DNA from: Streptomyces sp. NBC_01497
GTDB taxonomy: Bacteria > Actinomycetota > Actinomycetes > Streptomycetales > Streptomycetaceae
NCBI RefSeq assembly: GCF_036250695.1
Contig: NZ_CP109427.1
Span: 7,254,001-7,318,000, forward strand
DNA length: 64,000 nucleotides
Reading direction: 5' to 3'
The notes under the pieces are model-generated. The model was not told the origin of the DNA. It saw only the letters and a program-made list of their open reading frames with translations, and made no database searches. This document shows, in pieces, positions 1 to 64,000 of this stretch (within the stretch, counting starts at the first letter, position 1; every line of letters begins with the position of its first letter). The position numbers and the translations under genes are program-made.

Positions 1-55
1 GCGGGGTCCCGACGAGGGGCCCGCACGAGAACAGACGGACACCGGAGAGCAGGAC

Positions 56-823
56 ATGACGACCGACAGACCCGCATCGCCCATCGACACGAGCACCCCC
101 CACCCGGCGCGCGTGTACGACTACCTTCTCGGCGGCAAGGACAACTACCGCGTCGACAAGGAGATGGCGGAGCGGCTGCCCCCGGCCGTCGCCGAGGGGG
201 CCCGGCACAACCGGGCGTTCATGCACCGCGCCTTGGCCTGGGTCGCCGGCACCGGGATCGACCAGTACCTCGACATCGGCACCGGCATCCCGACCGAGCC
301 GAACCTCCACCAGATCGTCCAGCGCGCCGTGCCGACAGCGCGCGTCGTGTACACGGACTACGACCCGATCGTGCTGCGCCATGCGGAGGCCCTGCTGGTC
401 AGCGCCGCCGGCGGGAGCACCGACTACATCCAGGCCGATGTGCGGGAACCGGGCGCCATCCTCGAACACGCCCGTACCGTGCTCGACTTCGACCGGCCGG
501 TCTGCCTGTCGCTGATCGCGCTGATGCACTTCGTCACCGACGACCAGGATCCCTACGGCATTGTCCGTACCCTCGTTGACGCGATGCCGGCGGGCAGCGT
601 CCTCGTGTTCTCGCACGGCACCTTCGACTTCCATCCGGCGAACGACGCGTACTCGTCCCGGATCGACTCGAAGTGGCGCACCCTCGCGGAGATCGAACCG
701 TTCTTCGACGGCCTCGAACTGGTCGCGCCCGGCATCGTCCCCGCGCCGCGGTGGTACCAGGACACGGCGGCGCCGCAGGACGAGGTGTCCGGCATCTACG
801 CGGCCGTGGCCCGCATCCGCTGA
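56..823 (+). CDS. SAM-dependent methyltransferase, DUF574 family
   Basis: A 255-residue protein of the actinobacterial DUF574 (Methyltransf_19) group, predicted S-adenosylmethionine-dependent methyltransferases of unknown substrate. The family hallmarks are visible: an N-terminal ARVYDYLLGGKDNYRVD block, the SAM-binding loop YLDIGTGIPT near residue 72, VVYTDYDPIVL near residue 98, and SLIALMHFV near residue 152. Length is normal for the family. The ATG follows GGAGAGCAGGAC, a workable ribosome binding site. Such genes are numerous in Streptomyces and often stand alone; no partner is visible because the window starts 55 bases upstream. Substrate cannot be inferred. Confidence 0.9.
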   Translation: MTTDRPASPIDTSTPHPARVYDYLLGGKDNYRVDKEMAERLPPAVAEGARHNRAFMHRALAWVAGTGIDQYLDIGTGIPTEPNLHQIVQRAVPTARVVYTDYDPIVLRHAEALLVSAAGGSTDYIQADVREPGAILEHARTVLDFDRPVCLSLIALMHFVTDDQDPYGIVRTLVDAMPAGSVLVFSHGTFDFHPANDAYSSRIDSKWRTLAEIEPFFDGLELVAPGIVPAPRWYQDTAAPQDEVSGIYAAVARIR

Positions 824-988
824 CCGCCTGATCCCCTCCCGGGCATCGGCTCACCCACGGGCCCCGCCGCGCTTGCCGCCCCGAGCCGGCCGCGGCGGGG
901 CCCCAGGGGTGGCGGGGCAAAGCCGACGCTGCGCCAAACTCCGTACGAACGGGGCGAGTTGACTGAGCGTGTTGCGCCGCCAGGCCGG

Positions 989-1003
989 TGAAAGTTTCTT
1001 TCA
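989..1003. promoter_or_regulatory. GAAAGTTTC-type operator upstream of the lysozyme
   Basis: TGAAAG-TTT-CTTTCA is a perfect 6-bp inverted repeat, and it contains the 9-bp palindrome GAAAGTTTC. GAAA-S-TTTC palindromes are known in front of secreted glycoside hydrolase genes of Streptomyces, where LacI-type repressors act. It lies about 160 bp upstream of the GH25 start. The regulator is not in this window. Confidence 0.45.
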
Positions 1004-1027
1004 GCGTCCGTGGTGGTCGCCGCTTTC

Positions 1028-1043
1028 GCAGGTATAGACCAAC
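1028..1043. promoter_or_regulatory. DasR-like (dre) site upstream of the lysozyme
   Basis: The core GGTATAGACCA differs by one base from the GGTCTAGACCA heart of the DasR responsive element (consensus ACTGGTCTAGACCACT); 11 of 16 consensus bases match. DasR is the GlcNAc-responsive GntR repressor of streptomycetes, and a muramidase that frees GlcNAc-MurNAc would be a sensible target. The same bases contain TATAGA, which could also serve as a -10 box. Confidence 0.4.
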
Positions 1044-1164
1044 GGCGTGGGCCGATGCCCCTTCACAGCCGCTTCCCTCAGGCCCCACTCTTTCGGCATG
1101 CGACGCCCGCACGGTGGGCACGTCGTGAGCGCACCGGAATCTCCCCCCACTGCTGGAGGCACTG

Positions 1165-2043
1165 ATGGACCTCGCACGCACGTTCCGCCGCAGATCCGCC
1201 GCCCGCCGCGTACTGTCCGGCGCCGCCGGGACCCTGATCGGACTCGCGGGCCTGCTCGTCGCGGTACCCCAGACGGCGTCCGCCGCCCCGGCCCCCGCGG
1301 CGCCCGCCGCACCGGCCGCGCACGACCCGGGACTCGACTGGATGGGCTCCACCGTCCGCGCCCACGAGGGCGGCGCCGCGCAGCCCCCGTCCGACCGGAG
1401 CCCGGGCCCGCTCGTCACCCAGACCGCCGGTATGGACGTCAGCCACTACCAGGGCACCATCAACTGGACGTCCGCGTACGCGAACGGCGCCCGGTTCGTG
1501 TACATGAAGGCGACCGAGGGCACAACGTACCGTGACCCGAACTTCTCGGCGAACTACACCGGTTCGTACAACGCCGGGTTCATCCGCGGCTCGTACCACT
1601 TCGCCACTCCCGACTCGTCGACGGGCGCTGCGCAGGCCGACTACTTCGTCGCGCACGGGGGCGGCTGGTCCAAGGACGGCAAGACCCTGCCGCCGATGCT
1701 CGACATCGAGTACGGCTCGACGTCGACGTGCTACGGGCTCAGCCAGTCCGCGATGGTCAGCTGGATCACGTCCTTCGTGAACGAGGTGCACGCCAAGACC
1801 ACCCGCTGGCCCACCATCTACTCGACCACCGACTGGTGGACGACGTGCACCGGCAACACGGCGGCCTTCTCGGCCAACGACCCGCTGTTCATCGCCCGTT
1901 ACGCCTCCAGTGTGGGGACGCTGCCGGCCGGCTGGCCGTTCTACACGTTCTGGCAGTACGCCGACTCCGGGACGTTCCCCGGCGACCAGGACCGGTTCAA
2001 CGGCCCGCTCAGCGGCCTGACGAACCTCGCCAACAACGCCTGA
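1165..2043 (+). CDS. Secreted GH25 lysozyme (N,O-diacetylmuramidase type)
   Basis: A 292-residue exported muramidase that cleaves peptidoglycan between MurNAc and GlcNAc. Residues 1-45 form a signal peptide (several Arg, a hydrophobic stretch near TLIGLAGLLVAV, then a TASAAPA cleavage site), followed by an Ala/Pro-rich linker. The GH25 domain begins near residue 90 with MDVSHYQGTINW (catalytic-site Asp) and contains MLDIEYG with the catalytic acidic pair near residue 180. It closes with FWQYADSGTFPGDQDRFNG, typical of cellosyl/lysozyme M1. No separate wall-binding domain is present. The ATG follows GGAGG with a 6-base spacer. Two possible sugar-responsive sites lie upstream, which suggests control by amino sugar or polysaccharide availability. 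Confidence 0.93.
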   Translation: MDLARTFRRRSAARRVLSGAAGTLIGLAGLLVAVPQTASAAPAPAAPAAPAAHDPGLDWMGSTVRAHEGGAAQPPSDRSPGPLVTQTAGMDVSHYQGTINWTSAYANGARFVYMKATEGTTYRDPNFSANYTGSYNAGFIRGSYHFATPDSSTGAAQADYFVAHGGGWSKDGKTLPPMLDIEYGSTSTCYGLSQSAMVSWITSFVNEVHAKTTRWPTIYSTTDWWTTCTGNTAAFSANDPLFIARYASSVGTLPAGWPFYTFWQYADSGTFPGDQDRFNGPLSGLTNLANNA

Positions 2044-2057
2044 GCCGGGCGTGGCGT

Positions 2058-2086
2058 GGCGTGGCGGCCCGCGCGGTCGCCACGCC
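2058..2086. terminator. Hairpin between convergent lysozyme and PAP2 genes
   Basis: GGCGTGGCG and CGCCACGCC form a perfect 9-bp stem with an 11-base loop just after the GH25 stop. There is no T-run, as is usual for high-GC terminators. The genes on either side converge, so it could serve both. Confidence 0.6.
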
Positions 2087-2193
2087 GTGACTCCGGCCGC
2101 GTGGCGACGAGCGCGCCGCAGGGCGGGACGCGGTGGGACCGGGGGACCGGCCGGACGGCTGCCCGGGCGTGGCTGCCGGGGGGCGGGGTGGCC

Positions 2194-2907
2194 TTACGCG
2201 CTGCCCATTCCTTCCCGGTCCCGCCCGCTGCGGCGATGCCGCGCCCGCCCGCCGATGGCGTCGGGCCCCGGGGCGGCGTCCGGTGCCCCGGACGCGAGCA
2301 GCGGCCTCAGCGGGCCGCCGCCGAGCCGGGCCACCAGCGGCGTTGCCGTCCGGGCGAGCAGGCGGCTTGCGACGTACGCGAGCGGCAGCGACAGCAGCGC
2401 CGAACCGAGCACGTCGTGCGGGTAGTGCGCGCCGACGTACACCCGGGTGAACCCTTCGAGCAGTGCGAAGACGGCGGCGACGGCGCTCAGCCGCCGGTCG
2501 AGCAGCCACAGGGCCGCGACCGTCGCGAACGCCGTGGTGCTGTGCCCGCTGGGGAAGGCGTAGTCGCCGCGTACGGGGCACGCCTCGACGAAGAAGTCGT
2601 GCGGCAGGGAGTAGCAGGGGCGCACCTCGGTGACCAGCTTCTTGACCACCTCGGCGACGGCGAACGTGGCGGCCACCGAAACCGGCGCGGCCAGCGCCAG
2701 GGTCATCGCGCGGGCGCCGCGCCTGCGGGCACTCCACCAGCCGATCACCATGAGCACCGCGAAGACGGCGAGGCCCGCGTTGGTCCAGAGGGCGACCGGT
2801 TCGTTCAGCCAAGGGGTGTGCCGGGCGAGACCGGTGACATCGGTGAACAGCGAACCGTCGATACCGGAGCCGTCGTAGGCGAGCGTGGCCGCCGTGTGCG
2901 TGGTCAT
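2194..2907 (-). CDS. PAP2-family membrane phosphatase
   Basis: A 237-residue integral membrane phosphatase of the type-2 phosphatidic acid phosphatase superfamily, to which the undecaprenyl-diphosphate phosphatases BcrC/PgpB belong. All three active-site motifs are present: KKLVTEVRP (C1), YAFPSGHST (C2), and TRVYVGAHYPHDV (C3, with the nucleophile-activating His and Asp). About five or six membrane segments surround them, and the C-tail is Arg-rich. The ATG was chosen because the codons upstream of it look non-coding and AGGAAG sits just in front. A CTAC-N6-GTAG palindrome lies about 63 bp upstream. Exact lipid substrate is inferred only: undecaprenyl diphosphate or a phosphatidate. Confidence 0.88.
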   Translation of the reverse strand: MTTHTAATLAYDGSGIDGSLFTDVTGLARHTPWLNEPVALWTNAGLAVFAVLMVIGWWSARRRGARAMTLALAAPVSVAATFAVAEVVKKLVTEVRPCYSLPHDFFVEACPVRGDYAFPSGHSTTAFATVAALWLLDRRLSAVAAVFALLEGFTRVYVGAHYPHDVLGSALLSLPLAYVASRLLARTATPLVARLGGGPLRPLLASGAPDAAPGPDAIGGRARHRRSGRDREGMGSA

Positions 2908-2969
2908 TGAGGCCGCTTCCTGCGTGCGTGTCGCGCGGGCGCGGCGGGTCGAACCTCCCGGCCCCACAT

Positions 2970-2991
2970 TCGTCTACGCGAGAGTAGACGA
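2970..2991. promoter_or_regulatory. BlaI-type operator (N6 class) of the PAP2 gene
   Basis: Arms TCGTCTAC and GTAGACGA are perfect inverted repeats around a 6-base spacer. The arms and spacer length are identical to the site at 8147-8168, and the CTAC/GTAG core with the 6-base spacer recurs at 6095, 58182 and 58201. BlaI/MecI repressors bind TAC/GTA dyads. Confidence 0.7.
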
Positions 2992-3149
2992 TGAATTCCG
3001 GGTGGCCAAATCATGAACGAAGGACGAACGCAAGGGGTTCCCGGGTCCCGGGGCGCCGCAGGAGCGGCCACCGCGCGTGGCGGCCGGGGCCTGCCGGGCG
3101 GCACCCGCGCCGGTCCGGCCGGGCGGTGGCGGGGCTCACCGTGCGGGTG

Positions 3150-4940
3150 TCAGTGGGCGTGCGTGGTCGGCAGGAGCGCTGTGGTGATGGTCATCGGCCC
3201 GTCCGTCACGGCGATCAGATGCACGGGCACGTGAGGGCCGCGCGGCACCGCGTACAGGCCGTGCGGCGGACGCAGGACGTACGAGGCCGACGCGTGCGGG
3301 CCGAGGGTCCCGGGTCCGGACCTGACCGGCCACCAGGCGGACGCCCCCTGCCCCGCCCGGCTCGCGAAGTGCGGGGTGAGCCGGACGCCGGTGGTGTTCT
3401 CGGCCCGTACGGCCAGCGAGGTGACGCCGTGCCGGGCGCCCTCCGCGAACCGTGCGGTGACCTTCATGCGCAGCGGAGGCGGGCTCGCGGCCGCCACTGT
3501 CGCGCACAGTGCGGCGGGCAGGACGAGAGCGGCCGCGAGGGCGACGCGCCCCCGGCGGCCGGCGAGGGGCCGCGGCAGGCGGGGCCGCCACGCCGTCGCG
3601 AGCGCGCCGGCCGGCACGGTGGCGGCCGCCGCCAGCCACAGCGGTGTCATCAGCAGGAAGTAGCCGTCCTGCGAGCGGGTCGCCAGATAGAAGGGGAGCC
3701 AGGGCAGCACGGTCAGCGCGGGGCCGAGCCGCCGGATGAACAACGTCAGCGCGGCCAGCAGCCCCAGCAGCAGCAGGAGGCTCGCGTACGAGTAGAAGGC
3801 CAGGTGCGCACTGCCCGAGGTGAAGTAGTACGAGATGCCCATCAGGCCCTGGCCGTGCAGCATCGCCCCCTGGGTCATCGGCAGGAGCAGCCCCTTGAAC
3901 CACGCGGGGACGTCCTGGACCGCGACGTAGGCGTTGACGAGCAGCCAGGTCAGCGCGGCGGACCCGGCGTAGCGCGCGGTGAGGGCGAGGGCGGCGGGGG
4001 CCGTCCGGCCGCCCGGCGTGGTGGCGCCCGCGGCAAGATCGCCGCGCCGGACGGCGTAGATGCCGATGAGGAGGAACGGGGCCAGGAACCAGGCCAGTTG
4101 CTGGGCGGCGCAGGCCGCGCCGAGGCAGCAGGCGCGCAGCACCCCGTACCGCCCGAGCCGGCCGCCCGCGCCGGTCCCCGGCCAGCGCACCACGGCCGGG
4201 ACGAGCAGGGCGAACGCGATCAGGGCGGGATAGCCGGCGCGCGCGTAGTGCGGCAGCAGGCCGAAGCCCAGGCACACGGCGGTCGCGGCGGAGCGCCACG
4301 GCGCGGGCAGCAGTTTCCAGAGGGTGACGGTGCCCGCGACCAGGGCCCCGCTCGTCACCAGGGTCGCGGCCGCCGTGGAGTGCACGATCAGCCGTACGGG
4401 CGCGGTCAGCAGGGCCGCCAGCGGCGGATAGGCGTACGTGTAGTCGCCGCCGCCCCCCATGGTCTTCGTCAGGCCGACCCGGGGTGTGCCGAACAGCCAC
4501 GGCCAGGGGCTGCCGTAGACGGGCCGGCCGTGCAGGATCTCCGTCGCCGCCTGCGCGGTCAGCACGCCTTCGTCGGTGCCCCCGTGATCGAGCCAGTAGG
4601 CGCACACCGCCAGGGCGACGGCCACGGCGAGCACGGCCGCGTCCACCCGGCCCAGTGCCCGGCGCCCGCGGACGCACAGGGCGAGGACGCCGCAGAGGAG
4701 GATCGCGGCGTAGCAGAGGGAGATGGCCCCGGCGACCGGCGGGTCGAACCGCATGGCGGTCGTCCAGGTGGCGCGGGTGCCGATGAAGAGACTGGCGGTC
4801 GCGAGGATCGTCATCCCCCGATGCCACTGCGGGGGAGAGGCGCCCGGGGCGGAGCCGTCCGGCGGAGCGCTCTGGGCGGACGGGCCGGCCGGCCGCCGGG
4901 GGCCGGGTCTCTCCGCGTGAGTGGGCATGGTGTCGTCCAC
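3150..4940 (-). CDS. Polytopic membrane glycosyltransferase, GT87/DUF2029-like
   Basis: A 596-residue protein with roughly ten or more membrane segments. It resembles GT-C fold, polyprenyl-phosphate-sugar-dependent glycosyltransferases of the GT87 (DUF2029) group. Supporting marks are an acidic extracytoplasmic loop after the first helices (LDHGGTDEGVLTAQ), the following GDYTYAYPPLAALLTAP, and a soluble C-terminal domain of about 100 residues after the last helix. The GTG at 4940 follows AAGGAAG with a 5-base spacer; an in-frame ATG lies 12 bases downstream. A CTAC-N5-GTAG palindrome sits 42-54 bp upstream. The acceptor is unknown; GT87 relatives transfer mannose onto lipoglycans, so an envelope role is likely. 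A GT39-type enzyme is an alternative. Confidence 0.68.
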   Translation of the reverse strand: MDDTMPTHAERPGPRRPAGPSAQSAPPDGSAPGASPPQWHRGMTILATASLFIGTRATWTTAMRFDPPVAGAISLCYAAILLCGVLALCVRGRRALGRVDAAVLAVAVALAVCAYWLDHGGTDEGVLTAQAATEILHGRPVYGSPWPWLFGTPRVGLTKTMGGGGDYTYAYPPLAALLTAPVRLIVHSTAAATLVTSGALVAGTVTLWKLLPAPWRSAATAVCLGFGLLPHYARAGYPALIAFALLVPAVVRWPGTGAGGRLGRYGVLRACCLGAACAAQQLAWFLAPFLLIGIYAVRRGDLAAGATTPGGRTAPAALALTARYAGSAALTWLLVNAYVAVQDVPAWFKGLLLPMTQGAMLHGQGLMGISYYFTSGSAHLAFYSYASLLLLLGLLAALTLFIRRLGPALTVLPWLPFYLATRSQDGYFLLMTPLWLAAAATVPAGALATAWRPRLPRPLAGRRGRVALAAALVLPAALCATVAAASPPPLRMKVTARFAEGARHGVTSLAVRAENTTGVRLTPHFASRAGQGASAWWPVRSGPGTLGPHASASYVLRPPHGLYAVPRGPHVPVHLIAVTDGPMTITTALLPTTHAH

Positions 4941-4981
4941 AGCGGCTTCCTTACGTGGTGCGAGCAACCCGGCAGTTGCTA

Positions 4982-4994
4982 CTACATCATGTAG
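4982..4994. promoter_or_regulatory. BlaI-type operator (N5 class) of the GT87-like gene
   Basis: CTACAT-C-ATGTAG is a perfect inverted repeat. On the minus strand it reads CTACATGATGTAGTAG, matching the layout CTAC-A-N4-GTAGTAG of the site upstream of blaI-1 at 17111-17126. The spacer is 5 bases, unlike the 6-base spacer of the other sites. Confidence 0.6.
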
Positions 4995-5077
4995 ATGGAA
5001 TGTGCGCGCGCCGGGTTCCGCGCATCGGGTGAGGCGCCGCGCCCGTCGCGTGGGGCGCCGCCGCCGTTGTGCCCGGC

Positions 5078-5131
5078 GTACAGCAGGCGCCCGACGTGCC
5101 CGCCGTACAGCAGGCGCCCGACGCGCCCGGC
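5078..5131. repeat. Two 27-bp direct repeats
   Basis: Two adjacent copies (25 of 27 bases identical) beginning GTACAGCAGGCGCCCGACG, between the GT87-like start and the fetB remnant. They do not fall in a recognisable gene. Confidence 0.6.
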
Positions 5132-5152
5132 GCGCGCGCCACGCCCGACTCC

Positions 5153-5877
5153 TCACGCGGGGGGCCGCTGCGGCCCGCCGCGCGCCACCGTCTCGGTCGT
5201 CACGCTCACGGCCGCCGTCTGAACGGCCATCGGGGCGATCGGGACGAACAACCGCACCGCCCCTGCCATGATCGGGCTCGCGCTGCCCGGCAGCACCCCG
5301 ACGAAAGCGCCGGGGAGGGTGACGAGCCCGATGGTCCTGGTCTGGTCGAGCCCCGGCCACCTGTGCGTCGCAAGCGGCCGGACGGACGGCCTCCAGCCGG
5401 GCGACCGGGTCCAGGAATCCCAGGGACAGGGCCGCCTCCACCTCACCGCGGCGGTGCGTCGGCTCGTCCGGTGCGCGCCGCCCGGCCAGGACGGTGGCGG
5501 TGGGCGCGCCGCCCAGCAGGATGCCCGCGACGGGGACCGGCGCGATGCCCTTCAGCGGGACGAGCCCGGCCGGCGCGGCGCGGCCGCGACCGGGGCGGTC
5601 CCGCGGCGATCGGAACGGCTGTCAGCCACCACGACCGGTCGGGCGTGAGCCTGCGTCCCGCCGTGCGCGCCGCCGTGGCGAGCATCAGCAGGAGGAAGGC
5701 CGCCAGGGCCCGGAGTGAGCGGATCACCCAGGTGATCACCACGGAGACGGCGGCCGGCTGCACCGCCGCCCGCGGGCCGGCCGGCGCGATCTGCCGCCAC
5801 GGGGGAGGGCCGGTCTCCGGGCCGAGGTGGTAGCGGGCGCAGACGACGACCGCCGCGGGCAGCAGGACCGCCGGCAT
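5153..5877 (-). pseudogene. Frameshifted fetB-like (UPF0014) ABC permease remnant
   Basis: Three pieces in different frames line up with one FetB/UPF0014 permease, the membrane half of an iron-export ABC transporter. The first piece (from 5877) reads through RAAVQPAAVSVVITWVIRSL and WWLTAVPIAAG. After a shift near 5600 comes LVPLKGIAPVPVAGILLGG and EVEAALSLGFLDPVARLEA. After a second shift near 5360 comes LDQTRTIGLVTLPGAFVGV to the stop. Together they cover nearly the full family length with family motifs in the right order. No fetA ATPase gene is adjacent. Two shifts in one gene argue for true decay rather than one sequencing slip, but that cannot be settled here. Confidence 0.75.
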
Positions 5878-6094
5878 GATGCCGGGCGTCGGGTTGACGG
5901 GCGGGAGTCAGGACGCGGTGACCTTCGTGTGGCGCATGGTGCCGTCCCTTTCCTCTTCGTCGGGGGGCGTAGGCCGTTCGCGTTGTTTCGCGGCCGATGC
6001 GGCGCCGGTGGCGCGGCGCCGGGGCCGGGTCCGGGGTCGACTGGGGTCCATCGATGGTGCCGGGCCGGTCGTGCCGGTGGCCGGGCGCTATCGA

Positions 6095-6108
6095 CTACAG
6101 TGTTGTAG
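6095..6108. promoter_or_regulatory. BlaI-type operator (N6 class) upstream of dedA
   Basis: CTACA-GTGT-TGTAG, i.e. CTAC-N6-GTAG, between the fetB remnant (minus) and the DedA gene (plus). It is about 110 bp upstream of the chosen DedA start. Confidence 0.65.
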
Positions 6109-6218
6109 ACATTCGTGGAACGGCTCCGCCCGCCGGTCGAAGCCGCCTGTCACACGCACCGGGCGGCGGTCCTCGTGCACCGCGCCCCGGCCGCCCCATG
6201 ATGAGAAGGTCCCCGCCG

Positions 6219-6887
6219 ATGGCCGTACCCCTGTTCACCGCGACACAGCTCGCGGTGAATCTGCTCGACGCCCGCTCCGTGCTCTCCGCGTTCGGTGTCC
6301 TCGGCATCGCCCTGGTGATGTTCGCCGAGACGGGTCTGCTGATCGGGTTCTTCCTCCCGGGTGACTCGCTGCTGTTCACCGCGGGACTCCTGTGCGCCGG
6401 TACGTCGGGCCACGGGCCCACGATGTCGCTGCCGCAGGTGATCGTCGCCTCGGTTGCCGGGGCGCTGGCCGGAGCGCAGGTCGGATACGTACTGGGCCGG
6501 CGCGGGGGCCGGGCGCTGCTGGAGCGCAGCCGCTCCGCACGGCTGCGGGAGGGTGCCGTCAGGGCGGAGGAACTGCTCGAACGGTACGGGCACGCCAAGG
6601 CGATCGTCCTCGCCCGGTTCATCCCGGTCGTGCGGACCGTGCTCAACCCCCTCGCCGGCGTGCTCGACGTGCCGCCGCGCACGTTCGCCGTTTGGCAGGC
6701 CGCCGGTGGGCTGGTGTGGTCGGCGGGCCTCGTGGTCGCGGGATACGTGCTCGGTTCCTCGGTGCCGAACGTCGACCGGTACCTGCTGCCGATCATCGCG
6801 CTGATCGTCGTCGTGTCCCTGGTGCCGCTCGGGGTCGAACTGCTCAGGTCCCGCAGGCGCGCGGCGCGCGAGGGCGGCGTGAGCTGA
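6219..6887 (+). CDS. DedA-family membrane protein
   Basis: A 222-residue protein of the DedA/SNARE-associated family. Members have been shown to be transporters of polyprenyl-phosphate and other lipids; several act as undecaprenyl-phosphate flippases. Visible signatures are the re-entrant loop GLLIGFFLPGDSLLFTAG, the ALAGAQVGYVLGRRGG segment, and the ARFIPVVRTVLNPLAGVLDV motif with the conserved F-x-P-x-x-R. Five or so hydrophobic segments are present. The ATG at 6219 follows GAGAAGG with a 9-base spacer; in-frame ATGs at 6198 and 6201 are possible. It shares a CTAC-N6-GTAG operator type with PAP2 and uppP, which fits a role in lipid-carrier recycling. Confidence 0.9.
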   Translation: MAVPLFTATQLAVNLLDARSVLSAFGVLGIALVMFAETGLLIGFFLPGDSLLFTAGLLCAGTSGHGPTMSLPQVIVASVAGALAGAQVGYVLGRRGGRALLERSRSARLREGAVRAEELLERYGHAKAIVLARFIPVVRTVLNPLAGVLDVPPRTFAVWQAAGGLVWSAGLVVAGYVLGSSVPNVDRYLLPIIALIVVVSLVPLGVELLRSRRRAAREGGVS

Positions 6888-7094
6888 CGAGCCGCGCCCC
6901 CGTCCGAGCGGAGCTTGAGCCGGAACGGGCGAGGCGGCGGTGTCCCGGCGGCGCCCGGGGGAGGGCGCGCCGCCGGGCTCCCGGTCACCGGGCACCCGGT
7001 CCACGGTGCTGCCGCGCCGCCGGGCTCCCGTCCCAGGGCTGCCGCGTCGCCGGGCCCCGGTCCCGCCGGGCATCCGTGCCACCGGGCGCCCGTG

Positions 7095-8111
7095 TCACCA
7101 GTGGCGCGGGGCGCTCTCGGCCGCACCGTCCGTTCCCTCTCCGTTGCGGAGCGGCGCGTCGGGCCCGGCACCGCCGCGGAGCGCGGGGGCGGTCGGCGTG
7201 CCGTACGGGCGTCCGCCGGGCGTGGTGTCCGGCGCGCGGTCCGGGGAGTCGGCCCGGCTCACCGCCAGCCAGACGACCAGCGCGGCGATCGGGACCGCGA
7301 GTGCCAGGCTCACAGGGCCGGTGCCCCAGCCCAGCCCACCGCGGGCGCTGCCCACGCCCATCCAGTCGGCGAACGACGCCCCGAGGGGCCGGGTCAGGAT
7401 GTAGGCCCACCAGAACGCGGCCACGGAGTTGAGCCCGAGGAAGCGCCATGCGAGGGCGGGGATCATGATCATGGCGGCGAACAGGATGCCCGCCGGCAGG
7501 TAGCCGAGGCCCAGGCTGCCAGCGGTCAGATCGCCCGCGGCCGTGCCGAGAGCGAAGGTGGCAAGGACGGTGGACCAGTAGAAGTACTCCCTGCGGCGGG
7601 TGCGCACGGCGTGGATGGAGAGCGTGCCCTCCACGGCGTACCAGGCCATCAGGACGGCGGCCAGGATCACCGCGAACGCCACGGTGGAGACCGCGTACGG
7701 GATGCCCGCCACGACGTGCACCACATCGGCGGCCATGGTGCCGAAGACGCTCACCATGACGATCGCCGACCAGTACGCCCAGGCGCGGTAGCGGGGCGTG
7801 CGCAACTGCAGCCAGAGCAGCACGGCCAGACCGACGGCGCCGAGCGCGCCCGCGACGACCGGCCCGAGCGTCTTCGCCAGGAAGTCCGAGGTCGTCTCGC
7901 CCATGCCGGTCGTGAGGATCTTGACCACCCAGAACACCGCCGCGACGGCGGGAACCTTGATCGCCCCGGTGGCTCCCGCGCGGTTCGCCCTGCCGGCGGG
8001 CCCCGCGCCGCCGGCGGCCGTCCGCCCGGACGGTCCGCCGCCCGGTCGCCGATGCCTCGGTGCCGGCTCGGTCCTCGCGCCGCCGTCGGGTTGATTCGTC
8101 ATCACCTTCAC
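7095..8111 (-). CDS. COG4705-type membrane protein with four internal repeats
   Basis: About 338 residues. The first 45 are basic and disordered, followed by about eight membrane helices. The body matches COG4705 (uncharacterised membrane-anchored proteins), starting with KVPAVAAVFWVVKILTTGMG. Four helix pairs each carry a short G-plus-acid motif: GETTSDF, GTMAADV, GTAAGDL and GASFADW, so the protein looks like a fourfold duplication. The function of the family is not known. The GTG at 8111 lies behind a weak GGA; an ATG four codons in is an alternative. The CTAC-N6-GTAG operator 36-57 bp upstream has the same 8-nt arms as that of the PAP2 gene. Confidence 0.75.
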   Translation of the reverse strand: MKVMTNQPDGGARTEPAPRHRRPGGGPSGRTAAGGAGPAGRANRAGATGAIKVPAVAAVFWVVKILTTGMGETTSDFLAKTLGPVVAGALGAVGLAVLLWLQLRTPRYRAWAYWSAIVMVSVFGTMAADVVHVVAGIPYAVSTVAFAVILAAVLMAWYAVEGTLSIHAVRTRRREYFYWSTVLATFALGTAAGDLTAGSLGLGYLPAGILFAAMIMIPALAWRFLGLNSVAAFWWAYILTRPLGASFADWMGVGSARGGLGWGTGPVSLALAVPIAALVVWLAVSRADSPDRAPDTTPGGRPYGTPTAPALRGGAGPDAPLRNGEGTDGAAESAPRHW

Positions 8112-8146
8112 CGTTCCGGCGCCGGGCGCCGTCGTGTCCGTCGTTG

Positions 8147-8168
8147 TCGTCTACGAGACTGTAGACGA
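8147..8168. promoter_or_regulatory. BlaI-type operator (N6 class) of the COG4705 gene
   Basis: TCGTCTAC-gagact-GTAGACGA, a perfect 8-bp inverted repeat. The arms match 2970-2991 exactly although the spacer bases differ, which argues for selection on the arms. Confidence 0.7.
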
Positions 8169-8368
8169 TAGAAAGGACGGAGGTCGGCGCCGCGCGGTTC
8201 CGGCCGTCGGGGCCGGGGGGCGGTGTCCGCCGAGCGGCGCACGCTGCGCGCCCCGGGTTCCGGTCGGTCCTGCGGGCGGCGGCGGGAAGTGGGGGGCGCT
8301 GCCGGGAAGCGGGGGCGCCGCCGGTTCGCCCGTCCGGGTTCAGGGAGCTTTGTCACACCGGACCCTGC

Positions 8369-8407
8369 TTGACGCGTCAATCATTCGCCATATGATTGAC
8401 ACGTCAA
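8369..8407. promoter_or_regulatory. Promoter with two TTGAC-NN-GTCAA operators
   Basis: Two 12-bp palindromes, TTGACGCGTCAA (8369-8380) and TTGACACGTCAA (8396-8407), are themselves arranged as a 16-bp inverted repeat with one mismatch around a 7-base centre. On the plus strand TTGACG and TATGAT (8391-8396) make a -35/-10 pair with a 16-base spacer. The minus strand holds TTGACG-N16-AATGAT. The operators thus cover the -35 and follow the -10. The layout is typical of MarR- or TetR-type repression of the FMN reductase; no such regulator is adjacent. Confidence 0.7.
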
Positions 8408-8600
8408 TTGCTGTTGCGGGCCCCGCCGGTCTCGCTGGTGCCGTGCACGTCCGGTCCCAGGGCCCCGGCGGAGCGATCGGCGCCGCGGCCGGCCGGCAGG
8501 CCGTTCCGGGCGGGCCACCGCACCCCATCTGCCCCCGTGCCGTTCTGTCCCTCGCTTGCGCGCCGGGGCCGAACGCGGAGGGGCGAAAGGAACGCTTGCC

Positions 8601-9173
8601 ATGACCAAGATCGGCATCATCCTCGGCAGTACCCGCCCGGGACGCAACGGCGAGGCCGTCGCCAAGTGGGTCCTCGACATCGCCAGGCAACGTCCCGAGG
8701 CCGAGTTCGAACTCGTCGACCTGCTCGACTTCCCGCTGCCCCACCTCGACGAGGTCGTTCCCCCGTCGCTGGGCCAGTACCAGAACGATCACACCAAGGC
8801 CTGGGCGGCCAAGATCGCCGAGTTCGACGGGTACATCTTCGTCACGCCCGAGTACAACCACTCGACGTCGGGCGTACTGAAGAATGCGATCGACTACCTG
8901 TACAAGGAGTGGAACAACAAGGCCGCGGCCTTCGTCAGCTACGGCGGCGTGGGCGGCGCCCGTGCCGTGGAGCACCTCCGCCTCATCATGTCCGAGCTGC
9001 AGGTCGCCCACGTGCGCGCCCAGGTGGCGCTGTCCCTGATGACGGAGTTCGAGAACTTCAGCGTCTTCAAGCCCGGCGACTACCAGCTGCCGGCCGTCGA
9101 GACAATGCTCGACCAGCTCATCGCCTGGACGAAGGCTCTGGAGCCCCTGCGCGGCGACGCGGCGTCCGCCTGA
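8601..9173 (+). CDS. NAD(P)H-dependent FMN reductase family protein
   Basis: A 190-residue flavodoxin-fold reductase (NADPH-dependent FMN reductase/quinone and azo reductase group) that reduces flavins or quinones with NAD(P)H. The FMN phosphate loop is GSTRPGRNGEAV near residue 9. The second FMN-contact segment TPEYNHSTSGVLKNAIDYL lies near residue 81, and YGGVGGARA lies near residue 115. Full length and cytosolic. The ATG follows GAAAGGAA. The strongly palindromic promoter about 200 bp upstream suggests induction, perhaps by electrophiles or quinones. The physiological substrate is unknown. Confidence 0.9.
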   Translation: MTKIGIILGSTRPGRNGEAVAKWVLDIARQRPEAEFELVDLLDFPLPHLDEVVPPSLGQYQNDHTKAWAAKIAEFDGYIFVTPEYNHSTSGVLKNAIDYLYKEWNNKAAAFVSYGGVGGARAVEHLRLIMSELQVAHVRAQVALSLMTEFENFSVFKPGDYQLPAVETMLDQLIAWTKALEPLRGDAASA

Positions 9174-9452
9174 CTGTCGCACACGTGCGCCTGACCGGTG
9201 CGCCCGTGTACGGACGTCCCCGGCACCCACCCGGCGCCGGGGACGCCCCCGCCCGCGTGCGCCGGCGCGGAGGCAGTGGCGGTCCGGCCGACGGGTACCC
9301 ATCGGACCGTCTCCGCGGTCTGATGCACGCCCTGGGCGAACCGGCCCTGTGCCTGTGGGCGTTGCTCGCGGGCGGCGGCGAGGACGACCCCGATCCGACG
9401 CGCGACGGCGCGGCTCCGGGGTCCCCTGGGAAGGATCACACCGCGTCCATCC

Positions 9453-9481
9453 GGGTCGGCTCACGAAGCGTGAACCGACCC
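9453..9481. terminator. Convergent terminator hairpin
   Basis: Arms GGGTCGGCTCACG and CGTGAACCGACCC give a 13-bp stem (one mismatch) with a 3-base loop. It ends four bases before the stop of the minus-strand gene. It can end transcription from both the FMN reductase gene and the gene at 9485. The 270 bp before it contain no convincing gene. Confidence 0.7.
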
Positions 9482-9484
9482 GCT

Positions 9485-10474
9485 TCACGGCAGTGTGATG
9501 AGGGCGATACTCTGCGCCTGGGCGACCGCCAGCCGCGTGCCGTCGGGATGGATCGCCGCGACGGGGGTGGGCCTGCCGCGCTGGCCGTAGCAGAGGGTCT
9601 TGGTGGACACACCGACCTCGGGCCACTCCGCGACGACGTGCCCGGTGGCCGTGTCGAGCAACCGCGGATGCCCGTTCAGCGTCACGGTCTGATCGCCGCG
9701 CGGCAGGAGCAGCACACCGGGGTCGGCATCGGGGACGGGGCTGCGGTGGAGCCAGTCACCCTCGGAGAGCGACCACACGCCGAGGTGGCGCGGCGGCAGC
9801 GCGATCGCCTCGTCGTCGTACCACTCCTCCGAGCCTGTCGCCAGGAGCAGCCGGTCCGCGTCGAGCCAGCAACCGGCCGTCACCTCCCCGCCCATGGTGG
9901 CCATGGTCGGCAACAGGCCGTCGGCGTCGAGGGTGTTCGCGTCCGCGAGTGCGCGCGCGGTGTCGTGGACCAGAGCGGTCCCGAAGGGCTGCCAGATCCA
10001 GCCGACCGACAGCAGATGGCGGCCGTCCGGGCTCAGGCTCAGCCTGGAGTGGAAGACGTCCTGCGGTGAGCGGCTGCCGGCGGTCAGCCGCTCACCGCTC
10101 GCCGCGTCCTCGATCTGCAGTGTGTTGTACTCCTCGGGGCAGTGCACGACGACCTGGCGGCCGTCGCCCAGCTCCCCGAGGGCGAGCGGGTAGTCGGTGG
10201 CCGGGGCATGGTAGTAGCTGCGGTTCAGCTCTCGGATCACCCGCCCGCCTTCGAGCAACACGCCCTTGGTGCCCCGCTCCTGGTACACGGCCGAGTACGG
10301 TCCCGACTCCGAGGCGGTCCCGGAGTCGAACGGAAAACTCCACCAGAACCGCGGGTCGTGCTCCACCCCGTCGCGGTCCCACCGCCGTCCGCCCCCGGCC
10401 CAGGACACCAGCTCCTCGCCCTGCCACAGCAGCGACCTCGGTGTCGCCTTCACCGGTATCGACTCCACGGCCAC
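9485..10474 (-). CDS. Hypothetical protein, possible beta-propeller
   Basis: A 329-residue soluble protein of no family I can name. It contains repeated segments of the form x-L-S-P-D-G-R-H-L-L, as in LSLSPDGRHLLSVGW and AAIHPDGTRLAVAQAQ, with regularly spaced WDRD, VWSL and LLDTATG strands. This is the look of a WD40/YVTN-like propeller. No signal peptide or membrane segment is visible. The GTG start was chosen because GGGGTGG precedes it and upstream codons look non-coding. Likely a binding or scaffold protein; function unknown. Confidence 0.7.
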   Translation of the reverse strand: MAVESIPVKATPRSLLWQGEELVSWAGGGRRWDRDGVEHDPRFWWSFPFDSGTASESGPYSAVYQERGTKGVLLEGGRVIRELNRSYYHAPATDYPLALGELGDGRQVVVHCPEEYNTLQIEDAASGERLTAGSRSPQDVFHSRLSLSPDGRHLLSVGWIWQPFGTALVHDTARALADANTLDADGLLPTMATMGGEVTAGCWLDADRLLLATGSEEWYDDEAIALPPRHLGVWSLSEGDWLHRSPVPDADPGVLLLPRGDQTVTLNGHPRLLDTATGHVVAEWPEVGVSTKTLCYGQRGRPTPVAAIHPDGTRLAVAQAQSIALITLP

Positions 10475-10679
10475 CGATGACCACCCCCGCTTCGAAGAGC
10501 TCCGACCGAACCCGGCGAACCCCCGAGCGGGCTCCCCCCGCAATGTAGCCGCCGCCGAGTTCGCACGAGGTCTTCGGCCGCCACGGCCCGGAGCCACGCC
10601 GGTCGGGCGGCAGGGCGGTCCTGCGGCCATGTCGAGGGGGCCGCCTGCCGCCCGGGAGGGCTGCTCGTCCCGCCGCCTG

Positions 10680-11912
10680 CTACCAGGTGACGGGCAGTCG
10701 GTGGATCCCGTAGATGACGGCGTCGTGCTTGAAGGGGATCTCGTCCATGGGGACGGCGGTGCGCAGCGTGGGGATGCGGCGGAAGAGGGCCGGATAGAGG
10801 ATCTGGAGTTCCATGCGGGCCAGGGGCTGGCCGACGCAGTGGTGGGTACCCGCGCCGAAGGCCAGGTGGGGGCGGGCGTCGCGGGTGATGTCGAGGGTGT
10901 CGGGGTCGGGGAAGACGCCGGGGTCCCGGTTGGCGAGTTCGCTCAGGAGGATGACGCCGTCGCCCGCGCGGATGGTCCGGCCCGCGATCTCGATGTCCTC
11001 AAGTGCCGTGCGACGGCGGCCGAGATGGACGATGGAGAGGTAACGCAGGAGTTCCTCGACGGCGGCGGCGACCACCTGGGGATCGTCCGTGTCGCGGATG
11101 GCGGCGAGTTGCCCGGGGTGCTCCAGCAGGAGCAGGGTGCCCAGGCTGATCATGTTGGCGGTGGTCTCGTGGCCGCCGAGGAGCAGCAGGACGCCCATCG
11201 CGGCCGCCTGCCGGCGGGTGACCTCACCGGCTTCGACGCGCAGGGCGAGCTGGGACAGCAGATCCTCACCGGGGTCGCCGGCCTTCTTCGCCACGAGTGC
11301 GTCGAGGTACGTGGCGAGGTTGGTGTGGGCGGTGTGCCGCGCCTCGGCGGTAGCGGTCGAGGACACGATGGTCTTGCTGTTCGACTGGAAGAACTCGTGG
11401 TCCGCGTAGGGGACGCCGAGCAACTCCGAGATCACCAGGGAGGGTATGGGCAGCGCGAGCGCCTGGACCAGGTCGGCGGGCTTGGGCCCGGCGAGCATCC
11501 CGTCGATGAAGTCGTCGGTCATCCTCTGCACGGCGGGCCGCATGGCCTCGATGCGTTTGACGGTGAAGGCGCCGCTGACCATGCGGCGCAGGCGCGCGTG
11601 TTCGGGGTCGTCCATGCCGACGAAGCTCATGTCCGCCGATCCGGCGTGGGCATGGGCGGGGTCGACCGGGCTGGGGAAGCCGGGGTTGGTGAAGTCCGCG
11701 CTGAGCCGGGGGTCGCCGAGCAGTGCCTTCTGCTCGGCATGACGGGTCACCACCCAGGGGCTGCTGCCGCCCCAGGAGATGACCCGGCTGACCGGTCCGA
11801 GGCCGACGAGGGAGCGCATGGCGGGCGAGACGCCGAAGGGGCAGCCGACGGCGCGCGGGTGGGGGAATTCGGGGACGGAGGGGGCCGGCTCTGTGCGGGG
11901 GGCGGTGCTCAT
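10680..11912 (-). CDS. Cytochrome P450 (CYP105-like), last gene of a P450 row
   Basis: A 410-residue soluble bacterial P450 monooxygenase using a ferredoxin for electrons. Landmarks: I-helix LLLGGHETTANM (oxygen activation Thr), K-helix EELLRYL (ExxR), and heme loop FGAGTHHCVGQPLAR with the Cys ligand near residue 358. It begins with MSTAPRTEPAPSVPEFP, usual for CYP105-type enzymes. AGGACG lies 3 bases before the ATG. Fifty-two bases separate it from the upstream ferredoxin reductase gene on the same strand, so it is probably co-transcribed with its redox partners. Substrate unknown; xenobiotic or secondary metabolite hydroxylation is plausible. Confidence 0.93.
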   Translation of the reverse strand: MSTAPRTEPAPSVPEFPHPRAVGCPFGVSPAMRSLVGLGPVSRVISWGGSSPWVVTRHAEQKALLGDPRLSADFTNPGFPSPVDPAHAHAGSADMSFVGMDDPEHARLRRMVSGAFTVKRIEAMRPAVQRMTDDFIDGMLAGPKPADLVQALALPIPSLVISELLGVPYADHEFFQSNSKTIVSSTATAEARHTAHTNLATYLDALVAKKAGDPGEDLLSQLALRVEAGEVTRRQAAAMGVLLLLGGHETTANMISLGTLLLLEHPGQLAAIRDTDDPQVVAAAVEELLRYLSIVHLGRRRTALEDIEIAGRTIRAGDGVILLSELANRDPGVFPDPDTLDITRDARPHLAFGAGTHHCVGQPLARMELQILYPALFRRIPTLRTAVPMDEIPFKHDAVIYGIHRLPVTW

Positions 11913-11964
11913 GTGCGTCCTTTGACGGTGGGGGTGTGCGTGGTCCTCGGGGGAGTGGCCGGGC

Positions 11965-13197
11965 TCAGGGGGCCGGGGGCGGCGCGGCGTTGAGAGTCCT
12001 CGCCGGGCCCGTGGTGGCGGCGGACGCGGGCGCCGCCAGCGATCCGCTGTGCAGCCGGGCCTGCTTGGGCATGTTCCAGCCCAGGACGGCGACGGTCCGG
12101 CCGCCCTGCTCGTAGCGGGCGACGAAGCGGTCGTCCGCGCCGCGGTACGGCGCGCCCTCGACGACGGTGACGTCGGCGCCGGCGGCGGGGACGCCGTACA
12201 GCTGGATCTTCGCGTCGAACTGGTCGGTCCAGAAGTAGGGCACGGGCGCATACGTGAGGCTGTCGCCGAGGATGTTCGCGGCGACGACCGCGGCCTGTGC
12301 GGTGGCGTTCGTACGGTTCTCCAGCCGCAGGTGCCTGCCGAGGCCGTCGTGGTGGAAGCGAGCGACGTCGCCGACCGCGTAGACGCCGGGTGCGGCGCGG
12401 CACGCGGCGTCGCAGACCACTCCGTCGTCCAGGGACAGGCCGCTGGCGGCCAGCCAGCCGGTGGCGGGTACGCAGCCGATCGCGGCGACGACGACATCGG
12501 CGGGCAGGGTCGGTCCCGAGGACAGCTGGACCCCGGTGACGCGGCCCTGCCGATGGGAGAAGGCGGCGACGCTCGTGCCGTTGACGAGGTGCACGCCCCC
12601 GCGCTCGTGGTGAGCCGCCAGGAAGGAGGCGACGCACGGCCCGAACCGGTCCTCCATGGGGGCGGCCCGGACTCCCACCAAAGTGGTGTGCAGGCCTAGC
12701 GTCGCGCTGGTGGCGGCGATCTCGGAGCCCAGCACCCCGTTGCCCACGACGACGACACGACGGGCCGAACCCAGCGCGCGGCGCAGGTCGCGCGCCTCGT
12801 CGAGGGTGCGCAGGACGTGGACGCCGCGCAGTGCGTCCTGGCCGGGCAGGCGCCGCGGGTGCAGGCCGGTCGCCACGACGACAGCCTCGGCTGTGAGAAG
12901 ACGGCCGGAGGCGGTGCGGACCGTGCGGTCCGCGACGTCGAGACCGGCCGCCGCCTCACCCAGGACGAACTCGGCGTCCAGCGCGTCGAGCGCCTCCCGT
13001 GTGCGCAGATGGGCGCGTTCGGGTTCCCAGGCACCGGAGAGGACCTGCTTGGACAGCGGGGGACGGTCGTACGGGGGACCCGTGGCGGCGTCCAGGACGG
13101 TGACGCGGCCCCGGTGGCCCTTTCCGCGAAGGGTTTCCACCGTGGCGAGGCCGGCGGCGGAGGCGCCGACCACCAGCACGCTGCCGTCCGTGTTCAC
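11965..13197 (-). CDS. FAD-dependent ferredoxin reductase
   Basis: A 410-residue NAD(P)H:ferredoxin oxidoreductase of the putidaredoxin-reductase type that passes electrons to the adjacent 3Fe-4S ferredoxin. FAD-binding loop VVGASAAGLATVETLR at the N-terminus, NAD-binding VVVVGNGVLGSEIAA near residue 150, and the second FAD motif YAVGDVARF near residue 275. The GTG start overlaps the ferredoxin stop in a GTGA junction, so translation is coupled. Together with ferredoxin and two P450s this gives a self-contained monooxygenase system. Confidence 0.92.
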   Translation of the reverse strand: MNTDGSVLVVGASAAGLATVETLRGKGHRGRVTVLDAATGPPYDRPPLSKQVLSGAWEPERAHLRTREALDALDAEFVLGEAAAGLDVADRTVRTASGRLLTAEAVVVATGLHPRRLPGQDALRGVHVLRTLDEARDLRRALGSARRVVVVGNGVLGSEIAATSATLGLHTTLVGVRAAPMEDRFGPCVASFLAAHHERGGVHLVNGTSVAAFSHRQGRVTGVQLSSGPTLPADVVVAAIGCVPATGWLAASGLSLDDGVVCDAACRAAPGVYAVGDVARFHHDGLGRHLRLENRTNATAQAAVVAANILGDSLTYAPVPYFWTDQFDAKIQLYGVPAAGADVTVVEGAPYRGADDRFVARYEQGGRTVAVLGWNMPKQARLHSGSLAAPASAATTGPARTLNAAPPPAP

Positions 13198-13394
13198 GCG
13201 TCCTCGCGCAGGTGGATCGCCGCTGCGGGGCACACGCCGGCGGATTCACGCGCGGCCTCGTGGTGGTCCCGGGGCGGGTTCTCGTCGAGGAGGATGACGA
13301 TGCCGTCGTCGTCGCGCTGGTCGAAGACCCCCGGAGCGATCATGACGCACTGTCCGGCGCCGCAGCACTTCTCCTCGTCCACGCTGATCTTCAT
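13194..13394 (-). CDS. 3Fe-4S ferredoxin partner of P450
   Basis: A 66-residue ferredoxin. Cysteines lie at 10/11, 16 and 55 in KCCGAGQC and VCPAAAI, the spacing of single-cluster 3Fe-4S ferredoxins next to CYP105 genes. One position carries two adjacent Cys where most relatives have one. AAGGAA precedes the ATG. It sits directly upstream of the reductase gene with overlap. Predicted to carry electrons from the reductase to one or both P450s. Confidence 0.92.
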   Translation of the reverse strand: MKISVDEEKCCGAGQCVMIAPGVFDQRDDDGIVILLDENPPRDHHEAARESAGVCPAAAIHLREDA

Positions 13395-13522
13395 GGTGAT
13401 TCCTTCCTGTAGGGGCTGGGCCGCCGGTCGCGTCACGTCATGGGTGAGCGACCGGTGGTCGGCCGGCGGGCGGGTGGCCGGTGTGCGGTGCTCACGCCTG
13501 AACGGGCGACCGTGCGTGGTGG

Positions 13523-14182
13523 TCACGTCGGCGGGCGGGTGACCGGTGCGGTGAACAGCCCCACGAGCGCGTCGGTCAGCGCGTCGGCCGTGTCGTTCCA
13601 CGAGCCGTGCAGCGGCGTCGTCTGCTCGGCGAGGGCGCGTTCGCGGTCCGCGCACGTGTGGATGATCAGGTGGCGAGCCATGTCGCCCCGCGCGGCTCTG
13701 ACGGAGGCGGGGACATGGGCGAGACGGGCGCCGAGGCCGTCGAGGATCGGGCGCAGGCGGGGGCGCTCCACCGCCTCTTCGATGACCACGGCCCGTAGTT
13801 GCGGGTCCGTCAGGACCTGCGCGGAGAGGCGGGCGTTCCAGGAGGGGACACCGAGGGAGCCGAGATGGTCGGTCACGGGCCGGACCAGGGCGCCGACCCA
13901 GTCCCGGATGTCCTCGCTGCCCTCGACCCGGGCGACGTAGCGGCTCCGGATCTCGTCGACGGGGGTGCCGTGCCGGGCCATGAGGGCGCGCACCAGGTCG
14001 GTCCGGCTGCCGAAGTGGTAGCCGACCGCGGCGACGTTGCGCTGCCCGGCCGCCTCGGCGATCTGCCGGTGCGAGACGTTCGACAGGCCGTGTTCGGCGA
14101 ACAGCCGCTCGGCGGCGGCCAGGATCGCCTCCCGGGTGACGAGGGCGCGCTCGGTCCGTACCGACGGTGCCGTCGCGCTCAC
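13523..14182 (-). CDS. TetR-family regulator coupled to a P450 gene
   Basis: A 219-residue TetR repressor. The N-terminal HTH reads REAILAAAERLFAEHG with SHRQIAEAAGQRNVAAVGYHF. The C-terminal ligand domain is of the FadR-like/TetR_C type with GVPSWNARLSAQV. The GTG start overlaps the stop codon of the upstream P450 (GTGA), so regulator and enzyme are made together. Its likely operator is the palindrome at 15465-15492 between that P450 and the divergent efflux gene, which would give joint control of both transcripts. A 128-bp gap separates it from the ferredoxin gene. Confidence 0.9.
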   Translation of the reverse strand: MSATAPSVRTERALVTREAILAAAERLFAEHGLSNVSHRQIAEAAGQRNVAAVGYHFGSRTDLVRALMARHGTPVDEIRSRYVARVEGSEDIRDWVGALVRPVTDHLGSLGVPSWNARLSAQVLTDPQLRAVVIEEAVERPRLRPILDGLGARLAHVPASVRAARGDMARHLIIHTCADRERALAEQTTPLHGSWNDTADALTDALVGLFTAPVTRPPT

Positions 14183-15399
14183 CAGGTCACCGGCAGTTCT
14201 CGAAGGGGTGCGGTGAGCAGCCCGTCGTGGGCGCGCAGTTCGGCCGGGTCCACGGCGAGGCGCAGAGTGGGCAGCCGGTCGAGCAGGACGTCCAGGACGC
14301 AGTGCAACTCGGTCCGGGCCAGCGGCTGGCCGAGGCAGGAGTGCGGACCCGCGCCGAAGGTGAGGTGGGGGTTGGGGCTGCGCGAGAGATCCATCGTGTC
14401 GGCGTGCTGCCACGCGCTCTCGTCCCGGTTGGCCGCCGCCATGCTGCACACCACGGTGGTCCCCGCGGCGACCACCGTGCCGGAGAGCTCGGTGTCCTCG
14501 TGCGTGTAGCGGAGCATGCCGAAGTTGCTGCCGTTGGGGTCGAAGCGCAGGCTCTCCTCGACGGCGTGGCGGACGAGCGAGCGGTCCGACAGGAGCTGTT
14601 CCCAACGAGTGCGGTCGGCCAGCAGGTGCGCCAGCATCAGGGCGATGTAGCCCGCGGTGGTCTCGTGGCCGGCCAGCAGCAGGGCCTGACCCGTTGCGGC
14701 CAGGGCGTCCTCGTCCATCGGCTCGCCCGCGCCGCCGTCGCCGGTCATCAGCACGCTGATCAGGTCGTCGCCGGGGTCGGCCCGCTTGGCCGCGACGAGG
14801 CCGGACAGGTAGGCGGCGAAGTCCCGCTGTGCGGCGTCGGTTTCCTCGCGGGTGAAGCGGGTGGTGCTCAAGAAGGCGTCCGACCACAGCGTGAAGCGGT
14901 CGCGGTCGCTCTCGGGCACGCCGAGCATCTGGCAGATGATGTACACCGGCAGCGGGAAGGCGAGTTCCGCGACGAGGTCGGCGGAGGTGCCGCCTCGCGT
15001 CATACCGTCGACGAGCCGACCGGTCACCGCCTCCATGTCGGGGCGCAGGGCGGCCATCCGCTTGGCGGTGAAGTACCGGACGACCATGGACCGCCAGCGG
15101 CCCGGCCCCAGCGCGTTGAGTGTGCGTGCCATCGGGCTGTTGAAGATGCCCTCCGAGCCGCCGGCCGCCACACGCGCCGCGTCCGGACGGGTCAGGCCCT
15201 CCCGGCTGAAGCGCGGATCGGACAACGCCGTGCGCACATCCTCGTACCGGGTCAGCAGTGTTGCCCCGTCGCCGCTGGGCAAGGTCACCGGTGCGACGGG
15301 GCACTCACGTCGCAGACTCTCCCAGTCCTCGGGGGGCGCCAGCGCCGACGGGGCTTTCAGGGGGTAGGGCAGGGCCTTCGTCGCGTCCGTGTCCGTCAC
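14179..15399 (-). CDS. Cytochrome P450, first gene of the P450 row
   Basis: A 406-residue P450. I-helix ALLLAGHETTAGYIAL, K-helix EESLRFDP and heme loop FGAGPHSCLGQPLAR are all intact. The GTG follows a perfect AGGAGG with a 5-base spacer. It differs clearly from the second P450 in this row, so the two are unlikely to be a recent duplication and may act on different positions or substrates. It is transcribed away from a DHA2 efflux pump across a TetR-like operator. Redox partners are the ferredoxin and reductase downstream. Confidence 0.93.
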   Translation of the reverse strand: MTDTDATKALPYPLKAPSALAPPEDWESLRRECPVAPVTLPSGDGATLLTRYEDVRTALSDPRFSREGLTRPDAARVAAGGSEGIFNSPMARTLNALGPGRWRSMVVRYFTAKRMAALRPDMEAVTGRLVDGMTRGGTSADLVAELAFPLPVYIICQMLGVPESDRDRFTLWSDAFLSTTRFTREETDAAQRDFAAYLSGLVAAKRADPGDDLISVLMTGDGGAGEPMDEDALAATGQALLLAGHETTAGYIALMLAHLLADRTRWEQLLSDRSLVRHAVEESLRFDPNGSNFGMLRYTHEDTELSGTVVAAGTTVVCSMAAANRDESAWQHADTMDLSRSPNPHLTFGAGPHSCLGQPLARTELHCVLDVLLDRLPTLRLAVDPAELRAHDGLLTAPLRELPVTW

Positions 15400-15464
15400 G
15401 CAGACCTCCTGTGGCCGCTCTTGTCGCGAAGTCGCTTCCGGGGCCCAGTCAAATGCCCGCCCTC

Positions 15465-15492
15465 GACTAAGTCAATCGCATGACTTAAAGTC
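15465..15492. promoter_or_regulatory. Divergent operator between P450/TetR and efflux genes
   Basis: AAGTCA-N6-TGACTT is a perfect inverted repeat, flanked by outer GACT and AGTC. On the minus strand TTGACT lies within it and can serve as a -35 box. Its position between divergent genes, with a TetR gene in one of the two units, makes it the natural TetR target. Confidence 0.65.
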
Positions 15493-15525
15493 GCCGCGAG
15501 CAACCAAGTCCTTCGAGGAGAGCCC

Positions 15526-16998
15526 GTGAAGCAAACAGCCGACCCCTCCCGTGCGACGCGTGTCATCGCCGTGCTCGCACTCGCGGGCACGACGGCGGCG
15601 ATCATGCAGACCCTTGTCACACCGCTCCTGCCGCGCCTGCCGGGCCTGCTGGACACCACGCCGTCCAACGCCACCTGGATCGTCACCGCCACCCTGCTGG
15701 TGTCGGCCGTGTGCGTGCCCGTCACCGGACGCCTCGGAGACCTGCTCGGCAAGAGACGCATGCTGCTGGCCTGCTCGGTCCCGCTGATCGTCGGCTCGGT
15801 GGTGTGCGCGCTCTCCTCCACCGTCATACCGATGATCGTCGGGCGGGGGCTGCAGGGGATGGGCATGGGGATGGTCCCGCTCGGCATCGCCCTGCTGCGT
15901 GACGTCGTTCCCCAGGAGAAGCTCAGCTCCTCCATCGCCCTGGTCAGCGCCTCCATGGGCATCGGTGGCGGGCTCGGGCTGCCTCTCGCCGCGGCGATCG
16001 CCCAGTACGCCGACTGGCGGGTCCTGTTCTGGGGTTCGGCCGCCCTGGCCGTGCTGATCGCTGGCCTGGTCCTCGCGGTCGTCCCCGATGTCCCGGCCAC
16101 TGCGCGCGGACAGCGTTTCGACCTTGTCGGCGCCCTCGGGCTCGGCGCCGGGCTGGTCTGCCTGCTCCTGGGTATCTCCAAGGGAGCGGACTGGGGCTGG
16201 GGTTCCGCGCCCACCCTCGGGCTGTTCGTCGCCGCCGTGGTCCTCCTGCTCGCATGGGGAGCGTGGGAGATCCGCACCACCGATCCGCTGGTCGACCTGC
16301 GCTCCACGGCCCGGCCGCGCGTGCTGCTGACCAACACCGCCTCAATCTTCACCAGTTTCGCGATGTACGCCAGCATGCTCGTCCTGCCGCAGCTGCTCCA
16401 GTTCCCCGCCGCCACCGGCTACGGCCTGGGGCAGTCCATGCTGGCCGCGGGCCTGTGGATGGCGCCCGGCGGCATCATGATGATGCTCATCTCCCCGCTC
16501 GGCGGGAAGCTGAGCGACGCAAAGGGGCCCAAGGTCACCCTGATCAGCGGGGCCCTGGTCATCGCGGCCGGCTACGGCGTCAGTCTGATGCTGATGGGAT
16601 CGGCCTGGGGCATCATGCTCGCCGTCATGGTGATCAACAGCGGCGTCGGCCTGGCCTACGGCTCCATCCCCGCCCTGATCATGAGTTCCGTCCCGCGCTC
16701 GGAGACCGCCGCGGCCAACGGTTTCAACACGCTCATGCGCTCCCTGGGCACCTCCGTCGGTGCGGCCGTGATCGGCCTGCTCCTCGCCCACCTGACGACC
16801 GCCTCGCGAGACGGCCGGAGCCTCACCTCGGAGGCCGGCTTCCGCACCGCCCTGGGCGTCGGCATCGCGATGGCGGTCGTCGCCGTGGCCATCGCGGCGG
16901 TCATCCCCGCCGTGCGTGCCGCCCTTCAGGGCGACGGGCCGCAAAGCGACGAGCAGCCGAGGAGTGCCGGCGCCGGGGAGCCCGCGCACTCCCTCTGA
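15526..16998 (+). CDS. MFS drug-efflux transporter, DHA2 family
   Basis: A 490-residue proton-driven exporter of the EmrB/QacA (DHA2, about 14 helices) type. Motif A is GRLGDLLGKRRML near residue 68, and motif C-like segments include SASMGIGGGLGLPLAAAI near residue 142. The C-terminal 30 residues are polar. The GTG follows GAGGAGA. Divergent transcription from the P450/TetR unit suggests that it exports the P450 substrate or product, or that both form a detoxification unit induced by the TetR ligand. Confidence 0.9.
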   Translation: MKQTADPSRATRVIAVLALAGTTAAIMQTLVTPLLPRLPGLLDTTPSNATWIVTATLLVSAVCVPVTGRLGDLLGKRRMLLACSVPLIVGSVVCALSSTVIPMIVGRGLQGMGMGMVPLGIALLRDVVPQEKLSSSIALVSASMGIGGGLGLPLAAAIAQYADWRVLFWGSAALAVLIAGLVLAVVPDVPATARGQRFDLVGALGLGAGLVCLLLGISKGADWGWGSAPTLGLFVAAVVLLLAWGAWEIRTTDPLVDLRSTARPRVLLTNTASIFTSFAMYASMLVLPQLLQFPAATGYGLGQSMLAAGLWMAPGGIMMMLISPLGGKLSDAKGPKVTLISGALVIAAGYGVSLMLMGSAWGIMLAVMVINSGVGLAYGSIPALIMSSVPRSETAAANGFNTLMRSLGTSVGAAVIGLLLAHLTTASRDGRSLTSEAGFRTALGVGIAMAVVAVAIAAVIPAVRAALQGDGPQSDEQPRSAGAGEPAHSL

Positions 16999-17110
16999 GC
17001 GTCCTCGCGCGTTCGCGGTCGTGCCGGGCCGGGTCGGAGCGGCGGTCCCGGACCGTGCGCGGGCCGCGGGCGGGGGTCGGGCCGCTGCGGGACCACGGCT
17101 CGCCCGAGCT

Positions 17111-17126
17111 CTACAGGCCGTAGTAG
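17111..17126. promoter_or_regulatory. BlaI-type operator (N5 class) of blaI-1
   Basis: CTAC-aggcc-GTAGTAG, about 50-60 bp before the blaI-1 start. The same CTAC-A-N4-GTAGTAG layout occurs in the site in front of the GT87-like gene. Probably the autoregulatory site of the BlaI/M56 pair. Confidence 0.6.
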
Positions 17127-17173
17127 CCTGGCTCGGTCCGTGACCCGCACGGACCGGGACGAGCGGGAGCAGT

Positions 17174-17557
17174 GTGAGCGGAGACGGCACGGCGCCGCCG
17201 GGCAGGCGGGCGCGGGGGCAGCTGGAGAGCGAGGTGCTCGGTGCCCTGTGGGCGGCGGGCGGCCCCGCGTCGGCCGCGACGGTACGCGAACAGGTCGATG
17301 GCGATCCCGCCTACACGACGGTGCTGACCATCCTGTCCCGGCTGTACGAGAAGGGGCTCGTCACCCGCGAACGCGCGGGCCGCGGCTACCTGTACACGCC
17401 GGTGCGGGACGAAGCCGGGCACACCGCGGCGGGCATGCGCGCGCTGCTGGAGAAAGGCGGCGACCGGGCCGCGGTGCTGGCCCGTTTCGTCTCCGAACTC
17501 CCCGCGGAGGACGAGCGGCTGCTCGAACAGCTGCTGCGTGCGGCGACCGAGGACTGA
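17174..17557 (+). CDS. BlaI/MecI-family repressor (copy 1)
   Basis: A 127-residue winged-helix repressor of the Penicillinase_R family. The DNA-binding half reads LESEVLGALWAAGGPASAATVREQV followed by the wing YTTVLTILSRLYEKGLV, and the C-terminal half is the dimerisation region. Relatives are inactivated when a membrane metallopeptidase senses a signal and triggers cleavage. The M56 peptidase gene lies 376 bp downstream on the same strand, the classical pairing. The GTG follows GGGAG. A CTAC-N5-GTAG site lies in its promoter. It shares the DNA-recognition region type with the second copy at 58241 but is clearly a separate paralogue. Confidence 0.92.
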   Translation: MSGDGTAPPGRRARGQLESEVLGALWAAGGPASAATVREQVDGDPAYTTVLTILSRLYEKGLVTRERAGRGYLYTPVRDEAGHTAAGMRALLEKGGDRAAVLARFVSELPAEDERLLEQLLRAATED

Positions 17558-17933
17558 CAGCGGGCGAGCGCGTACGTGCCGGCGACGTGGAGCCGGCCGC
17601 CGGAACGGCCGGTCGACGCCGCGCCGCGAGCCTCGTGCGCCGGGCATGCCCTGCGACCCGTATGCCCTGGTCCGTGACGTTGTGCCCCGTGCCCCCTGCC
17701 CTGTGCCCCGTGCCCCGTGCCCCGTCCCGGGACCGTGACCGCCGGCCTCACGTCGTCAGCCACAGGCCGCGGCGGTACCTTCAGCTGTCACCGACCCCGG
17801 CACCCCACCCGCACCGGTCACGAGGGTGCCGGCCACCGGACCCTGCCCCCCGCAAGCACCGGACTCCCGGCATCCGGACACCCGCACAGGTCCCGACGCG
17901 GACCCCGACGACGGCCGAAGAGGACTGGGACAC
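17558..17933. other. Low-complexity spacer between blaI-1 and the M56 gene
   Basis: No gene seen. Around 17685-17745 the sequence is an imperfect short repeat of the form GTGCCCC/TGCCC, a likely site of slippage. Whether blaI-1 and the M56 gene share a transcript is uncertain because of this gap. Confidence 0.5.
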
Positions 17934-18869
17934 ATGCGGATCGCTCTGTGCACACCCCTCGCGGTCAGCGCCGTGCTGGCCCTGACCGCGCCCGGCGCGG
18001 CCCGGCGGCTGCCACCGCGGATGGCGTCCTGGCTGCTGGCAGTGGCTTCCGTCATCGCGGGCGGCGGCTGGGCCGCGGCACTGGGCATGCTCGCCTTCAC
18101 GCTGATCGACCGCTTCCCCGACCTCGCAGCCGAGGGCGGCTGGTCGTCCGGAGTGCTGGTCGCGCACACCCCGATCGGCTGGCCGGTGGGCGTGGTGTGC
18201 GCCGCGACGCTCGTGGTGTGCGCCGCTCTGCTCGTCACGTCCGCCAGCCGCAGGACACGGTTGCTTCTCGCCGCCCGGCGCGAGGGCAGGCTCCTGCCTC
18301 CCGGCGGGGAACTGGCGGTGGTGGACGATCCCCAGCCGGGCGCCTACGCCCTGCCGGGCACGCCGGGGCGCATCGTGGTGACGTCCGGCATGCTGCGCAC
18401 GCTGAACGCCCGTGAGCGCAGCGCCCTGCTGGCCCACGAACGGACCCATCTGCGCCACCGCCACCACCTCTTCCTGCTGGTGCTGCACCTCGCGGCCGCG
18501 GTCGACCCGCTGCTGCGGCCCGTCGCCACCGCGGGTGCGTTCGCCCTGGAGCGCTGGGCCGACGAGGACGCGGCGGCGGCTCTCGCCGACCGTCCCCTGG
18601 TGGCCCGCGCGGTCGCCCGCGCCGCGCTCGCGGCGGCCCACCGCCCGCAGCCGGGGCTCGCGGTCACGGGCGGGCCCGTCCCGCAGCGGGTGCGCGCCCT
18701 GCTGGCCCCGCCACCGCCGATGCGGCGCCACCTGATCCTCGCCCACGCCGCGTTGCTGTTCGCCTGCTGCGTCAGCCTGGTGCTGTCCGCCCAGGACATG
18801 GACCAGATCTTCGACATGGCGGGTGCCCCGGCCCGGGCCGCGGCACCCTGCCACCACGCGCGGAGCTGA
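17934..18869 (+). CDS. M56-family membrane metallopeptidase (BlaR1-like sensor half)
   Basis: A 311-residue protein with three N-terminal membrane helices, then a zinc peptidase site LLAHERTHLRHRHH (HExxH near residue 166), another helix (LFLLVLHLAAAVDPLL), the distal EERWADEDAAA-like segment ALERWADEDAAAAL, and a last helix near the C-terminus. It lacks any penicillin-binding sensor domain. It is thus of the short actinobacterial M56 type that pairs with BlaI proteins. Predicted to relay an envelope signal by removing BlaI-1. The signal is unknown. ATG chosen at MRIALCTPLAV, with a weak GGGA upstream. Confidence 0.88.
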   Translation: MRIALCTPLAVSAVLALTAPGAARRLPPRMASWLLAVASVIAGGGWAAALGMLAFTLIDRFPDLAAEGGWSSGVLVAHTPIGWPVGVVCAATLVVCAALLVTSASRRTRLLLAARREGRLLPPGGELAVVDDPQPGAYALPGTPGRIVVTSGMLRTLNARERSALLAHERTHLRHRHHLFLLVLHLAAAVDPLLRPVATAGAFALERWADEDAAAALADRPLVARAVARAALAAAHRPQPGLAVTGGPVPQRVRALLAPPPPMRRHLILAHAALLFACCVSLVLSAQDMDQIFDMAGAPARAAAPCHHARS

Positions 18870-18884
18870 CGCCGGTCGCGCGGC

Positions 18885-19166
18885 GACCGACGGCCGCGGG
18901 AGCCCGTCGTACCCGCACCGACGGCGTGCACGGCACTGCGCCGCCGTCGGTACGGAGCGCCGCCGGGATGGCTCCCGTGACCGACGGCCGCAGGAGCCCG
19001 TCGTACCCGCACCGACGGCGTGCACGGCACTGCGCCGCCGTCGGTACGGAGCGCCGCCGGGATGGCTCCCGTGACCGACGGACGCGAGAGCCCGTGGTAC
19101 CCGCACCGACGGCGTGCACGGCACTGCGCCGCTGTCGGTACGGAGCGCCGCCGGGACGGCTCCCGG
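18885..19166. repeat. Three 94-bp tandem repeats, each a large hairpin
   Basis: Units start at 18885, 18979 and 19073 and differ at only a few positions. Each contains an inner stem ACCGACGGCG/CGCCGTCGGT and an outer pair GGGAGCC/GGCTCCC, so each can fold into one long hairpin. They lie between convergent genes (M56 peptidase and PaaI-like thioesterase), and may act as a triple terminator or be an amplified small palindromic element. Confidence 0.9.
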
Positions 19167-19295
19167 TGAGCCAGGGAGCCGGTGGCTTCCGCCTGCCGGC
19201 GAGCGGTGGGCGGGCCCACCGGGCCGATGCCGTCCGGCAGGACGGCCCGGCCGCGGCCGGGGCACACCGCCGCCGGGCCGTGCCGCTACCGCCGC

Positions 19296-19748
19296 TCAGG
19301 TATCCCGTTGCCGCAGTGTGCAGCTCTGCCCCCGGAACTCCGCGACGACCGTGCCGTCCGCCGGCCGGCGCACCGTCACGTCGTACACGCCCGTACGGCC
19401 CGACCGGGCGCGTTCCCTGGCCTCGGCCCTGAGGTCGTCGCCAGGACGCGCCGGACGCAGGAACGTGACCTGTGCGGACTGGGCCACCGTCACGGGGCCG
19501 TGCGTGTTGCACGCGAAGGCGAACGCCGCATCGGCGAGCAGGAAGAGGAAGCCGCCGTGCGCGGTGCCGTGGCCGTTCACCATCGTGTCGGACAGTTGCA
19601 TCGCGACATCGGCCCGCCCGGGACCCGCGTCGAGCAGGGTGATCCCGAGCATCGCGCACGTACCGTCCCGCTCGTGGAGCTCCCTGGCCCGCCGCAGAGC
19701 GAGGTCCGGGGTGGTGAGCGCCTCGTCGTCCCCCGTCACCGCCGTCAT
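19296..19748 (-). CDS. PaaI-like hotdog thioesterase
   Basis: A 150-residue hotdog-fold acyl-CoA thioesterase of the PaaI (hydroxyphenylacetyl-CoA thioesterase) subgroup. The conserved NGHGTAHGGFLFLLADAAFA carries the catalytic Asn/Gly/Asp region, followed by ACNTHG. No phenylacetate degradation genes are nearby. The ATG overlaps the stop of the DJ-1/PfpI gene by one base (TGATG), so the two are an operon. It likely clears a dead-end acyl-CoA; the exact substrate is unknown. Confidence 0.88.
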   Translation of the reverse strand: MTAVTGDDEALTTPDLALRRARELHERDGTCAMLGITLLDAGPGRADVAMQLSDTMVNGHGTAHGGFLFLLADAAFAFACNTHGPVTVAQSAQVTFLRPARPGDDLRAEARERARSGRTGVYDVTVRRPADGTVVAEFRGQSCTLRQRDT

Positions 19749-20443
19749 CAGGCCAGCCTGCCCAGCAGCTCCTTGGCGAGCGGCCCGGAGGAGGCCGGGT
19801 TCTGGCCGGTGATCAGATTGCGGTCGCTCACCACGTACGGGGCCCAGGGTTCACCCTCCTGGAAGTCCGCGCCGATCTCGACCAGGCGGTCCTGGAGCAG
19901 CCACTTGGCGCGGTCGGCGAAGCCGGCCTGCGTCTCCTCGGCGTTGGTGAAGCCGGTCAGCCGGTACCCCGAGAAGGCGTTGCCGCCGTCGTCGGTACGG
20001 GCCGCCAGCATCGCGGCCGGGGCATGGCAGACCACACCGAGCGGCTTGCCCGACGCGAGGGTGCCCGCGAGCAGCCGGCCGGAGACGGCGTCGACCGCCA
20101 GGTCCTCCATCGGGCCGTGGCCGCCCGGGTAGAAGACCGCCGCGTACGCGTCGGGGTCCACGTCCTCCAGGGCGATCGGCTGCCGCAACTCCTTGAACGC
20201 CTCCAGGCCGGCCGCCACGCGGTCCGCGCCCTCCTGCCCGCCGTTGGCCCCGGGCGCCAGGCTTCCCCGGTCGACGGTGGGTACGACGCCGCCGGGTGTG
20301 GCGACCACGACCTCGTGTCCCGCCTCCTTGAACGTCTGGTACGGGACGACGGCTTCCTCCGCCCAGAAGCCGGTCGGGTGACCTGTGCCGTCGGCCAGGG
20401 TCCAGCTGTCGGCGCCGGTCACTACGAAAAGGATCTTTGCCAT
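19748..20443 (-). CDS. DJ-1/PfpI (Hsp31-like) class I glutamine amidotransferase-fold protein
   Basis: A 231-residue protein of the DJ-1/PfpI superfamily, Hsp31/glyoxalase III-like group. The nucleophile elbow is GVVCHAPAAM (Cys near residue 125), the conserved acidic residue is in FWAEE near residue 29, and FYPGGHGPMEDL is also present. Members detoxify methylglyoxal or act as deglycase/chaperones. The ATG at 20443 is preferred over one 9 bases upstream because GGAG lies 9 bases before it. First gene of a two-gene operon with the PaaI-like thioesterase. Confidence 0.9.
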   Translation of the reverse strand: MAKILFVVTGADSWTLADGTGHPTGFWAEEAVVPYQTFKEAGHEVVVATPGGVVPTVDRGSLAPGANGGQEGADRVAAGLEAFKELRQPIALEDVDPDAYAAVFYPGGHGPMEDLAVDAVSGRLLAGTLASGKPLGVVCHAPAAMLAARTDDGGNAFSGYRLTGFTNAEETQAGFADRAKWLLQDRLVEIGADFQEGEPWAPYVVSDRNLITGQNPASSGPLAKELLGRLA

Positions 20444-20676
20444 GTAGCTCATCTCCGAGAATGCGGGCGTTCGTGGTGCGCGCCGGAGGGGGCCCGGCCA
20501 CCGGACCGGCGGGTCCCGCCGGTCCGCCGGACGGCCCGTGCCGCCGACGCGCCCCACCGACGGTAGGCCGCCTTGCCGCGCGGGACCAAAAGGACCGCGC
20601 CGGCGGCGGTGGCCGTGCCGTGACGCCCCGCTGCTCGTAGGGTCGTCGCAGGACGGACACGGGAAAGGGACCGCCA

Positions 20677-21501
20677 GTGAAGTACGGCATTTCCACCTTC
20701 ATCACCGATCAGGGCATCGCCCCGGTCGCCCTCGGCAGGGCGCTGGAGGAACGCGGCTTCGACATGCTGCTGATCGCCGAGCACTCGCACATCCCGGTGG
20801 AGCGGCGCTCCCCGTGGAACGGAGGCGCCGAACTGCCGGTGAAGTACTACCGGACGCTCGATCCGTTCGTCGCGCTCACGGCGGTCGCCGTGGTGACGAA
20901 ACGGCTCCTCGTGGGGACCGGCGTCGCCCTGCTGGCCCAGCGGGACCCGATCCATACGGCGAAGGAGGTCGCCTCCCTCGACGTGGTGTCGGGCGGTCGG
21001 GCCGTGTTCGGCGTCGGGGTGGGCTGGAACCGTGAGGAGATGGAGAACCACGGCACCGACCCCACCACCCGGGGCCGGCTGGTCGACGAGCGGCTGGCGG
21101 TCATGCTGTCGCTGTGGACGCAGGAGACCACCGAGTTCCACGGGGAGTTCATCGACCTCGACCCCGTGTACTCCTGGCCCAAGCCCGTCCGCGCGCCGCA
21201 CCCCCTGGTCTTCGTGGGCGGCGGCGAACGGGCCTTCGGCCGTGTGGTGAAGTACGGCGACGCCTGGCTCGCCAACGGGGTGCCCCCGAAGGAACTCGGT
21301 CCCCAGATGAGGCGGCTGAACGAACAGGCGGGCCGCGAGGTCCCCGTCACCGTCTTCGACGCGACGCACAAGCCGCAGGACATCGCCGCGTACGCGGAAC
21401 TCGGCGTGGACCGACTGCTGTTCGAGCTGCCCACCGAAGGGGAGGCGGACACCCTGCGCGTCCTGGACAGCATGGCCGCGGTGAGCGCCCTGGCCGGCTG
21501 A
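20677..21501 (+). CDS. LLM-class F420-dependent oxidoreductase
   Basis: A 274-residue TIM-barrel protein of the luciferase-like monooxygenase superfamily, of the actinobacterial 'probable F420-dependent oxidoreductase, Rv2161c-like' kind. Family landmarks: AEHSHIPVERRSPW near residue 35, ASLDVVSGGRAVFGVGVGWN near residue 98, and PVRAPHPLVFVGGGERA near residue 175. It would reduce or oxidise an unknown substrate using F420 or FMN. The GTG follows GGGACCGCCA. Divergent from the DJ-1/PfpI operon. Confidence 0.9.
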   Translation: MKYGISTFITDQGIAPVALGRALEERGFDMLLIAEHSHIPVERRSPWNGGAELPVKYYRTLDPFVALTAVAVVTKRLLVGTGVALLAQRDPIHTAKEVASLDVVSGGRAVFGVGVGWNREEMENHGTDPTTRGRLVDERLAVMLSLWTQETTEFHGEFIDLDPVYSWPKPVRAPHPLVFVGGGERAFGRVVKYGDAWLANGVPPKELGPQMRRLNEQAGREVPVTVFDATHKPQDIAAYAELGVDRLLFELPTEGEADTLRVLDSMAAVSALAG

Positions 21502-21779
21502 CTCCCGGCTCGGGTTCCCGGCCTGGCGCGGGCTCCCTGTTCCCGGCCCCGGCCCCCGCTCCGGCGCGGGCTCACTGCTCCTGGCCCCGGCTCCGGCGCG
21601 GGCCGGGGCGCGGCGCCCGTACCTCCCCACCGCCGTGGGGCTCCCGCCGGGAGCGAAGCCGTCCCCGGGCTCTGCGAGGGGACCTCGACCGGAGCCCTGT
21701 GGCGGGGCGACAGGACGATGGGGGCGGGGACGGGCGACAGGACGATGGGGGACAGGGGACAGCGGGCAGGGGGACGGTG

Positions 21780-22316
21780 TCAGGACAGGGCGGCGCGGTG
21801 GCGCCCCGCCAGTTCCCGGTAGAGCTCCGCGTTGTGCCGGATCTTCGCCGTCTCCTCCGCGCGGAGGAGACGCCGTACGCTGCCCGGCACGCCCACCACC
21901 AGCGAACCCGGCGGCACCACGGACCCCTCGGGGACGACGGCGCCGGCCGCGACGAGCGTGCCCGCCCCGATCCGCGCACGGTTCATGACCACCGCCGCCA
22001 TGCCGATCAGGCAGTCGTCGCCGATGACGGCGCCGTGCACGACCGCCGTGTGCCCCACCGACACCCGGTCGCCGAGCACGGTCGGGCATCCCGTGTCGTT
22101 GTGCACGACCGCGTTGTCCTGGAGATTGGAGTCGCGGCCGATCGTGATCGGCGCGAGGTCGGCGCGCAGCACCACGCCGTACCAGACGGACGATCCGCTC
22201 CCGACCGTGACCTCGCCGAGCAGCCGGGCGCCCGGGGCGATCCAGGCACTCTCCTCGACCTCGGGGCGGGCCTCTCCAAGGGCCAGGAGCAGCGGGGCGT
22301 CGTGCCGTATGTCCAT
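21780..22316 (-). CDS. Gamma-type carbonic anhydrase family protein
   Basis: A 178-residue left-handed beta-helix (hexapeptide repeat) protein of the YrdA/PaaY/gamma-carbonic anhydrase family. Repeats run from ARLLGEVTVGSGSSVWYGVV on. The metal-site histidines are visible in NAVVHNDTGCP and VGHTAVVHGAVIGD. Relatives bind Zn/Fe and hydrate CO2, although many have no proven activity. The ATG follows GGAGGAA. The 280 bases between it and the LLM gene are low-complexity GGGGACAGG-type repeats. Confidence 0.9.
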   Translation of the reverse strand: MDIRHDAPLLLALGEARPEVEESAWIAPGARLLGEVTVGSGSSVWYGVVLRADLAPITIGRDSNLQDNAVVHNDTGCPTVLGDRVSVGHTAVVHGAVIGDDCLIGMAAVVMNRARIGAGTLVAAGAVVPEGSVVPPGSLVVGVPGSVRRLLRAEETAKIRHNAELYRELAGRHRAALS

Positions 22317-22546
22317 CGACGGTTCCTCCGGGGGACGAGTGCGCGGGAGAAGGCCTCCGGGAAGTATGTGCCCCGGCTGTCCCGCCCGGCGGACGCGGCA
22401 TCCTCGGCACCGCCCGGCCGGCACGCCGGTAACGGGACCGGCCGGCGGTGGACCGTACGAGGGCACCGGTCCGGCGGGCCGCCGGCGCGGGGCGGTGGTC
22501 CGCAGGGCCGGCCACCGCCCCCGGGGCGCTCCGGCCGCCGGGACGC

Positions 22547-24844
22547 TCAGCCGTCCGGGTGCTGGAGGTGGGTCGTCGTGGAGCGCCACAGCCGGACCGC
22601 GGGGGACGGCCCGGGGACCGCCCGGTGCTTGCCCCGCCCGGGACCGGTGCGCTGCTCGGGCACGGCGCCCTGCGGCGCGAGCCCGGTGTGCAGGGCGAGG
22701 AAGGTCAGGATGTCGGCCTCCAGGGCCGACGACGTCGTGCCGTGCGGCGCGTGGTGGTCGCGGCGCATCAGGACCGGGGGGCCGGTGGTCGCGTGCTGCA
22801 GGGCCGCGCACATCTTGCGTACGTGCTCCGCGCCGGTGTGCTCGTCGTCGGCCGACCCGCACAGCAGCGTGGCCGGGTAGCGGACACCGGGGGTGACGCG
22901 GTGGTACGGGGACAGTTCCAGGAGCGCGGCGGTCCTGCGCGGGCCGGCGGGTGTGCCGTACTCCTGGATCCAGGTGCTGCCCAGGCCGAAGCGGTCGTAG
23001 CGCAGCATGTCGGTCAACGGGCCGTTGACCGACACGGCCGCGTACAGGTCGGGGCGGCGCGTGACGGCGGCGGTGACCAGCAGACCGCCGTTGGACCCGC
23101 CGAACGCCGCCAGCCGGGTCCGGTCCGTCCAGCCCTCCCTGATCAGCCACTCCGCCGCGTCGTTGAGGTCGTCGGCCGCGCGGGCCCGGCCGAACGGGCC
23201 GCTGCCCGCCTCGTGCCAGGCCCGGCCGCCCTCGCCGCCGCCCCGGACACAGGCGACCGCGAACACCCCGCCCGCCGTGGCCCACGCGTACGCCATCGGG
23301 CGGTAGCTCGGTCTCATCAGCACCCCGAATCCGCCGTATCCCGTGATCATGAGCGGGCGCGGGCCGTCGTCGGCGTCTCCCCGGCTGAGCAGGAAGAGGG
23401 TGACCGGGACACTGTCGCTCGCCCAGTAGGTGAACTGGCGGGTCGCCAGTCCCGTGCGCACCGAGGGTGCGACGGTGTGGACCGCCGGCGCGTACGCCGT
23501 ATCCGGGGGCGGGTCGGCGGGCACGTCGGCCGGTACGACGGGGGCCGGACTCTCCGACCACTCCTGCCAGAGGAAGACCGTGCCGGTGGTGGCGTCGTAG
23601 CAGTACACCCGGGGCGGGGTACCGAAGTCGGAGTACGTGAACCAGGCGCGCGGCCCGCCGGACGGGTCGGCGCGCAACGCCGTGACCGTGCCCGTCCCGG
23701 GCAGCGGCACCTCGGCCATCTCCTGACCGTCCGTCGCGTTGTGCACCGTCAGCCGGCTCACCGCCGCCGACGTACGCAGCACCAGCAGTACCGGGGCGGC
23801 CAGTGACGCGTGGTGCAGCATCGCGCTGTCACCGAGGACGGCTCTCGGGTGTTCGGGCACCAGCTCCCGCCACTGGTCGGCGCCGTGGCGGGGGCTCAGC
23901 GGCCCGGCGGAGGCGAGGATCCGCCCGCGCGGGGCCAGGTGGTCGGTGTGCATCCTGGCCGTGCCGTCCGGGTGCAGGCGCACGGAGGCGAGCGCGGCGC
24001 CCTGCGTGCCGTTCACGATCTTGTGCCAGCTGGGCCGTGCGGGGTCCTCGGGGGAGACCGAGGCGAGCCACAGGTCGTTCCCGGACGCGGCGCCGGTGAC
24101 GACGGAGACGATCAGGCGCCTGCCGTCGGGGGCGATGGTCAGTCCGAAGTGCGTGGCGCGGCCCACCGTGTTGCCGAACACCTCCTCGTCCTCGGCGGCC
24201 GGGCGGCCGATCCGGTGCAGCCTGACCCGCAGCGGGTCGTCCGCCGCCTCGGAGCCGGACACGTAGTAGAAGGCGCCGGCGCCGGGGAGCCAGGCGACGG
24301 GGGAGTGGCGCAGGCCGGGGATCGGCTCACCGAGCGGGCCGCTGCCGTCCGCCGCGTACACCAGCAGGACGGTGGTGTGCCCGCCGTCGGGCGCGAACTG
24401 GCAGGCCACCCGGTCGCCCTCCCACGACGGGCGCCACAGGGCGAGGCGGGTGCGGCCGCCGAGATCCGCCGCCGGGTCCGCCACCAGGTACTCGCGGGGC
24501 TGGTCCCACGCGTCGGGTTCCGCCGCGAAGAGCTGGGCCTGCCCCTGGCCCGGCAGCAGGCGTTCGGTGAAGGACCGCCGCCCCCGGCTGACCGGTGCGG
24601 ACATCCGGAACGGCGCCGCGGCGTCGGCCAGCGCGCGGTTCCACGCCTCACGGTCGATCCAGGTCGCCCGGTGCGCGCCGAACAGCGCGTCCTGCCGGGC
24701 GGCCCAGGTCCGCGTCCTGGAGCTGTCGGGCGCTTCGAGCCAGCGGTAGGGATCGGGGACCTGGCAGCCGTGGATCTCCTCCACGAGCAACTGGCGGTAG
24801 GCGTCGGGGGGACGGAACGCGTCGTCGGAGCGGGATGCGCACAT
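22547..24844 (-). CDS. Prolyl oligopeptidase (S9A family)
   Basis: A 765-residue serine peptidase with the two-domain prolyl oligopeptidase plan. Residues about 1-60 carry the N-terminal DPYRWLEAPDS signature, then comes a seven-bladed propeller, then an alpha/beta hydrolase domain. The nucleophile is in FGGSNGGLLV, the Asp in LLCGSADDEHTGAEH, and the His in RRDHHAPHG. No signal peptide is seen, so it is probably cytosolic and cuts peptides after proline. The insertion EGGRAWHEAGSG is the classical 'RGGGE.G..WH' motif. The start at MCASRSDDAF has only a weak AAGG. A 33-residue peptide gene lies 138 bp upstream on the same strand, a possible substrate. Confidence 0.92.
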   Translation of the reverse strand: MCASRSDDAFRPPDAYRQLLVEEIHGCQVPDPYRWLEAPDSSRTRTWAARQDALFGAHRATWIDREAWNRALADAAAPFRMSAPVSRGRRSFTERLLPGQGQAQLFAAEPDAWDQPREYLVADPAADLGGRTRLALWRPSWEGDRVACQFAPDGGHTTVLLVYAADGSGPLGEPIPGLRHSPVAWLPGAGAFYYVSGSEAADDPLRVRLHRIGRPAAEDEEVFGNTVGRATHFGLTIAPDGRRLIVSVVTGAASGNDLWLASVSPEDPARPSWHKIVNGTQGAALASVRLHPDGTARMHTDHLAPRGRILASAGPLSPRHGADQWRELVPEHPRAVLGDSAMLHHASLAAPVLLVLRTSAAVSRLTVHNATDGQEMAEVPLPGTGTVTALRADPSGGPRAWFTYSDFGTPPRVYCYDATTGTVFLWQEWSESPAPVVPADVPADPPPDTAYAPAVHTVAPSVRTGLATRQFTYWASDSVPVTLFLLSRGDADDGPRPLMITGYGGFGVLMRPSYRPMAYAWATAGGVFAVACVRGGGEGGRAWHEAGSGPFGRARAADDLNDAAEWLIREGWTDRTRLAAFGGSNGGLLVTAAVTRRPDLYAAVSVNGPLTDMLRYDRFGLGSTWIQEYGTPAGPRRTAALLELSPYHRVTPGVRYPATLLCGSADDEHTGAEHVRKMCAALQHATTGPPVLMRRDHHAPHGTTSSALEADILTFLALHTGLAPQGAVPEQRTGPGRGKHRAVPGPSPAVRLWRSTTTHLQHPDG

Positions 24845-24981
24845 CGGTGGCGGCCTTGGCCTCTCGGTCGAAGAAATGGGGGAGCCGACGAGGGGCGCGA
24901 GCGACGCCGGGAGGCCCACGCCACCCGCCGCGCCGCGCCACCACGCCGCGGGAACCGGACCCGCCAGGGGCGGACAGGTCG

Positions 24982-25083
24982 TCAGTTCTGGTCACCCTCG
25001 TAGACGTCGGCGATCCACCGGGGCACCGAGGCGTCTGAGACCGGGCCGTCGTGCGGGCTCCAGTCGTCCGCCGGAAGAAGCAT
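24982..25083 (-). CDS. Small peptide gene (33 residues) upstream of prolyl oligopeptidase
   Basis: The reading frame encodes an acidic 33-residue peptide starting MLLPADDWSPHD and ending IADVYEGDQN. It contains two Trp, two internal Pro after the leader-like MLLP, several Asp, and a Tyr. A strong purine-rich ribosome binding site (GGGAGAGAAGAG) stands directly before the ATG, which argues for real translation. The frame is open further upstream to 25200, but those codons precede the binding site. Not a family I recognise. A linked prolyl oligopeptidase gene raises the possibility that it is a modified-peptide precursor or a signal peptide, but no modifying enzyme is visible. Confidence 0.5.
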   Translation of the reverse strand: MLLPADDWSPHDGPVSDASVPRWIADVYEGDQN

Positions 25084-25146
25084 CTCTTCTCTCCCTTTAT
25101 CACTGAACAGCCGGACATCACCGGCTTGGACACAACACTGCCCAAC

Positions 25147-25176
25147 GGTCACCTGGAGTAACGCGAAGTAACCTGG
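25147..25176. promoter_or_regulatory. AGTAAC/ACCTGG direct repeats upstream of the small peptide gene
   Basis: AGTAAC occurs at 25157 and 25167, exactly 10 bp apart, and is bracketed by ACCTGG at 25151 and 25171, 20 bp apart. Repeats one helical turn apart on the same face are typical of activator or repressor sites. They lie 70-95 bp upstream of the peptide gene start. Confidence 0.4.
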
Positions 25177-25261
25177 GAGCGTGAAAAGGAAGTTCGTCAT
25201 ACCGGGCGGCGGCCGCTGACCGCCCGGTGGCGGAGGGGAAGGCTACCCGGCCGGCGGCCGC

Positions 25262-26464
25262 TCAGTGCCGCTGTGCGTAGGCGGCGAACCGTTCCAGCAG
25301 GCCGCTCGGCGCGTCCTCGCGGAAGCAGAGAACGAGGTTGTCCGCCGACTCCCTTGCCGACGCCTCGCTGCGCACGAACAACTCGGCCTCGTACGCGGTG
25401 AGTCCGGCCTCCGTGTCCCGCGGGTGCGCGGCCAGGCACTCGGCGAGGCGGGCACCGTCCAGCATCGCGAGGTTGGCGCCCTCCCCGGCGAACGGGGACA
25501 TCAGGTGCGCGGCGTCCCCGAGTAGCGTGACGCCCGGCACCCGCGGCCAGCGGTGCTCCACCGGCAGTGCGTGGACCGGACGCGGGACCAGGTCGCCGTC
25601 GGCGTCCGTGACCAGAGCCCGCAGGCGCGCGTCCCAGCCGGTGAAGTGGCCGAGCAGCGCCGCCTTCGCGGCGCCCGGGTCGCGGAAGTCGACGCCCGGG
25701 GCCCAGTCCTGCGGGACCACGAGCGCCGCGTACACGTGCAGGCTTCCGTCGCTCTCGCGGTGGGCGAGGAAGCCCTTGCCGGCACCGAGCGCGAACAGCA
25801 TGCCGCCCCCGACCACCGCCGCGGCCGCCGGGTGGCGGGCGTCGGCGTCCCGCAGGTCGAACTCCACGAACGACACACCCGTGTACGCGGGTACGGCATC
25901 CGAGAGCAGCGGACGGATCCGCGACCACGCGCCGTCGGCGCCGACGAGCAGATCGGCGGTGAACACGGAGCCGTCGGCGAGGGTCACCTCGTGGACGCCG
26001 GAGGCGAGCCGCCGCGCCCCCGTGACCTTGGCGCCCCAGCGGATCATGCCCTCGGGCAGCGAGCCGAGCAGCAGGTCGCGCAGGTGGCCGCGGTCGACCT
26101 CGGGCCGGGTGCCGTCACCGTCGTCCTTCTGATCCATGCGAACGGACCCGTGCCGGTCGAGGACCCGCATGGCCTCACCGCCGGGGTGGACGAGCTCGCG
26201 GAACGCGTCGTGCAGACCGGCGGCGCGCAGGGCGAACTGACCGGAGTCCTCATGGATGTCGAGCATGCCGCCCTGGCCCCGGGCGTCCGGGGACGCCTCC
26301 AGGTCGTGGAGCGCGACGTCGATGCCGTGCGTGTGCAGGACGCGGGCCAGGGTGAGACCGCCCAGCCCGGCGCCGACGACGGCGACGCGGTGATGGGGCG
26401 GCGGGGGAGCGGACGCCGTGGGGTGAGCGGGATCCGTGTGATCGGCCGGGTGGTGGGAACTCAT
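25262..26464 (-). CDS. FAD-dependent monooxygenase (TetX-like)
   Basis: A 400-residue class A flavoprotein monooxygenase. The FAD Rossmann loop is AVVGAGLGGLTLARVLHTHG near residue 30. The DG motif is LLVGADGAWSRIRPLL near residue 160, and the GD motif is VTLLGDAAHLMSPFAGEGAN near residue 300. This is the layout of TetX and related enzymes that hydroxylate aromatic antibiotics or metabolites. The Pro/His-rich first 25 residues are extra. Its start overlaps the stop of the TetR gene (ATGA), so both belong to one operon. A detoxification role is likely but unproven. Confidence 0.9.
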   Translation of the reverse strand: MSSHHPADHTDPAHPTASAPPPPHHRVAVVGAGLGGLTLARVLHTHGIDVALHDLEASPDARGQGGMLDIHEDSGQFALRAAGLHDAFRELVHPGGEAMRVLDRHGSVRMDQKDDGDGTRPEVDRGHLRDLLLGSLPEGMIRWGAKVTGARRLASGVHEVTLADGSVFTADLLVGADGAWSRIRPLLSDAVPAYTGVSFVEFDLRDADARHPAAAAVVGGGMLFALGAGKGFLAHRESDGSLHVYAALVVPQDWAPGVDFRDPGAAKAALLGHFTGWDARLRALVTDADGDLVPRPVHALPVEHRWPRVPGVTLLGDAAHLMSPFAGEGANLAMLDGARLAECLAAHPRDTEAGLTAYEAELFVRSEASARESADNLVLCFREDAPSGLLERFAAYAQRH

Positions 26465-27174
26465 GCGGGGTCTCCCGTGGGTGCGGACGCCGCGGAGGGC
26501 GTCGGGGTGTGCAGGATGCCGTTGATCAGCGCGTCGAATCCCCAGGCGAGCCGCTCGCGCGGGGCGCCGGACAGGAGGTGGGGCGCGGCGGCGGCGAGGT
26601 GGGGGTGCGTACGGTCCGACAGGCCGTCCACCACGCGGGTGAGCGTGTCCCAGTCCCCCTCCGCCTCGGGCGAGCGGTCGCGGGTGGCCTGCTCGGCGGC
26701 GGTCGCCGTGGCGTACTGGGTCAGCAGGTCCACCCCCCAGGCGGCGCGGTCACGCGGCACGCGGCCCTCGTCCAGCAGGCCGAGCAGCGTCTCGATCAGC
26801 CGCAGGTAGTGCTCGCCGCTGGGGCGGGCCGTGAGCGCGGAGCGGGCGAGCCCCGGATGGGCGAACAGCGTCTCGACGTACGAGGTGAGCACGGCGTGCA
26901 GCCGGGCCCGCCAGTCGCCGGCGGCCGGCGCCGGTGCGACCGTGCCGAGCAGTTCGTCCAGGAGCGCCGCGTGCAGTTCGGCCGTGTTGCTCACGTAGAC
27001 GTAGAGCGAGGCGGGTCCGGTGTCGAGTTCCTGTGCCAGGCGGCGCATGGTCACCTTGGCCAGGCCCTCGGCCCGCATGACCTCCAGGGCGGTGGCCACG
27101 ATGCCCGGCCGGGTCAGCGCCGGCTTGGCGGGGCGCTCGCGGCGGCTGGGGGATCCTTCGGGGTGCGCTGTCAT
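26461..27174 (-). CDS. TetR-family regulator of the TetX-like gene
   Basis: A 237-residue TetR repressor. HTH: RPGIVATALEVMRAEG, then MRRLAQELDTGPASLYVYV. The C-terminal half is of the TetR_C (tetracycline-type) class with WRARLHAVLTSYVETLF and AWGFDALINGIL. The nearest palindromic operator begins 9 bp before the ATG, and a second is 30 bp further away, so autoregulation is very likely. Only GAGG lies close to the ATG with a 2-base spacer; the message may be leaderless. It heads the operon with the monooxygenase gene. Confidence 0.9.
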   Translation of the reverse strand: MTAHPEGSPSRRERPAKPALTRPGIVATALEVMRAEGLAKVTMRRLAQELDTGPASLYVYVSNTAELHAALLDELLGTVAPAPAAGDWRARLHAVLTSYVETLFAHPGLARSALTARPSGEHYLRLIETLLGLLDEGRVPRDRAAWGVDLLTQYATATAAEQATRDRSPEAEGDWDTLTRVVDGLSDRTHPHLAAAAPHLLSGAPRERLAWGFDALINGILHTPTPSAASAPTGDPA

Positions 27175-27182
27175 GGCCTCAG

Positions 27183-27204
27183 CGTAACGAACATGTTCGT
27201 TACG
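27183..27204. promoter_or_regulatory. Proximal TetR operator
   Basis: A perfect 22-bp palindrome with half-site CGTAACGAACA and its complement. The centre is GAACATGTTC. It lies immediately upstream of the TetR ATG. Confidence 0.85.
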
Positions 27205-27209
27205 AACAA

Positions 27210-27237
27210 GGTCGTAGCGAACATGTTCGTTACGACC
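27210..27237. promoter_or_regulatory. Distal TetR operator
   Basis: A 28-bp palindrome with one mismatched pair. The half-site is GGTCGTAGCGAACA, around the same GAACATGTTC core as the proximal site. Centres are 30 bp apart, close to three helical turns, so two dimers could sit on the same face. Confidence 0.85.
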
Positions 27238-27322
27238 TGATGTGCTGCAGGGCCGGCTGCCCCCTGGGCCCGCTCCCGGCCGCGTCCCCCGCGCTTGCCG
27301 GGAAGCCGGGCGGCTGGCCAGG

Positions 27323-27490
27323 ATGACCGCCATGCCGGCCGCCGAAACCGCGTTCACCCCGTCCATCCCGTTCACCGCATCCGACGGGGCACCGCTCGCC
27401 CGGCACGAGCGGGGCGAGGCCCGGGGCGAACCGCTGCTCTGCCTGCCTGCCTGCGTGCCTGCCTGTCGGGCGGGCCCATGCGGGCGTCCG
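27323..27490 (+). pseudogene. Alpha/beta-hydrolase 5' fragment with slippage frameshift
   Basis: Reads MTAMPAAETAFTPSIPFTA then SDGAPLARHERGEARGEPLL, the start of a proline-iminopeptidase-like alpha/beta hydrolase. The expected LPGGPMRAS oxyanion-hole region is present but in another frame after a run of TGCC/TGCG repeats (27440-27465). The tetranucleotide run is the probable cause of the shift. The rest of the hydrolase is missing; the sequence joins a different gene near 27490. Confidence 0.65.
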
Positions 27491-27496
27491 CTGCCC

Positions 27497-27963
27497 GGAC
27501 AGCCCCGTTACGCCTTCGGGTTCAGCGCGATCACACCGGACAGTCGTGGTTCGGTGTCGCTGCGCTCCTGTGATCCCGGCGTCGCCCAGGCGATCGATCC
27601 CGGGCTCCTGAGCGACGAGCGCGACCTGACGACCATGGTCGCGGCGGCCCGCACGGCCCGGGCGATCGCCGCCGCCCCCGCGCCGACGCCTGGCGCGGGC
27701 ACGAGGCGCTGCCCGGCCCGTCCGTCGCGACGAACGACCAACTCCGCTCCTGGCTCCGACAGAAGACCTCGACCTACTTCCACCCGGTCGGCACCTGCCG
27801 CATGGGCGGCGTCACGGACGCCCGCCTCCGCGTGCACGGCCTTGACGGCGTACGTGTGGTGGACGCATCCGTCATGCCGTCCATCCCCGCCGCCAACCCC
27901 CACCCCACCGTCCTCGCGGTGGCGGAACGGGAGGCGGAACTTATCGTCGCCGACCACTTCTGA
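27497..27963 (+). pseudogene. GMC oxidoreductase 3' fragment
   Basis: Contains FGFSAITPDSRGSVSLRS and IDPGLLSDERDLTTMV in one frame, then after a shift near 27685 the typical GMC C-terminus TYFHPVGTCRMGGV, VHGLDGVRVVDASVMP and ANPHPTVLAVAER, ending at TGA 27961. The FAD-binding N-terminal two-thirds are absent. This is the tail of a choline-dehydrogenase-like GMC oxidoreductase fused by deletion to the hydrolase fragment upstream. Confidence 0.75.
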
Positions 27964-28039
27964 ACCTCTGAGGGCACGGGTGGGCACAGGTGGGCGCGAG
28001 GGCGCCTCGCGAAGCGGCGGGTGTGCGGTACGGCCTGCG

Positions 28040-29161
28040 TCAGCGGCGGGACATGTAGAGGTCGAGGGCCCTGTGCAGGAGCTTGTTGAGCGGGAAGTCC
28101 CACTCGCCGAGGTATTCCACGGCCTCACCGCCGGAGCCGACTTTGAACCGGAGGAGGCCCAGCAGGTGGTTGCTCTCCTCCAAGGTGTCGGTGATGCCGC
28201 GGAAGTCGTAGATGCCCGCGCCGAGTTCATGGGCGTCGGACATCATCCGCCACTGGATCGCGTTGTTCGGCTGGACCTCGCGCTTCCGGTCGGTGGAGGC
28301 GCCATAGGAGTACCAGGCGTGCTCACCGACAGTCAGCATGGTGGCCGCCGCGAGCACGTCACCCTCGTGGTGGGCGAGGTAGAGCCGCATACGGTCGGGG
28401 TCCTCCGCCGTCAGTACGGTCCACATGCGCTGGAAGTAGGCCTGGGGGCGCGGGATGAAGCGGTCACGTCGGGCGGTCTCCACGTAGAGGTGGTAGAAGA
28501 CGGGCAGATCGTCGTACCCCCCGAGGACGACCTTGACGCCTGCTTTCTCGGCCTTCTTGATGTTGCGGCGCCACTGCTGGTTGAGTCCGAGCCGGATGTC
28601 CTCCAGCGAGCGGCCGGCGAACGGGACGTGGAACACATAGCGCGGCTGACCGGCGGCGAAGCTGTCCTCATTGCCGGGCTCGGTCTGCTGCCAGCCCATC
28701 CCCCGGAGCCGGTCGGCGACGTCGAAGGCGCCTGGCTCGTGTGCGGTGGCCTTCACGTCACGCAGGTGTCCGGCCCGCGGGTCGGCGATCGCGGCCTTGA
28801 CCGCCTCCGCGCTCCAGCGGCGGGTGACGACGGGCGGCCCCATCTTCACGGAGAAAGCGCCCTGGGCCTTCAGATAGGTGAGCATCGGCTCCAGCCACTG
28901 CTCAAGATCCGGTGCGTGCCAGTCGATGACCGGCCCTTCGGGCAGATAGGCGAGGTACCGCTTGAGCTTCGGCAACGGCCGGAACAGCACCAGCCCCACA
29001 CCGGCGAGACGGTCGTTCTCGTCGATCCAGCCCAGACTCTCCGCCCGCCAGTCCGGCTTCACATCGCCCCAGGACGGAACCTGCATGTGACTGGCCGAGG
29101 GCAGCGCCATGATGAAGGCGAGATGCTCCTCACGGGTGATCGCCTTGAGGCGGAAACTCAT
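28040..29161 (-). CDS. femX: FemX/FemAB-family aminoacyltransferase
   Basis: A 373-residue enzyme of the FemXAB family (GNAT-like double domain) that adds glycine or another amino acid from tRNA to the peptidoglycan lipid precursor, building the interpeptide bridge. Recognisable stretches include MQVPSWGDVKPDW near residue 27, LPEGPVIDW, NQQWRRNIKKAEKAGV near residue 205, and AIQWRMMSDAHELGAGIYDF near residue 300. Length is right for the single-residue (FemX) type. The ATG follows GGAGC. It stands alone between decayed sequence on both sides. Streptomyces carry FemX for the Gly bridge of LL-DAP peptidoglycan. Confidence 0.87.
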   Translation of the reverse strand: MSFRLKAITREEHLAFIMALPSASHMQVPSWGDVKPDWRAESLGWIDENDRLAGVGLVLFRPLPKLKRYLAYLPEGPVIDWHAPDLEQWLEPMLTYLKAQGAFSVKMGPPVVTRRWSAEAVKAAIADPRAGHLRDVKATAHEPGAFDVADRLRGMGWQQTEPGNEDSFAAGQPRYVFHVPFAGRSLEDIRLGLNQQWRRNIKKAEKAGVKVVLGGYDDLPVFYHLYVETARRDRFIPRPQAYFQRMWTVLTAEDPDRMRLYLAHHEGDVLAAATMLTVGEHAWYSYGASTDRKREVQPNNAIQWRMMSDAHELGAGIYDFRGITDTLEESNHLLGLLRFKVGSGGEAVEYLGEWDFPLNKLLHRALDLYMSRR

Positions 29162-29293
29162 GAGCGGTGCTCCTTTGCTCGACGCGTCAGCCTACTGAAG
29201 GGCGCTGCCGCGCATCGGCCCCGACCGCGCGGGCTCCTCGGGCCGGGCACTCCACCGCGCGTGTCGTGCCGGACCGTGGGTACGACCCCGCTT

Positions 29294-29426
29294 GAAAGCG
29301 GTGCTCGCCCGCCAGGTGTTGGAGAATTCGGTCGACGGTGTGCTTCCGCTTCTTCCCGGTCTGAAGGTCCTCGTGGAGCATCGCGTCGAAGAAGCCCTTG
29401 ACCGCTTCCAGGACGCTCGCGCGGGA
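29294..29426 (-). pseudogene. IS21-family transposase (IstA) scrap
   Basis: One frame reads VLEAVKGFFDAMLHEDLQTG followed by KKRKHTVDRILQHLAGEHRF, which matches the linker block of IS21 transposases (pattern DAML..DL....KQRHT..RI...L..EH). Neither the catalytic DDE domain nor IstB nor terminal repeats are present. The surrounding 29162-29748 holds no other convincing gene. A small relic of a past insertion. Confidence 0.5.
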
Positions 29427-29748
29427 GTGGTTTTCCGGCCTGAAGGCACCGCGGACGCCCGCGCCTTCGCGGCCGTGTTCCACGACGCCTCGTAGCGCTG
29501 AGCCACCATCCGCCCCGGGACGGTCGCCTCCCACCGGGGATCAGGACCGATCCGTTCCACGATCCCCCCACGCGGCCTGTGCACCCACGGACCCCTGGAA
29601 TGACCGTGACCACCGCAGCACAGCGTGACCGGTCCGACGCCCCGAAGCCCCGATTACGCCATCGGCGGCATGTCACACGCCATCAGCCGGCGCGGCGATC
29701 CGTCTCGTCGGTCGGATGCAGGCCACGTGCCCGTGCCCAGCGGCGTGG

Positions 29749-30411
29749 TCAGGGCACGCGCACGTGCCGCATGCCGCCGACGATCGCGTGCACGCCCCGC
29801 TCGTAGTACGCGTCGCCGTTGGGGCAGTCCGCGAGCACGTCGGCGGCCGCGACGACGTGCGGGTACCGGGCCGGGGGCAGCGCCGAGAGCGTCGCCCGCC
29901 GGGCGCGGACCGCCGCCTCCCGCTCCTCGGGGTCGACGGGTGCGGCCGGGCCGCCGCCCGGCTCGCTGACCACGAGCGCCCCGAGGGAGCACAGGGCCTG
30001 TCCGGCGATCTGTGCCGCGTCCTCCACCGGGAACCCGGCGTTCGCGAGCAGTCCCAGCGCCCGTTCCGCGAGGGTGAGCGCGGGTTCCGAGTCGAGGCCG
30101 CGCGTGACCACGAGCGCGGCGACCGCCGGGTGCGGGCGCAGGGCCCGTACGACGGCCGAGAACACGTCCGCCATCTGCGCGTCCCATGGGCGGTCGTCCT
30201 GGTAAGGCATCTCGACCTGCTCGAAGAGGCGTGCCGCGAGGGCGTCCAGGACGTCTTCCTTGTCCCGGAAATGGCGGTAGAGCGCCATGGGGGTCACGCC
30301 GTGCTCCTGCGCGAGCCGGCGCACGGTCACGGCCTCCAGGCCCTGTGCGTCTGCGATCTCCATGGCCGTGGTGACCAGTGCTTCCTTGCTCAGGCGTGCT
30401 GTGGCTGCCAT
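29749..30411 (-). CDS. TetR-family regulator next to an MFS exporter
   Basis: A 220-residue TetR protein with HTH KEALVTTAMEIADAQG and VRRLAQEHGVTPMALYRHF, and a TetR_C-type ligand domain. The ATG at 30411 follows GGAAGG with a 9-base spacer. Divergent from the DHA2 exporter at 30642, with a repeat-rich 230-bp intergenic region, the usual arrangement of a substrate-induced efflux pump. Confidence 0.9.
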   Translation of the reverse strand: MAATARLSKEALVTTAMEIADAQGLEAVTVRRLAQEHGVTPMALYRHFRDKEDVLDALAARLFEQVEMPYQDDRPWDAQMADVFSAVVRALRPHPAVAALVVTRGLDSEPALTLAERALGLLANAGFPVEDAAQIAGQALCSLGALVVSEPGGGPAAPVDPEEREAAVRARRATLSALPPARYPHVVAAADVLADCPNGDAYYERGVHAIVGGMRHVRVP

Positions 30412-30449
30412 GCCGTCCGACCTTCCGTGGTTCGTTCGCCCCTGCACTG

Positions 30450-30526
30450 AGTGTACTGTGTAAACCATGAAGTGTACGGCGTATGCATACGTCGCACGCA
30501 TTCAGCGTACGCATAGGGCGTACGCA
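30450..30526. promoter_or_regulatory. Repeat-rich control region between TetR and MFS genes
   Basis: AGTGTAC at 30450 and 30471 (21 bp apart), the 12-bp palindrome CGTATGCATACG (30480-30491), and GCGTACGCA at 30505 and 30518. Two helical turns between the first pair and several TAC/GTA elements suggest binding of more than one TetR dimer. Confidence 0.55.
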
Positions 30527-30641
30527 GTCGAGGACGGGCGAGATGCCGCGTCCGCCGCGCGGTGGACCTCGTGCCGTGCCGCGGTGGGCGTGCCGCGCCC
30601 CTCCCTTCCCTGCCGCTTCCTGAGGACGAGGTGATCGCACC

Positions 30642-32066
30642 GTGCGACGCAATCCCTGGGCGACTCTGGCCGTCCTGGCCTTCGCGCAGTTCATCGTGGT
30701 GCTGGACGTGACGATCGTGAATGTCGCGCTCCCGCACATCCAGACCGACCTGCACTTCTCCCCGGCGAACCTCCCGTGGGTGATCAGTGCGTACACCCTC
30801 GTGTTCGGCGGCTTCCTGCTCCTCGGGGGCCGCGCCGCCGACCTGTTGGGCTCGCGTCGCGTGTTCGTCGCGGGCCTCGCACTGTTCGGTGCGACCTCGC
30901 TGATCTGCGGGTTCGCCGGATCGCCCGGGGTCCTGATCGCGGCTCGCGCGGTCCAGGGGCTCGGCGCGGCGATCCTGTCGCCGGCCGCCCTGTCGATCCT
31001 GACCGTGACCTTTCCGCACGGCCGGGACCGCAACATCGCCATGGGGGTGTGGGGCGGCCTCGCGGGGCTCGGCGGCACCCTCGGTGTGGTGGTCGGCGGC
31101 CTGCTGGTGGACGCGCTCGACTGGCGGTGGGTGTTCTTCGTCAACGTCCCCGTCGTCGCGCTGATCATGGCTCTCGCGCCGCGGTTCATCAGCCCCGTGC
31201 CGGGCGCGAGCGGCCGGCGCTCCTTCGACGCGGCCGGCGCCGCACTGGGCACGGCGGGAGTGCTCGCCGTCGTCTACGGGGTCGTGCGCGCGGAGCCCGC
31301 GGGGTGGGGATCGCTGGAGGTCCTGGGCTTCCTTGTGGGCGGCGTGGCGCTGCTCGCGGCGTTCGTGGCCGTCGAACGCCGGTCCGTGGCGCCGCTGGTG
31401 CCGCTGCGCCTTTTCACCTCCCGCGCGCTGTCGACGTCGAGTACGGCGCTGGCTCTCAACGGGGCCTCGTTCCTCGGCATGTTCTACCTGACGTCGCTCT
31501 ACCTGCAGCAGGTACGCGGTGATTCGGCACTCGACGCGGGACTTCAGTTCCTGCCCATGGGGGCCGCTGCCATCGCGGCTGCCGTGCTCTCCACGCAACT
31601 GGTGCACCGGTTCGGCACCAAGCCGGTCCAACTGGCCGGCGCGGTGCTGATGCTCGGCGGCCTCGCACTGCTGATGGGGGCAGGCGCCAGCGGCAGCTAC
31701 GTCAGCGAACTGCTGCCGGGCCTGGTGCTGTTCGGACTGGGGATCATCACGGTCGGTGTGCCGGCCCAGATCGCGGCCGTCGTGGACGTGCGGAACGAGG
31801 AGGCGGGCGCCGCGTCCGGAGTGGTGACGGCCTTCTACCAGGTGGGCGGCGCGCTGGGGCTCGCGATCGTCACCACCCTCTCCCTCTCCGCCACCACGGC
31901 GTCACTCGGGTCCGGCTCCTCTCCACAGCAGGCGCTGGTGGACGGGTTCCACCGGGGTCTGCTGATCGCCGGCGTGTTCACACTGATCAACATCGGTGTC
32001 TCGCTGATGGCGCCCCGGCTGACTCCCGACGAGAAGCAGATCGCGCAGGCGACGGCGGCGGCCTGA
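30642..32066 (+). CDS. MFS multidrug exporter, DHA2 family
   Basis: A 474-residue, about 14-helix exporter. It opens with FAQFIVVLDVTIVNVALPHI, the DHA2 motif D1 (LDxTIVNVALP), and has motif A-like GGRAADLLGSRRVFV and motif C GGLAGLGGTLGVVVGGLL. The GTG follows GAGGTGATCG. A rho-independent-type hairpin lies directly behind the stop. Control by the divergent TetR is expected; the exported compound is unknown. Confidence 0.92.
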   Translation: MRRNPWATLAVLAFAQFIVVLDVTIVNVALPHIQTDLHFSPANLPWVISAYTLVFGGFLLLGGRAADLLGSRRVFVAGLALFGATSLICGFAGSPGVLIAARAVQGLGAAILSPAALSILTVTFPHGRDRNIAMGVWGGLAGLGGTLGVVVGGLLVDALDWRWVFFVNVPVVALIMALAPRFISPVPGASGRRSFDAAGAALGTAGVLAVVYGVVRAEPAGWGSLEVLGFLVGGVALLAAFVAVERRSVAPLVPLRLFTSRALSTSSTALALNGASFLGMFYLTSLYLQQVRGDSALDAGLQFLPMGAAAIAAAVLSTQLVHRFGTKPVQLAGAVLMLGGLALLMGAGASGSYVSELLPGLVLFGLGIITVGVPAQIAAVVDVRNEEAGAASGVVTAFYQVGGALGLAIVTTLSLSATTASLGSGSSPQQALVDGFHRGLLIAGVFTLINIGVSLMAPRLTPDEKQIAQATAAA

Positions 32067-32068
32067 CC

Positions 32069-32093
32069 CCTCCGGCCGGCTCGCGGCCGGAGG
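32069..32093 (+). terminator. Terminator of the MFS gene
   Basis: CCTCCGGCCG/CGGCCGGAGG, a perfect 10-bp stem with a 5-base loop, beginning 3 bases after the stop codon. Confidence 0.75.
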
Positions 32094-32204
32094 CGGCACG
32101 GCGTACTGGTCCGCCACCTCCGCCTCCGCCTCCGGTGACCGACCCGCGCCGCCGCGACCGGCGGCGGCAGCCGGGCGCGGCGGCCCTCGCCGGACGAAGC
32201 GCCG

Positions 32205-32464
32205 TCAGTCGTCCTCGGGGTCCTGCTCGAAGGTGGGACAGATGCCCAGCGTGTACGGCTCGTCCTCGTCGTGCGCGAAGTCCCAGGAGACGTCCACCAG
32301 GAAGACCTGCTGCGCGCCGACCCGTTCACAGGCTTTCCTGAAGGCCTCCGCGGCCGTCGCGGCGGGGAACAGCTTCCTCGCATGCGATGCACCTGGGTCT
32401 CGGCGTCCGATTCGTCGAACCCCTCCGGACGGACGTCCCGGCACGGGCCGGGGCCGGACTTCAT
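32205..32464 (-). pseudogene. Small hypothetical gene with probable single-base frameshift
   Basis: The 3' two-thirds encodes RKLFPAATAAEAFRKACERV and VDVSWDFAHDEDEPYTLGIC, protein-like and acidic at the end. In that frame no good start exists near. The frame one base away opens at an ATG (32464) and reads EGFDESDAETQVHRMR up to the same point, near 32380, where the two would join with a one-base change. The gene is either freshly broken or contains a base-call error. Family unknown; no membrane or signal segment. Confidence 0.5.
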
Positions 32465-32692
32465 GGACCACACCCTTCCATCGGTTGCCGTGTCACATCG
32501 GCGGAGGCCGGCCCTTCGCCGACGGCACCCGGGAGGACTGCCCGCCACCCGGCCGGGCTGCCCCGGCGGCCCTCCCGGCGGGCGACCCTCGGCCCGGCCC
32601 TTTCCGTCATGCCCCCAGCGCCGCGTCTGGCGACGTCCCGGGCGCCGCGATCCGGCCCGGTGCCCCCACGGGGGCGGAGGTGGGGTCCCCCG

Positions 32693-34099
32693 TCACCTTG
32701 GGTCCCCCGTCACCTTGCCCGGGTTGAACAGGCCGAGCGGGTCCAGCGTGAGCTTGAGCGCGTCCTGCATCGCGCAGACCTCGGGCCCCAGTTCCCCGCG
32801 CATGCCGCCGCGCTTGAGCAGCCCGACCCCGTGCTCGCCGGTGACCGTGCCGCCCAGTGCCACCGCCGCCACCAGCAGTTCCTCGAACGCGGCCTGCGCC
32901 GCCCGGCGCGCCGTGTCGTCGCCGGGTGCGGTGATCAGCAGCGGATGCAGGTTGCCGTCTCCGGCGTGCGCGATGGTCGCGATCCGTACGCCGTGCCGCG
33001 CGCCGATCTCCTCCGTGCGGGCGAGCATCTCGGGGACGGCCGAGAGGGGCACGCACACGTCCTCGGTGAGGACCGGCCCCAGTCGTTCCAGTGCGGGGTA
33101 GGCGAGCCGCCGCGCCTCGAACAGCGCCTCCGCCTCCGTGGCGTCCGTGGAGCGCTCCGCCCAGCGGGCGCCGGAGTCGGTGAAGGCCGCGGCGACCGCC
33201 TCCGCCTCGTCGAGGCCCGCCTGCCCCGGCGCGTCGAGCCGTGCCAGCAGCAGCGCGTTCGCCTCCGGACCGATTCCGAGATGCTTCCACTCCTCCACGG
33301 CCTCCAGGCAGGCGCGGTCGAGGAGTTCGAGCGCGGCGGGCCGCAGTCCGCGCCGCGTGCACAGCGCGACGGCCTCGCCCGCCGTCACCAGGTCGTCGAA
33401 GGCCCCGACCACCGTGTGCGGGGCGTCGCGCAGCGCCGGGCGCAGCCTGAGGGTGATCTCGGTGACGACGCCGAGAGTTCCCTCGGAGCCGACGAACAGA
33501 CCGGCGAGGTCGTACCCGGACACGCCCTTCGTCGTGCGCCGGCCGAGGCGCACCACCGTGCCGTACGCACCCGCGGGGCCGCCCACGACCGCCTGGAGGC
33601 CGAGCACGTAGTCGCGCGTGACCCCGTATTTGAGGCAGCACAGGCCGCCCGCGTTGGTCGCCACGTTGCCACCGATCGTGGACCAGGGCGCGCTCGCGGG
33701 GTCCGGCGGGTACCACAGGCCGCGCTCGGCCACGGCGGCCTTGAGGTCGTTGTTGACGACGCCCGGCTGGACGACGGCGATCAGGTTCTCCTCGTCGATC
33801 TCCAGAACCCGGTTCATACGGGACATGTCGAGGACGAGGCAGCCGTCCGTGGCGTTGGCCCCGCCGGACAGTCCCGTCCCCGCGCCGCGGGGGACCACCG
33901 CGACGCCCAAGTCCGCGCAGGCGGCGACGGCCGCCGCCACCTCCGCCGTGGAGGTGGCGCGCAGCGCGGCCAGCGGGCGCCCCGCGGGTGCCCATTCGGC
34001 GTCGTCCGCGCTCAGGGAAGCCAGCACATCGGGATCGGTGACGAGTTCGCTGTCCGGGAGCGCCGCGGCGAGGGCTGTACGGGGATCTGCGGTCGTGAT
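32693..34099 (-). CDS. FAD-binding oxidase, glycolate oxidase GlcD-like, with ATC start
   Basis: A 468-residue flavoenzyme of the FAD-binding type 4 family (GlcD, D-lactate dehydrogenase). Motifs: VVPRGAGTGLSGGANATDG in the FAD domain near residue 68, TIGGNVATNAGGLCCLKYG near residue 140, and C-terminal THAGDGNLHP-like IAHAGDGNLHPLL plus GTVTGEHGVGLLK. It oxidises a 2-hydroxy acid. No GlcE/GlcF genes are adjacent. There is no ATG, GTG or TTG at the expected start: GAGGAGG is followed after 6 bases by ATC, then ACGACCGCAGAT (TTAD). In-frame ATG at 34171 lies upstream of the ribosome binding site and in non-coding-like sequence. Confidence 0.87.
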   Translation of the reverse strand: MTTADPRTALAAALPDSELVTDPDVLASLSADDAEWAPAGRPLAALRATSTAEVAAAVAACADLGVAVVPRGAGTGLSGGANATDGCLVLDMSRMNRVLEIDEENLIAVVQPGVVNNDLKAAVAERGLWYPPDPASAPWSTIGGNVATNAGGLCCLKYGVTRDYVLGLQAVVGGPAGAYGTVVRLGRRTTKGVSGYDLAGLFVGSEGTLGVVTEITLRLRPALRDAPHTVVGAFDDLVTAGEAVALCTRRGLRPAALELLDRACLEAVEEWKHLGIGPEANALLLARLDAPGQAGLDEAEAVAAAFTDSGARWAERSTDATEAEALFEARRLAYPALERLGPVLTEDVCVPLSAVPEMLARTEEIGARHGVRIATIAHAGDGNLHPLLITAPGDDTARRAAQAAFEELLVAAVALGGTVTGEHGVGLLKRGGMRGELGPEVCAMQDALKLTLDPLGLFNPGKVTGDPR

Positions 34100-34464
34100 G
34101 GCGTGCCTCCTCGGTCGTGGCGTGTGTGCGTGGCGTCCCGGCCGCGGTGGTCCGCGCGTCCGGCCGCGCACCCGCGTCCGTGTCCTTTACACCTAAGACG
34201 CTAACGCGTGGTCGCGGGAGCTCGGCGGCCCGGACCGGAAGTGTGCGGGCCCCGCCCGCTCACGGTGCCGGGCGACCGGCCGTGCCCGATGCCCGATGCC
34301 CGATGCCCCAGGCCTCGGCCGGTCCCGCGCCGCGGCGTCGGCGCGGCTGCCCGGAACCGGGAAAACCCACTGGCCGGGGAGGGGATGGCATGGGATACGT
34401 TCGAGGCTGTTCGGTAACCCGTACGGCCGGTCCCGGCCGTCTCCTGCCGCCCTGGAGGGCCAGT
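34100..34464. other. Divergent promoter region with GCCCGAT repeats
   Basis: Lies between the GlcD-like gene (minus) and the threonine-dehydratase-like gene (plus). On the minus strand TTAGCG and TGTAAA flank a short spacer around 34183-34205, a weak promoter candidate. GCCCGAT is repeated three times near 34285-34308. No gene seen. Confidence 0.4.
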
Positions 34465-35430
34465 ATGACGAAGACGCCGCCGGTCACCCTGGACGACGTC
34501 CGTGACGCCGCCGAGCGGATCAAGGGTGTCGCGCACCGCACGCCCGTCCTGCGCTCCCGGACCCTGGACGAGCTGGTGGGTGCGGAGGTGTTCCTGAAGT
34601 GCGAGAACCTCCAGCGCGTCGGGGCGTTCAAGTTCCGCGGCGCGTACAACGCGGCGTCCCGGCTGTCACCCCGGCAGCTGGCCGCCGGCATCGCCGCGTA
34701 CTCCTCCGGCAACCACGCGCAGGCCGTCGCGCTCGCCGCACGGGAGCTCGGCAGTACCGCGGTCATCCTGATGCCGCAGGACACCCCGCGCTCCAAGCGG
34801 GAGGCCACGGCCGGCTACGGCGCCGAGGTCCTCACGTACGACCGCTACACCGGTGACCGGGTCGCCCTCGGCGAGGCGATGGCCGCCGAACGGGGGCTGA
34901 CCCTCATCCCGCCGTACGAACACCCGGACGTCATCGCGGGGCAGGGGACGGCCGCGCTGGAGCTGATCGAGGAGGTCGACGGGCTCGACACGCTCGTCGT
35001 GCCGGTCGGCGGCGGCGGGCTGCTCGCCGGGGCCTCGACCGCGGCCAAGGGGCTGAACGCCGGTATCCGGGTGATCGGGGTCGAACCCGAGGCGGGCGAC
35101 GACACGAAGCGCTCCCTCGCTGCGGGCCGTCGTGTCACGGTCCCGGTCCCCAGGACCATCGCGGACGGCCAGGCCGCCGAGACGCCCGGCGAGCTGACGT
35201 TCTCGATCAACGAGCGGCTGGTGGACGGCATCGTCCTCGTCTCCGACGACGAGATCCGCGACGCGATGCGGATGGCTTTCGAGCGGCTGAAGACCGTGAT
35301 CGAACCGAGCGGAGCCACCGGCCTGGCCGCGCTCCTCACAGGCCGCGTGCGGAGCCCCGGACGCGTCGGCGTGATCATCTCCGGCGGCAACATCGACGCG
35401 CGCCGTTTCGCGGAGCTCTGCGGCGACTGA
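34465..35430 (+). CDS. Threonine/serine dehydratase-like PLP enzyme
   Basis: A 321-residue fold-type II PLP enzyme lacking the C-terminal ACT regulatory domain. It is therefore of the catabolic threonine dehydratase / serine racemase / threo-3-hydroxyaspartate dehydratase size class. The PLP lysine is in GAFKFRGAYNAAS near residue 54, SSGNHAQAVALAA near residue 80, and the phosphate loop VPVGGGGLLAGAS near residue 180. It deaminates threonine or serine to the 2-oxo acid and ammonia. The ATG follows GGAGG. Not an ilvA because length and context differ. Confidence 0.88.
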   Translation: MTKTPPVTLDDVRDAAERIKGVAHRTPVLRSRTLDELVGAEVFLKCENLQRVGAFKFRGAYNAASRLSPRQLAAGIAAYSSGNHAQAVALAARELGSTAVILMPQDTPRSKREATAGYGAEVLTYDRYTGDRVALGEAMAAERGLTLIPPYEHPDVIAGQGTAALELIEEVDGLDTLVVPVGGGGLLAGASTAAKGLNAGIRVIGVEPEAGDDTKRSLAAGRRVTVPVPRTIADGQAAETPGELTFSINERLVDGIVLVSDDEIRDAMRMAFERLKTVIEPSGATGLAALLTGRVRSPGRVGVIISGGNIDARRFAELCGD

Positions 35431-35472
35431 GATGCCCCCACGGGCGCGCGGCCTGCTGTCCCCGCGCGCCCC

Positions 35473-36372
35473 TCAGAGCGCGGTCCGCACCGGTGCCCGG
35501 GCTGCCAGCCGCCGGAGCGCCGCCTCCGAGGGTGAGCCCGGCTCCGCCGTGTGCATGCCCAGGATCTGGTCGGGGTCGGTGGTCGGGGTCAGCGACTCGT
35601 AGCCGAGGACCAGGTCGCCGACCACCGGGTGGTGATAGCGCTTCACGCCGTACCCACGCTCCGACACGTCGTGCCGGGCCCACCACCGCCGGAAATCGCC
35701 GTCCCGGTCGGACAACTCGGCGACCAGGCCCGCCAGCAGGGGATCGCCGGGATGCCGCCCCGCGTCGAGGCGCAGAGCGGCGACGGTGCTGCGCGCGGCG
35801 GCCGGCCAGTCCACGTACAGGCTCCGTGCCGTGGGGTCGAGGAAGAGATAACGCAGCATGTTGCGGTCCGGGGCGGGCATCGCGTCGAAATCGGTGTAGA
35901 AGGCGCGGGCGAGGGCGTTGCTCGCCAGGACGTCGTAGCGGCGGCCGAGCACGAGCGCCGGGGCGTCGTCGAGCCCGTCGAGGAGCCGTAGGAGTCCGGG
36001 CCGTACGCGCTGCACCGCGTCCACCGGCGCGCGGGCCGCACCGCGTCCGCGGCGGCGCCGGTGCGCGGGCCCCGCGAGGGTGAAGAGATGCGCGCGCTCC
36101 GTGTCGTCCAGCCGCAGCGCGCGGGCGAGTGAGGCCAGCACGGCGTCCGAGACGTTCGCGCCCCGCCCGCGTTCCAGACGCACGTAGTAGTCCACGCTCA
36201 CCCCGGCCAAGCGGGCGACTTCCTCGCGGCGCAGTCCCGGCACCCGGCGCGGACCCTGCCCGGCGAGCGCGGACAGGCCCGCCTCGCCGGGCGAGATCCT
36301 GGCCCGCCGGCTGCGGAGGAACTCCCTGAGCTCCGTGTTCGCGTCATGGTCCGCCTCGTCCGCTTCGCGCAT
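35473..36372 (-). CDS. XRE-family regulator with MmyB-like ligand domain
   Basis: A 299-residue regulator. An HTH_31/XRE domain (GLRREEVARLAGVSVDYYVRLERGRG) occupies residues about 10-85. An MmyB-like PAS-type ligand domain follows (DVLASNALARAFYTDF, RYLFLDPTARSLYVDW, GYGVKRYHHPVVGDL), thought to bind a fatty acid-like ligand. Such proteins usually control an adjacent divergent oxidoreductase, here the aldo/keto reductase at 36500. The start has no strong ribosome binding site. Two CTGGTACNTG repeats lie between the genes (near 36417 and 36463) and may be its sites. Confidence 0.88.
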   Translation of the reverse strand: MREADEADHDANTELREFLRSRRARISPGEAGLSALAGQGPRRVPGLRREEVARLAGVSVDYYVRLERGRGANVSDAVLASLARALRLDDTERAHLFTLAGPAHRRRRGRGAARAPVDAVQRVRPGLLRLLDGLDDAPALVLGRRYDVLASNALARAFYTDFDAMPAPDRNMLRYLFLDPTARSLYVDWPAAARSTVAALRLDAGRHPGDPLLAGLVAELSDRDGDFRRWWARHDVSERGYGVKRYHHPVVGDLVLGYESLTPTTDPDQILGMHTAEPGSPSEAALRRLAARAPVRTAL

Positions 36373-36499
36373 ACCGCCAGGGTATTCCCGCCGCCCGCGG
36401 TGCCCGGGGGGTTCTCCTGGTACCTGGCTCGCGCGCTGCGACCGCCCTCCGCCGGTGTTTGGCTGGTACGTGAACAGACGAGAGCGGCGGGAGAGGGCA

Positions 36500-37519
36500 A
36501 TGGAACGCAGAATCCTCGGCGGTACGGGCATGTCGGTCAGCGAGTTCGCGCTGGGCACGATGATGCTCGGGGAGATGGGCAACACCGACCACGACGAGTC
36601 GGTGCGCATCATCCACACGGCGATGGACGCCGGCATCAACTTCATCGACACGGCGGACGTCTACTCCGCCGGGGAGAGCGAGACCATCGTCGGCAAGGCG
36701 CTCAAGGGACGCCGCGACGAGGTCGTGCTCGCGACCAAGTTCGCGATGCCGATGGGCGCCGACGACAACCAGCGTGGCGGATCCCGTAAGTGGATCATGC
36801 GTGCGGTGGAGGGGAGCCTGAGCCGCCTGGGCACCGACCACATCGACCTGTACCAGATGCACCGCTGGGACCCGGTCACGGAACTGGACGAGACCCTTTC
36901 CGCGCTCTCGGACCTCGTCAGGGAGGGCAAGGTGCGGGCCTTCGGCTCGTCGATGTTCCACCCCGGGCAGACCGTCGAGGCCCAGTGGACCGCGGAGCGC
37001 CGGGGCCACCACCGCTTCCGGTCGGAACAGCCCCAGTACAACATGCTGTTGCGCGGCATCGAGGCCGATGTCCTGCCGACCGCGCAGCGTTACGGCATGG
37101 GCGTCCTGACGTTCGGACCGCTCGGCTCCGGCTGGCTCTCCGGCCGTGCCGATCCGACGGCCGGGCACCGCAACGCCGGCCCCGGTGCGCGGCTGTTCGA
37201 CCAGTCGGACCCGGGCAACCGTGCCAAGGCCGAGGCCGTTCAGAAGCTGTCGAAGGTGGCGGACGAGGCGGGCCTGCCGATGCCGCACCTGGCCACGGCC
37301 TTCGTGCGGGCGCACCCGGCGGTCACGTCCGTCCTCATCGGGCCGCGCACGCCGGAGCATCTCGCGGGCCTGCTGTCGGGCGCGGACGTGGTGCTCGGTG
37401 ACGACGTGCTCGACCGGATCGACGAGATCGTTCCGCCGGGCACCGACCTGAACCACAACGACCGGATGTTCGTGCCGTCCGCGCTGGACGACAAGCGGGC
37501 CCGGCGTATCGCCCGCTGA
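36500..37519 (+). CDS. Aldo/keto reductase
   Basis: A 339-residue NADPH-dependent reductase of the AKR superfamily. The catalytic tetrad is visible: Asp and Tyr in DTADVYSAGESE near residue 50, Lys in VLATKFAMPM near residue 77, and His in YQMHRWDP near residue 120. The C-terminal cofactor segment SVLIGPRTPEHLAG is also present. GGAGAGGG lies 2 bases before the ATG. Divergent MmyB-type regulator gene upstream. Substrate not known. Confidence 0.92.
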   Translation: MERRILGGTGMSVSEFALGTMMLGEMGNTDHDESVRIIHTAMDAGINFIDTADVYSAGESETIVGKALKGRRDEVVLATKFAMPMGADDNQRGGSRKWIMRAVEGSLSRLGTDHIDLYQMHRWDPVTELDETLSALSDLVREGKVRAFGSSMFHPGQTVEAQWTAERRGHHRFRSEQPQYNMLLRGIEADVLPTAQRYGMGVLTFGPLGSGWLSGRADPTAGHRNAGPGARLFDQSDPGNRAKAEAVQKLSKVADEAGLPMPHLATAFVRAHPAVTSVLIGPRTPEHLAGLLSGADVVLGDDVLDRIDEIVPPGTDLNHNDRMFVPSALDDKRARRIAR

Positions 37520-37547
37520 CCGCCCGGGCGGTCGGACCCGCTTGACC

Positions 37548-37586
37548 GGCGGCCGTCCCCGCGCTCACCGCACGGGGACGGCCGCC
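37548..37586. terminator. Hairpin between convergent AKR and TetR genes
   Basis: GGCGGCCGTCCCC and GGGGACGGCCGCC, a perfect 13-bp stem with a 13-base loop. It overlaps the last codons and stop of the convergent TetR gene. Confidence 0.65.
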
Positions 37587-38173
37587 GCCTCGCGCATCCG
37601 GGAGATGTTCCAGTCCAGGGCGGCCTTGAGGTGCTCCGACCGACCCGTCGCCAGCATGATCGCCACACCGCCCTGGACACCGGCGAGGAGGGCCGCCGCC
37701 GCGGCCTCGACGTCGTAGGACTCGGGCAGCAGGCCGCCGTCCCGCAGGGCCCTGATGCCGGTCGCGAGGTGCTCCTGCCAGGAGCTGAGGAGCCCCACGA
37801 CGATGGCACGGGCGCCCGGCGTCGACCGCCCGACCTGCTGGAACAAGGAGCCGAGCGGGCAGGTGTCGCCCTGCGCCTCGTACCGCGCCACGACGGCGTC
37901 CCGCCAGCGGTACCAGGCATCCCAGGAGTCCAGGCAGCCCAGGTACGGCTGCTGGTCGTCGAGGACGCGGTCCGCCTCGTACTGTGCGACGGCCAGCAGG
38001 AGCTGGTCCTTTCCCTCGGGGAAGTAGTGGAACAACTGGCTCTTGCTGGTGCCGGACCGCTCCCTGATGTCGTCCAGGGTCGCGGTGACCCCCGCTTCGC
38101 GCAGGACGAGGGCCGCGGACTCCACGATCCGGGTGCGGGTGGCCCGGCCCTTCGCGGTCAGGGCGGCTGTCAT
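37565..38173 (-). CDS. TetR-family regulator
   Basis: A 202-residue TetR protein. The HTH contains RTRIVESAALVLREAGVTA and SGTSKSQLFHYFPEGKDQLL. The C-terminal domain has the GDTCPLGSLFQQVG motif of the TetR_C_16-like group. The ATG follows GGGAGGA. Its sequence resembles the TetR at 50559 around the FHYFPEGK element, so the two are probably distant paralogues. A perfect palindrome 32-49 bp upstream suggests autoregulation. The downstream target is not obvious. Confidence 0.9.
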   Translation of the reverse strand: MTAALTAKGRATRTRIVESAALVLREAGVTATLDDIRERSGTSKSQLFHYFPEGKDQLLLAVAQYEADRVLDDQQPYLGCLDSWDAWYRWRDAVVARYEAQGDTCPLGSLFQQVGRSTPGARAIVVGLLSSWQEHLATGIRALRDGGLLPESYDVEAAAAALLAGVQGGVAIMLATGRSEHLKAALDWNISRMREAAAVPVR

Positions 38174-38204
38174 CGGGTCCTCCCGGGATCTCGCGGTCGA
38201 CTCA

Positions 38205-38222
38205 CTGGACCAGATAGTCCAG
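38205..38222. promoter_or_regulatory. TetR operator CTGGAC-N6-GTCCAG
   Basis: A perfect inverted repeat just upstream of the TetR gene. The following GTCGACCAGATTA repeats the CCAGAT element, so a second weaker site may exist. Confidence 0.7.
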
Positions 38223-38337
38223 ATCCTGTCGACCAGATTACCGCGGGAGCCGAGCCGACCGGGTCCGGTGCCCCGACCGTGTCCAGGTCCTGCGGGAGGA
38301 GCGCTCGCCGGGCCCTGGCCCGGGGGGCGTCACGGCC

Positions 38338-38754
38338 TCACTTGGCGAGCGGCTGGTTGAAGCGCAACAGGTTGCCCGCGGGGTCGCGGAACGCACAGTC
38401 GCGGACGCCGTAGGGCTGGTCCATGGGCTCCTGCAGCACCTCGCCGCCCGCGGCGCTGATGCGCTCGAAAGTGGCGTCGCAGTCGTCCGTCACGAAGATG
38501 ACTCCGCGCAACAGGCCCTTGGCCATCAGCTCCGCCATGGCCTGCTTGTCGGCCGACGAGGCGTTCGGGTCCGCGAGGGGCGGTTCCAGCACGATGTTCA
38601 CGTCCGGCTGCGAGGGCGCCCCGACGGTCACCCAGCGCATGCCCTCGAACCCGACGTCGTTGCGTACCTCGAAGCCGAGCACGTCCCGGTAGAAGGCGAG
38701 CGCCCTGTCGTGGTCGTCCACGGCGATGAAGCATTGCGAAACCCTGATGTCCAT
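38338..38754 (-). CDS. VOC-family (glyoxalase-like) protein
   Basis: A 138-residue vicinal-oxygen-chelate protein with two beta-alpha-beta-beta-beta modules: CFIAVDDHDRALAFYRDVLG near the start and CAFRDPAGNLLRFNQPL at the end. Typical of dioxygenase/bleomycin-resistance-like single proteins. Start uncertain: an ATG was chosen; a GTG nine bases upstream begins one base after the AraC stop codon, so translation is probably coupled to the AraC gene. Substrate unknown. Confidence 0.85.
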   Translation of the reverse strand: MDIRVSQCFIAVDDHDRALAFYRDVLGFEVRNDVGFEGMRWVTVGAPSQPDVNIVLEPPLADPNASSADKQAMAELMAKGLLRGVIFVTDDCDATFERISAAGGEVLQEPMDQPYGVRDCAFRDPAGNLLRFNQPLAK

Positions 38755-38764
38755 GCCGCACACG

Positions 38765-39193
38765 CTACGGCCGGGGCGCGGGGCCCGCTTCTCTGTTCCT
38801 GACCGGTCGCGTGTGGATCTTCGCCATGCAGGCCGGGATGGCGGCGCTCGCGTCGTGGTTCCGGGCCCGGTAGACGCTCGGGCTCTCGCCGACCAGTTCG
38901 GTGAAGCGCGAACTGAACGAGCCCAGCGACGAACAGCCGACGGCGAAGCAGACCTCCGTCACACTCAGGTCGCCCCGGCGCAGCAGGGCCTTGGCCCGCT
39001 CGATGCGGCGGGTCATCAGGTAGCTGTACGGGGTCTCGCCGAAGGCGGCGCGAAAGCTGCGGGAGAAATGGCCCGCCGACATCAGGGCGTCACGCGCGAG
39101 CGCCGGCACGTCGAGCGGCTGCGCGTAGTCCCGGTCCATCCGGTCGCGGGTGCGCCGCAGCCGGACGAGGTCGTCGAGGTCCTGCTGTCTCAT
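38765..39193 (-). CDS. Short AraC-family regulator
   Basis: A 142-residue protein that is mostly the AraC DNA-binding domain with two HTH motifs (LARDALMSAGHFSRSFRAAF and VTEVCFAVGCSSLGSFSSRF). No separate sensing domain is present. Regulators of this size often act with a neighbouring VOC or SRPBCC protein; here the VOC gene follows almost without a gap. No ribosome binding site is evident, so a leaderless message is possible. Confidence 0.9.
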   Translation of the reverse strand: MRQQDLDDLVRLRRTRDRMDRDYAQPLDVPALARDALMSAGHFSRSFRAAFGETPYSYLMTRRIERAKALLRRGDLSVTEVCFAVGCSSLGSFSSRFTELVGESPSVYRARNHDASAAIPACMAKIHTRPVRNREAGPAPRP

Positions 39194-39628
39194 TTGATCA
39201 GTTTGTCATGGCGGCGGGAGTGTTGTCCGCCGTCCCGGACACTCGTCCTGGACTCCGCTGCCGGCCGGCCGGCCGGCCTGGATACATGCGCCGTGCGCCG
39301 TCTGCCGTCTGCCGTGATCCGTGCGCCGTGGGCCGGACCCGGCCGTCGAGCCGGGGCCGCGTCCTCTCCGCGACAGGCGGACGCCGTCGCGCCCGGAGAG
39401 TGACGGGCGGACCGATCAGGATTCGAGAAGCGCGTCTGGGGGCGCCGCGGCTAGCGTGAGCGTCGTTGACACACCGACACCGTTCGCCGGACCTTCCGTC
39501 CGCACACCGACCGGGACGTCTCCTGGACGTCGCGGTCGCGAAACCGGCCCTCGGTTCCGCGCCGCGCCGCCCGTCCCGCACGACCGTGCGACACCGGGCC
39601 GACGCGGCCCACGACTTCAGGAGTGACC
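39194..39628. other. Intergenic stretch without a convincing gene
   Basis: Short GCCGT/GTCTGCC repeats lie around 39289-39335 and a TTGACA hexamer at 39467. It carries the divergent promoters of the AraC and second VOC genes, but no clear operator was found. Confidence 0.4.
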
Positions 39629-39985
39629 ATGACCGGCTCTGCCACCCAGGGGATCAAGACCGTGCTGCATCCCGTGTCCGACCTGGCGAAAGCCACAGCG
39701 GTGTACGCCGCGCTGCTCGGCGTGGAGCCGACGACGAACGAGTCCTACTACGTGGGCTTCGAGGCCGCGGGCCAGAACATCGGTCTGGTGCCGGGCGGCG
39801 GCTCCCGGGCCATGACCTCCCCGGTGACCTACTGGCACGTGCCGGACATCGAGGCGAAGCTGGCCGAGGTGACCGCCGCCGGTGCCACCGTGCGGGAGGC
39901 GGCGCACGACGTCGGCGGCGGCCGTCTGGTGGCCACCTTCACCGACCCTGACGGCAATGTCCTCGGGGTCCTTCAGGACCACTGA
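39629..39985 (+). CDS. VOC-family (glyoxalase/bleomycin-resistance-like) protein
   Basis: A 118-residue protein: TVLHPVSDLAKATAVYAALL at the start, the metal/ligand region TYWHVPDIEAKLAEV in the middle, and FTDPDGNVLGVLQD at the end. The ATG is preferred because AGGAG lies 5 bases before it. Located about 200 bp upstream of a UvrA-like gene in the same direction. The pair could form a resistance unit in which this protein binds a toxin. Confidence 0.88.
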   Translation: MTGSATQGIKTVLHPVSDLAKATAVYAALLGVEPTTNESYYVGFEAAGQNIGLVPGGGSRAMTSPVTYWHVPDIEAKLAEVTAAGATVREAAHDVGGGRLVATFTDPDGNVLGVLQDH

Positions 39986-40183
39986 GCGCGGGCGCCTGCT
40001 CCGGGGCTGCCGTCGCCGGCCCCGGCCGGACCCGCCGGGCCGGCGGCCGACGGCACCGCGACCGTGCGGCCGGCCGAGGTCGCGACGTACTGTTCGAAGC
40101 TGCTCGAAGACGGTCGGAGCGGGCCGGGCGATGCCGGCGGGCACCGCCGAACGCGGTCCCGGCCCCGAAACGATGGAGAGACG

Positions 40184-42598
<2,415 letters not shown>

Positions 42599-42779
42599 CC
42601 GCGATACGCCCGAGAGCCCGGGGCGAGTCCGCCCCTCGGCGCGACCCGTCGCGCGCGGCGCGTCGGGTGGGACCCTCCGGGGCGGGCGGCCGGTGGCGGA
42701 CCGGATCGCGCGGCCGTCAGCCGGGGGCCCCCGCGCGGGCGGCGGGTGGCGGATCCGTCCGGCTCGGCTCATCCCCAGC

Positions 42780-42799
42780 GGGAGGCGCCGGCGCCTCCC
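42780..42799. terminator. 20-bp perfect palindrome between convergent genes
   Basis: GGGAGGCGCC joined to GGCGCCTCCC. With no loop bases, the central few pairs would open; it may still terminate both the UvrA-like and the SpoIIE-like transcripts. Confidence 0.5.
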
Positions 42800-42829
42800 G
42801 GTGACGCCGACCGCGCCCGCGGGCGGAGG

Positions 42830-45418
42830 TCAGCCGCGTGACGTCTCCGCCCAGATCGTCTTGCCGTGCGGTGTGTGCCGGGTTCCCCAGCGGTCGGTGA
42901 GCTGCGCGACGATGAGCAGGCCGCGTCCGCTCTCATCGAGCGTGCGCGCATGGCGCAGGTGGGGGCTCGTCGGTGAGGAGTCCTTGACCTCCACCGTCAG
43001 GACCCGGCCGAGGATCAGGGCCAGGCTCACCGGTGGCGTGCCGTACCGCACCGCGTTCGTCACCAGTTCGCTGACGACCAGTTCCGCCTTGAACACGCTC
43101 TCGGACCCGACGCGGTCCGCGAGCCACGCGTCGGCCAGGCCGCGGGCCCGGGCCGGTGCCTGTTCGTCGAGGTCCAGGGGCCAGGAGGCCGAGGTGTCCC
43201 GCGGCAGCGCCGTCGTCCTGGCGGCGAGGAAGACGGTGTCGCCCCCGGGCCGCCCGGTCTCCCCGGCGTGCGCCAGTACGTCGCACACCTCCTGTACGGA
43301 GCCGGGGGCGACGGTCTCCCGCAGCGCCCGGCCGACCCGGGCCTCGGCCGACGCCGGCATCACCAGGGTGCTCCGCTCGGACAGTTCGACGCTGAGGCAG
43401 GCGAACGGTGTCACGTCCGGGTCCCCGAGCACCGGCCCGTCCGGCGCCCCGAGCGGTGCGAACAGGCCGTCGGGACCGGCCAGCCACGGGTCCGCCCCGC
43501 CCGCGCGCGCGACGGTGCAGATCCCCTCGCCCGCGTCGTACACGGCGTACGCGCAGGCGACGGTCAGCGGCTGGTCCCGCAACGGATCGTGCGCGGGCAG
43601 CGCGCGCCGTTCGGAGGCGAGCTGCGACACCGTCTCGTCGAGCCGGGCGAGGAGTTCGTCCGGCTCGATACCGAGCGTCGAGAAGGCCCGTACCGCCGTC
43701 CTCACCTGGCCCATCGCCGTCGCCGCGTGGATACCGTCGCCCGCCACCTCGCCCACCACCAGGGCGCTGCACGCTCCGGAGAGCGGGATCACGTCGTACC
43801 AGGCACCGCCGCCCTCGGCGCCCGGCAGATAGGTGTGCGCCGTCCGCACGCCGAGCGGCGGTTCCGTCGCCCACTGCGGCAGGAGACGGCGCTGGACCGT
43901 CGCGGCGAGTGCCCTTTCGTGGGCGTAGCGGCGGGCGTTGTCGATGGCGAGCGTCGCGTGAGCGGCGATCTCGGTCGCCGTCGCGACCTCGTCCGTGAGG
44001 AACGGCTCCGACGTGCCCACGCGGTACAGCGTCAGCAGGCCGAGCGCGCCGCCCCGCAGGGACAGCGGGACCACGAGGAGGCTGTGCGCGCCGTGGGGGA
44101 CGCCCTTGGCGTCGTCGGGTACGGGAGTGCCGGCCCGCAGGTCGAGGAGGCGCGGCTGCAAGTCGGCGAGTGCCAGGGTCTCCGGGCTCGGGCCGTGCAG
44201 CACGCGGGCCTCCCCGACCCGGTCGCCGTGTACGGCCCCACCGTCGTCCCGGCCCTCGGTCTCCGCGTCCCGGCCCTCGCCGACGAGTGGGGACACCACG
44301 TTCACGCCGCAACCGGCGTTCCGGCCGTCCGGACCGCCCCGGGTTCGCGGGGGCCGCTCGCCGCCGTCACTGCCGTGGCCGGATCCGGCTCCGGCGCGGT
44401 TCGCCGTGCCCTCGGCGTCGCCGGCCGCCGGGTGCTCGTCGCCGCCCCTCGCGGAGGTCCCGCGCCCCTCCCGTGCGCCGTCATCCAGGGGGGTCCCGCC
44501 GCTGTCGGCCGTCGGATCGTCACCGTCCTCGACCGGGGCGCCTGCCACCGCCGCGCACCGCAGCAGTGTGGCGGACGCGCTGTCCGGTACGGGTGGCTCG
44601 GCGCCCCGGATCACCGGGTCCGCGATCTCGACCTCCGCCCGGTCCGCGAACCCGGGGGTGAGGGTGTCCGCCAGGTCCTGGCAGGTCGCCACGACGTCCA
44701 GCGTCCTGCCGACGCGCTCGCGCTCCGCCGCGAGCAGGTCGGCCAGCACTTTCGCGCGCTCGTGCTCCGTGCGGTCCACCACGACGAGGGCCAGGCCGAG
44801 GACCCGCCCGTCCGTGGCGTGCAGCCGGAACCCCGACACCGAGTACAGCCGCTCCCGTGTCCGGTCCTCGTCCTCGAACCCCCGGACCGTTCGCTCGATC
44901 GTGGGCACGCCCGTGGCGAGGATCCGGCGCGCCACCGCCTCCTGCTCCGCCGGTTCCACCAGGCGGTACACCTCGTCGAAGCGCCGGCCGACGAACTCCT
45001 CCGCGTGCTCCTGGCGCCGGGTGCCCGCACCGGTGTTGACGCGTACGACGCACAGGTCCGGGTCGAGTACGTGCAGCCCCACGGGCGACTGGCCGAACAG
45101 CGCGTCCAGCACGGCCGCGTCCCAGACCACCGCACCCGGTTCCTCAGCGAGGTCCACCGCCCAGTGCAGCTCTCCTGCCGGATCAGCGCCCTTTCCGCCC
45201 TCCCCGCTCGGGGCGCCCGTGCCGGTCCGGTCCATACGAGGCCGTACGCGCAGCGCGAGGTCCCGCGACGAGGTCGCCCAGATCGCCGGCCGGCCCAGGG
45301 CCTGCGCGGCGGTGCGCCCGAAGACCCGCTCCGCCCGCGCGGTCCAGGACCGCACGGTGCCGGTGCCGTCCACGACGAGCAGCGGCCCGTCGTCGGCCGG
45401 TTCCGACAGCTCCTCCGT
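42830..45418 (-). CDS. SpoIIE-type PP2C protein with PAS, GAF and HATPase domains; phosphatase site degenerate
   Basis: An 862-residue Streptomyces-type regulator. Domains in order: PAS-like (about 10-70), second PAS (about 105-215), GAF (about 240-500, interrupted by a 90-residue Gly/Asp/Arg-rich insert), SpoIIE/PP2C (about 530-720), and anti-sigma-like HATPase_c (about 740-855, with AELVVSELVTNAVRYG). In active relatives the metal ligands are in GGDWYD and GDVxGHG. Here the sequence is GGAWYDV and VGEVAGDG, so one Asp is Ala, the other Glu, and the His is Asp. The kinase-like N box is intact. The GTG at 45418 follows AAGGGAG with a 6-base spacer. Likely senses a signal and controls an anti-sigma/anti-anti-sigma pair, possibly by kinase action alone. 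Confidence 0.9.
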   Translation of the reverse strand, partial: TEELSEPADDGPLLVVDGTGTVRSWTARAERVFGRTAAQALGRPAIWATSSRDLALRVRPRMDRTGTGAPSGEGGKGADPAGELHWAVDLAEEPGAVVWDAAVLDALFGQSPVGLHVLDPDLCVVRVNTGAGTRRQEHAEEFVGRRFDEVYRLVEPAEQEAVARRILATGVPTIERTVRGFEDEDRTRERLYSVSGFRLHATDGRVLGLALVVVDRTEHERAKVLADLLAAERERVGRTLDVVATCQDLADTLTPGFADRAEVEIADPVIRGAEPPVPDSASATLLRCAAVAGAPVEDGDDPTADSGGTPLDDGAREGRGTSARGGDEHPAAGDAEGTANRAGAGSGHGSDGGERPPRTRGGPDGRNAGCGVNVVSPLVGEGRDAETEGRDDGGAVHGDRVGEARVLHGPSPETLALADLQPRLLDLRAGTPVPDDAKGVPHGAHSLLVVPLSLRGGALGLLTLYRVGTSEPFLTDEVATATEIAAHATLAIDNARRYAHERALAATVQRRLLPQWATEPPLGVRTAHTYLPGAEGGGAWYDVIPLSGACSALVVGEVAGDGIHAATAMGQVRTAVRAFSTLGIEPDELLARLDETVSQLASERRALPAHDPLRDQPLTVACAYAVYDAGEGICTVARAGGADPWLAGPDGLFAPLGAPDGPVLGDPDVTPFACLSVELSERSTLVMPASAEARVGRALRETVAPGSVQEVCDVLAHAGETGRPGGDTVFLAARTTALPRDTSASWPLDLDEQAPARARGLADAWLADRVGSESVFKAELVVSELVTNAVRYGTPPVSLALILGRVLTVEVKDSSPTSPHLRHARTLDESGRGLLIVAQLTDRWGTRHTPHGKTIWAETSRG

Positions 45419-45679
45419 CACCTCGGGCTCCCTTCGTCCGGCGCTCACAGCGCCGCGTGGTTTTCGCCCGTACAGGCAACGGTGCCAACAGCCGGACCGA
45501 ACGGCGACCCGAGACGGTACGAACCGTCCGGGCGCCCGGGGCGGCCCCGCCTCCTCGCCGCGCCCGGGGGCGGAAGCGGTGACGCTCCTGCGCGTGACGG
45601 CGGCGGCGGGGAGTGGCGGCGACAGCGGGAGCGGTCAGGACGGCGAACGGGCTTGCTGACTTGCCGGGCGGCTAGTAAG

Positions 45680-45701
45680 TTACTTGTCGACCGGTAAGTA
45701 A
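45680..45701. promoter_or_regulatory. TTACTT/AAGTAA operator upstream of the MFS gene
   Basis: TTACTT and AAGTAA are inverted across 22 bp. GTAAGT is also directly repeated at 45675 and 45694. This is a typical TetR-like site about 60 bp before the exporter start. No TetR gene adjoins, so control would come from elsewhere. The rest of 45419-45757 shows no gene. Confidence 0.6.
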
Positions 45702-45757
45702 GCGGGTGCCCTCAGGCGCGCACCCCGCCGAGGGCAGAAACGGACGGACGGTTCCCG

Positions 45758-47350
45758 ATGACCGCAGACGCAACGAGCGCCGCGCCCCCCGCGCGGCTCT
45801 CGCCACGGGAGATCATGGCCGCGATGGTCGCCCTGCTGATCGCCATGCTGCTGGCGATGCTCGACAACACGATCGTGGCGCCCGCACTGCCGACGATCGT
45901 CGGCGATCTCGGCGGGCTGGAACACCTGTCCTGGGTGACGACCGGGTACATCCTGGCCTCCACCGCCGCCACCCCGATCTGGGGCAAACTCGGCGACCTC
46001 TACGGCCGCCGCAGGACCTTCCTCGCGGCCATCGCCCTCTTCCTCGTCGGCTCCGCGCTCTGCGGAATGGCCCAGAACTTCGACGAGCTGGTCGGCTTCC
46101 GCGCGCTCCAGGGCCTCGGGGCCGGCGGACTGATGGTCGGCGTGCTGGCCGTCGTCGCCGACATCGTGCCGCCGCGCGAGCGCAGCAAGTACCAGGGCGT
46201 GATGATGGCCGCCATGCCGGTCGCCATGATCGGCGGCCCGCTGGTCGGCGGCTTCATCACCGACCACCTCACCTGGCGGTGGGCGTTCTACGTCAACCTG
46301 CCGCTCGGTGCGATCGCGCTGGTGGTCGCCTGGTTCACGCTGCGCACCCTGCCCAAGGGCACCAACGACGGCACCAAGCGGGTCGACTGGTCGGGTGCCG
46401 CGCTCCTGACCACCTGGATCACCGCACTCGTCCTGATGACCAGCTGGGGCGGCGGCCAGTACGCGTGGCTCTCCGCGCCCATCATCGGCCTGGCGGTGCT
46501 CACCGTCGCCGCGTTCGTCGCCTTCGTGTTCGTCGAGCGGCGCGTGGCCGACCCGATCATGCCGCTGAGCGTCTTTCGGAACCGCAACTTCTCGCTGGCC
46601 GGCACGCTCGCGTTCCTCTCCGGGTTCGCGATGTTCGGCGGCGTGACCTTCCTGCCCCAGTTCCAGCAGTTCGTCCAGGGCGCGTCGGCCACGAACAGCG
46701 GGCTGCTGCTGATGCCGATGATGATCGCGGCCATGGTGGTGTCCATCGCGAGCGGTACGGTCATCAGCCGCACCGGCCGCTACAAGATGTTCCTCGTCGC
46801 GGGAGCGGCCCTGATGGCGGCCGGCCTCGGCCTGTTCGGCAGCATGGACACCGCCACCTCGTCGCTGGTCACCGGGCTGTTCATGGTCCCGCTCGGCATC
46901 GGCCTCGGCGGTCTCATGCAGACCACCACGCTCCTCGCGCAGAGCAGCGCCCCGCTCAAGGACATCGGGGCGGCCACCGGCGCCTCGACCTTCCTGCGCA
47001 ACATGGGCGGCTCGATCGGCGTCTCGGTGCTCGGCTCGATCTACGCGAGCGGGCTCAGCTCCCACCTCGGCGGCCTCGGCGGCGCGGCGGGCGCGGGCAA
47101 CGCGGCACAGTCCATGACGCCCCAGGCGCTGCGCAAGCTGCCGGCCGCGGCCCAGCATGTCTTCGCCTCCGCGGTGACGCACGGCATCGTGGAGGTCTTC
47201 ACGGTCGCCGCGATCGTCGCGGCCTGCGGTGTGATCGTCGCGCTGTTCATCAAGCAGGTGCCGCTGCGCGGCTTCGGCGGCGGTGCGAAGGACACGAAGG
47301 TGACCACATCGGGATCCGGGACGCCGGCCGAGGTGGAGATCACCGTCTGA
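45758..47350 (+). CDS. MFS multidrug exporter, DHA2 family (14 helices)
   Basis: A 530-residue exporter. The opening MLAMLDNTIVAPALPTIVGDL matches motif D1, WGKLGDLYGRRRTFL is motif A, and AAMPVAMIGGPLVGGFI is motif C. The C-terminal half has a long loop with ASGLSSHLGGLGG, as in QacA/EmrB-like antibiotic exporters of actinomycetes. The ATG has only a weak ribosome binding site; the operator upstream suggests inducible expression. The exported compound is unknown. Confidence 0.92.
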   Translation: MTADATSAAPPARLSPREIMAAMVALLIAMLLAMLDNTIVAPALPTIVGDLGGLEHLSWVTTGYILASTAATPIWGKLGDLYGRRRTFLAAIALFLVGSALCGMAQNFDELVGFRALQGLGAGGLMVGVLAVVADIVPPRERSKYQGVMMAAMPVAMIGGPLVGGFITDHLTWRWAFYVNLPLGAIALVVAWFTLRTLPKGTNDGTKRVDWSGAALLTTWITALVLMTSWGGGQYAWLSAPIIGLAVLTVAAFVAFVFVERRVADPIMPLSVFRNRNFSLAGTLAFLSGFAMFGGVTFLPQFQQFVQGASATNSGLLLMPMMIAAMVVSIASGTVISRTGRYKMFLVAGAALMAAGLGLFGSMDTATSSLVTGLFMVPLGIGLGGLMQTTTLLAQSSAPLKDIGAATGASTFLRNMGGSIGVSVLGSIYASGLSSHLGGLGGAAGAGNAAQSMTPQALRKLPAAAQHVFASAVTHGIVEVFTVAAIVAACGVIVALFIKQVPLRGFGGGAKDTKVTTSGSGTPAEVEITV

Positions 47351-47357
47351 CCGGCCC

Positions 47358-47393
47358 GGCGGCGTGGCCCGGCTCCCGCCGTGCCACGCCGCC
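47358..47393. terminator. Hairpin behind the MFS gene
   Basis: GGCGGCGTGGC and GCCACGCCGCC, a perfect 11-bp stem with a 14-base loop, 7 bases after the stop. The following 47430-47530 is a GGTACCGG/GGCGGT-rich low-complexity stretch. Confidence 0.7.
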
Positions 47394-47607
47394 GCCACCG
47401 CTCACACCGCGCACGCGGTTCCGGCCACCGCCCCCGTACAGCGGGGGCGGTGGCGGTGGCGGTGGCGCGCCCGGTACCGGGGCCGGCGCGCCGGTACCGG
47501 GGGAGCCGGTACGGGGGGAGCCGGTACGGGGGAGAGGCCGCCGCGCCCGTACCGAGGAGCGGCGGTGCCCTCGTGGCCGGGAAGCCGGTGGCGCGCACGT
47601 CTCATCG

Positions 47608-48045
47608 TCAGGCCCGGGACCAGGACCCCAGGACCATCAGGGTCTTCGTGCCGGTGATCTGGCCGGAGCGGCGCAGACCGTCGATCACGTGCTGGAGGTG
47701 GTCGAGATCCCGCACCCGCACCTGTAGGAGCGCGTCGGGATCTCCCGCGATCGTGAAGACCGCCTGTACCTCGGGCACCGTGTGCGCGCTCCCCACGATC
47801 TCGCGTACGGGCGTCGTGCCCGCGTACCGCAACTCCACGAACGCCTCGATGCCCCACCCGAGTTTCGCGTGGTCGACCTGGACCGTGAAGCGGGTGATCA
47901 CCCCCGAGTCGCGCAGCCGGTCCACCCTGCGCTTGACGGCGGCTACGGACAGGCCGACCTCGGCCGCCATCTCGGAGAAGGTCCTCCTGCCGTCCTCGCG
48001 CAGCATGCGAAGCAGCCGGTGGTCCGTGTCGTCCAACTCGGCCAT
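47608..48045 (-). CDS. Lrp/AsnC-family regulator
   Basis: A 145-residue protein. The AsnC-type HTH is LDDTDHRLLRMLREDGR followed by FSEMAAEVGLSVAAVKRRVD. The RAM (ligand-binding) domain has GIEAFVELRY and VFTIAGDPDALLQVRVRD. GGAGGGG lies 5 bases before the ATG. Divergent from an acyl-CoA dehydrogenase gene, so branched-chain or acyl-CoA metabolism is a likely target. An AT-rich palindrome lies between them. Confidence 0.9.
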   Translation of the reverse strand: MAELDDTDHRLLRMLREDGRRTFSEMAAEVGLSVAAVKRRVDRLRDSGVITRFTVQVDHAKLGWGIEAFVELRYAGTTPVREIVGSAHTVPEVQAVFTIAGDPDALLQVRVRDLDHLQHVIDGLRRSGQITGTKTLMVLGSWSRA

Positions 48046-48113
48046 GGGACACCCCTCCCTACGCACACATCTGGTCGTGGCAAGCAAACTATTACAGGCG
48101 TACCGGTCTCTGG

Positions 48114-48128
48114 CGGAAAAATTTTGCG
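48114..48128. promoter_or_regulatory. Likely Lrp operator
   Basis: CGGAAAA-A-TTTTGCG, a 7-bp inverted repeat with one mismatch. This AT-rich core is unusual in this very GC-rich window and fits Lrp/AsnC sites. It is centred between the divergent lrp-type and acyl-CoA dehydrogenase genes. Confidence 0.55.
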
Positions 48129-48306
48129 ACTTCCCGACCATTCCGCGCCAGATACTTGCCCGCACTCCGGTGCCGCGCTCTGATCAGCGAGTAGCGTGGC
48201 GAGGGTCCGACGTCAGGTCCGCAGTCGGGGCTCGCGCCACCCGCAGCCCGTCCGCCCGTACCGGTGCACCCCTACCGGTTCCGGTACTTGTCAGAAGGAA
48301 GCCGCC

Positions 48307-49461
48307 GTGCCCGTCGACCGCCTGCTGCCCAGTGAAGAGGCCCAGGACCTGATCGCGCTGACCCGCCGGATCGCCGACCGCGAGCTGGCCCCGCTCGTCG
48401 ACCTGCACGAGCGCAAGGAGACGTACCCCGACGGGCTGTTCGCGATGCTCGGCGAGGCCGGGCTGCTCGGATTGCCGTACCCGGAGGAACTCGGCGGCGG
48501 GGGACAGCCCTACGAGGTCTACCTGCAGGTGCTTGAGGAACTGTCGGCGCGCTGGGCGGCGGTGGCGGTGGCGGCGAGCGTGCACACGCTGGCCGCCTTC
48601 CCGCTCGTGACCTTCGGTACCGACGCCCAGCGCGAGCGCTGGGCCGAGGACGTCCTGTCGGGCGCCCTGGTCGGCGGCTACAGCCTCTCCGAGCCGCAGG
48701 CCGGATCCGACGCGGCGGCCATCGTCTGCAAGGCCGTGCCGGAACCGGACGGTTACCGCATCACCGGGTCCAAGGCGTGGATCACGCATGGCGGGAAGGC
48801 CGGTTTCTACGCGCTGTTCGCCCGGACCGCGCCAGGCAGCCACGGTGTCTCCTGCTTCTTCGCTCCCGGCAGTGCCGAGGGACTCTCCTTCGGCGCCCCC
48901 GAGGACAAGATGGGGCTGCACGCCGTGCCCACGACCGCCGCCTACTGGGACGGCGCGCTGCTGTCCGGGGACCGGCTGATCGGCACGGAGGGCCAGGGCC
49001 TCGAAATCGCCTTCAGCGCCCTCGACTCGGGGCGTCTCGGCATCGCGGCCTGCGCCACCGGCCTCGCACAGGCGGCGCTGGACGCCGCCGTCACCTACGC
49101 CAACGAACGCACCACGTTCGGCCGCCGCATCATCGACCACCAGGGCCTCGGCTTCCTGCTCGCGGACATGGCCGCCGCCGTCGGTTCGGCCCGCGCCACC
49201 TACCTGGACGCGGCCCGCAGACGCGACGCGGGACGCGAGTACAGCAGGCATGCGAGCATCGCCAAGCTCACCGCCACCGACGCCGCGATGAAGGTCACCA
49301 CGGACGCGGTCCAGGTCTTCGGCGGCTACGGCTACACGCGGGACTACCCGGTCGAGCGCTACATGCGCGAAGCGAAGATCATGCAGATCTTCGAAGGCAC
49401 GAACCAGATCCAGCGCCTGGTCATCAGCCGCGGACTCGCGACCCACTCCGAGCGCGAGTAG
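48307..49461 (+). CDS. Acyl-CoA dehydrogenase
   Basis: A 384-residue flavoprotein of the acyl-CoA dehydrogenase family. Signature 1 is SLSEPQAGSDAAA near residue 125, and ITGSKAWITHGG follows. Signature 2 is the C-terminal FGGYGYTRDYPVERYMREAK, and the catalytic Glu is in IFEGTNQIQR near residue 370. It fits a short/branched-chain acyl-CoA dehydrogenase. The GTG follows AGAAGGAA. Control by the divergent Lrp-like protein suggests amino-acid catabolism, for example an isobutyryl- or 2-methylbutyryl-CoA step, but this is inference. Confidence 0.93.
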   Translation: MPVDRLLPSEEAQDLIALTRRIADRELAPLVDLHERKETYPDGLFAMLGEAGLLGLPYPEELGGGGQPYEVYLQVLEELSARWAAVAVAASVHTLAAFPLVTFGTDAQRERWAEDVLSGALVGGYSLSEPQAGSDAAAIVCKAVPEPDGYRITGSKAWITHGGKAGFYALFARTAPGSHGVSCFFAPGSAEGLSFGAPEDKMGLHAVPTTAAYWDGALLSGDRLIGTEGQGLEIAFSALDSGRLGIAACATGLAQAALDAAVTYANERTTFGRRIIDHQGLGFLLADMAAAVGSARATYLDAARRRDAGREYSRHASIAKLTATDAAMKVTTDAVQVFGGYGYTRDYPVERYMREAKIMQIFEGTNQIQRLVISRGLATHSERE

Positions 49462-49724
49462 ACCTTCCGGCGGTCGCGCGGACCACTTCTCGGGGTGACC
49501 GTTTCGCGGTCCGTGGCGAGGGTCGGTCCGGTCGCGTGACGGCGGCCGGGCGGGCAGGCGGGAGATCTCCGGGAGGCCGTCGGCGCCCGAGGGCCGTGCC
49601 CCGGTGGGTGTACCGGGTCACCGGCCGCCCACCCGGCACCCGACACCCGACCCCGCCACTGGTCGGCCGTGCGCCGGGCGCATGTGGGGAGCGGAGCGCG
49701 CGTGCGGCCGTCCAGAATGGCCCC

Positions 49725-50210
49725 ATGACTCTTCCCGTGCGATACGTGGAGGGCGACGCGACGGCGCCCGTGGCCTCCGGCCCCCGCATCATCGCCCACG
49801 TCTGCAACGACGTCGGCGGCTGGGGCGCCGGCTTCGTCGTGGCCCTGTCACGGCGTGGACCGGAGCCCGAGGCCGCCTACCGGACCTGGTACCGGGGCCG
49901 CGCCACCAACGACTTCCGCCTCGGAGCCGTCCAACTGGTTCCGGTCCAGGTGGACATGTGGGTCGCCAACATGATCGGGCAGCACGGACTCAGGCGTGCG
50001 GGCGGACGGCCCCCGGTGCGGTACGAGGCGATCGAGGAGGCGCTGGGCCGACTGGCGGAACACGCGCTGCGGCTCGGCGCCTCGGTGCACATGCCGCGGA
50101 TCGGCTGCGGACTGGCCGGTGGTGAGTGGTCGCGCGTGGAGCCCCTGCTGAGGGCGGGTTTGGGGGAGCGGGGCGTCCCCGTCACGGTGTACGACCTGCC
50201 CGGCCGCTGA
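49725..50210 (+). CDS. Stand-alone macrodomain protein (ADP-ribose binding)
   Basis: A 161-residue macrodomain of the Poa1p/TARG1-like group. IIAHVCNDVGGWGAGFVVAL holds the substrate-binding Asn and Gly-rich loop, and VHMPRIGCGLAGGEWSRVEPLL is the C-terminal loop. Relatives hydrolyse ADP-ribose-1''-phosphate or remove ADP-ribose from nucleic acid or Glu. No toxin gene is adjacent, so it is probably a housekeeping reversal enzyme rather than an antitoxin. The start ATG has no strong ribosome binding site. Confidence 0.9.
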   Translation: MTLPVRYVEGDATAPVASGPRIIAHVCNDVGGWGAGFVVALSRRGPEPEAAYRTWYRGRATNDFRLGAVQLVPVQVDMWVANMIGQHGLRRAGGRPPVRYEAIEEALGRLAEHALRLGASVHMPRIGCGLAGGEWSRVEPLLRAGLGERGVPVTVYDLPGR

Positions 50211-50558
50211 CGTCGGGTCGTCGGCGGTCGGCCGTTGGCGGCCGACCGTTGGCGTCCGGTTGTTGACGGCCGGCTTCTGGTGTCCGGTTGCCGCGGTCCG
50301 GTGAACGGCGCCCGGTGCTGCCCGTCCGTCCCCTGCTGCCTCGCCCCCTGCCATCCGGCGTCTGATACCGGGCAGTTGGCGCTCCCGTTCGCCGGCAACC
50401 GGCGCCCGCCACCCACCGGCTGCCGTGCGGCGGCCGGCGCGTCGGCCGCCGGCGGCCCGCAACCGGCCCCCGACGCCCGGACGTCGACAGCCCGGACGTC
50501 GACAGCCCGGCCGTCCGCGGCCATGGCCGCTGCCCCGGGCAGGAGGCGCCTGCCTTCG
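50211..50558. other. Degenerate repetitive spacer
   Basis: No gene. The first half contains GTTGGCGGCCG/GTCCGG-type imperfect repeats, and around 50472-50505 the element CGGACGTCGACAGCC is directly repeated. Lies between convergent macrodomain and TetR genes. Confidence 0.5.
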
Positions 50559-51146
50559 TCAGTGGCGCAGTTGGTCGATCGCCGTGTGCAGGGCGGTACG
50601 CAGGCGACCCGTGTCGCCGGTCGCCTGGGACATCAGCACGGCGCCCTGAACGCACGCGAGCATGGTTGTGGCGGTGGCGAGCGCGTCCAGGTCCGCGCGT
50701 ACCTTGCCCGCCGCCTGCAGGGCACGTACGCCCTGCGCGAGGCGCTCCTCCCAGCGGCTGTACGCGACCGCGAGGATCTCCCGCATCTCCGGGCTGTCCT
50801 GTTCGAGCAGGCGCGGTAGCGCGCTCAGATCGGTGCGCCCGCGCTGCGTGAAGCGCTCGAACACCGCGTCCGCCCATTCGTCCCAGGCCCGCCAGGTGGT
50901 CAGCCGGGAGAGGTACGGCTCCTGGTCGGCGATGACGGCGTCGGCCGCGTACCGCGCCACCGCGAGCATCAGGGCGCGCTTGCCCTCGGGGAAGTAGTGG
51001 AACAGCTGGCTGCTGCTGACGCCCGCGGCCTCCCGGATGCTCTCCAGGCTGGCGTTCGCGACGCCGCGCTCGCACACGACGACCGAGGCGCGCTCGACGA
51101 TCCTGCTCCGGGTGGCGAGGCCCTTGGCAGTGAGTTCACGCGGCAT
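50559..51146 (-). CDS. TetR-family regulator of an SDR gene
   Basis: A 195-residue TetR protein with HTH RSRIVERASVVVCERGVANA and AGVSSSQLFHYFPEGKRALM. The ligand domain is of the same TetR_C class as that at 37565. It is divergent from the SDR gene, with two identical-arm palindromes between them, so it almost surely represses both. Start chosen at MPRELTAKG. Confidence 0.9.
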   Translation of the reverse strand: MPRELTAKGLATRSRIVERASVVVCERGVANASLESIREAAGVSSSQLFHYFPEGKRALMLAVARYAADAVIADQEPYLSRLTTWRAWDEWADAVFERFTQRGRTDLSALPRLLEQDSPEMREILAVAYSRWEERLAQGVRALQAAGKVRADLDALATATTMLACVQGAVLMSQATGDTGRLRTALHTAIDQLRH

Positions 51147-51169
51147 GCGCTTACCGTAACAAGTCGATA

Positions 51170-51187
51170 ATGGATTTTGCGATCCAT
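51170..51187. promoter_or_regulatory. TetR operator 1, ATGGAT-N6-ATCCAT
   Basis: A perfect inverted repeat 24 bp upstream of the TetR start. Arms are identical to those of operator 2 although the spacers differ (TTTGCG versus TGTACG). Confidence 0.85.
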
Positions 51188-51205
51188 TTCTCACTGCCCT
51201 ACGTT

Positions 51206-51223
51206 ATGGATTGTACGATCCAT
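51206..51223. promoter_or_regulatory. TetR operator 2, ATGGAT-N6-ATCCAT
   Basis: The second copy, centred 36 bp from operator 1 and 19 bp before the SDR start, between it and the GAGGAGGG ribosome binding site. Probably covers the SDR promoter or start region. Confidence 0.85.
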
Positions 51224-51241
51224 TTCGAGGAGGGACGCGTC

Positions 51242-52003
51242 ATGGGCTCACGGCTGCGCGAAAAGACGGCACTGGTGACGGGCGGGACGGGGAGGATCGG
51301 CCGGGCGGTCGCCGCCGCACTGGCCGCGGAGGGCGCCAGGGTCGTCGTCTCCGGGCGGGACCGGGCACGCGGCGAGGCCGTGGCGGCGGCGATCAGAGAC
51401 GCCGGCGGCAGCGCCGACTTCGTGGCCGCCGACCTCGACGGCCGGGCCGACGCGAGCCGCGCGCTGGCCCGCGAGGCCACCCGTGTCCTCGGCGGGCGCG
51501 TGGACATCCTGGTGAACAACGCGGGCGTCTTCCCGGGACCCTCCACGCCGGAGACGGACGAGGCGACCTTCGACGCGGTGTACGGGGTCAACGTGAAGGC
51601 GCCGTTCTTCCTGACGGCAGCGCTGGCGCCCGCGATGGCCGAGGCCGGGGGCGGCGCGATCGTCAACATCGGTTCGTGGGTCGTGCGCCTCGGGCTGCCC
51701 GCCGGTGTCGCCTACGCGGCGAGCAAGGGCGCGCTGGAGACGCTCACGCGCTCCTGGGCCGCCGAGTTCGGCCCGCGGGGCGTACGGGTGAACACGGTGT
51801 CCCCCGGAGTGATCCGCGAACAGGACGGCGCGGCGGACGGGTCAGGAGTGCTGATGAACGGCACCCCGGCGGGCCGTTCGGGCGCTCCGGACGCCATCGC
51901 GCACGCCGTGGTCTATCTCGCCTCCGAGGAGGCGGTGTTCGTGCACGGCGCGATCCTCGACGTCGACGGCGGCCGGGTCTCCGCGGCCGTGATCGCCGCG
52001 TAG
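51242..52003 (+). CDS. Short-chain dehydrogenase/reductase
   Basis: A 253-residue classical SDR. The NAD(P) loop is ALVTGGTGRIGRAVA (TGxxxGxG), with DILVNNAGVF (NNAG), catalytic Ser in IVNIGSWVVRLG and Tyr/Lys in VAYAASKGALE. The C-terminal FVHGAILDVDGG is typical of the 3-oxoacyl-ACP reductase-like group. GAGGAGGG is a strong ribosome binding site. Under control of the divergent TetR. Substrate unknown. Confidence 0.93.
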   Translation: MGSRLREKTALVTGGTGRIGRAVAAALAAEGARVVVSGRDRARGEAVAAAIRDAGGSADFVAADLDGRADASRALAREATRVLGGRVDILVNNAGVFPGPSTPETDEATFDAVYGVNVKAPFFLTAALAPAMAEAGGGAIVNIGSWVVRLGLPAGVAYAASKGALETLTRSWAAEFGPRGVRVNTVSPGVIREQDGAADGSGVLMNGTPAGRSGAPDAIAHAVVYLASEEAVFVHGAILDVDGGRVSAAVIAA

Positions 52004-52301
52004 CCGCCGCGCGGGCGGCCGGCCCGCCGGGCGCCGGGTGCGCGCGGAGCCGGTCGCCCGCGCCGGGAGCGGGAGGTGAGGGCGGGCGTCATCGGCGCCC
52101 TACCCACCGGTATGGTGAGGCGGCGGGCGAGCGCGGACGCCCGCCGCTCCGGTGTGTCCTGGCCACGCACCGCGTTCCCGATCAGGAACCAACTTTTTTC
52201 AACAGGTGTCCGGTATGCCTCGAACGGGCGTGATGGGGCGGTCAGTTGGCTTCCGTCCGGCGGAAAACGGGCACACTTCGATATCGCAATCGTCTGAAGT
52301 C

Positions 52302-52330
52302 TTGACACCGGACCGGTGTATTGGTGACAT
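52302..52330 (+). promoter_or_regulatory. Promoter and operator of the sugar ABC operon
   Basis: TTGACA at 52302 and TGACAT at 52325 are spaced 17 bases apart as -35/-10. Between them and overlapping the -35 lies ACACCGG-A-CCGGTGT (52305-52319), a perfect 7-bp inverted repeat around one base. A repressor here would block RNA polymerase directly. The upstream 52004-52300 contains no gene; it has an AACTTTTTTC run near 52190. Confidence 0.7.
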
Positions 52331-52381
52331 CTGTCGGGTCACGTTCGTTTGTGTTTTATTCGGAGCCCCGCGGGAGGGGTC

Positions 52382-53734
52382 ATGAAGCTTTTCTCGACTG
52401 ACGGTCGACGATCGGGACCCGGCATACCCATACCCGACATGCCGTCCATGTCCCGGCGGTCCGTGCTTCGTGGCGCCGCTCTGGGCGCCGGAGTGGTCGC
52501 CGCAGGACCGCTTCTCACCGCTTGCGGTGGCAGCAGCGGAAGTTCGGGCGGATCGGGTGGCAAGACGGTCACGTTCGGTTCCAACGCCGCGGTGCCGCAG
52601 CCGAAGGGGGCGTATGTCAACGTCTTCGCCGCCGCCAAGAAGGCCACCGGCCTGACGGTCAAGCCAAACTGGGTCGACCACAACACCTTCCAGCAGAACA
52701 TCTCCAGCTATCTGCAGGGAAACCCGGACGATGTGTTCAACTGGTTCGCCGGTGAGCGCATGCAGTTCTTCGCGGGCCAGGGCCTCGCCAGCAACGTCGA
52801 CGACGTCTGGAAGAACATCGGTGCCAACTACACCGACGCGATGAAGGCCCAGAGCAAGGCGCCGGACGGGCACTACTACCTCGTGCCCTTCGACTACTAC
52901 CCGTGGGCCGTCTTCTACAGCAAGAGCCTGTTCAAGGCCAAGGGGTACACCGTCCCCACCACCTGGGACGAGTACATCGCGCTGGCGAAGAAGATGAAGG
53001 GCGACGGCATCACCCCCATCGCCTTCACCAACAAGGACGGCTGGCCGTCCATGGGTACGTTCGACTACCTGAACATGCGCATCAACGGGTTCGACTTCCA
53101 CATCGACCTGATGCGCAAGGGCGACAAGTGGAACACCCCCCAGGTCAAGGCCACTTTCGACCACTGGAAGCAGCTGATCCCGTACTACTCCCCGGGGTTC
53201 GCCGGCCAGACCTGGCAGGAGGGCGCCCAGTCCCTCGTCAACCAGAAGGCCGGCATGATGGTGCTCGGCCTCGACCAGATCGGCACGATCTTCACCGGTG
53301 ACAAGGCCGCGGACCTCGGTCTGTTCGCCTTCCCGGAGATCGACCCGCAGTACGGCCAGACCGCCGTCGAGGCGCCCATCGACGGCTTCATGGTGTCCAA
53401 GTCGCCCAAGAACAAGGACGGCGCGAGCAAGCTCCTGAGCTACCTCGGCACCGCCAAGGCGCAGCAGCTGTGGCTCGGCACCAACCCGGCGGACGTCGCG
53501 ACCGCCAACGGAGTCGACACCTCGAAGTACACACAGCCGCAGAACGACGCGGTCAAGCTGATCACCGGGGCCAAGAGCCTGTCGCAGTTCATGGACCGCG
53601 ACACGCGGCCCGACTTCGCGGACCCGGTCATGATCCCGGCGATCCAGAAGTTCCTGAACAGCCCGGGTGACATCGCCTCGATCCTGTCGAACGTGGACAA
53701 GCAGGCCAAGACCATCTGGGCGAGCGGCAACTGA
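52382..53734 (+). CDS. ABC transporter sugar-binding lipoprotein
   Basis: A 450-residue extracellular solute-binding protein (family 1, carbohydrate type). After about 20 residues comes SRRSVLRGAALGAGVVAAGP and a lipobox LTAC, with twin arginines just before, so export by Tat and lipid anchoring are likely. The mature part has a Ser/Gly linker and a periplasmic-binding fold with GNPDDVFNWFAGERM. GGGAGGGG lies 2 bases before the ATG. First gene of a three-gene operon with two permeases. The sugar is unknown. Confidence 0.93.
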   Translation: MKLFSTDGRRSGPGIPIPDMPSMSRRSVLRGAALGAGVVAAGPLLTACGGSSGSSGGSGGKTVTFGSNAAVPQPKGAYVNVFAAAKKATGLTVKPNWVDHNTFQQNISSYLQGNPDDVFNWFAGERMQFFAGQGLASNVDDVWKNIGANYTDAMKAQSKAPDGHYYLVPFDYYPWAVFYSKSLFKAKGYTVPTTWDEYIALAKKMKGDGITPIAFTNKDGWPSMGTFDYLNMRINGFDFHIDLMRKGDKWNTPQVKATFDHWKQLIPYYSPGFAGQTWQEGAQSLVNQKAGMMVLGLDQIGTIFTGDKAADLGLFAFPEIDPQYGQTAVEAPIDGFMVSKSPKNKDGASKLLSYLGTAKAQQLWLGTNPADVATANGVDTSKYTQPQNDAVKLITGAKSLSQFMDRDTRPDFADPVMIPAIQKFLNSPGDIASILSNVDKQAKTIWASGN

Positions 53735-53836
53735 CCTGCCTGCTCACCCCTTTGGGCCGGATGCGGCGCTCACGAAACCGTGGGCGCCGCACCCGGCCCG
53801 TACGGCAGTGCCCGGTGTGAAAACGACGAGGAACAC

Positions 53837-54787
53837 ATGACTGTTGTGGACGGCGCGGCGGCGCCGCGGACCACGCCCCCCAAGACCAAGCGGCGCCATC
53901 TCAAACAGCTCACCGCGCGGGACCGGGTGAGCCTCAGCCTGATGGCCGGCATCCCGACCCTGCTCACCGTGGCGTTCGTGTGGGTGCCCGCCCTGGCATC
54001 GATCGTCCTGTCGTTCTCCAGCTGGACCGGGTTCGGCGACTTCTCCACGATCCAGTGGGTCGGCACCGAGAACTACAAGAACATCTTCACGATCTACCCG
54101 CCCTTCGACCCGGCCATCGAGCACAACCTCATCTGGCTCGCGGTCTTCTTCGTGCTGCCCGCGCCGTTCGGCCTCTTCCTCGCGGTCCAGCTGGACAAGC
54201 AGATCCGGTTCTCCCGGATCTACCAGTCCGTCCTGTTCCTGCCCGTGGTGCTGTCCCTCGCGCTGATCGGCTTCATGACCGAGCTGATCTTCTCGCCCAC
54301 CCAGGGGCTGATCAACAACCTGACGGGGCACGCGGACCACCACGTCATCGACTGGATGGGCAATCCCCACCTGAACATCTGGGCCGTCATGATCATGGCC
54401 TGCTGGCGCCAGGCCGGCTATGTGATGGTGCTCTTCCTCGCGGGCCTCAAGAGCGTCGACCCCTCGCAGAAGGAAGCGGCGGCACTCGACGGCGCGAACG
54501 GCTCCCAGACCTTCCGGCACGTGGTCTGGCCGGCGCTGCGCCCCATCAATGTCGTGGTGCTGGTCATCACGGTCATCGAGTCGCTGCGCGCCTTCGACAT
54601 CGTCTACGTCATCAACAAGGGCACGAACGGCCTTGAACTGCTGTCCGTGCTGGTGACCGACAACATCGTCGGAGAGGCCAGCCGTATCGGCTTCGGCTCG
54701 GCACTGGCGACGATCCTCCTGGTGATCTCGCTGGCCTTCATCGTGCCGTACCTGATCAGCATGTTCCGGAAGGACGAGCGAGAATGA
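53837..54787 (+). CDS. ABC sugar permease, MalF-type
   Basis: A 316-residue inner-membrane permease with six helices. The coupling (EAA) loop is EAAALDGANGSQTFRHVVWP near residue 215, which docks the ATPase. GAGGAA lies before the ATG. It overlaps the next gene by ATGA. Works with the binding protein upstream and the MalG-type permease. There is no ATPase gene; the shared Streptomyces ATPase MsiK may serve it. Confidence 0.93.
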   Translation: MTVVDGAAAPRTTPPKTKRRHLKQLTARDRVSLSLMAGIPTLLTVAFVWVPALASIVLSFSSWTGFGDFSTIQWVGTENYKNIFTIYPPFDPAIEHNLIWLAVFFVLPAPFGLFLAVQLDKQIRFSRIYQSVLFLPVVLSLALIGFMTELIFSPTQGLINNLTGHADHHVIDWMGNPHLNIWAVMIMACWRQAGYVMVLFLAGLKSVDPSQKEAAALDGANGSQTFRHVVWPALRPINVVVLVITVIESLRAFDIVYVINKGTNGLELLSVLVTDNIVGEASRIGFGSALATILLVISLAFIVPYLISMFRKDERE

Positions 54788-55704
54788 CGACGCTGACGAC
54801 CGAGCGCACCGGGCCCCGCACCGCCGCGCCCGCCCCCCGGGGCGAGCGCCCCCCGCGAGCCGGCCGTGTCGCCCTGCACGTCTTCCTGATCGGCACGTGC
54901 GTCGTCTGGCTGCTGCCGCTGCTGTACGCCTTCTACACGGCGCTGCGGCCGTACGCCGACACCCAGCGCCTCGGATACGTGTCCGTCGGCGGCCACTACG
55001 GGTTCGGCAACTTCACCGCCGCCTGGGACCAGGCGCAGCTCCTGCACTACTTCTGGAACTCGGTCATCATCACGGTGCCCGCGCTGGTGATCACACTCTG
55101 GCTGTCGAGCATGGTCGCCTTCGTCGTGGCGCGGTTCAACTTCAAGGTGAACATCGCGCTGCTGATGCTGTTCACCGCCGGCAACCTGCTGCCGCAACAG
55201 GCTCTGATCACGCCGCTGTTCAAGATGTACCAGCTGATACCGCTGCCCGAGTGGCTGGCGGCGTCCGGCAAACTGGACGACTCCTTCCTCGGCCTCATCC
55301 TGATCCACGTCGCGTTCCAGACCGGTTTCTGCGCCTTCGTGCTCTCCAACTACATGCGCACGATCCCCAAGGAACTGGGCGAGGCCGCGCTCGTGGACGG
55401 TGCCTCCGCCTGGCGGCAGTACTGGCAGCTCGTCCTGCCGCTGTGCCGTCCGGTGCTCGCGGCGCTGGCGACGCTCGAATTCACCTGGATCTACAACGAC
55501 TTCTTCTGGGCGACGGTACTGATGCAGACCGGCAGCAACCGGCCCATCACCGCGGCGCTGAACAACCTCCAGGGGCAGTTCTTCGTCAACAACAACCTCA
55601 TCTCGGCGGCCGCCCTGATCGTGGCGGTCCCCACCCTCGTGGTGTTCTTCGCCCTGCAGAAGCAGTTCGTCTCCGGACTGACCCTCGGCGCGAACAAGGG
55701 CTAG
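54784..55704 (+). CDS. ABC sugar permease, MalG-type
   Basis: A 306-residue permease with a long basic N-terminus, six helices and the EAA loop GEAALVDGASAWRQYWQLVL near residue 200. It overlaps the MalF-type gene by 4 bases. A strong terminator follows 21 bases after the stop, closing the operon without an ATPase or glycosidase gene. Confidence 0.93.
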   Translation: MTTLTTERTGPRTAAPAPRGERPPRAGRVALHVFLIGTCVVWLLPLLYAFYTALRPYADTQRLGYVSVGGHYGFGNFTAAWDQAQLLHYFWNSVIITVPALVITLWLSSMVAFVVARFNFKVNIALLMLFTAGNLLPQQALITPLFKMYQLIPLPEWLAASGKLDDSFLGLILIHVAFQTGFCAFVLSNYMRTIPKELGEAALVDGASAWRQYWQLVLPLCRPVLAALATLEFTWIYNDFFWATVLMQTGSNRPITAALNNLQGQFFVNNNLISAAALIVAVPTLVVFFALQKQFVSGLTLGANKG

Positions 55705-55725
55705 CAGGTCACTGACTTGATCGAT

Positions 55726-55767
55726 GCATCGGGAGTGCCGCGCGGTGTCGCGTGGCACTCCCGATGC
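55726..55767 (+). terminator. Terminator of the sugar ABC operon
   Basis: GCATCGGGAGTGCC and GGCACTCCCGATGC, a perfect 14-bp stem with a 14-base loop directly after the last permease gene. Confidence 0.85.
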
Positions 55768-55860
55768 GCGTAGCAGGGGCAGGACCCCGGCGGCCCCGGC
55801 GGAGCCGGGTGGGGAAAAGTGGGGAAACCGGTGCCGCGTCAGGCAGGCTTCGCCCCGTGG

Positions 55861-56706
55861 TCACGCCTCCTCCGGTCGCCGCGTGTACCGGTGCCGCGTG
55901 CCGAGGACGGGCGCCTGCGCGAAGTCGCCCACCGGGGGGACATCGGCTGACGCGGCAGAGGCCGTATCCCGGCGGAACAGCGCGGTCCACAGGAACGGCA
56001 CACCGAAGAGCGCCGACTCGGGCGGCTCCGCGCGCATGCGGCGCAGCTGGACCTGCGCCAGGTCGGAGAAGATCCAGCGCAGTGACGCGGGCGTGTAGGC
56101 GAGACCGCCGCCCAACGTGCGTTCGCGGTAGAGCTCCGCATCGGAGAGCTCGGAGCCCATCCCCCTCTCGCCTGCGGCGAAGCAGGTGAGGGCGAGATGG
56201 CCGCCGGGGGCCAGGACGCGGTCGAGGAGAGCGAGGTAACCGGCGCGGCGGTGCGGCGGCAGGTGGTGGAAACAGCCTGAGTCGACGACCAGGTCGTAGG
56301 GGCCGCTCAACTCGTCCGCGGGGAGGGCGAAAGCGTCACCGCACAGGAAGCGGACCTCGACGCCGGCCGCGCGAGCCCGTTCCCCGGCCCAGGCGACGGC
56401 CACCGGGGAGAGGTCGACGGCGTCGACGTCAAAACCGTTCGCGGCGAGGTACAGGGCATTGCGGCCCGCCCCGCATCCCAGGTCCAGGGCCGTGCCGGTG
56501 GCGACCAGACCCTGGTCGAGACAGGCAGCCAGGTTCTCGTCGGGCTTCTCCACGAAGAACGGGACCGGCTGTGACCGGTCCGCGTAGAAGCGGTCCCAGA
56601 AACCCTCCCGGTCGCCGGTCGTCGAGCGGCCGGTCGCCGCATCAGATGTGAACAGCCCGTCCAGGAGCGCGAGAACATCCTCGACAGTGCGTACGTTCCG
56701 GTCCAT
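55861..56706 (-). CDS. Class I SAM-dependent methyltransferase
   Basis: A 281-residue methyltransferase. Motif I is ALDLGCGAGRNALYLAANG near residue 95, and the following acidic motif is VDAVDLSPVAVAWA. VDSGCFHHLPPHRR lies near residue 165. This resembles thiopurine/tellurite (TehB)-type or small-molecule methyltransferases. GGGGGG lies a few bases before the ATG. No partner gene in the same unit. Substrate unknown. Confidence 0.9.
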   Translation of the reverse strand: MDRNVRTVEDVLALLDGLFTSDAATGRSTTGDREGFWDRFYADRSQPVPFFVEKPDENLAACLDQGLVATGTALDLGCGAGRNALYLAANGFDVDAVDLSPVAVAWAGERARAAGVEVRFLCGDAFALPADELSGPYDLVVDSGCFHHLPPHRRAGYLALLDRVLAPGGHLALTCFAAGERGMGSELSDAELYRERTLGGGLAYTPASLRWIFSDLAQVQLRRMRAEPPESALFGVPFLWTALFRRDTASAASADVPPVGDFAQAPVLGTRHRYTRRPEEA

Positions 56707-56983
56707 ACGGCCCCCCTCTCGACCGGGATCGAGCATACGAGCGAGGCGGGTGAAGGGCCAGGTCGGACAGTGTTTCGAGACGTCGGGAGCGGGCTGCCGC
56801 GGGCCCAGGACGAGAACAGTGGGCAACCCCGCCCCGGACCCTGCGCCGGCGTCCGGTCAAGCACCCCTCCAGGGCCCGGACGGGGCCGTCCTCAGCCCCG
56901 CGCGGCAGACGATCTCAGGCAATCTCCCACGGCGCTACGGGTCGAACGTCGTCCGACGCGTCAGCAGGTCACGCGCCCGCCGG

Positions 56984-57277
56984 TCAAGCTCGTGGGGATC
57001 GACCGCCCGCGGGTGCCCACGAAGCGGGCCCGGCCCCCGTCCGAGCCGGCGCGTCCCGGGTCCCCCGCGAACGGTCCTCCAGGGCGTGCCGGTGGTTCAG
57101 GAGTTCCGCCGCGCACTCCTCGGCGCGATGGTCCTCGCCGCACTCGCGTGCCTGCGCGCACTGGCGTACCAGGGCGGCACACACGGCACAGCCCTTCCCC
57201 GCCTCCCCGGCCCCCTCGGCCGCGCCGTCGGGCGCGTCGGGCCCTTCGGCGCCAGGCGGCTTCGACCGGGTTCTCAC
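56984..57277 (-). CDS. Small Cys-containing protein coupled to uppP
   Basis: A 97-residue protein. Its core, CAVCAALVRQCAQARECGED followed by HRAEECAAELLNHRH, resembles short uncharacterised Streptomyces proteins with a CxVC pair and an N-H-R-H end; it could bind a metal. Both ends are low-complexity. The GTG overlaps the uppP stop codon (GTGA), so it is translated with uppP. The remaining stretch to the methyltransferase gene (56707-56983) shows no gene. Function unknown; its coupling to uppP hints at a role in the same response. Confidence 0.55.
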   Translation of the reverse strand: MRTRSKPPGAEGPDAPDGAAEGAGEAGKGCAVCAALVRQCAQARECGEDHRAEECAAELLNHRHALEDRSRGTRDAPARTGAGPASWAPAGGRSPRA

Positions 57278-58110
57278 GCGCTCAGCACCCCCGTACCGAG
57301 CAGTCCGAGCAGCAGCACTCCCACGACGATCCGGTAGATCACGAAGGCGTTGAACGAGTGGCGGGCGACGAACCGCAGGAGCCAGGCGATGGACCCGTAC
57401 GCCACGACGAACGAGACCGCGGTGCCGACGGCCAGCGGGGCCGCGCCCACCCCCGTGCCGAGCGCGTCCTTGAGCTCGTAGATCCCGGCGCCGGTCAGGG
57501 CCGGGATGCCGAGGAAGAACGAGAGCCGGGTGGCCGCCATCCGGTCGAGGTCGAGGACGAGGGCGGTGGACATGGTGGCGCCGGAGCGGGAGAAGCCTGG
57601 GAAGAGGAGCGCCAGGATCTGTGAACAGCCCACCAGCATCGCGTCCTTGAAGGACGTGTCGTCCTCGCCGCGCTTGTGGCGGCCCATCTGGTCGGCCGCC
57701 CACATCACGCCGCTGCCGGCGATGAGGGAGCCCGCGACCACCCACAGGGAGGCGAGCGGCCCGTCGATCAGGGGTTTGGCCGCCAGGCCCACGACCACGA
57801 TCGGGACCGTCGCCGCGATCACCCACCACGCGAACTTGTAGTCGTGGTGGTAGCGCTCCTCCTTGTGCAGCAGGCCCCGGCCCCAGGCGCCGATGATGCG
57901 CACGAGGTCCTTGAAGAAGTACACGATGCAGGCGGCGATCGCGCCGACCTGGATGACCGCGGAGAAGCCCACCACCGAAGCGTTCTCGACGGGGATGTTC
58001 ATCAGGCCCTCGGTGATCTTCAGGTGTCCGGTGGAGGAGACCGGGAGGAACTCGGTCACCCCTTCCACGACACCGAGCACGGCGGCCTGGCCAACGCTGA
58101 TAGCACTCAC
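57274..58110 (-). CDS. uppP: Undecaprenyl-diphosphatase UppP (BacA family)
   Basis: A 278-residue membrane enzyme that dephosphorylates undecaprenyl diphosphate to recycle the cell-wall lipid carrier. The two active-site motifs are intact: EGVTEFLPVSSTGHL near residue 18 and LLFPGFSRSGATM near residue 170. About eight helices. The GTG at 58110 follows AGGAC with a 6-base spacer and removes about 20 codons of non-conserved sequence that would precede it. Two CTAC-N6-GTAG operators lie 70-106 bp upstream, shared with the divergent blaI-2. Bacitracin targets the substrate, so bacitracin-like stress is a possible trigger. Confidence 0.95.
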   Translation of the reverse strand: MSAISVGQAAVLGVVEGVTEFLPVSSTGHLKITEGLMNIPVENASVVGFSAVIQVGAIAACIVYFFKDLVRIIGAWGRGLLHKEERYHHDYKFAWWVIAATVPIVVVGLAAKPLIDGPLASLWVVAGSLIAGSGVMWAADQMGRHKRGEDDTSFKDAMLVGCSQILALLFPGFSRSGATMSTALVLDLDRMAATRLSFFLGIPALTGAGIYELKDALGTGVGAAPLAVGTAVSFVVAYGSIAWLLRFVARHSFNAFVIYRIVVGVLLLGLLGTGVLSA

Positions 58111-58178
58111 GGAGCTGTCCTGGTGGAGAGGGGGACGGAGGTGGGAGGGGCGTGTGACAGACTCGGAAAACACGGCAG

Positions 58179-58216
58179 CTTCTACACCGCCGTAGAAGTT
58201 CTACACGACTGTAGAA
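58179..58216. promoter_or_regulatory. Two BlaI-type operators (N6 class) between uppP and blaI-2
   Basis: CTTCTAC-accgcc-GTAGAAG (58179-58198) and TTCTAC-acgact-GTAGAA (58199-58216) follow one another with a 19-bp centre-to-centre distance. They share the CTAC-N6-GTAG pattern of sites near 2970, 6095 and 8147. Between divergent genes, they fit autoregulation of blaI-2 and control of uppP. Confidence 0.8.
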
Positions 58217-58240
58217 GACAGGCGAGGAAACGACAAACCG

Positions 58241-58624
58241 ATGGATGCGGGCGTACACGGACGGGGCCGGAAGCGGGCCAACGGCGAGCGGGAAGCCGAA
58301 GTTCTCGGCCTCCTCCTGCGCGCGGGGGAGGCGCTGACGGCGGGCGACGTCGCGGAGCGCCTCGGCGGTGCCCTCGCGTACAGCACGGTGGTGACCATCC
58401 TCACCCGGCTGTACGCCAAACAGCTGCTGACGAGGATGCCGCGCGGACGCGCCTACGCGTACGCCCCGGTCACCGACGACCCCGGGTTCGCGGCCCGCAG
58501 GATGAGCACCGTCCTCGACGGACGCCCTGACCGGGCGGCCGTGCTGGCCCGTTTCGCCGACGGCCTCACCACCGACGACGCGGAGCTGCTCCGCCACCTC
58601 CTCGACCAGGACACCGGCCGCTGA
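58241..58624 (+). CDS. BlaI/MecI-family repressor (copy 2)
   Basis: A 127-residue winged-helix repressor. DNA-binding segment: EREAEVLGLLLRAGEALTAG, then YSTVVTILTRLYAKQLLTRM. It has no M56 peptidase gene next to it, unlike blaI-1. Divergent from uppP across two tandem operators. The ATG has GAGG only at a long distance, so the message may be leaderless or weakly translated. It is the best candidate for the regulator of all N6-class sites in the window. Confidence 0.92.
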   Translation: MDAGVHGRGRKRANGEREAEVLGLLLRAGEALTAGDVAERLGGALAYSTVVTILTRLYAKQLLTRMPRGRAYAYAPVTDDPGFAARRMSTVLDGRPDRAAVLARFADGLTTDDAELLRHLLDQDTGR

Positions 58625-58638
58625 CCGGGGGCCCACAT

Positions 58639-58704
58639 CACGCACAGCTCCTACGCCACGCACAGCTCCCACGCCACGCACAACCCCCACGTCACGCACA
58701 GCCC
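58639..58704. repeat. 18-bp tandem repeats after blaI-2
   Basis: CACGCACA recurs at 58639, 58657, 58675 and 58693 within units of 18 bp that vary slightly (CACGCACAGCTCCTACGC type). Lies just behind the blaI-2 stop codon. Not coding as far as can be seen. Confidence 0.75.
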
Positions 58705-58710
58705 CACACC

Positions 58711-59225
58711 ACCGCCTTCAGGCCGGTGCCGTCCTCGTGCGTGCGGCGCGGGTCCGTGCCCTCCGCGCCCATGGCTCCCGCGTCCGCACCCGCGAACGGC
58801 CGCCCGCCCCTCCGATGGATGCCGTCGAACCCGATGAAGGCGGCGCCCACGGTTCCTGATCGGACATCAGTTCTTGGCCAGACATCAGATCACTGCCGGG
58901 GTCGACGAGTTCAAGGGTGTGTCCCTGCGGCGCCCGTCCGTCAGGACGCTCTTCACCACCGATGTGACGCAACTCGGCGACTCCGCGCCCGGTCCTCGAA
59001 GACCCGGGCGCCGCCGTTGTCCGGGACCGCCTTGGCGTCCAGCTTCCGACGGGGCGCGATGCCGCGGCCACGGGACCCGGTCACCGGCGACACCACTGAC
59101 GTCACCACGTCCCACCCCGCCTCCGCGCGCGCCGGGCCAGGGCGCCGTCAGGTACGGGACGCACCCCGCCGGGCCCCGCGACGTCCCGCGGGCGGCAGCA
59201 CCGGCGGTGGCCCCGACCCGTCGCG
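58711..59225. other. Stretch without a convincing gene
   Basis: Both strands have short open frames but none has a ribosome binding site, known motif or consistent third-position GC pattern. A minus-strand piece near 59035 (KLDAKAVPDNGGARVFEDRA) is protein-like but stops soon; it could be a relic. Confidence 0.35.
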
Positions 59226-59933
59226 CTACGCCCGCTGGGTGCCTGTACCCAGCAGCCAGTCGTACGCGGCCTCGGCCGTGAACTCGCCGTGCCCGCCCGG
59301 GAACAGCAGCTCCGCGGTGGCGAACGCCCCCTCCGGCTCCGCGCCCGGCGCGAGCGGCACGGACGGCACCGCCAGGCAGCGCATGCCCGCCGCGTGCGCC
59401 GCCGCGACCCCGGGCGCCGAGTCCTCGATCACGGCGCACGCGCCGGGCGGCACGCCGAGGCGCCGTGCCGCCTCCAGGAAGACGTCGGGTTCCGGCTTGC
59501 CCGCCGCGACCTCCTCCGCCGACGCGGTCACCGTGAAGAAGCCCTCAAGGCCGCCGTGCGCGAGGGCCGCGTCGATGGCCTCACCCGAGGAACCCGACGC
59601 CACGGCCATCGGGACACCCGCTGTGTGCAGCCTCTCGACGAACTTCCGCATCTGCGGGAACACCTCGGCCGACGAGCGCAGTAGCTCCAGATACCGCGTG
59701 TTCTCCTCGGCCAGCAGCGCGTCCACCGGGGCGGCGAGAGCGAACCGGGCCGCCAGCACCTCCAGCGTCTCGCGGGTCCCGACACCGATGAAGCCCGCGT
59801 GCTGCTCCCAGGTGAAGTCCGCCACGCCGTGGTGCGCGAGCAGCCGACGGGTCGCCTCGTAGTACAGGGGCTCGGTGTCGACCAGGGTGCCGTCGAGGTC
59901 GAAGAGGACGGCCGTGGTCCGCGAAGTGCTCAT
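59226..59933 (-). CDS. HAD-superfamily phosphatase (beta-phosphoglucomutase-like)
   Basis: A 235-residue HAD hydrolase with a C1 cap. Motif I is FDLDGTLVDTEPLYYEA with the nucleophile Asp, motif II VASGSSGEAI, motif III/IV GKPEPDVFLEAARRLG and VIEDSAPGVAAAHAAG. It dephosphorylates a sugar phosphate or similar metabolite. The ATG has only a short GGGGG near it. Divergent from the lactonase gene. Confidence 0.92.
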   Translation of the reverse strand: MSTSRTTAVLFDLDGTLVDTEPLYYEATRRLLAHHGVADFTWEQHAGFIGVGTRETLEVLAARFALAAPVDALLAEENTRYLELLRSSAEVFPQMRKFVERLHTAGVPMAVASGSSGEAIDAALAHGGLEGFFTVTASAEEVAAGKPEPDVFLEAARRLGVPPGACAVIEDSAPGVAAAHAAGMRCLAVPSVPLAPGAEPEGAFATAELLFPGGHGEFTAEAAYDWLLGTGTQRA

Positions 59934-60204
59934 GCCCCCAGCATGCCAAGGACCGTTCCGGCGGTGCGGGCCGGGCCGCACCCGACCTGCCGGTCGCGGC
60001 GGCTCGGCACGCGGCTGCCGCGTCGGGCCCGCCCTGCACGGCGACAGCCCGGCACCACGGTGTACCAGCGCAAACGTCCCTGCTACCGTCGCCGGGACCG
60101 CGCCGCCCGGCGCCACGCGCGCACGGTGGCCCGGCGGCAGCCGTCACAGCGGGCAGGGGCGGCCGGGCACGGCCGGCAGCAACGAGGAACAAGGGGAGTT
60201 GAGC

Positions 60205-61257
60205 GTGAGCGAGCACCACGGCGGACGCGCCTTCATCGGGTCGTACACGGGAGCGGGGGGCCGCGGCATCGTCGTCGCGGACGTGGCGGCGGACACCGGG
60301 GCGCTGACCGAGCGCTCGGTGCAGGACGCCCTGCCCGAGCCGTCGTACCTGAAGCTTTCCGATGACGCGGCAGTCCTCTACGCGGTCTCCGAGACGGACC
60401 ACGGACTCGCCGCCGCCTTCCGGGTCGGCGCGGACGCGACGCTGGCGCCGCTCGGGGAGTTCCGCGAGCTCGGAGCCGCCGCCCCGGCGCACCTGACGCT
60501 CGCCGAGGGCCACCTGCTCGTCGCCAACTACGTCTCCGGCAGCGTCACCGTGCTCCCGGTGGGCGAGGACGGGGCCCTGGGCGCCGCGAGCAGCGTCCAC
60601 GCGCACGAGGGCAGCGGCCCGAACGCCGAGCGGCAGGAAGGCCCGCACGCCCACCAGGTGCTGCCCGACCCGAGCGGCCGGTGGATCGTCGGCGTCGACC
60701 TGGGCACCGACTCGGTGCGCGTGTACCGGCTCGACGCGGCGGCCGGCACGCTCGCCGCGCACTCCGAGACGGTGCTGACCCGGGGCCGGGGCCCCCGGCA
60801 CCTCGTGTTCCACCCGGACGGCCGGCACGCGTACGTCCTGCATGAACTGCACCCGTCACTGACGGTGTGCCGCTGGGACGCGGAGGCCGGGACGCTGGAA
60901 GCGCTGGGGGAGGCGCCGCTGCTGCCGGAGTCGGCCCCGGGGCGCGAGGAGAGCAACGCGTCCGCGATCGTGATGGACCACGGGGGACGCTTCGTGTGGG
61001 CCGCGAACCGCGGCCCCGACTCGATCTCCGTGCTGGCGCTCGACGACTCGGGCGAGAAGGCGGAACTCGTCACCACCGTGCCGTGCGGCGGCCGGTGGCC
61101 GCGCGACCTCGCACTGGACCCGGCGGGCCGCCGCCTGTACGCCGCCAACGAGCACTCCGGCGACGTGACCTGGTTCGATATCGACCCGGCTACGGGAGTC
61201 CCGGTGAAGGCGGGCGCGCTGGAACTGCCCGCGCCGGCCTGCGTGGTCTTCGACTGA
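60205..61257 (+). CDS. Lactonase family protein (YbhE/6-phosphogluconolactonase-like propeller)
   Basis: A 350-residue protein of the lactonase (PF10282) seven-bladed propeller family. FIGSYTGAGGRGIVVADV opens the first blade, and repeats such as HLVFHPDGRHAYVLHEL and DLALDPAGRRLYAANEHSGD follow. GPHAHQVLPDPSGRWI carries the conserved His pair. Such enzymes hydrolyse 6-phosphogluconolactone or related lactones. The GTG follows AAGGGGAG. Closed by a strong terminator. Confidence 0.9.
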   Translation: MSEHHGGRAFIGSYTGAGGRGIVVADVAADTGALTERSVQDALPEPSYLKLSDDAAVLYAVSETDHGLAAAFRVGADATLAPLGEFRELGAAAPAHLTLAEGHLLVANYVSGSVTVLPVGEDGALGAASSVHAHEGSGPNAERQEGPHAHQVLPDPSGRWIVGVDLGTDSVRVYRLDAAAGTLAAHSETVLTRGRGPRHLVFHPDGRHAYVLHELHPSLTVCRWDAEAGTLEALGEAPLLPESAPGREESNASAIVMDHGGRFVWAANRGPDSISVLALDDSGEKAELVTTVPCGGRWPRDLALDPAGRRLYAANEHSGDVTWFDIDPATGVPVKAGALELPAPACVVFD

Positions 61258-61310
61258 CCGTGGTGTTGACGCGGGATCGCCGCTCGTAGCGGCCGGTCCC
61301 CGCGCCTACG

Positions 61311-61353
61311 GCGGGACCCGTGCCGGAACCATCGGTTCCGGCACGGGTCCCGC
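61311..61353 (+). terminator. Strong terminator behind the lactonase gene
   Basis: A perfect 20-bp stem (GCGGGACCCGTGCCGGAACC and its complement) with a 3-base loop. It can also serve the convergent gene at 61492. Confidence 0.9.
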
Positions 61354-61491
61354 ACGGACGGCCACGGTCCGCGTACGCCGCCCGTCCGAGCACGTACGCC
61401 CCACTGGGAGGTGCGTACGACCCGGGAGCCGGCCTGCGCACCGGCTTCCCGCCACCCGCCCGCCCGTGCACCGCACCGGTGGACCGGCGGT

Positions 61492-62412
61492 TCACGGTGC
61501 GGGTGACTCCTGCGTCTGCGGGACGACACCCGTCGCCGCCACGTACCGCGCGAGTACCAGCTTGCCGATCGCCGGGTAGGCGCCCAGCGGCTCGGCCGAC
61601 GCGCAGTCCGCCTCCTTCACCGCAGCGTCGAGCAGCCCCTCGGGCAGCTCGGGGCCCACGGCGTAGGGGGCGAGCGAGAGCTGGGCGGAGCCCGCGTCCC
61701 GCAGCTGCTGGGCGACGGCGGCCACCGCGCCCTCCTCGTCCAGCGCGGCCGCCATCACCGGCACCGCGAGGCGCGCGGCGAGCAGCATGCCCGTGATTCC
61801 GGCCGTCTGCACGGCCTCCTTGCCGCCCACGGAGGCGAGGATGATGCCGTCCGCCGCCGTGGCGACGGTGAACAGCCGGGCGCGGTCCGCGCGGGCGAGC
61901 CCCGCCTCCGACAGACGCACGTGCAGCGCCTCCGCGAGCAGGGGGTGCGGGCCGAGCACGTCGGTGACCTCGGCCTGGGCGCCGCTTCCCGCGACGGCCT
62001 CGCGTATCCGCGTGATCAGTGCGGCGTCGGCTGCCGCGAGGAGCGGTACCACCACGGCGGCGGGGCCCTCGGGCTCCGCGACCTCCCGCCCGGCGGCCTT
62101 GGCCAGCTCATGGCGCTCGTCGCGCAGTGCGGCCGCCCGTGCCACCGCACCGCCGACCGTCGGGTACTCCTGGTCGTCGCCGTCCAGGTAGGCGGCCGCG
62201 GCCTCCAGTCCCGGCAGTTCGGACCGGGTGATGCTCGCGAGTTCGTCGGCCAGCGCGCGGACCGCGGGGCCGGGCGTGCCGGGCACGGCCAGGACCAGCG
62301 TGGGCGCGCCCTGGGGAGCGGCCACGGTGTCCGGGCGTCGGTGGCGCCCCGACTGACGGGGGCGCGGCATTCGTACGGGCAGGCCGGGTGCGGGCCCAGT
62401 GGGGGTGCTCAT
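61492..62412 (-). CDS. CbiX/sirohydrochlorin-chelatase-like protein lacking the metal-site histidines
   Basis: A 306-residue protein with two CbiX-type half domains (chelatase fold): TLVLAVPGTPGPAVRALADE at the start of the first, and AAVVVPLLAAADAALITRI for the matching segment. VTDVLGPHPLLAEAL is also typical. In active CbiX/SirB the first strand ends in a conserved His (HGS/HGT) and another follows the LL strand (GYH). Here these read PGT and AAADA, so both catalytic His are absent. It may be a non-catalytic paralogue or a binding protein. The first 30 residues are basic and variable, and an internal Met at 15 is an alternative start. Confidence 0.75.
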   Translation of the reverse strand: MSTPTGPAPGLPVRMPRPRQSGRHRRPDTVAAPQGAPTLVLAVPGTPGPAVRALADELASITRSELPGLEAAAAYLDGDDQEYPTVGGAVARAAALRDERHELAKAAGREVAEPEGPAAVVVPLLAAADAALITRIREAVAGSGAQAEVTDVLGPHPLLAEALHVRLSEAGLARADRARLFTVATAADGIILASVGGKEAVQTAGITGMLLAARLAVPVMAAALDEEGAVAAVAQQLRDAGSAQLSLAPYAVGPELPEGLLDAAVKEADCASAEPLGAYPAIGKLVLARYVAATGVVPQTQESPAP

Positions 62413-62592
62413 GGCGCCGAATGCTACTGGTTTTGCCGGTGCGACTGTTCGGGGAGGGGCGGTATCCGAGCGAGCCGTCCGTATTTGTCGTTTAGGTGGC
62501 TTTCCGGTTATGCGCCCGGCGGTATCCCCGCACGCGGGGGGCGCCGTGCACGCCCCCGGTGGCGCGCCGCGGCGTACGCCGCAGCCCGGGCG

Positions 62593-63609
62593 TCAGGGGT
62601 GCGTTACGGACAACAGGCGCGGATCGAGCGGCAGAAGCGGCGCCCCGGCGGCCAGCGCGGCGGCCAGAGTCAGAGCCCCCGCGAGCGGGTCGCCCGCCGC
62701 GTCCGCGAGCGAAGCGTGCGGCAGGCGTGCCGCCAACCGGGCCCGTACGGGGGCCAGGAGCGGTGCGCCGATGCCGAACAGGCCACCGGTGAGCGCGACA
62801 CGGCAGGCGCCGGAGGCCGGGCAGACCGCCGCGGCACAGTCCACGATGTGCCCGGCCGCCTCAGCGAGGATGCCGTCAGCCACCGGGTCGTCCCCGGCGC
62901 AGGCCGCCACCTCGGGAGCGAACGAGGCCAGCACGGCCGCCCGGTCCGTGCGCGGGTAGAGCAGCCCCGGCAGTTCGGGCGCGGGTCCAAGGACCGCCTC
63001 GGCGCGGGCCAGCAGCGCGGGGGAGCCGCCGCGCCTGCCGTCGTACGCGCGCATCGCCGCGTCCAGGCCGGCGCGGCCGATCCAGGCGCCGCCCCCGCTG
63101 TCGCCGAGGAGATGGCCCCAGCCGTCGGCCCTGCGCCACCGCACCAGGTCCGTGCCGAGGGCGATCATGCCGGTGCCGGCCGCGACGACGGCACCGGGAC
63201 GCCGGCCGAGCGCACCCGCGTACGCGGTGACCGCGTCGGCAGCCAGAACGAGCCGGGGGACCCCCAGGGCGTCGAGGAGCGCACCGGGCAGCCGGGCCCG
63301 CAGGTCGTCGCCGAGCGTCGCCATCCCGGCCGCGCCGACGGCCACAGCCGCGAGCCGCCCGACCCGCTGCCCGCCGGCCGCCGAGGAGGGGGACGCCGCG
63401 TCCGCGTCCGCCAGCAGCTTCCGCGCGGCCGGGACCACCTGTTCGAGCAGGTGCTCCGCGTCGATGCCGCCGGCCCCCGTACGCACCGGCTCGGCCGTGG
63501 TGACGACGCCGGCCGTCCGTACGGCCGTCTCACCCGGCCCGCCCCGCGCGAGACCCAGCGCGATCCTGAGCCCCGATCCGCCGGAGTCGACGCCCAGCAC
63601 GCGGTTCAC
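62593..63609 (-). CDS. BadF/BadG-type sugar kinase (N-acetylglucosamine kinase-like)
   Basis: A 338-residue ASKHA-fold kinase of the BadF/BadG/BcrA/BcrD ATPase family. Phosphate-1 loop [14 protein letters not shown] at the start, phosphate-2 region [12 protein letters not shown] near residue 135, and [15 protein letters not shown] near residue 160. Streptomyces members are annotated as N-acetylglucosamine kinases. The GTG overlaps the stop of the upstream UDG gene (GTGA), so the two are one operon. The ribosome binding site is weak (GGCGGC). Confidence 0.87.
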
Positions 63610-64000
63610 GGCCGCCGCCGGTCCACGGGCTGCGCGCCCTGGAGGAGATCGTTGGCGCGGATGAACGGCCGTGAGCCGAGGAAGCCGCCGTCGGCCGACA
63701 TCGGGGACGGGTGAAGCGACTCGATCGCCGGGCGGTCGCCGAGCGGTGGACGCGAACTGCGGGCGTCGCGGCCCCCGAGGATCGACACCCATGGCTTCCC
63801 GCACACGGCCGGCTTCCCGCGCGCAGCGAGGGCGCGGACGGCCTGCCCGGTGACCTCCTGCCGGCCCCTGCCCCGGTGCGCGGCGGTCCTGCGCGGCGCG
63901 GTCGTCAACGCCTTGTTGAGGAGCAGGACGCCGTGCCGGGTCCAGGGCGTGAGGTCACCGGTGGACGGCCTCGGCAGAACCAGATCGCTGCCCGGCTCCC
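63606..64000 (-). CDS. ung: Uracil-DNA glycosylase, family 1 (5' end outside the window)
   Basis: The C-terminal part of UDG runs off the window's right edge; its start is not visible. It reads [20 protein letters not shown], then the DNA-intercalation loop [17 protein letters not shown] with the catalytic His. The part between RALAARGK and GGRDARS contains an extra short duplication (GKP repeated) compared with family members, and a normally conserved Trp (LWG) is Gly. The GQDPYH active-site motif lies outside. Overlaps the kinase gene downstream. Probably a divergent second UDG. Confidence 0.8.

What the first reader, a model, noticed from the sequence alone, without database searches (positions are those of the whole stretch)
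2970..58216. A shared CTAC-N6-GTAG operator links lipid-carrier genes into a likely BlaI regulon
Seen: CTAC-N6-GTAG inverted repeats at 2974-2987 (PAP2), 6095-6108 (DedA), 8151-8164 (COG4705), 58182-58195 and 58201-58214 (uppP/blaI-2). In three of the five the arms extend to 7-8 bases. Known: BlaI/MecI proteins bind TAC/GTA dyads; UppP removes phosphate from undecaprenyl diphosphate, PAP2 proteins can do the same, and DedA proteins include undecaprenyl-phosphate flippases. Inferred: one BlaI (copy 2, at 58241) coordinates carrier recycling in response to envelope stress. I know of no description of such a regulon.
Basis: partly seen in the sequence, partly recalled or inferred. Interest (0 to 1): 0.9.

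Follow-up and report, generated by a model that had tools for sequence, protein, structure and literature searches.

The report
Three BlaI switches for envelope lipids

Summary
Observation confirmed: all five CTAC-N6-GTAG dyads are at the stated places (0.09 expected by chance). They look like conserved operators. Around BlaI-type genes in 127 loci, N6 dyads number 111 in 33.6 kb upstream of those genes against 18 in the other 641 kb. They precede 29 of 29 orthologues of the window's DedA and 0 of 20 core DedA paralogues.

The one-regulator reading fails. Three dialects follow three BlaI clades: TTCTAC-N6-GTAGAA (BlaI-2, uppP); G(T/A)CTAC-N6-GTAG(A/T)C (BlaI-3, outside the window at 674.6 kb; dedA and PAP2 genes); CTAC-N5-GTAGTAG (BlaI-1; a glycolipid-synthase-like operon and membrane proteins). 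The PAP2, DedA and DUF347 sites carry the BlaI-3 dialect. Of 41 genomes with this DedA class, 34 lack a close BlaI-2 and 39 have BlaI-3.

Best reading: parallel BlaI/M56-protease modules, with no beta-lactam sensor domain detected, repress undecaprenyl-phosphate recycling and envelope-lipid genes. Binding, signal and induction are inferred. No description was seen in the open-access listings searched. New variant of a known kind.

The parts
2972..2989 (.). N6 operator, BlaI-3 dialect (GTCTAC/GTCTAC), before PAP2a
   Evidence: assigned to BlaI-3 by 3.3 bits
2194..2907 (-). PAP2a lipid phosphatase gene
4979..4994 (-). spacer-5 operator, BlaI-1 dialect (CTACATGATGTAGTAG on the - strand), 60 bp before the next gene
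3150..4928 (-). uncharacterised polytopic membrane protein, conserved in Streptomyces, no Pfam or NCBIfam match
6093..6110 (.). N6 operator, BlaI-3 dialect (GACTAC/GTCTAC), before dedA
   Evidence: conserved at 29 of 29 orthologues
6219..6887 (+). DedA of the undecaprenyl-phosphate flippase type by key residues
8149..8166 (.). N6 operator, BlaI-3 dialect (GTCTAC/GTCTAC), before DUF347
   Evidence: found at 3 of 29 other DUF347 loci
7095..8102 (-). DUF347 membrane protein gene
17111..17126 (+). spacer-5 operator (CTACAGGCCGTAGTAG) before blaI-1
17174..17557 (+). BlaI-1, Penicillinase_R repressor
17826..18869 (+). M48/M56-type membrane protease downstream of blaI-1 (HERTH)
58180..58197 (.). N6 operator 1 of a 19-bp-spaced pair between uppP and blaI-2 (TTCTAC/TTCTAC)
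58199..58216 (.). N6 operator 2 of the pair, BlaI-2 dialect
57274..58110 (-). UppP, undecaprenyl-diphosphate phosphatase
58241..58624 (+). BlaI-2, Penicillinase_R repressor without a protease partner here

Best explanation
The dyads are operators of BlaI/MecI-type repressors. Three paralogous BlaI modules, each in relatives usually paired with a membrane M48/M56-type metalloprotease, read three operator dialects and share out envelope-lipid genes. BlaI-3 (674.6 kb, outside the window) represses itself, dedA, two PAP2 genes and, in this strain, DUF347 through GTCTAC/GACTAC-N6 dyads. BlaI-2 represses itself and uppP through a tandem TTCTAC-N6-GTAGAA pair. BlaI-1 represses itself, a glycolipid-synthase-like/polysaccharide-deacetylase operon, an ABC transporter and polytopic membrane proteins through CTAC-N5-GTAGTAG. 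Proposed mechanism (inferred): a BlaI dimer sits on a dyad over or near the promoter; envelope damage activates the membrane protease, BlaI is cut or released, and undecaprenyl-phosphate recycling and envelope-lipid remodelling rise. Shown here: sites, conservation, match of dialect to clade, gene neighbourhoods. Inferred: binding, repression, signal, proteolysis.
For: Sites against chance. N6 dyads 111 in 33.6 kb upstream of BlaI-type genes v 18 in 641 kb elsewhere in the same 127 loci, 2 of them own. DedA orthologues: 29 of 29 with N6, 24 of 29 as a tandem pair 19 bp apart; core DedA paralogues 0 of 20, a second DedA class 0 of 20. Dialects: outer G in 83 of 84 BlaI-3 half-sites v 2 of 24 (BlaI-2 core), 4 of 26 (other BlaI-2-like) and 0 of 42 (fourth clade); leave-one-out classification 73 of 75 over three classes; the window PAP2, DedA and DUF347 sites and the distant PAP2b site all assigned to BlaI-3. 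BlaI-1 clade: spacer 5 in 9 of 9 non-own proteins; BlaI-2 core: exact N6 in 22 of 29, 1-3-mismatch versions at a similar distance in the other 7. Neighbourhood within 1.4 kb: BlaI-3, 37 proteins: M56 31, PAP2 24, DedA 20; BlaI-2 core, 29: M56 27, UppP 17, DedA 10; BlaI-1, 9: M56 9, glycolipid-synthase-like 5. DedA class with BlaI-3 in 39 of 41 genomes v 8 of 109 without. BlaI-3 differs in the recognition-helix region (ARTTV v AYTTV or YSTV/YSSV; that this helix contacts DNA is recalled). Precedent: C. thermocellum BlaI binds GTCTAT inverted repeats in paired arrays (PMC8457756 section 25).
Against: No binding, expression or induction data. Genome-wide, bare-core sites exceed other spacers only about two-fold, and the tool's reversed-pattern control is higher than the pattern. 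The DUF347 site is present at 3 of 29 other DUF347 loci. The PAP2a site is assigned to BlaI-3 by only 3.3 bits, and 58182 scores best as the fourth clade, 3.7 bits over BlaI-2. Two of 37 BlaI-3 proteins and 15 of 25 other BlaI-type proteins outside the four clades have no exact site. One near relative (L125) has no spacer-5 site before its copy of the membrane protein, and L058 none before its glycolipid-synthase-like gene. Related sequences inflate the significance values. FTR1 iron permease genes share the dedA intergenic region in some genomes, which fits a pure lipid theme less well.
Confidence: 0.8

Rival explanations
1. One reading: one repressor, BlaI-2, controls PAP2, DedA, DUF347 and uppP together.
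For: All five share the CTAC-N6-GTAG core, and BlaI-2 is in the same window. In some relatives BlaI-2 stands beside DedA as well as UppP (10 and 17 of 29).
Against: Arm bases differ by dialect. 34 of 41 genomes with the DedA class lack a close BlaI-2. Where DedA adjoins a core BlaI-2 the operator arms are TTCTAC or TCCTAC type in the examples seen, where it adjoins BlaI-3 GTCTAC/GACTAC.
Confidence: 0.07
2. Cross-talk: the BlaI paralogues all bind CTAC dyads to some degree, so the three groups form one overlapping regulon with graded preferences.
For: Shared core in all groups; mixed half-sites near some BlaI-2-like genes, e.g. L072, L085, L077, L088. BlaI-2 has no M56 partner here and might depend on another module's protease.
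Against: Sharp separation of the outer base (83 of 84 v 6 of 92) and of spacer 5 v 6 by clade suggests selection for distinct reading.
Confidence: 0.2
3. The dyads are operators of some other regulator family that happens to be co-located.
For: No binding experiment exists for these proteins.
Against: Sites concentrate upstream of BlaI-type genes and the dialect tracks the BlaI clade; BlaI of C. thermocellum binds similar repeats.
Confidence: 0.03
4. The five dyads are chance matches.
For: Most other bare-core hits in the genome look like background.
Against: 0.09 expected; conservation at 29 of 29 DedA orthologues.
Confidence: 0.01

Closest known systems
BlaI/BlaR1 and MecI/MecR1 of Bacillus licheniformis and Staphylococcus aureus
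   Same: Penicillinase_R repressor, divergent organisation, membrane metalloprotease partner, several operators between divergent genes (PMC3305447 passages); the profile matches MecI and penicillinase-repressor structures.
   Different: No beta-lactam sensor domain detected in the two protease partners of this genome; the neighbouring genes are lipid-carrier and envelope-lipid genes; wider spacing than the TACA/TGTA site cited for BlaI/MecI.
BlaI (Rv1846c) of Mycobacterium tuberculosis
   Same: Closest solved structure, 2g9w (that 2g9w is Rv1846c is recalled); an actinobacterial BlaI reported to control the atp operon (PMC5874750 passage).
   Different: The primary paper (Sala 2009) was not read here; no undecaprenyl-cycle regulon appears in the passages seen.
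BlaI_0696 and BlaI_1845 of Clostridium thermocellum
   Same: GTCTAT/GACTAT repeats in paired arrays, autoregulation, two paralogues with similar but distinct motifs (PMC8457756 section 25).
   Different: Five-base spacing for GTCTAT; small regulons interpreted there as beta-lactam responses; no lipid-carrier targets named in that section.
CopY/CopR copper repressors
   Same: Same superfamily; operator RNYKACANNYGTMRNY (PMC7253601 passages); weak CopY_TcrY match of BlaI-3, 31.6 bits v cut-off 121.95.
   Different: No cysteines in BlaI-1, -2 or -3, hence no C-terminal CXC motif; wider half-site spacing.

Membership tests
BlaI/MecI (Penicillinase_R) repressors | Penicillinase_R domain over the Pfam cut-off | tested here: met
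   BlaI-1, -2, -3: 83.2, 74.8, 88.1 bits v cut-off 22.6
BlaI/MecI (Penicillinase_R) repressors | Inverted repeat at the own promoter | tested here: met
   (sequence only)
BlaI/MecI (Penicillinase_R) repressors | Dimeric binding and repression | not testable with these tools
   needs EMSA or expression data
BlaR1/MecR1 signalling pair | Adjacent membrane metalloprotease with HExxH | tested here: met
   BlaI-1 and BlaI-3 yes (HERTH, HERAH); not met for BlaI-2 in this genome, though 27 of 29 close relatives have one
BlaR1/MecR1 signalling pair | Extracellular penicillin-binding sensor domain | tested here: not met
   none matched in the two partners, 347 and 319 aa, 5 and 4 hydrophobic segments (Pfam for both; NCBIfam for one)
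CopY/CopR | C-terminal CXC copper motifs | tested here: not met
   0 Cys in BlaI-1, -2, -3
COG0586 DedA undecaprenyl-phosphate flippases | Acidic and basic residue pairs of the two re-entrant helices | tested here: met
   E37/D49 and R133/R139 at the spacings of YghB E39/D51 and R130/R136; UptA models match only below cut-off
COG0586 DedA undecaprenyl-phosphate flippases | Flippase activity | not testable with these tools
   biochemistry needed
UppP/BacA | NCBIfam equivalog over cut-off | tested here: met
   371.9 bits v 308
PAP2 undecaprenyl-diphosphatase | PAP2 domain and catalytic motifs | tested here: met
   PAP2 domain in both. PAP2a has all three motifs; in PAP2b the first (K-x6-RP) was not found by the pattern used
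PAP2 undecaprenyl-diphosphatase | Substrate class | tested here: inconclusive
   NCBIfam undecaprenyl-diphosphatase models match below cut-off

The most novel reading that the evidence does not exclude
Streptomyces carries a family of parallel, largely insulated BlaI/M56 sensing modules, each with its own operator dialect (arm bases and spacer), that split the undecaprenyl-phosphate cycle and envelope-lipid remodelling into separately induced sub-programmes for different membrane or lipid-carrier insults. A fourth module, with TerD/TerB-family genes, exists in relatives. This would be a sensory system built from the beta-lactamase repressor family but devoted to lipid carriers rather than beta-lactams.
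Probability: 0.45. Interest if true: 0.82.

Novelty: new variant of a known kind. Interest (0 to 1): 0.73.

Why it matters
How bacteria adjust the supply of the undecaprenyl-phosphate carrier is only partly understood, and the redundancy of DedA genes has been put down to possible environmental or regulatory specialisation (PMC10127716 section 6). Here one DedA class is tied to a BlaI-type operator at 29 of 29 loci while 20 of 20 core paralogues have none. That gives a named candidate regulator, named sites and swap experiments that can be run at once in harmless Streptomyces. It also takes the BlaI family beyond beta-lactam resistance and offers a set of paralogous repressors and operators for studying how specificity diverges.

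Tried and rejected
Single BlaI-2 regulon: rejected on dialect and phyletic grounds. Chance: rejected. CopY-type copper control: no Cys. Core DedA paralogues as regulon members: 0 of 20. A second DedA class (about 60% identity): 0 of 20 for spacers 5 and 6. BlaI-4 (3.539 Mb): no dyad of the kinds scanned near it. One-mismatch matches to GTCTAC-N6-GTAGAC: besides the DedA site nine others, 5 of them GTCGAC-type, not followed. Structure of the membrane protein at 3150-4928: mean pLDDT 57.3, too poor to use, no fold search made; I called it GT39a in scripts, a label from memory that no search supports. Literature: no such regulon in the listings for BlaI with undecaprenyl, DedA, PAP2, M56, TerD or bacitracin, most with Streptomyces; only open-licence PMC papers are held and the lists were capped.

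Corrections and choices. In one search the queries M56_1, ABC and BlaI3 were in a wrong frame through my coordinates; they were re-derived, and only matches of the other queries are used. Half-site counts: one search includes own sites (87 of 88 for BlaI-3), one search leaves them out (83 of 84). The 127 loci include two own loci. The table was typed from the per-genome listings with E-value cuts of 1e-44, 1e-80 and 1e-34 chosen by eye; it uses handles G000-G149 and drops the further genomes; genomes without a listed match, some not named in the listings, count as lacking the gene. In one search the 13 sites of nine other BlaI-2-like loci were left out of the three-class test. Clades were set by bit-score cuts and, for the fourth, by the tree, which has few columns for its 128 rows and many open forks.


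Full report
WHAT WAS CHECKED. The window is G000:C1:7254001-7318000 of a 9.08-Mb genome whose nearest relatives by protein are Streptomyces. Their genes are PAP2, DedA/VTT, DUF347, BacA/UppP and a Penicillinase_R protein. The whole genome has 22 N6 sites. CTAC-Nk-GTAG with k from 2 to 12 totals 127; k=5 gives 20 and k=6 gives 22, leaving 85 for the nine other spacers, 9.4 each. The bare core is therefore only about two-fold above other spacers genome-wide, and the tool's reversed-pattern control (other words) is higher still. What stands out is the local clustering and the long arms: GTCTAC-N6-GTAGAC occurs three times exactly, at 2972, at 8149 and before another PAP2 gene at 415.8 kb.

MORE OF THE SAME THING. 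Spacer-5 dyads lie before the membrane protein at 3150-4928 (site 4979-4994) and before BlaI-1 (17111). A second cluster at 415.7-419.9 kb has spacer-5 sites before a glycolipid-synthase-like gene followed by a polysaccharide deacetylase gene, before an ABC transporter and before another polytopic membrane protein, and an N6 site before PAP2b. The glycolipid-synthase label rests on a diglucosyl-diacylglycerol synthase model matched at 98.7 bits, below its cut-off of 500. A third BlaI (BlaI-3), followed by an M48-type protease gene, has an N6 site just upstream at 675.0 kb. In gene orientation the five own spacer-5 sites read CTAC-N5-GTAGTAG, or GTAGTAA in one.

CONSERVATION. A scan of named genomes gave 40 loci of BlaI-2 relatives, including three Microbispora; 23 of 40 have an exact N6 dyad within 250 bp upstream of the match. 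In 127 loci with BlaI-type genes (125 from other genomes), N6 dyads number 111 in 33.6 kb upstream of those genes and 18 in the remaining 641 kb (the 250-bp windows were placed on BlaI genes only, so some of the 18 lie at other candidate targets). DedA orthologues: 29 of 29 with N6 within 300 bp upstream, 24 of them as a pair about 19 bp apart centre to centre, as between uppP and blaI-2 in the window. Controls: 20 core DedA paralogues have no dyad for spacers 2-12 in the gene plus 400 bp each side, and 20 of a second DedA class none for spacers 5 or 6. DUF347 is weaker: 3 of 29 other loci have an N6 site within about 300 bp upstream of the match.

DIALECTS. Half-sites next to BlaI genes separate by clade. 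BlaI-3: outer G in 83 of 84. BlaI-2 core: 2 of 24, mostly TTCTAC or TCCTAC. Other BlaI-2-like: 4 of 26. Fourth clade (beside TerD/TerB genes in relatives): 0 of 42. By protein: BlaI-1, spacer 5 in 9 of 9; BlaI-3, N6 in 35 of 37; BlaI-2 core, exact N6 in 22 of 29, the other 7 having 1-3-mismatch versions 43-78 bp upstream; fourth clade, 22 of 27; the 25 left over, 10. Leave-one-out profiles place 73 of 75 sites correctly among three classes. The window sites at 2974, 6095 and 8151 and the PAP2b site go to BlaI-3 by 3.3, 12.2, 9.0 and 11.4 bits; 58201 goes to BlaI-2 by 7.5; 58182 goes to the fourth clade by 3.7 bits over BlaI-2 and is far from BlaI-3. BlaI-3 proteins carry ARTTV where BlaI-1 and the fourth clade have AYTTV and BlaI-2 YSTV/YSSV, in the region of the recognition helix (that this helix contacts DNA is recalled from MecI/BlaI structures).

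WHO REGULATES WHAT. In relatives BlaI-3 with its protease is often divergent from dedA and PAP2 genes, BlaI-2 with a protease from uppP and/or dedA, BlaI-1 with a protease from the glycolipid-synthase-like gene (counts). Genome by genome, the DedA class occurs with BlaI-3 in 39 of 41, and BlaI-3 occurs in 8 of the 109 genomes without it; 34 of 41 lack a close BlaI-2 (table typed). So the window's PAP2, DedA and DUF347 sites most likely answer to BlaI-3, about 6.6 Mb away on the contig, and uppP to BlaI-2.

HOW IT LIKELY WORKS. UppP is over its family cut-off. DedA has the acidic and basic pairs described for undecaprenyl-phosphate flippases. PAP2a has its three catalytic motifs and below-cut-off similarity to undecaprenyl-diphosphatases; PAP2b lacks the first motif in the form searched. 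The two protease partners have HExxH and 5 and 4 hydrophobic segments, and no beta-lactam sensor domain was matched. The window operators lie 34-118 bp, centre to start codon, before their genes, consistent with promoter occlusion; no promoter was mapped. The chain from envelope damage through protease activation to loss of BlaI and derepression is inferred from BlaI/BlaR1 (PMC3305447 passages).

COMPARISON AND NOVELTY. BlaI of C. thermocellum binds GTCTAT inverted repeats in paired arrays (PMC8457756 section 25), the nearest experimental precedent met here for these arms and for tandem dyads. The closest solved protein is 2g9w, recalled to be M. tuberculosis BlaI. Searches of open-access papers showed no description of a BlaI regulon for undecaprenyl recycling (titles and abstract openings only). 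Papers seen beyond the listings: PMC5874750, PMC4757040, PMC3305447, PMC8780764 and PMC7253601 as passages; PMC8457756 as passages and section 25; PMC10127716 as outline and section 6. None was read whole.

VERDICT. Real, conserved and richer than a single regulon, but the named regulator is most likely wrong for three of the five sites, and everything beyond sequence is inference.

Noticed in passing
L107-L123 and L164-L183 in part (relatives; Ter-family genes identified at L107, L109, L115, L116, L119, L121, L122): A fourth BlaI clade with N6 sites has TerD/TerB tellurium-resistance-family genes beside it. The five Penicillinase_R matches of this genome are BlaI-1 to -4 and one weak match, so no member was recognised here.
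   Followed up: partly
L129, L132, L148: FTR1-family iron permease gene divergent from dedA, with N6 dyads between them.
   Followed up: no
L070:6961-8878; L079:2510-3532: Spacer-5 sites before a lysyl-phosphatidylglycerol-synthase-like gene and before a fatty acid desaturase gene in relatives.
   Followed up: no
L044:6948 (G000:C1:1113947): CCTAC-N6-GTAGG dyad near the start of a fatty acid desaturase gene in this genome; arms unlike the three dialects, perhaps another regulator.
   Followed up: no
window 8369-8407: TTGACGCGTCAA and TTGACACGTCAA upstream of an NADPH-dependent FMN reductase gene (8601-9173), an operator-like pair of a different kind (read; gene).
   Followed up: no
window 58624-59226: No protease gene was matched beside BlaI-2 here; 27 of 29 close relatives have one.
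   Followed up: partly
G000:C1:3538950-3539276 (L040): BlaI-4, a divergent Penicillinase_R protein with a long charged C-terminal tail and no dyad of the kinds scanned nearby.
   Followed up: no
window 18885-19165: A 94-bp unit stands three times head to tail, 96% matches, downstream of the protease gene of the BlaI-1 module.
   Followed up: partly
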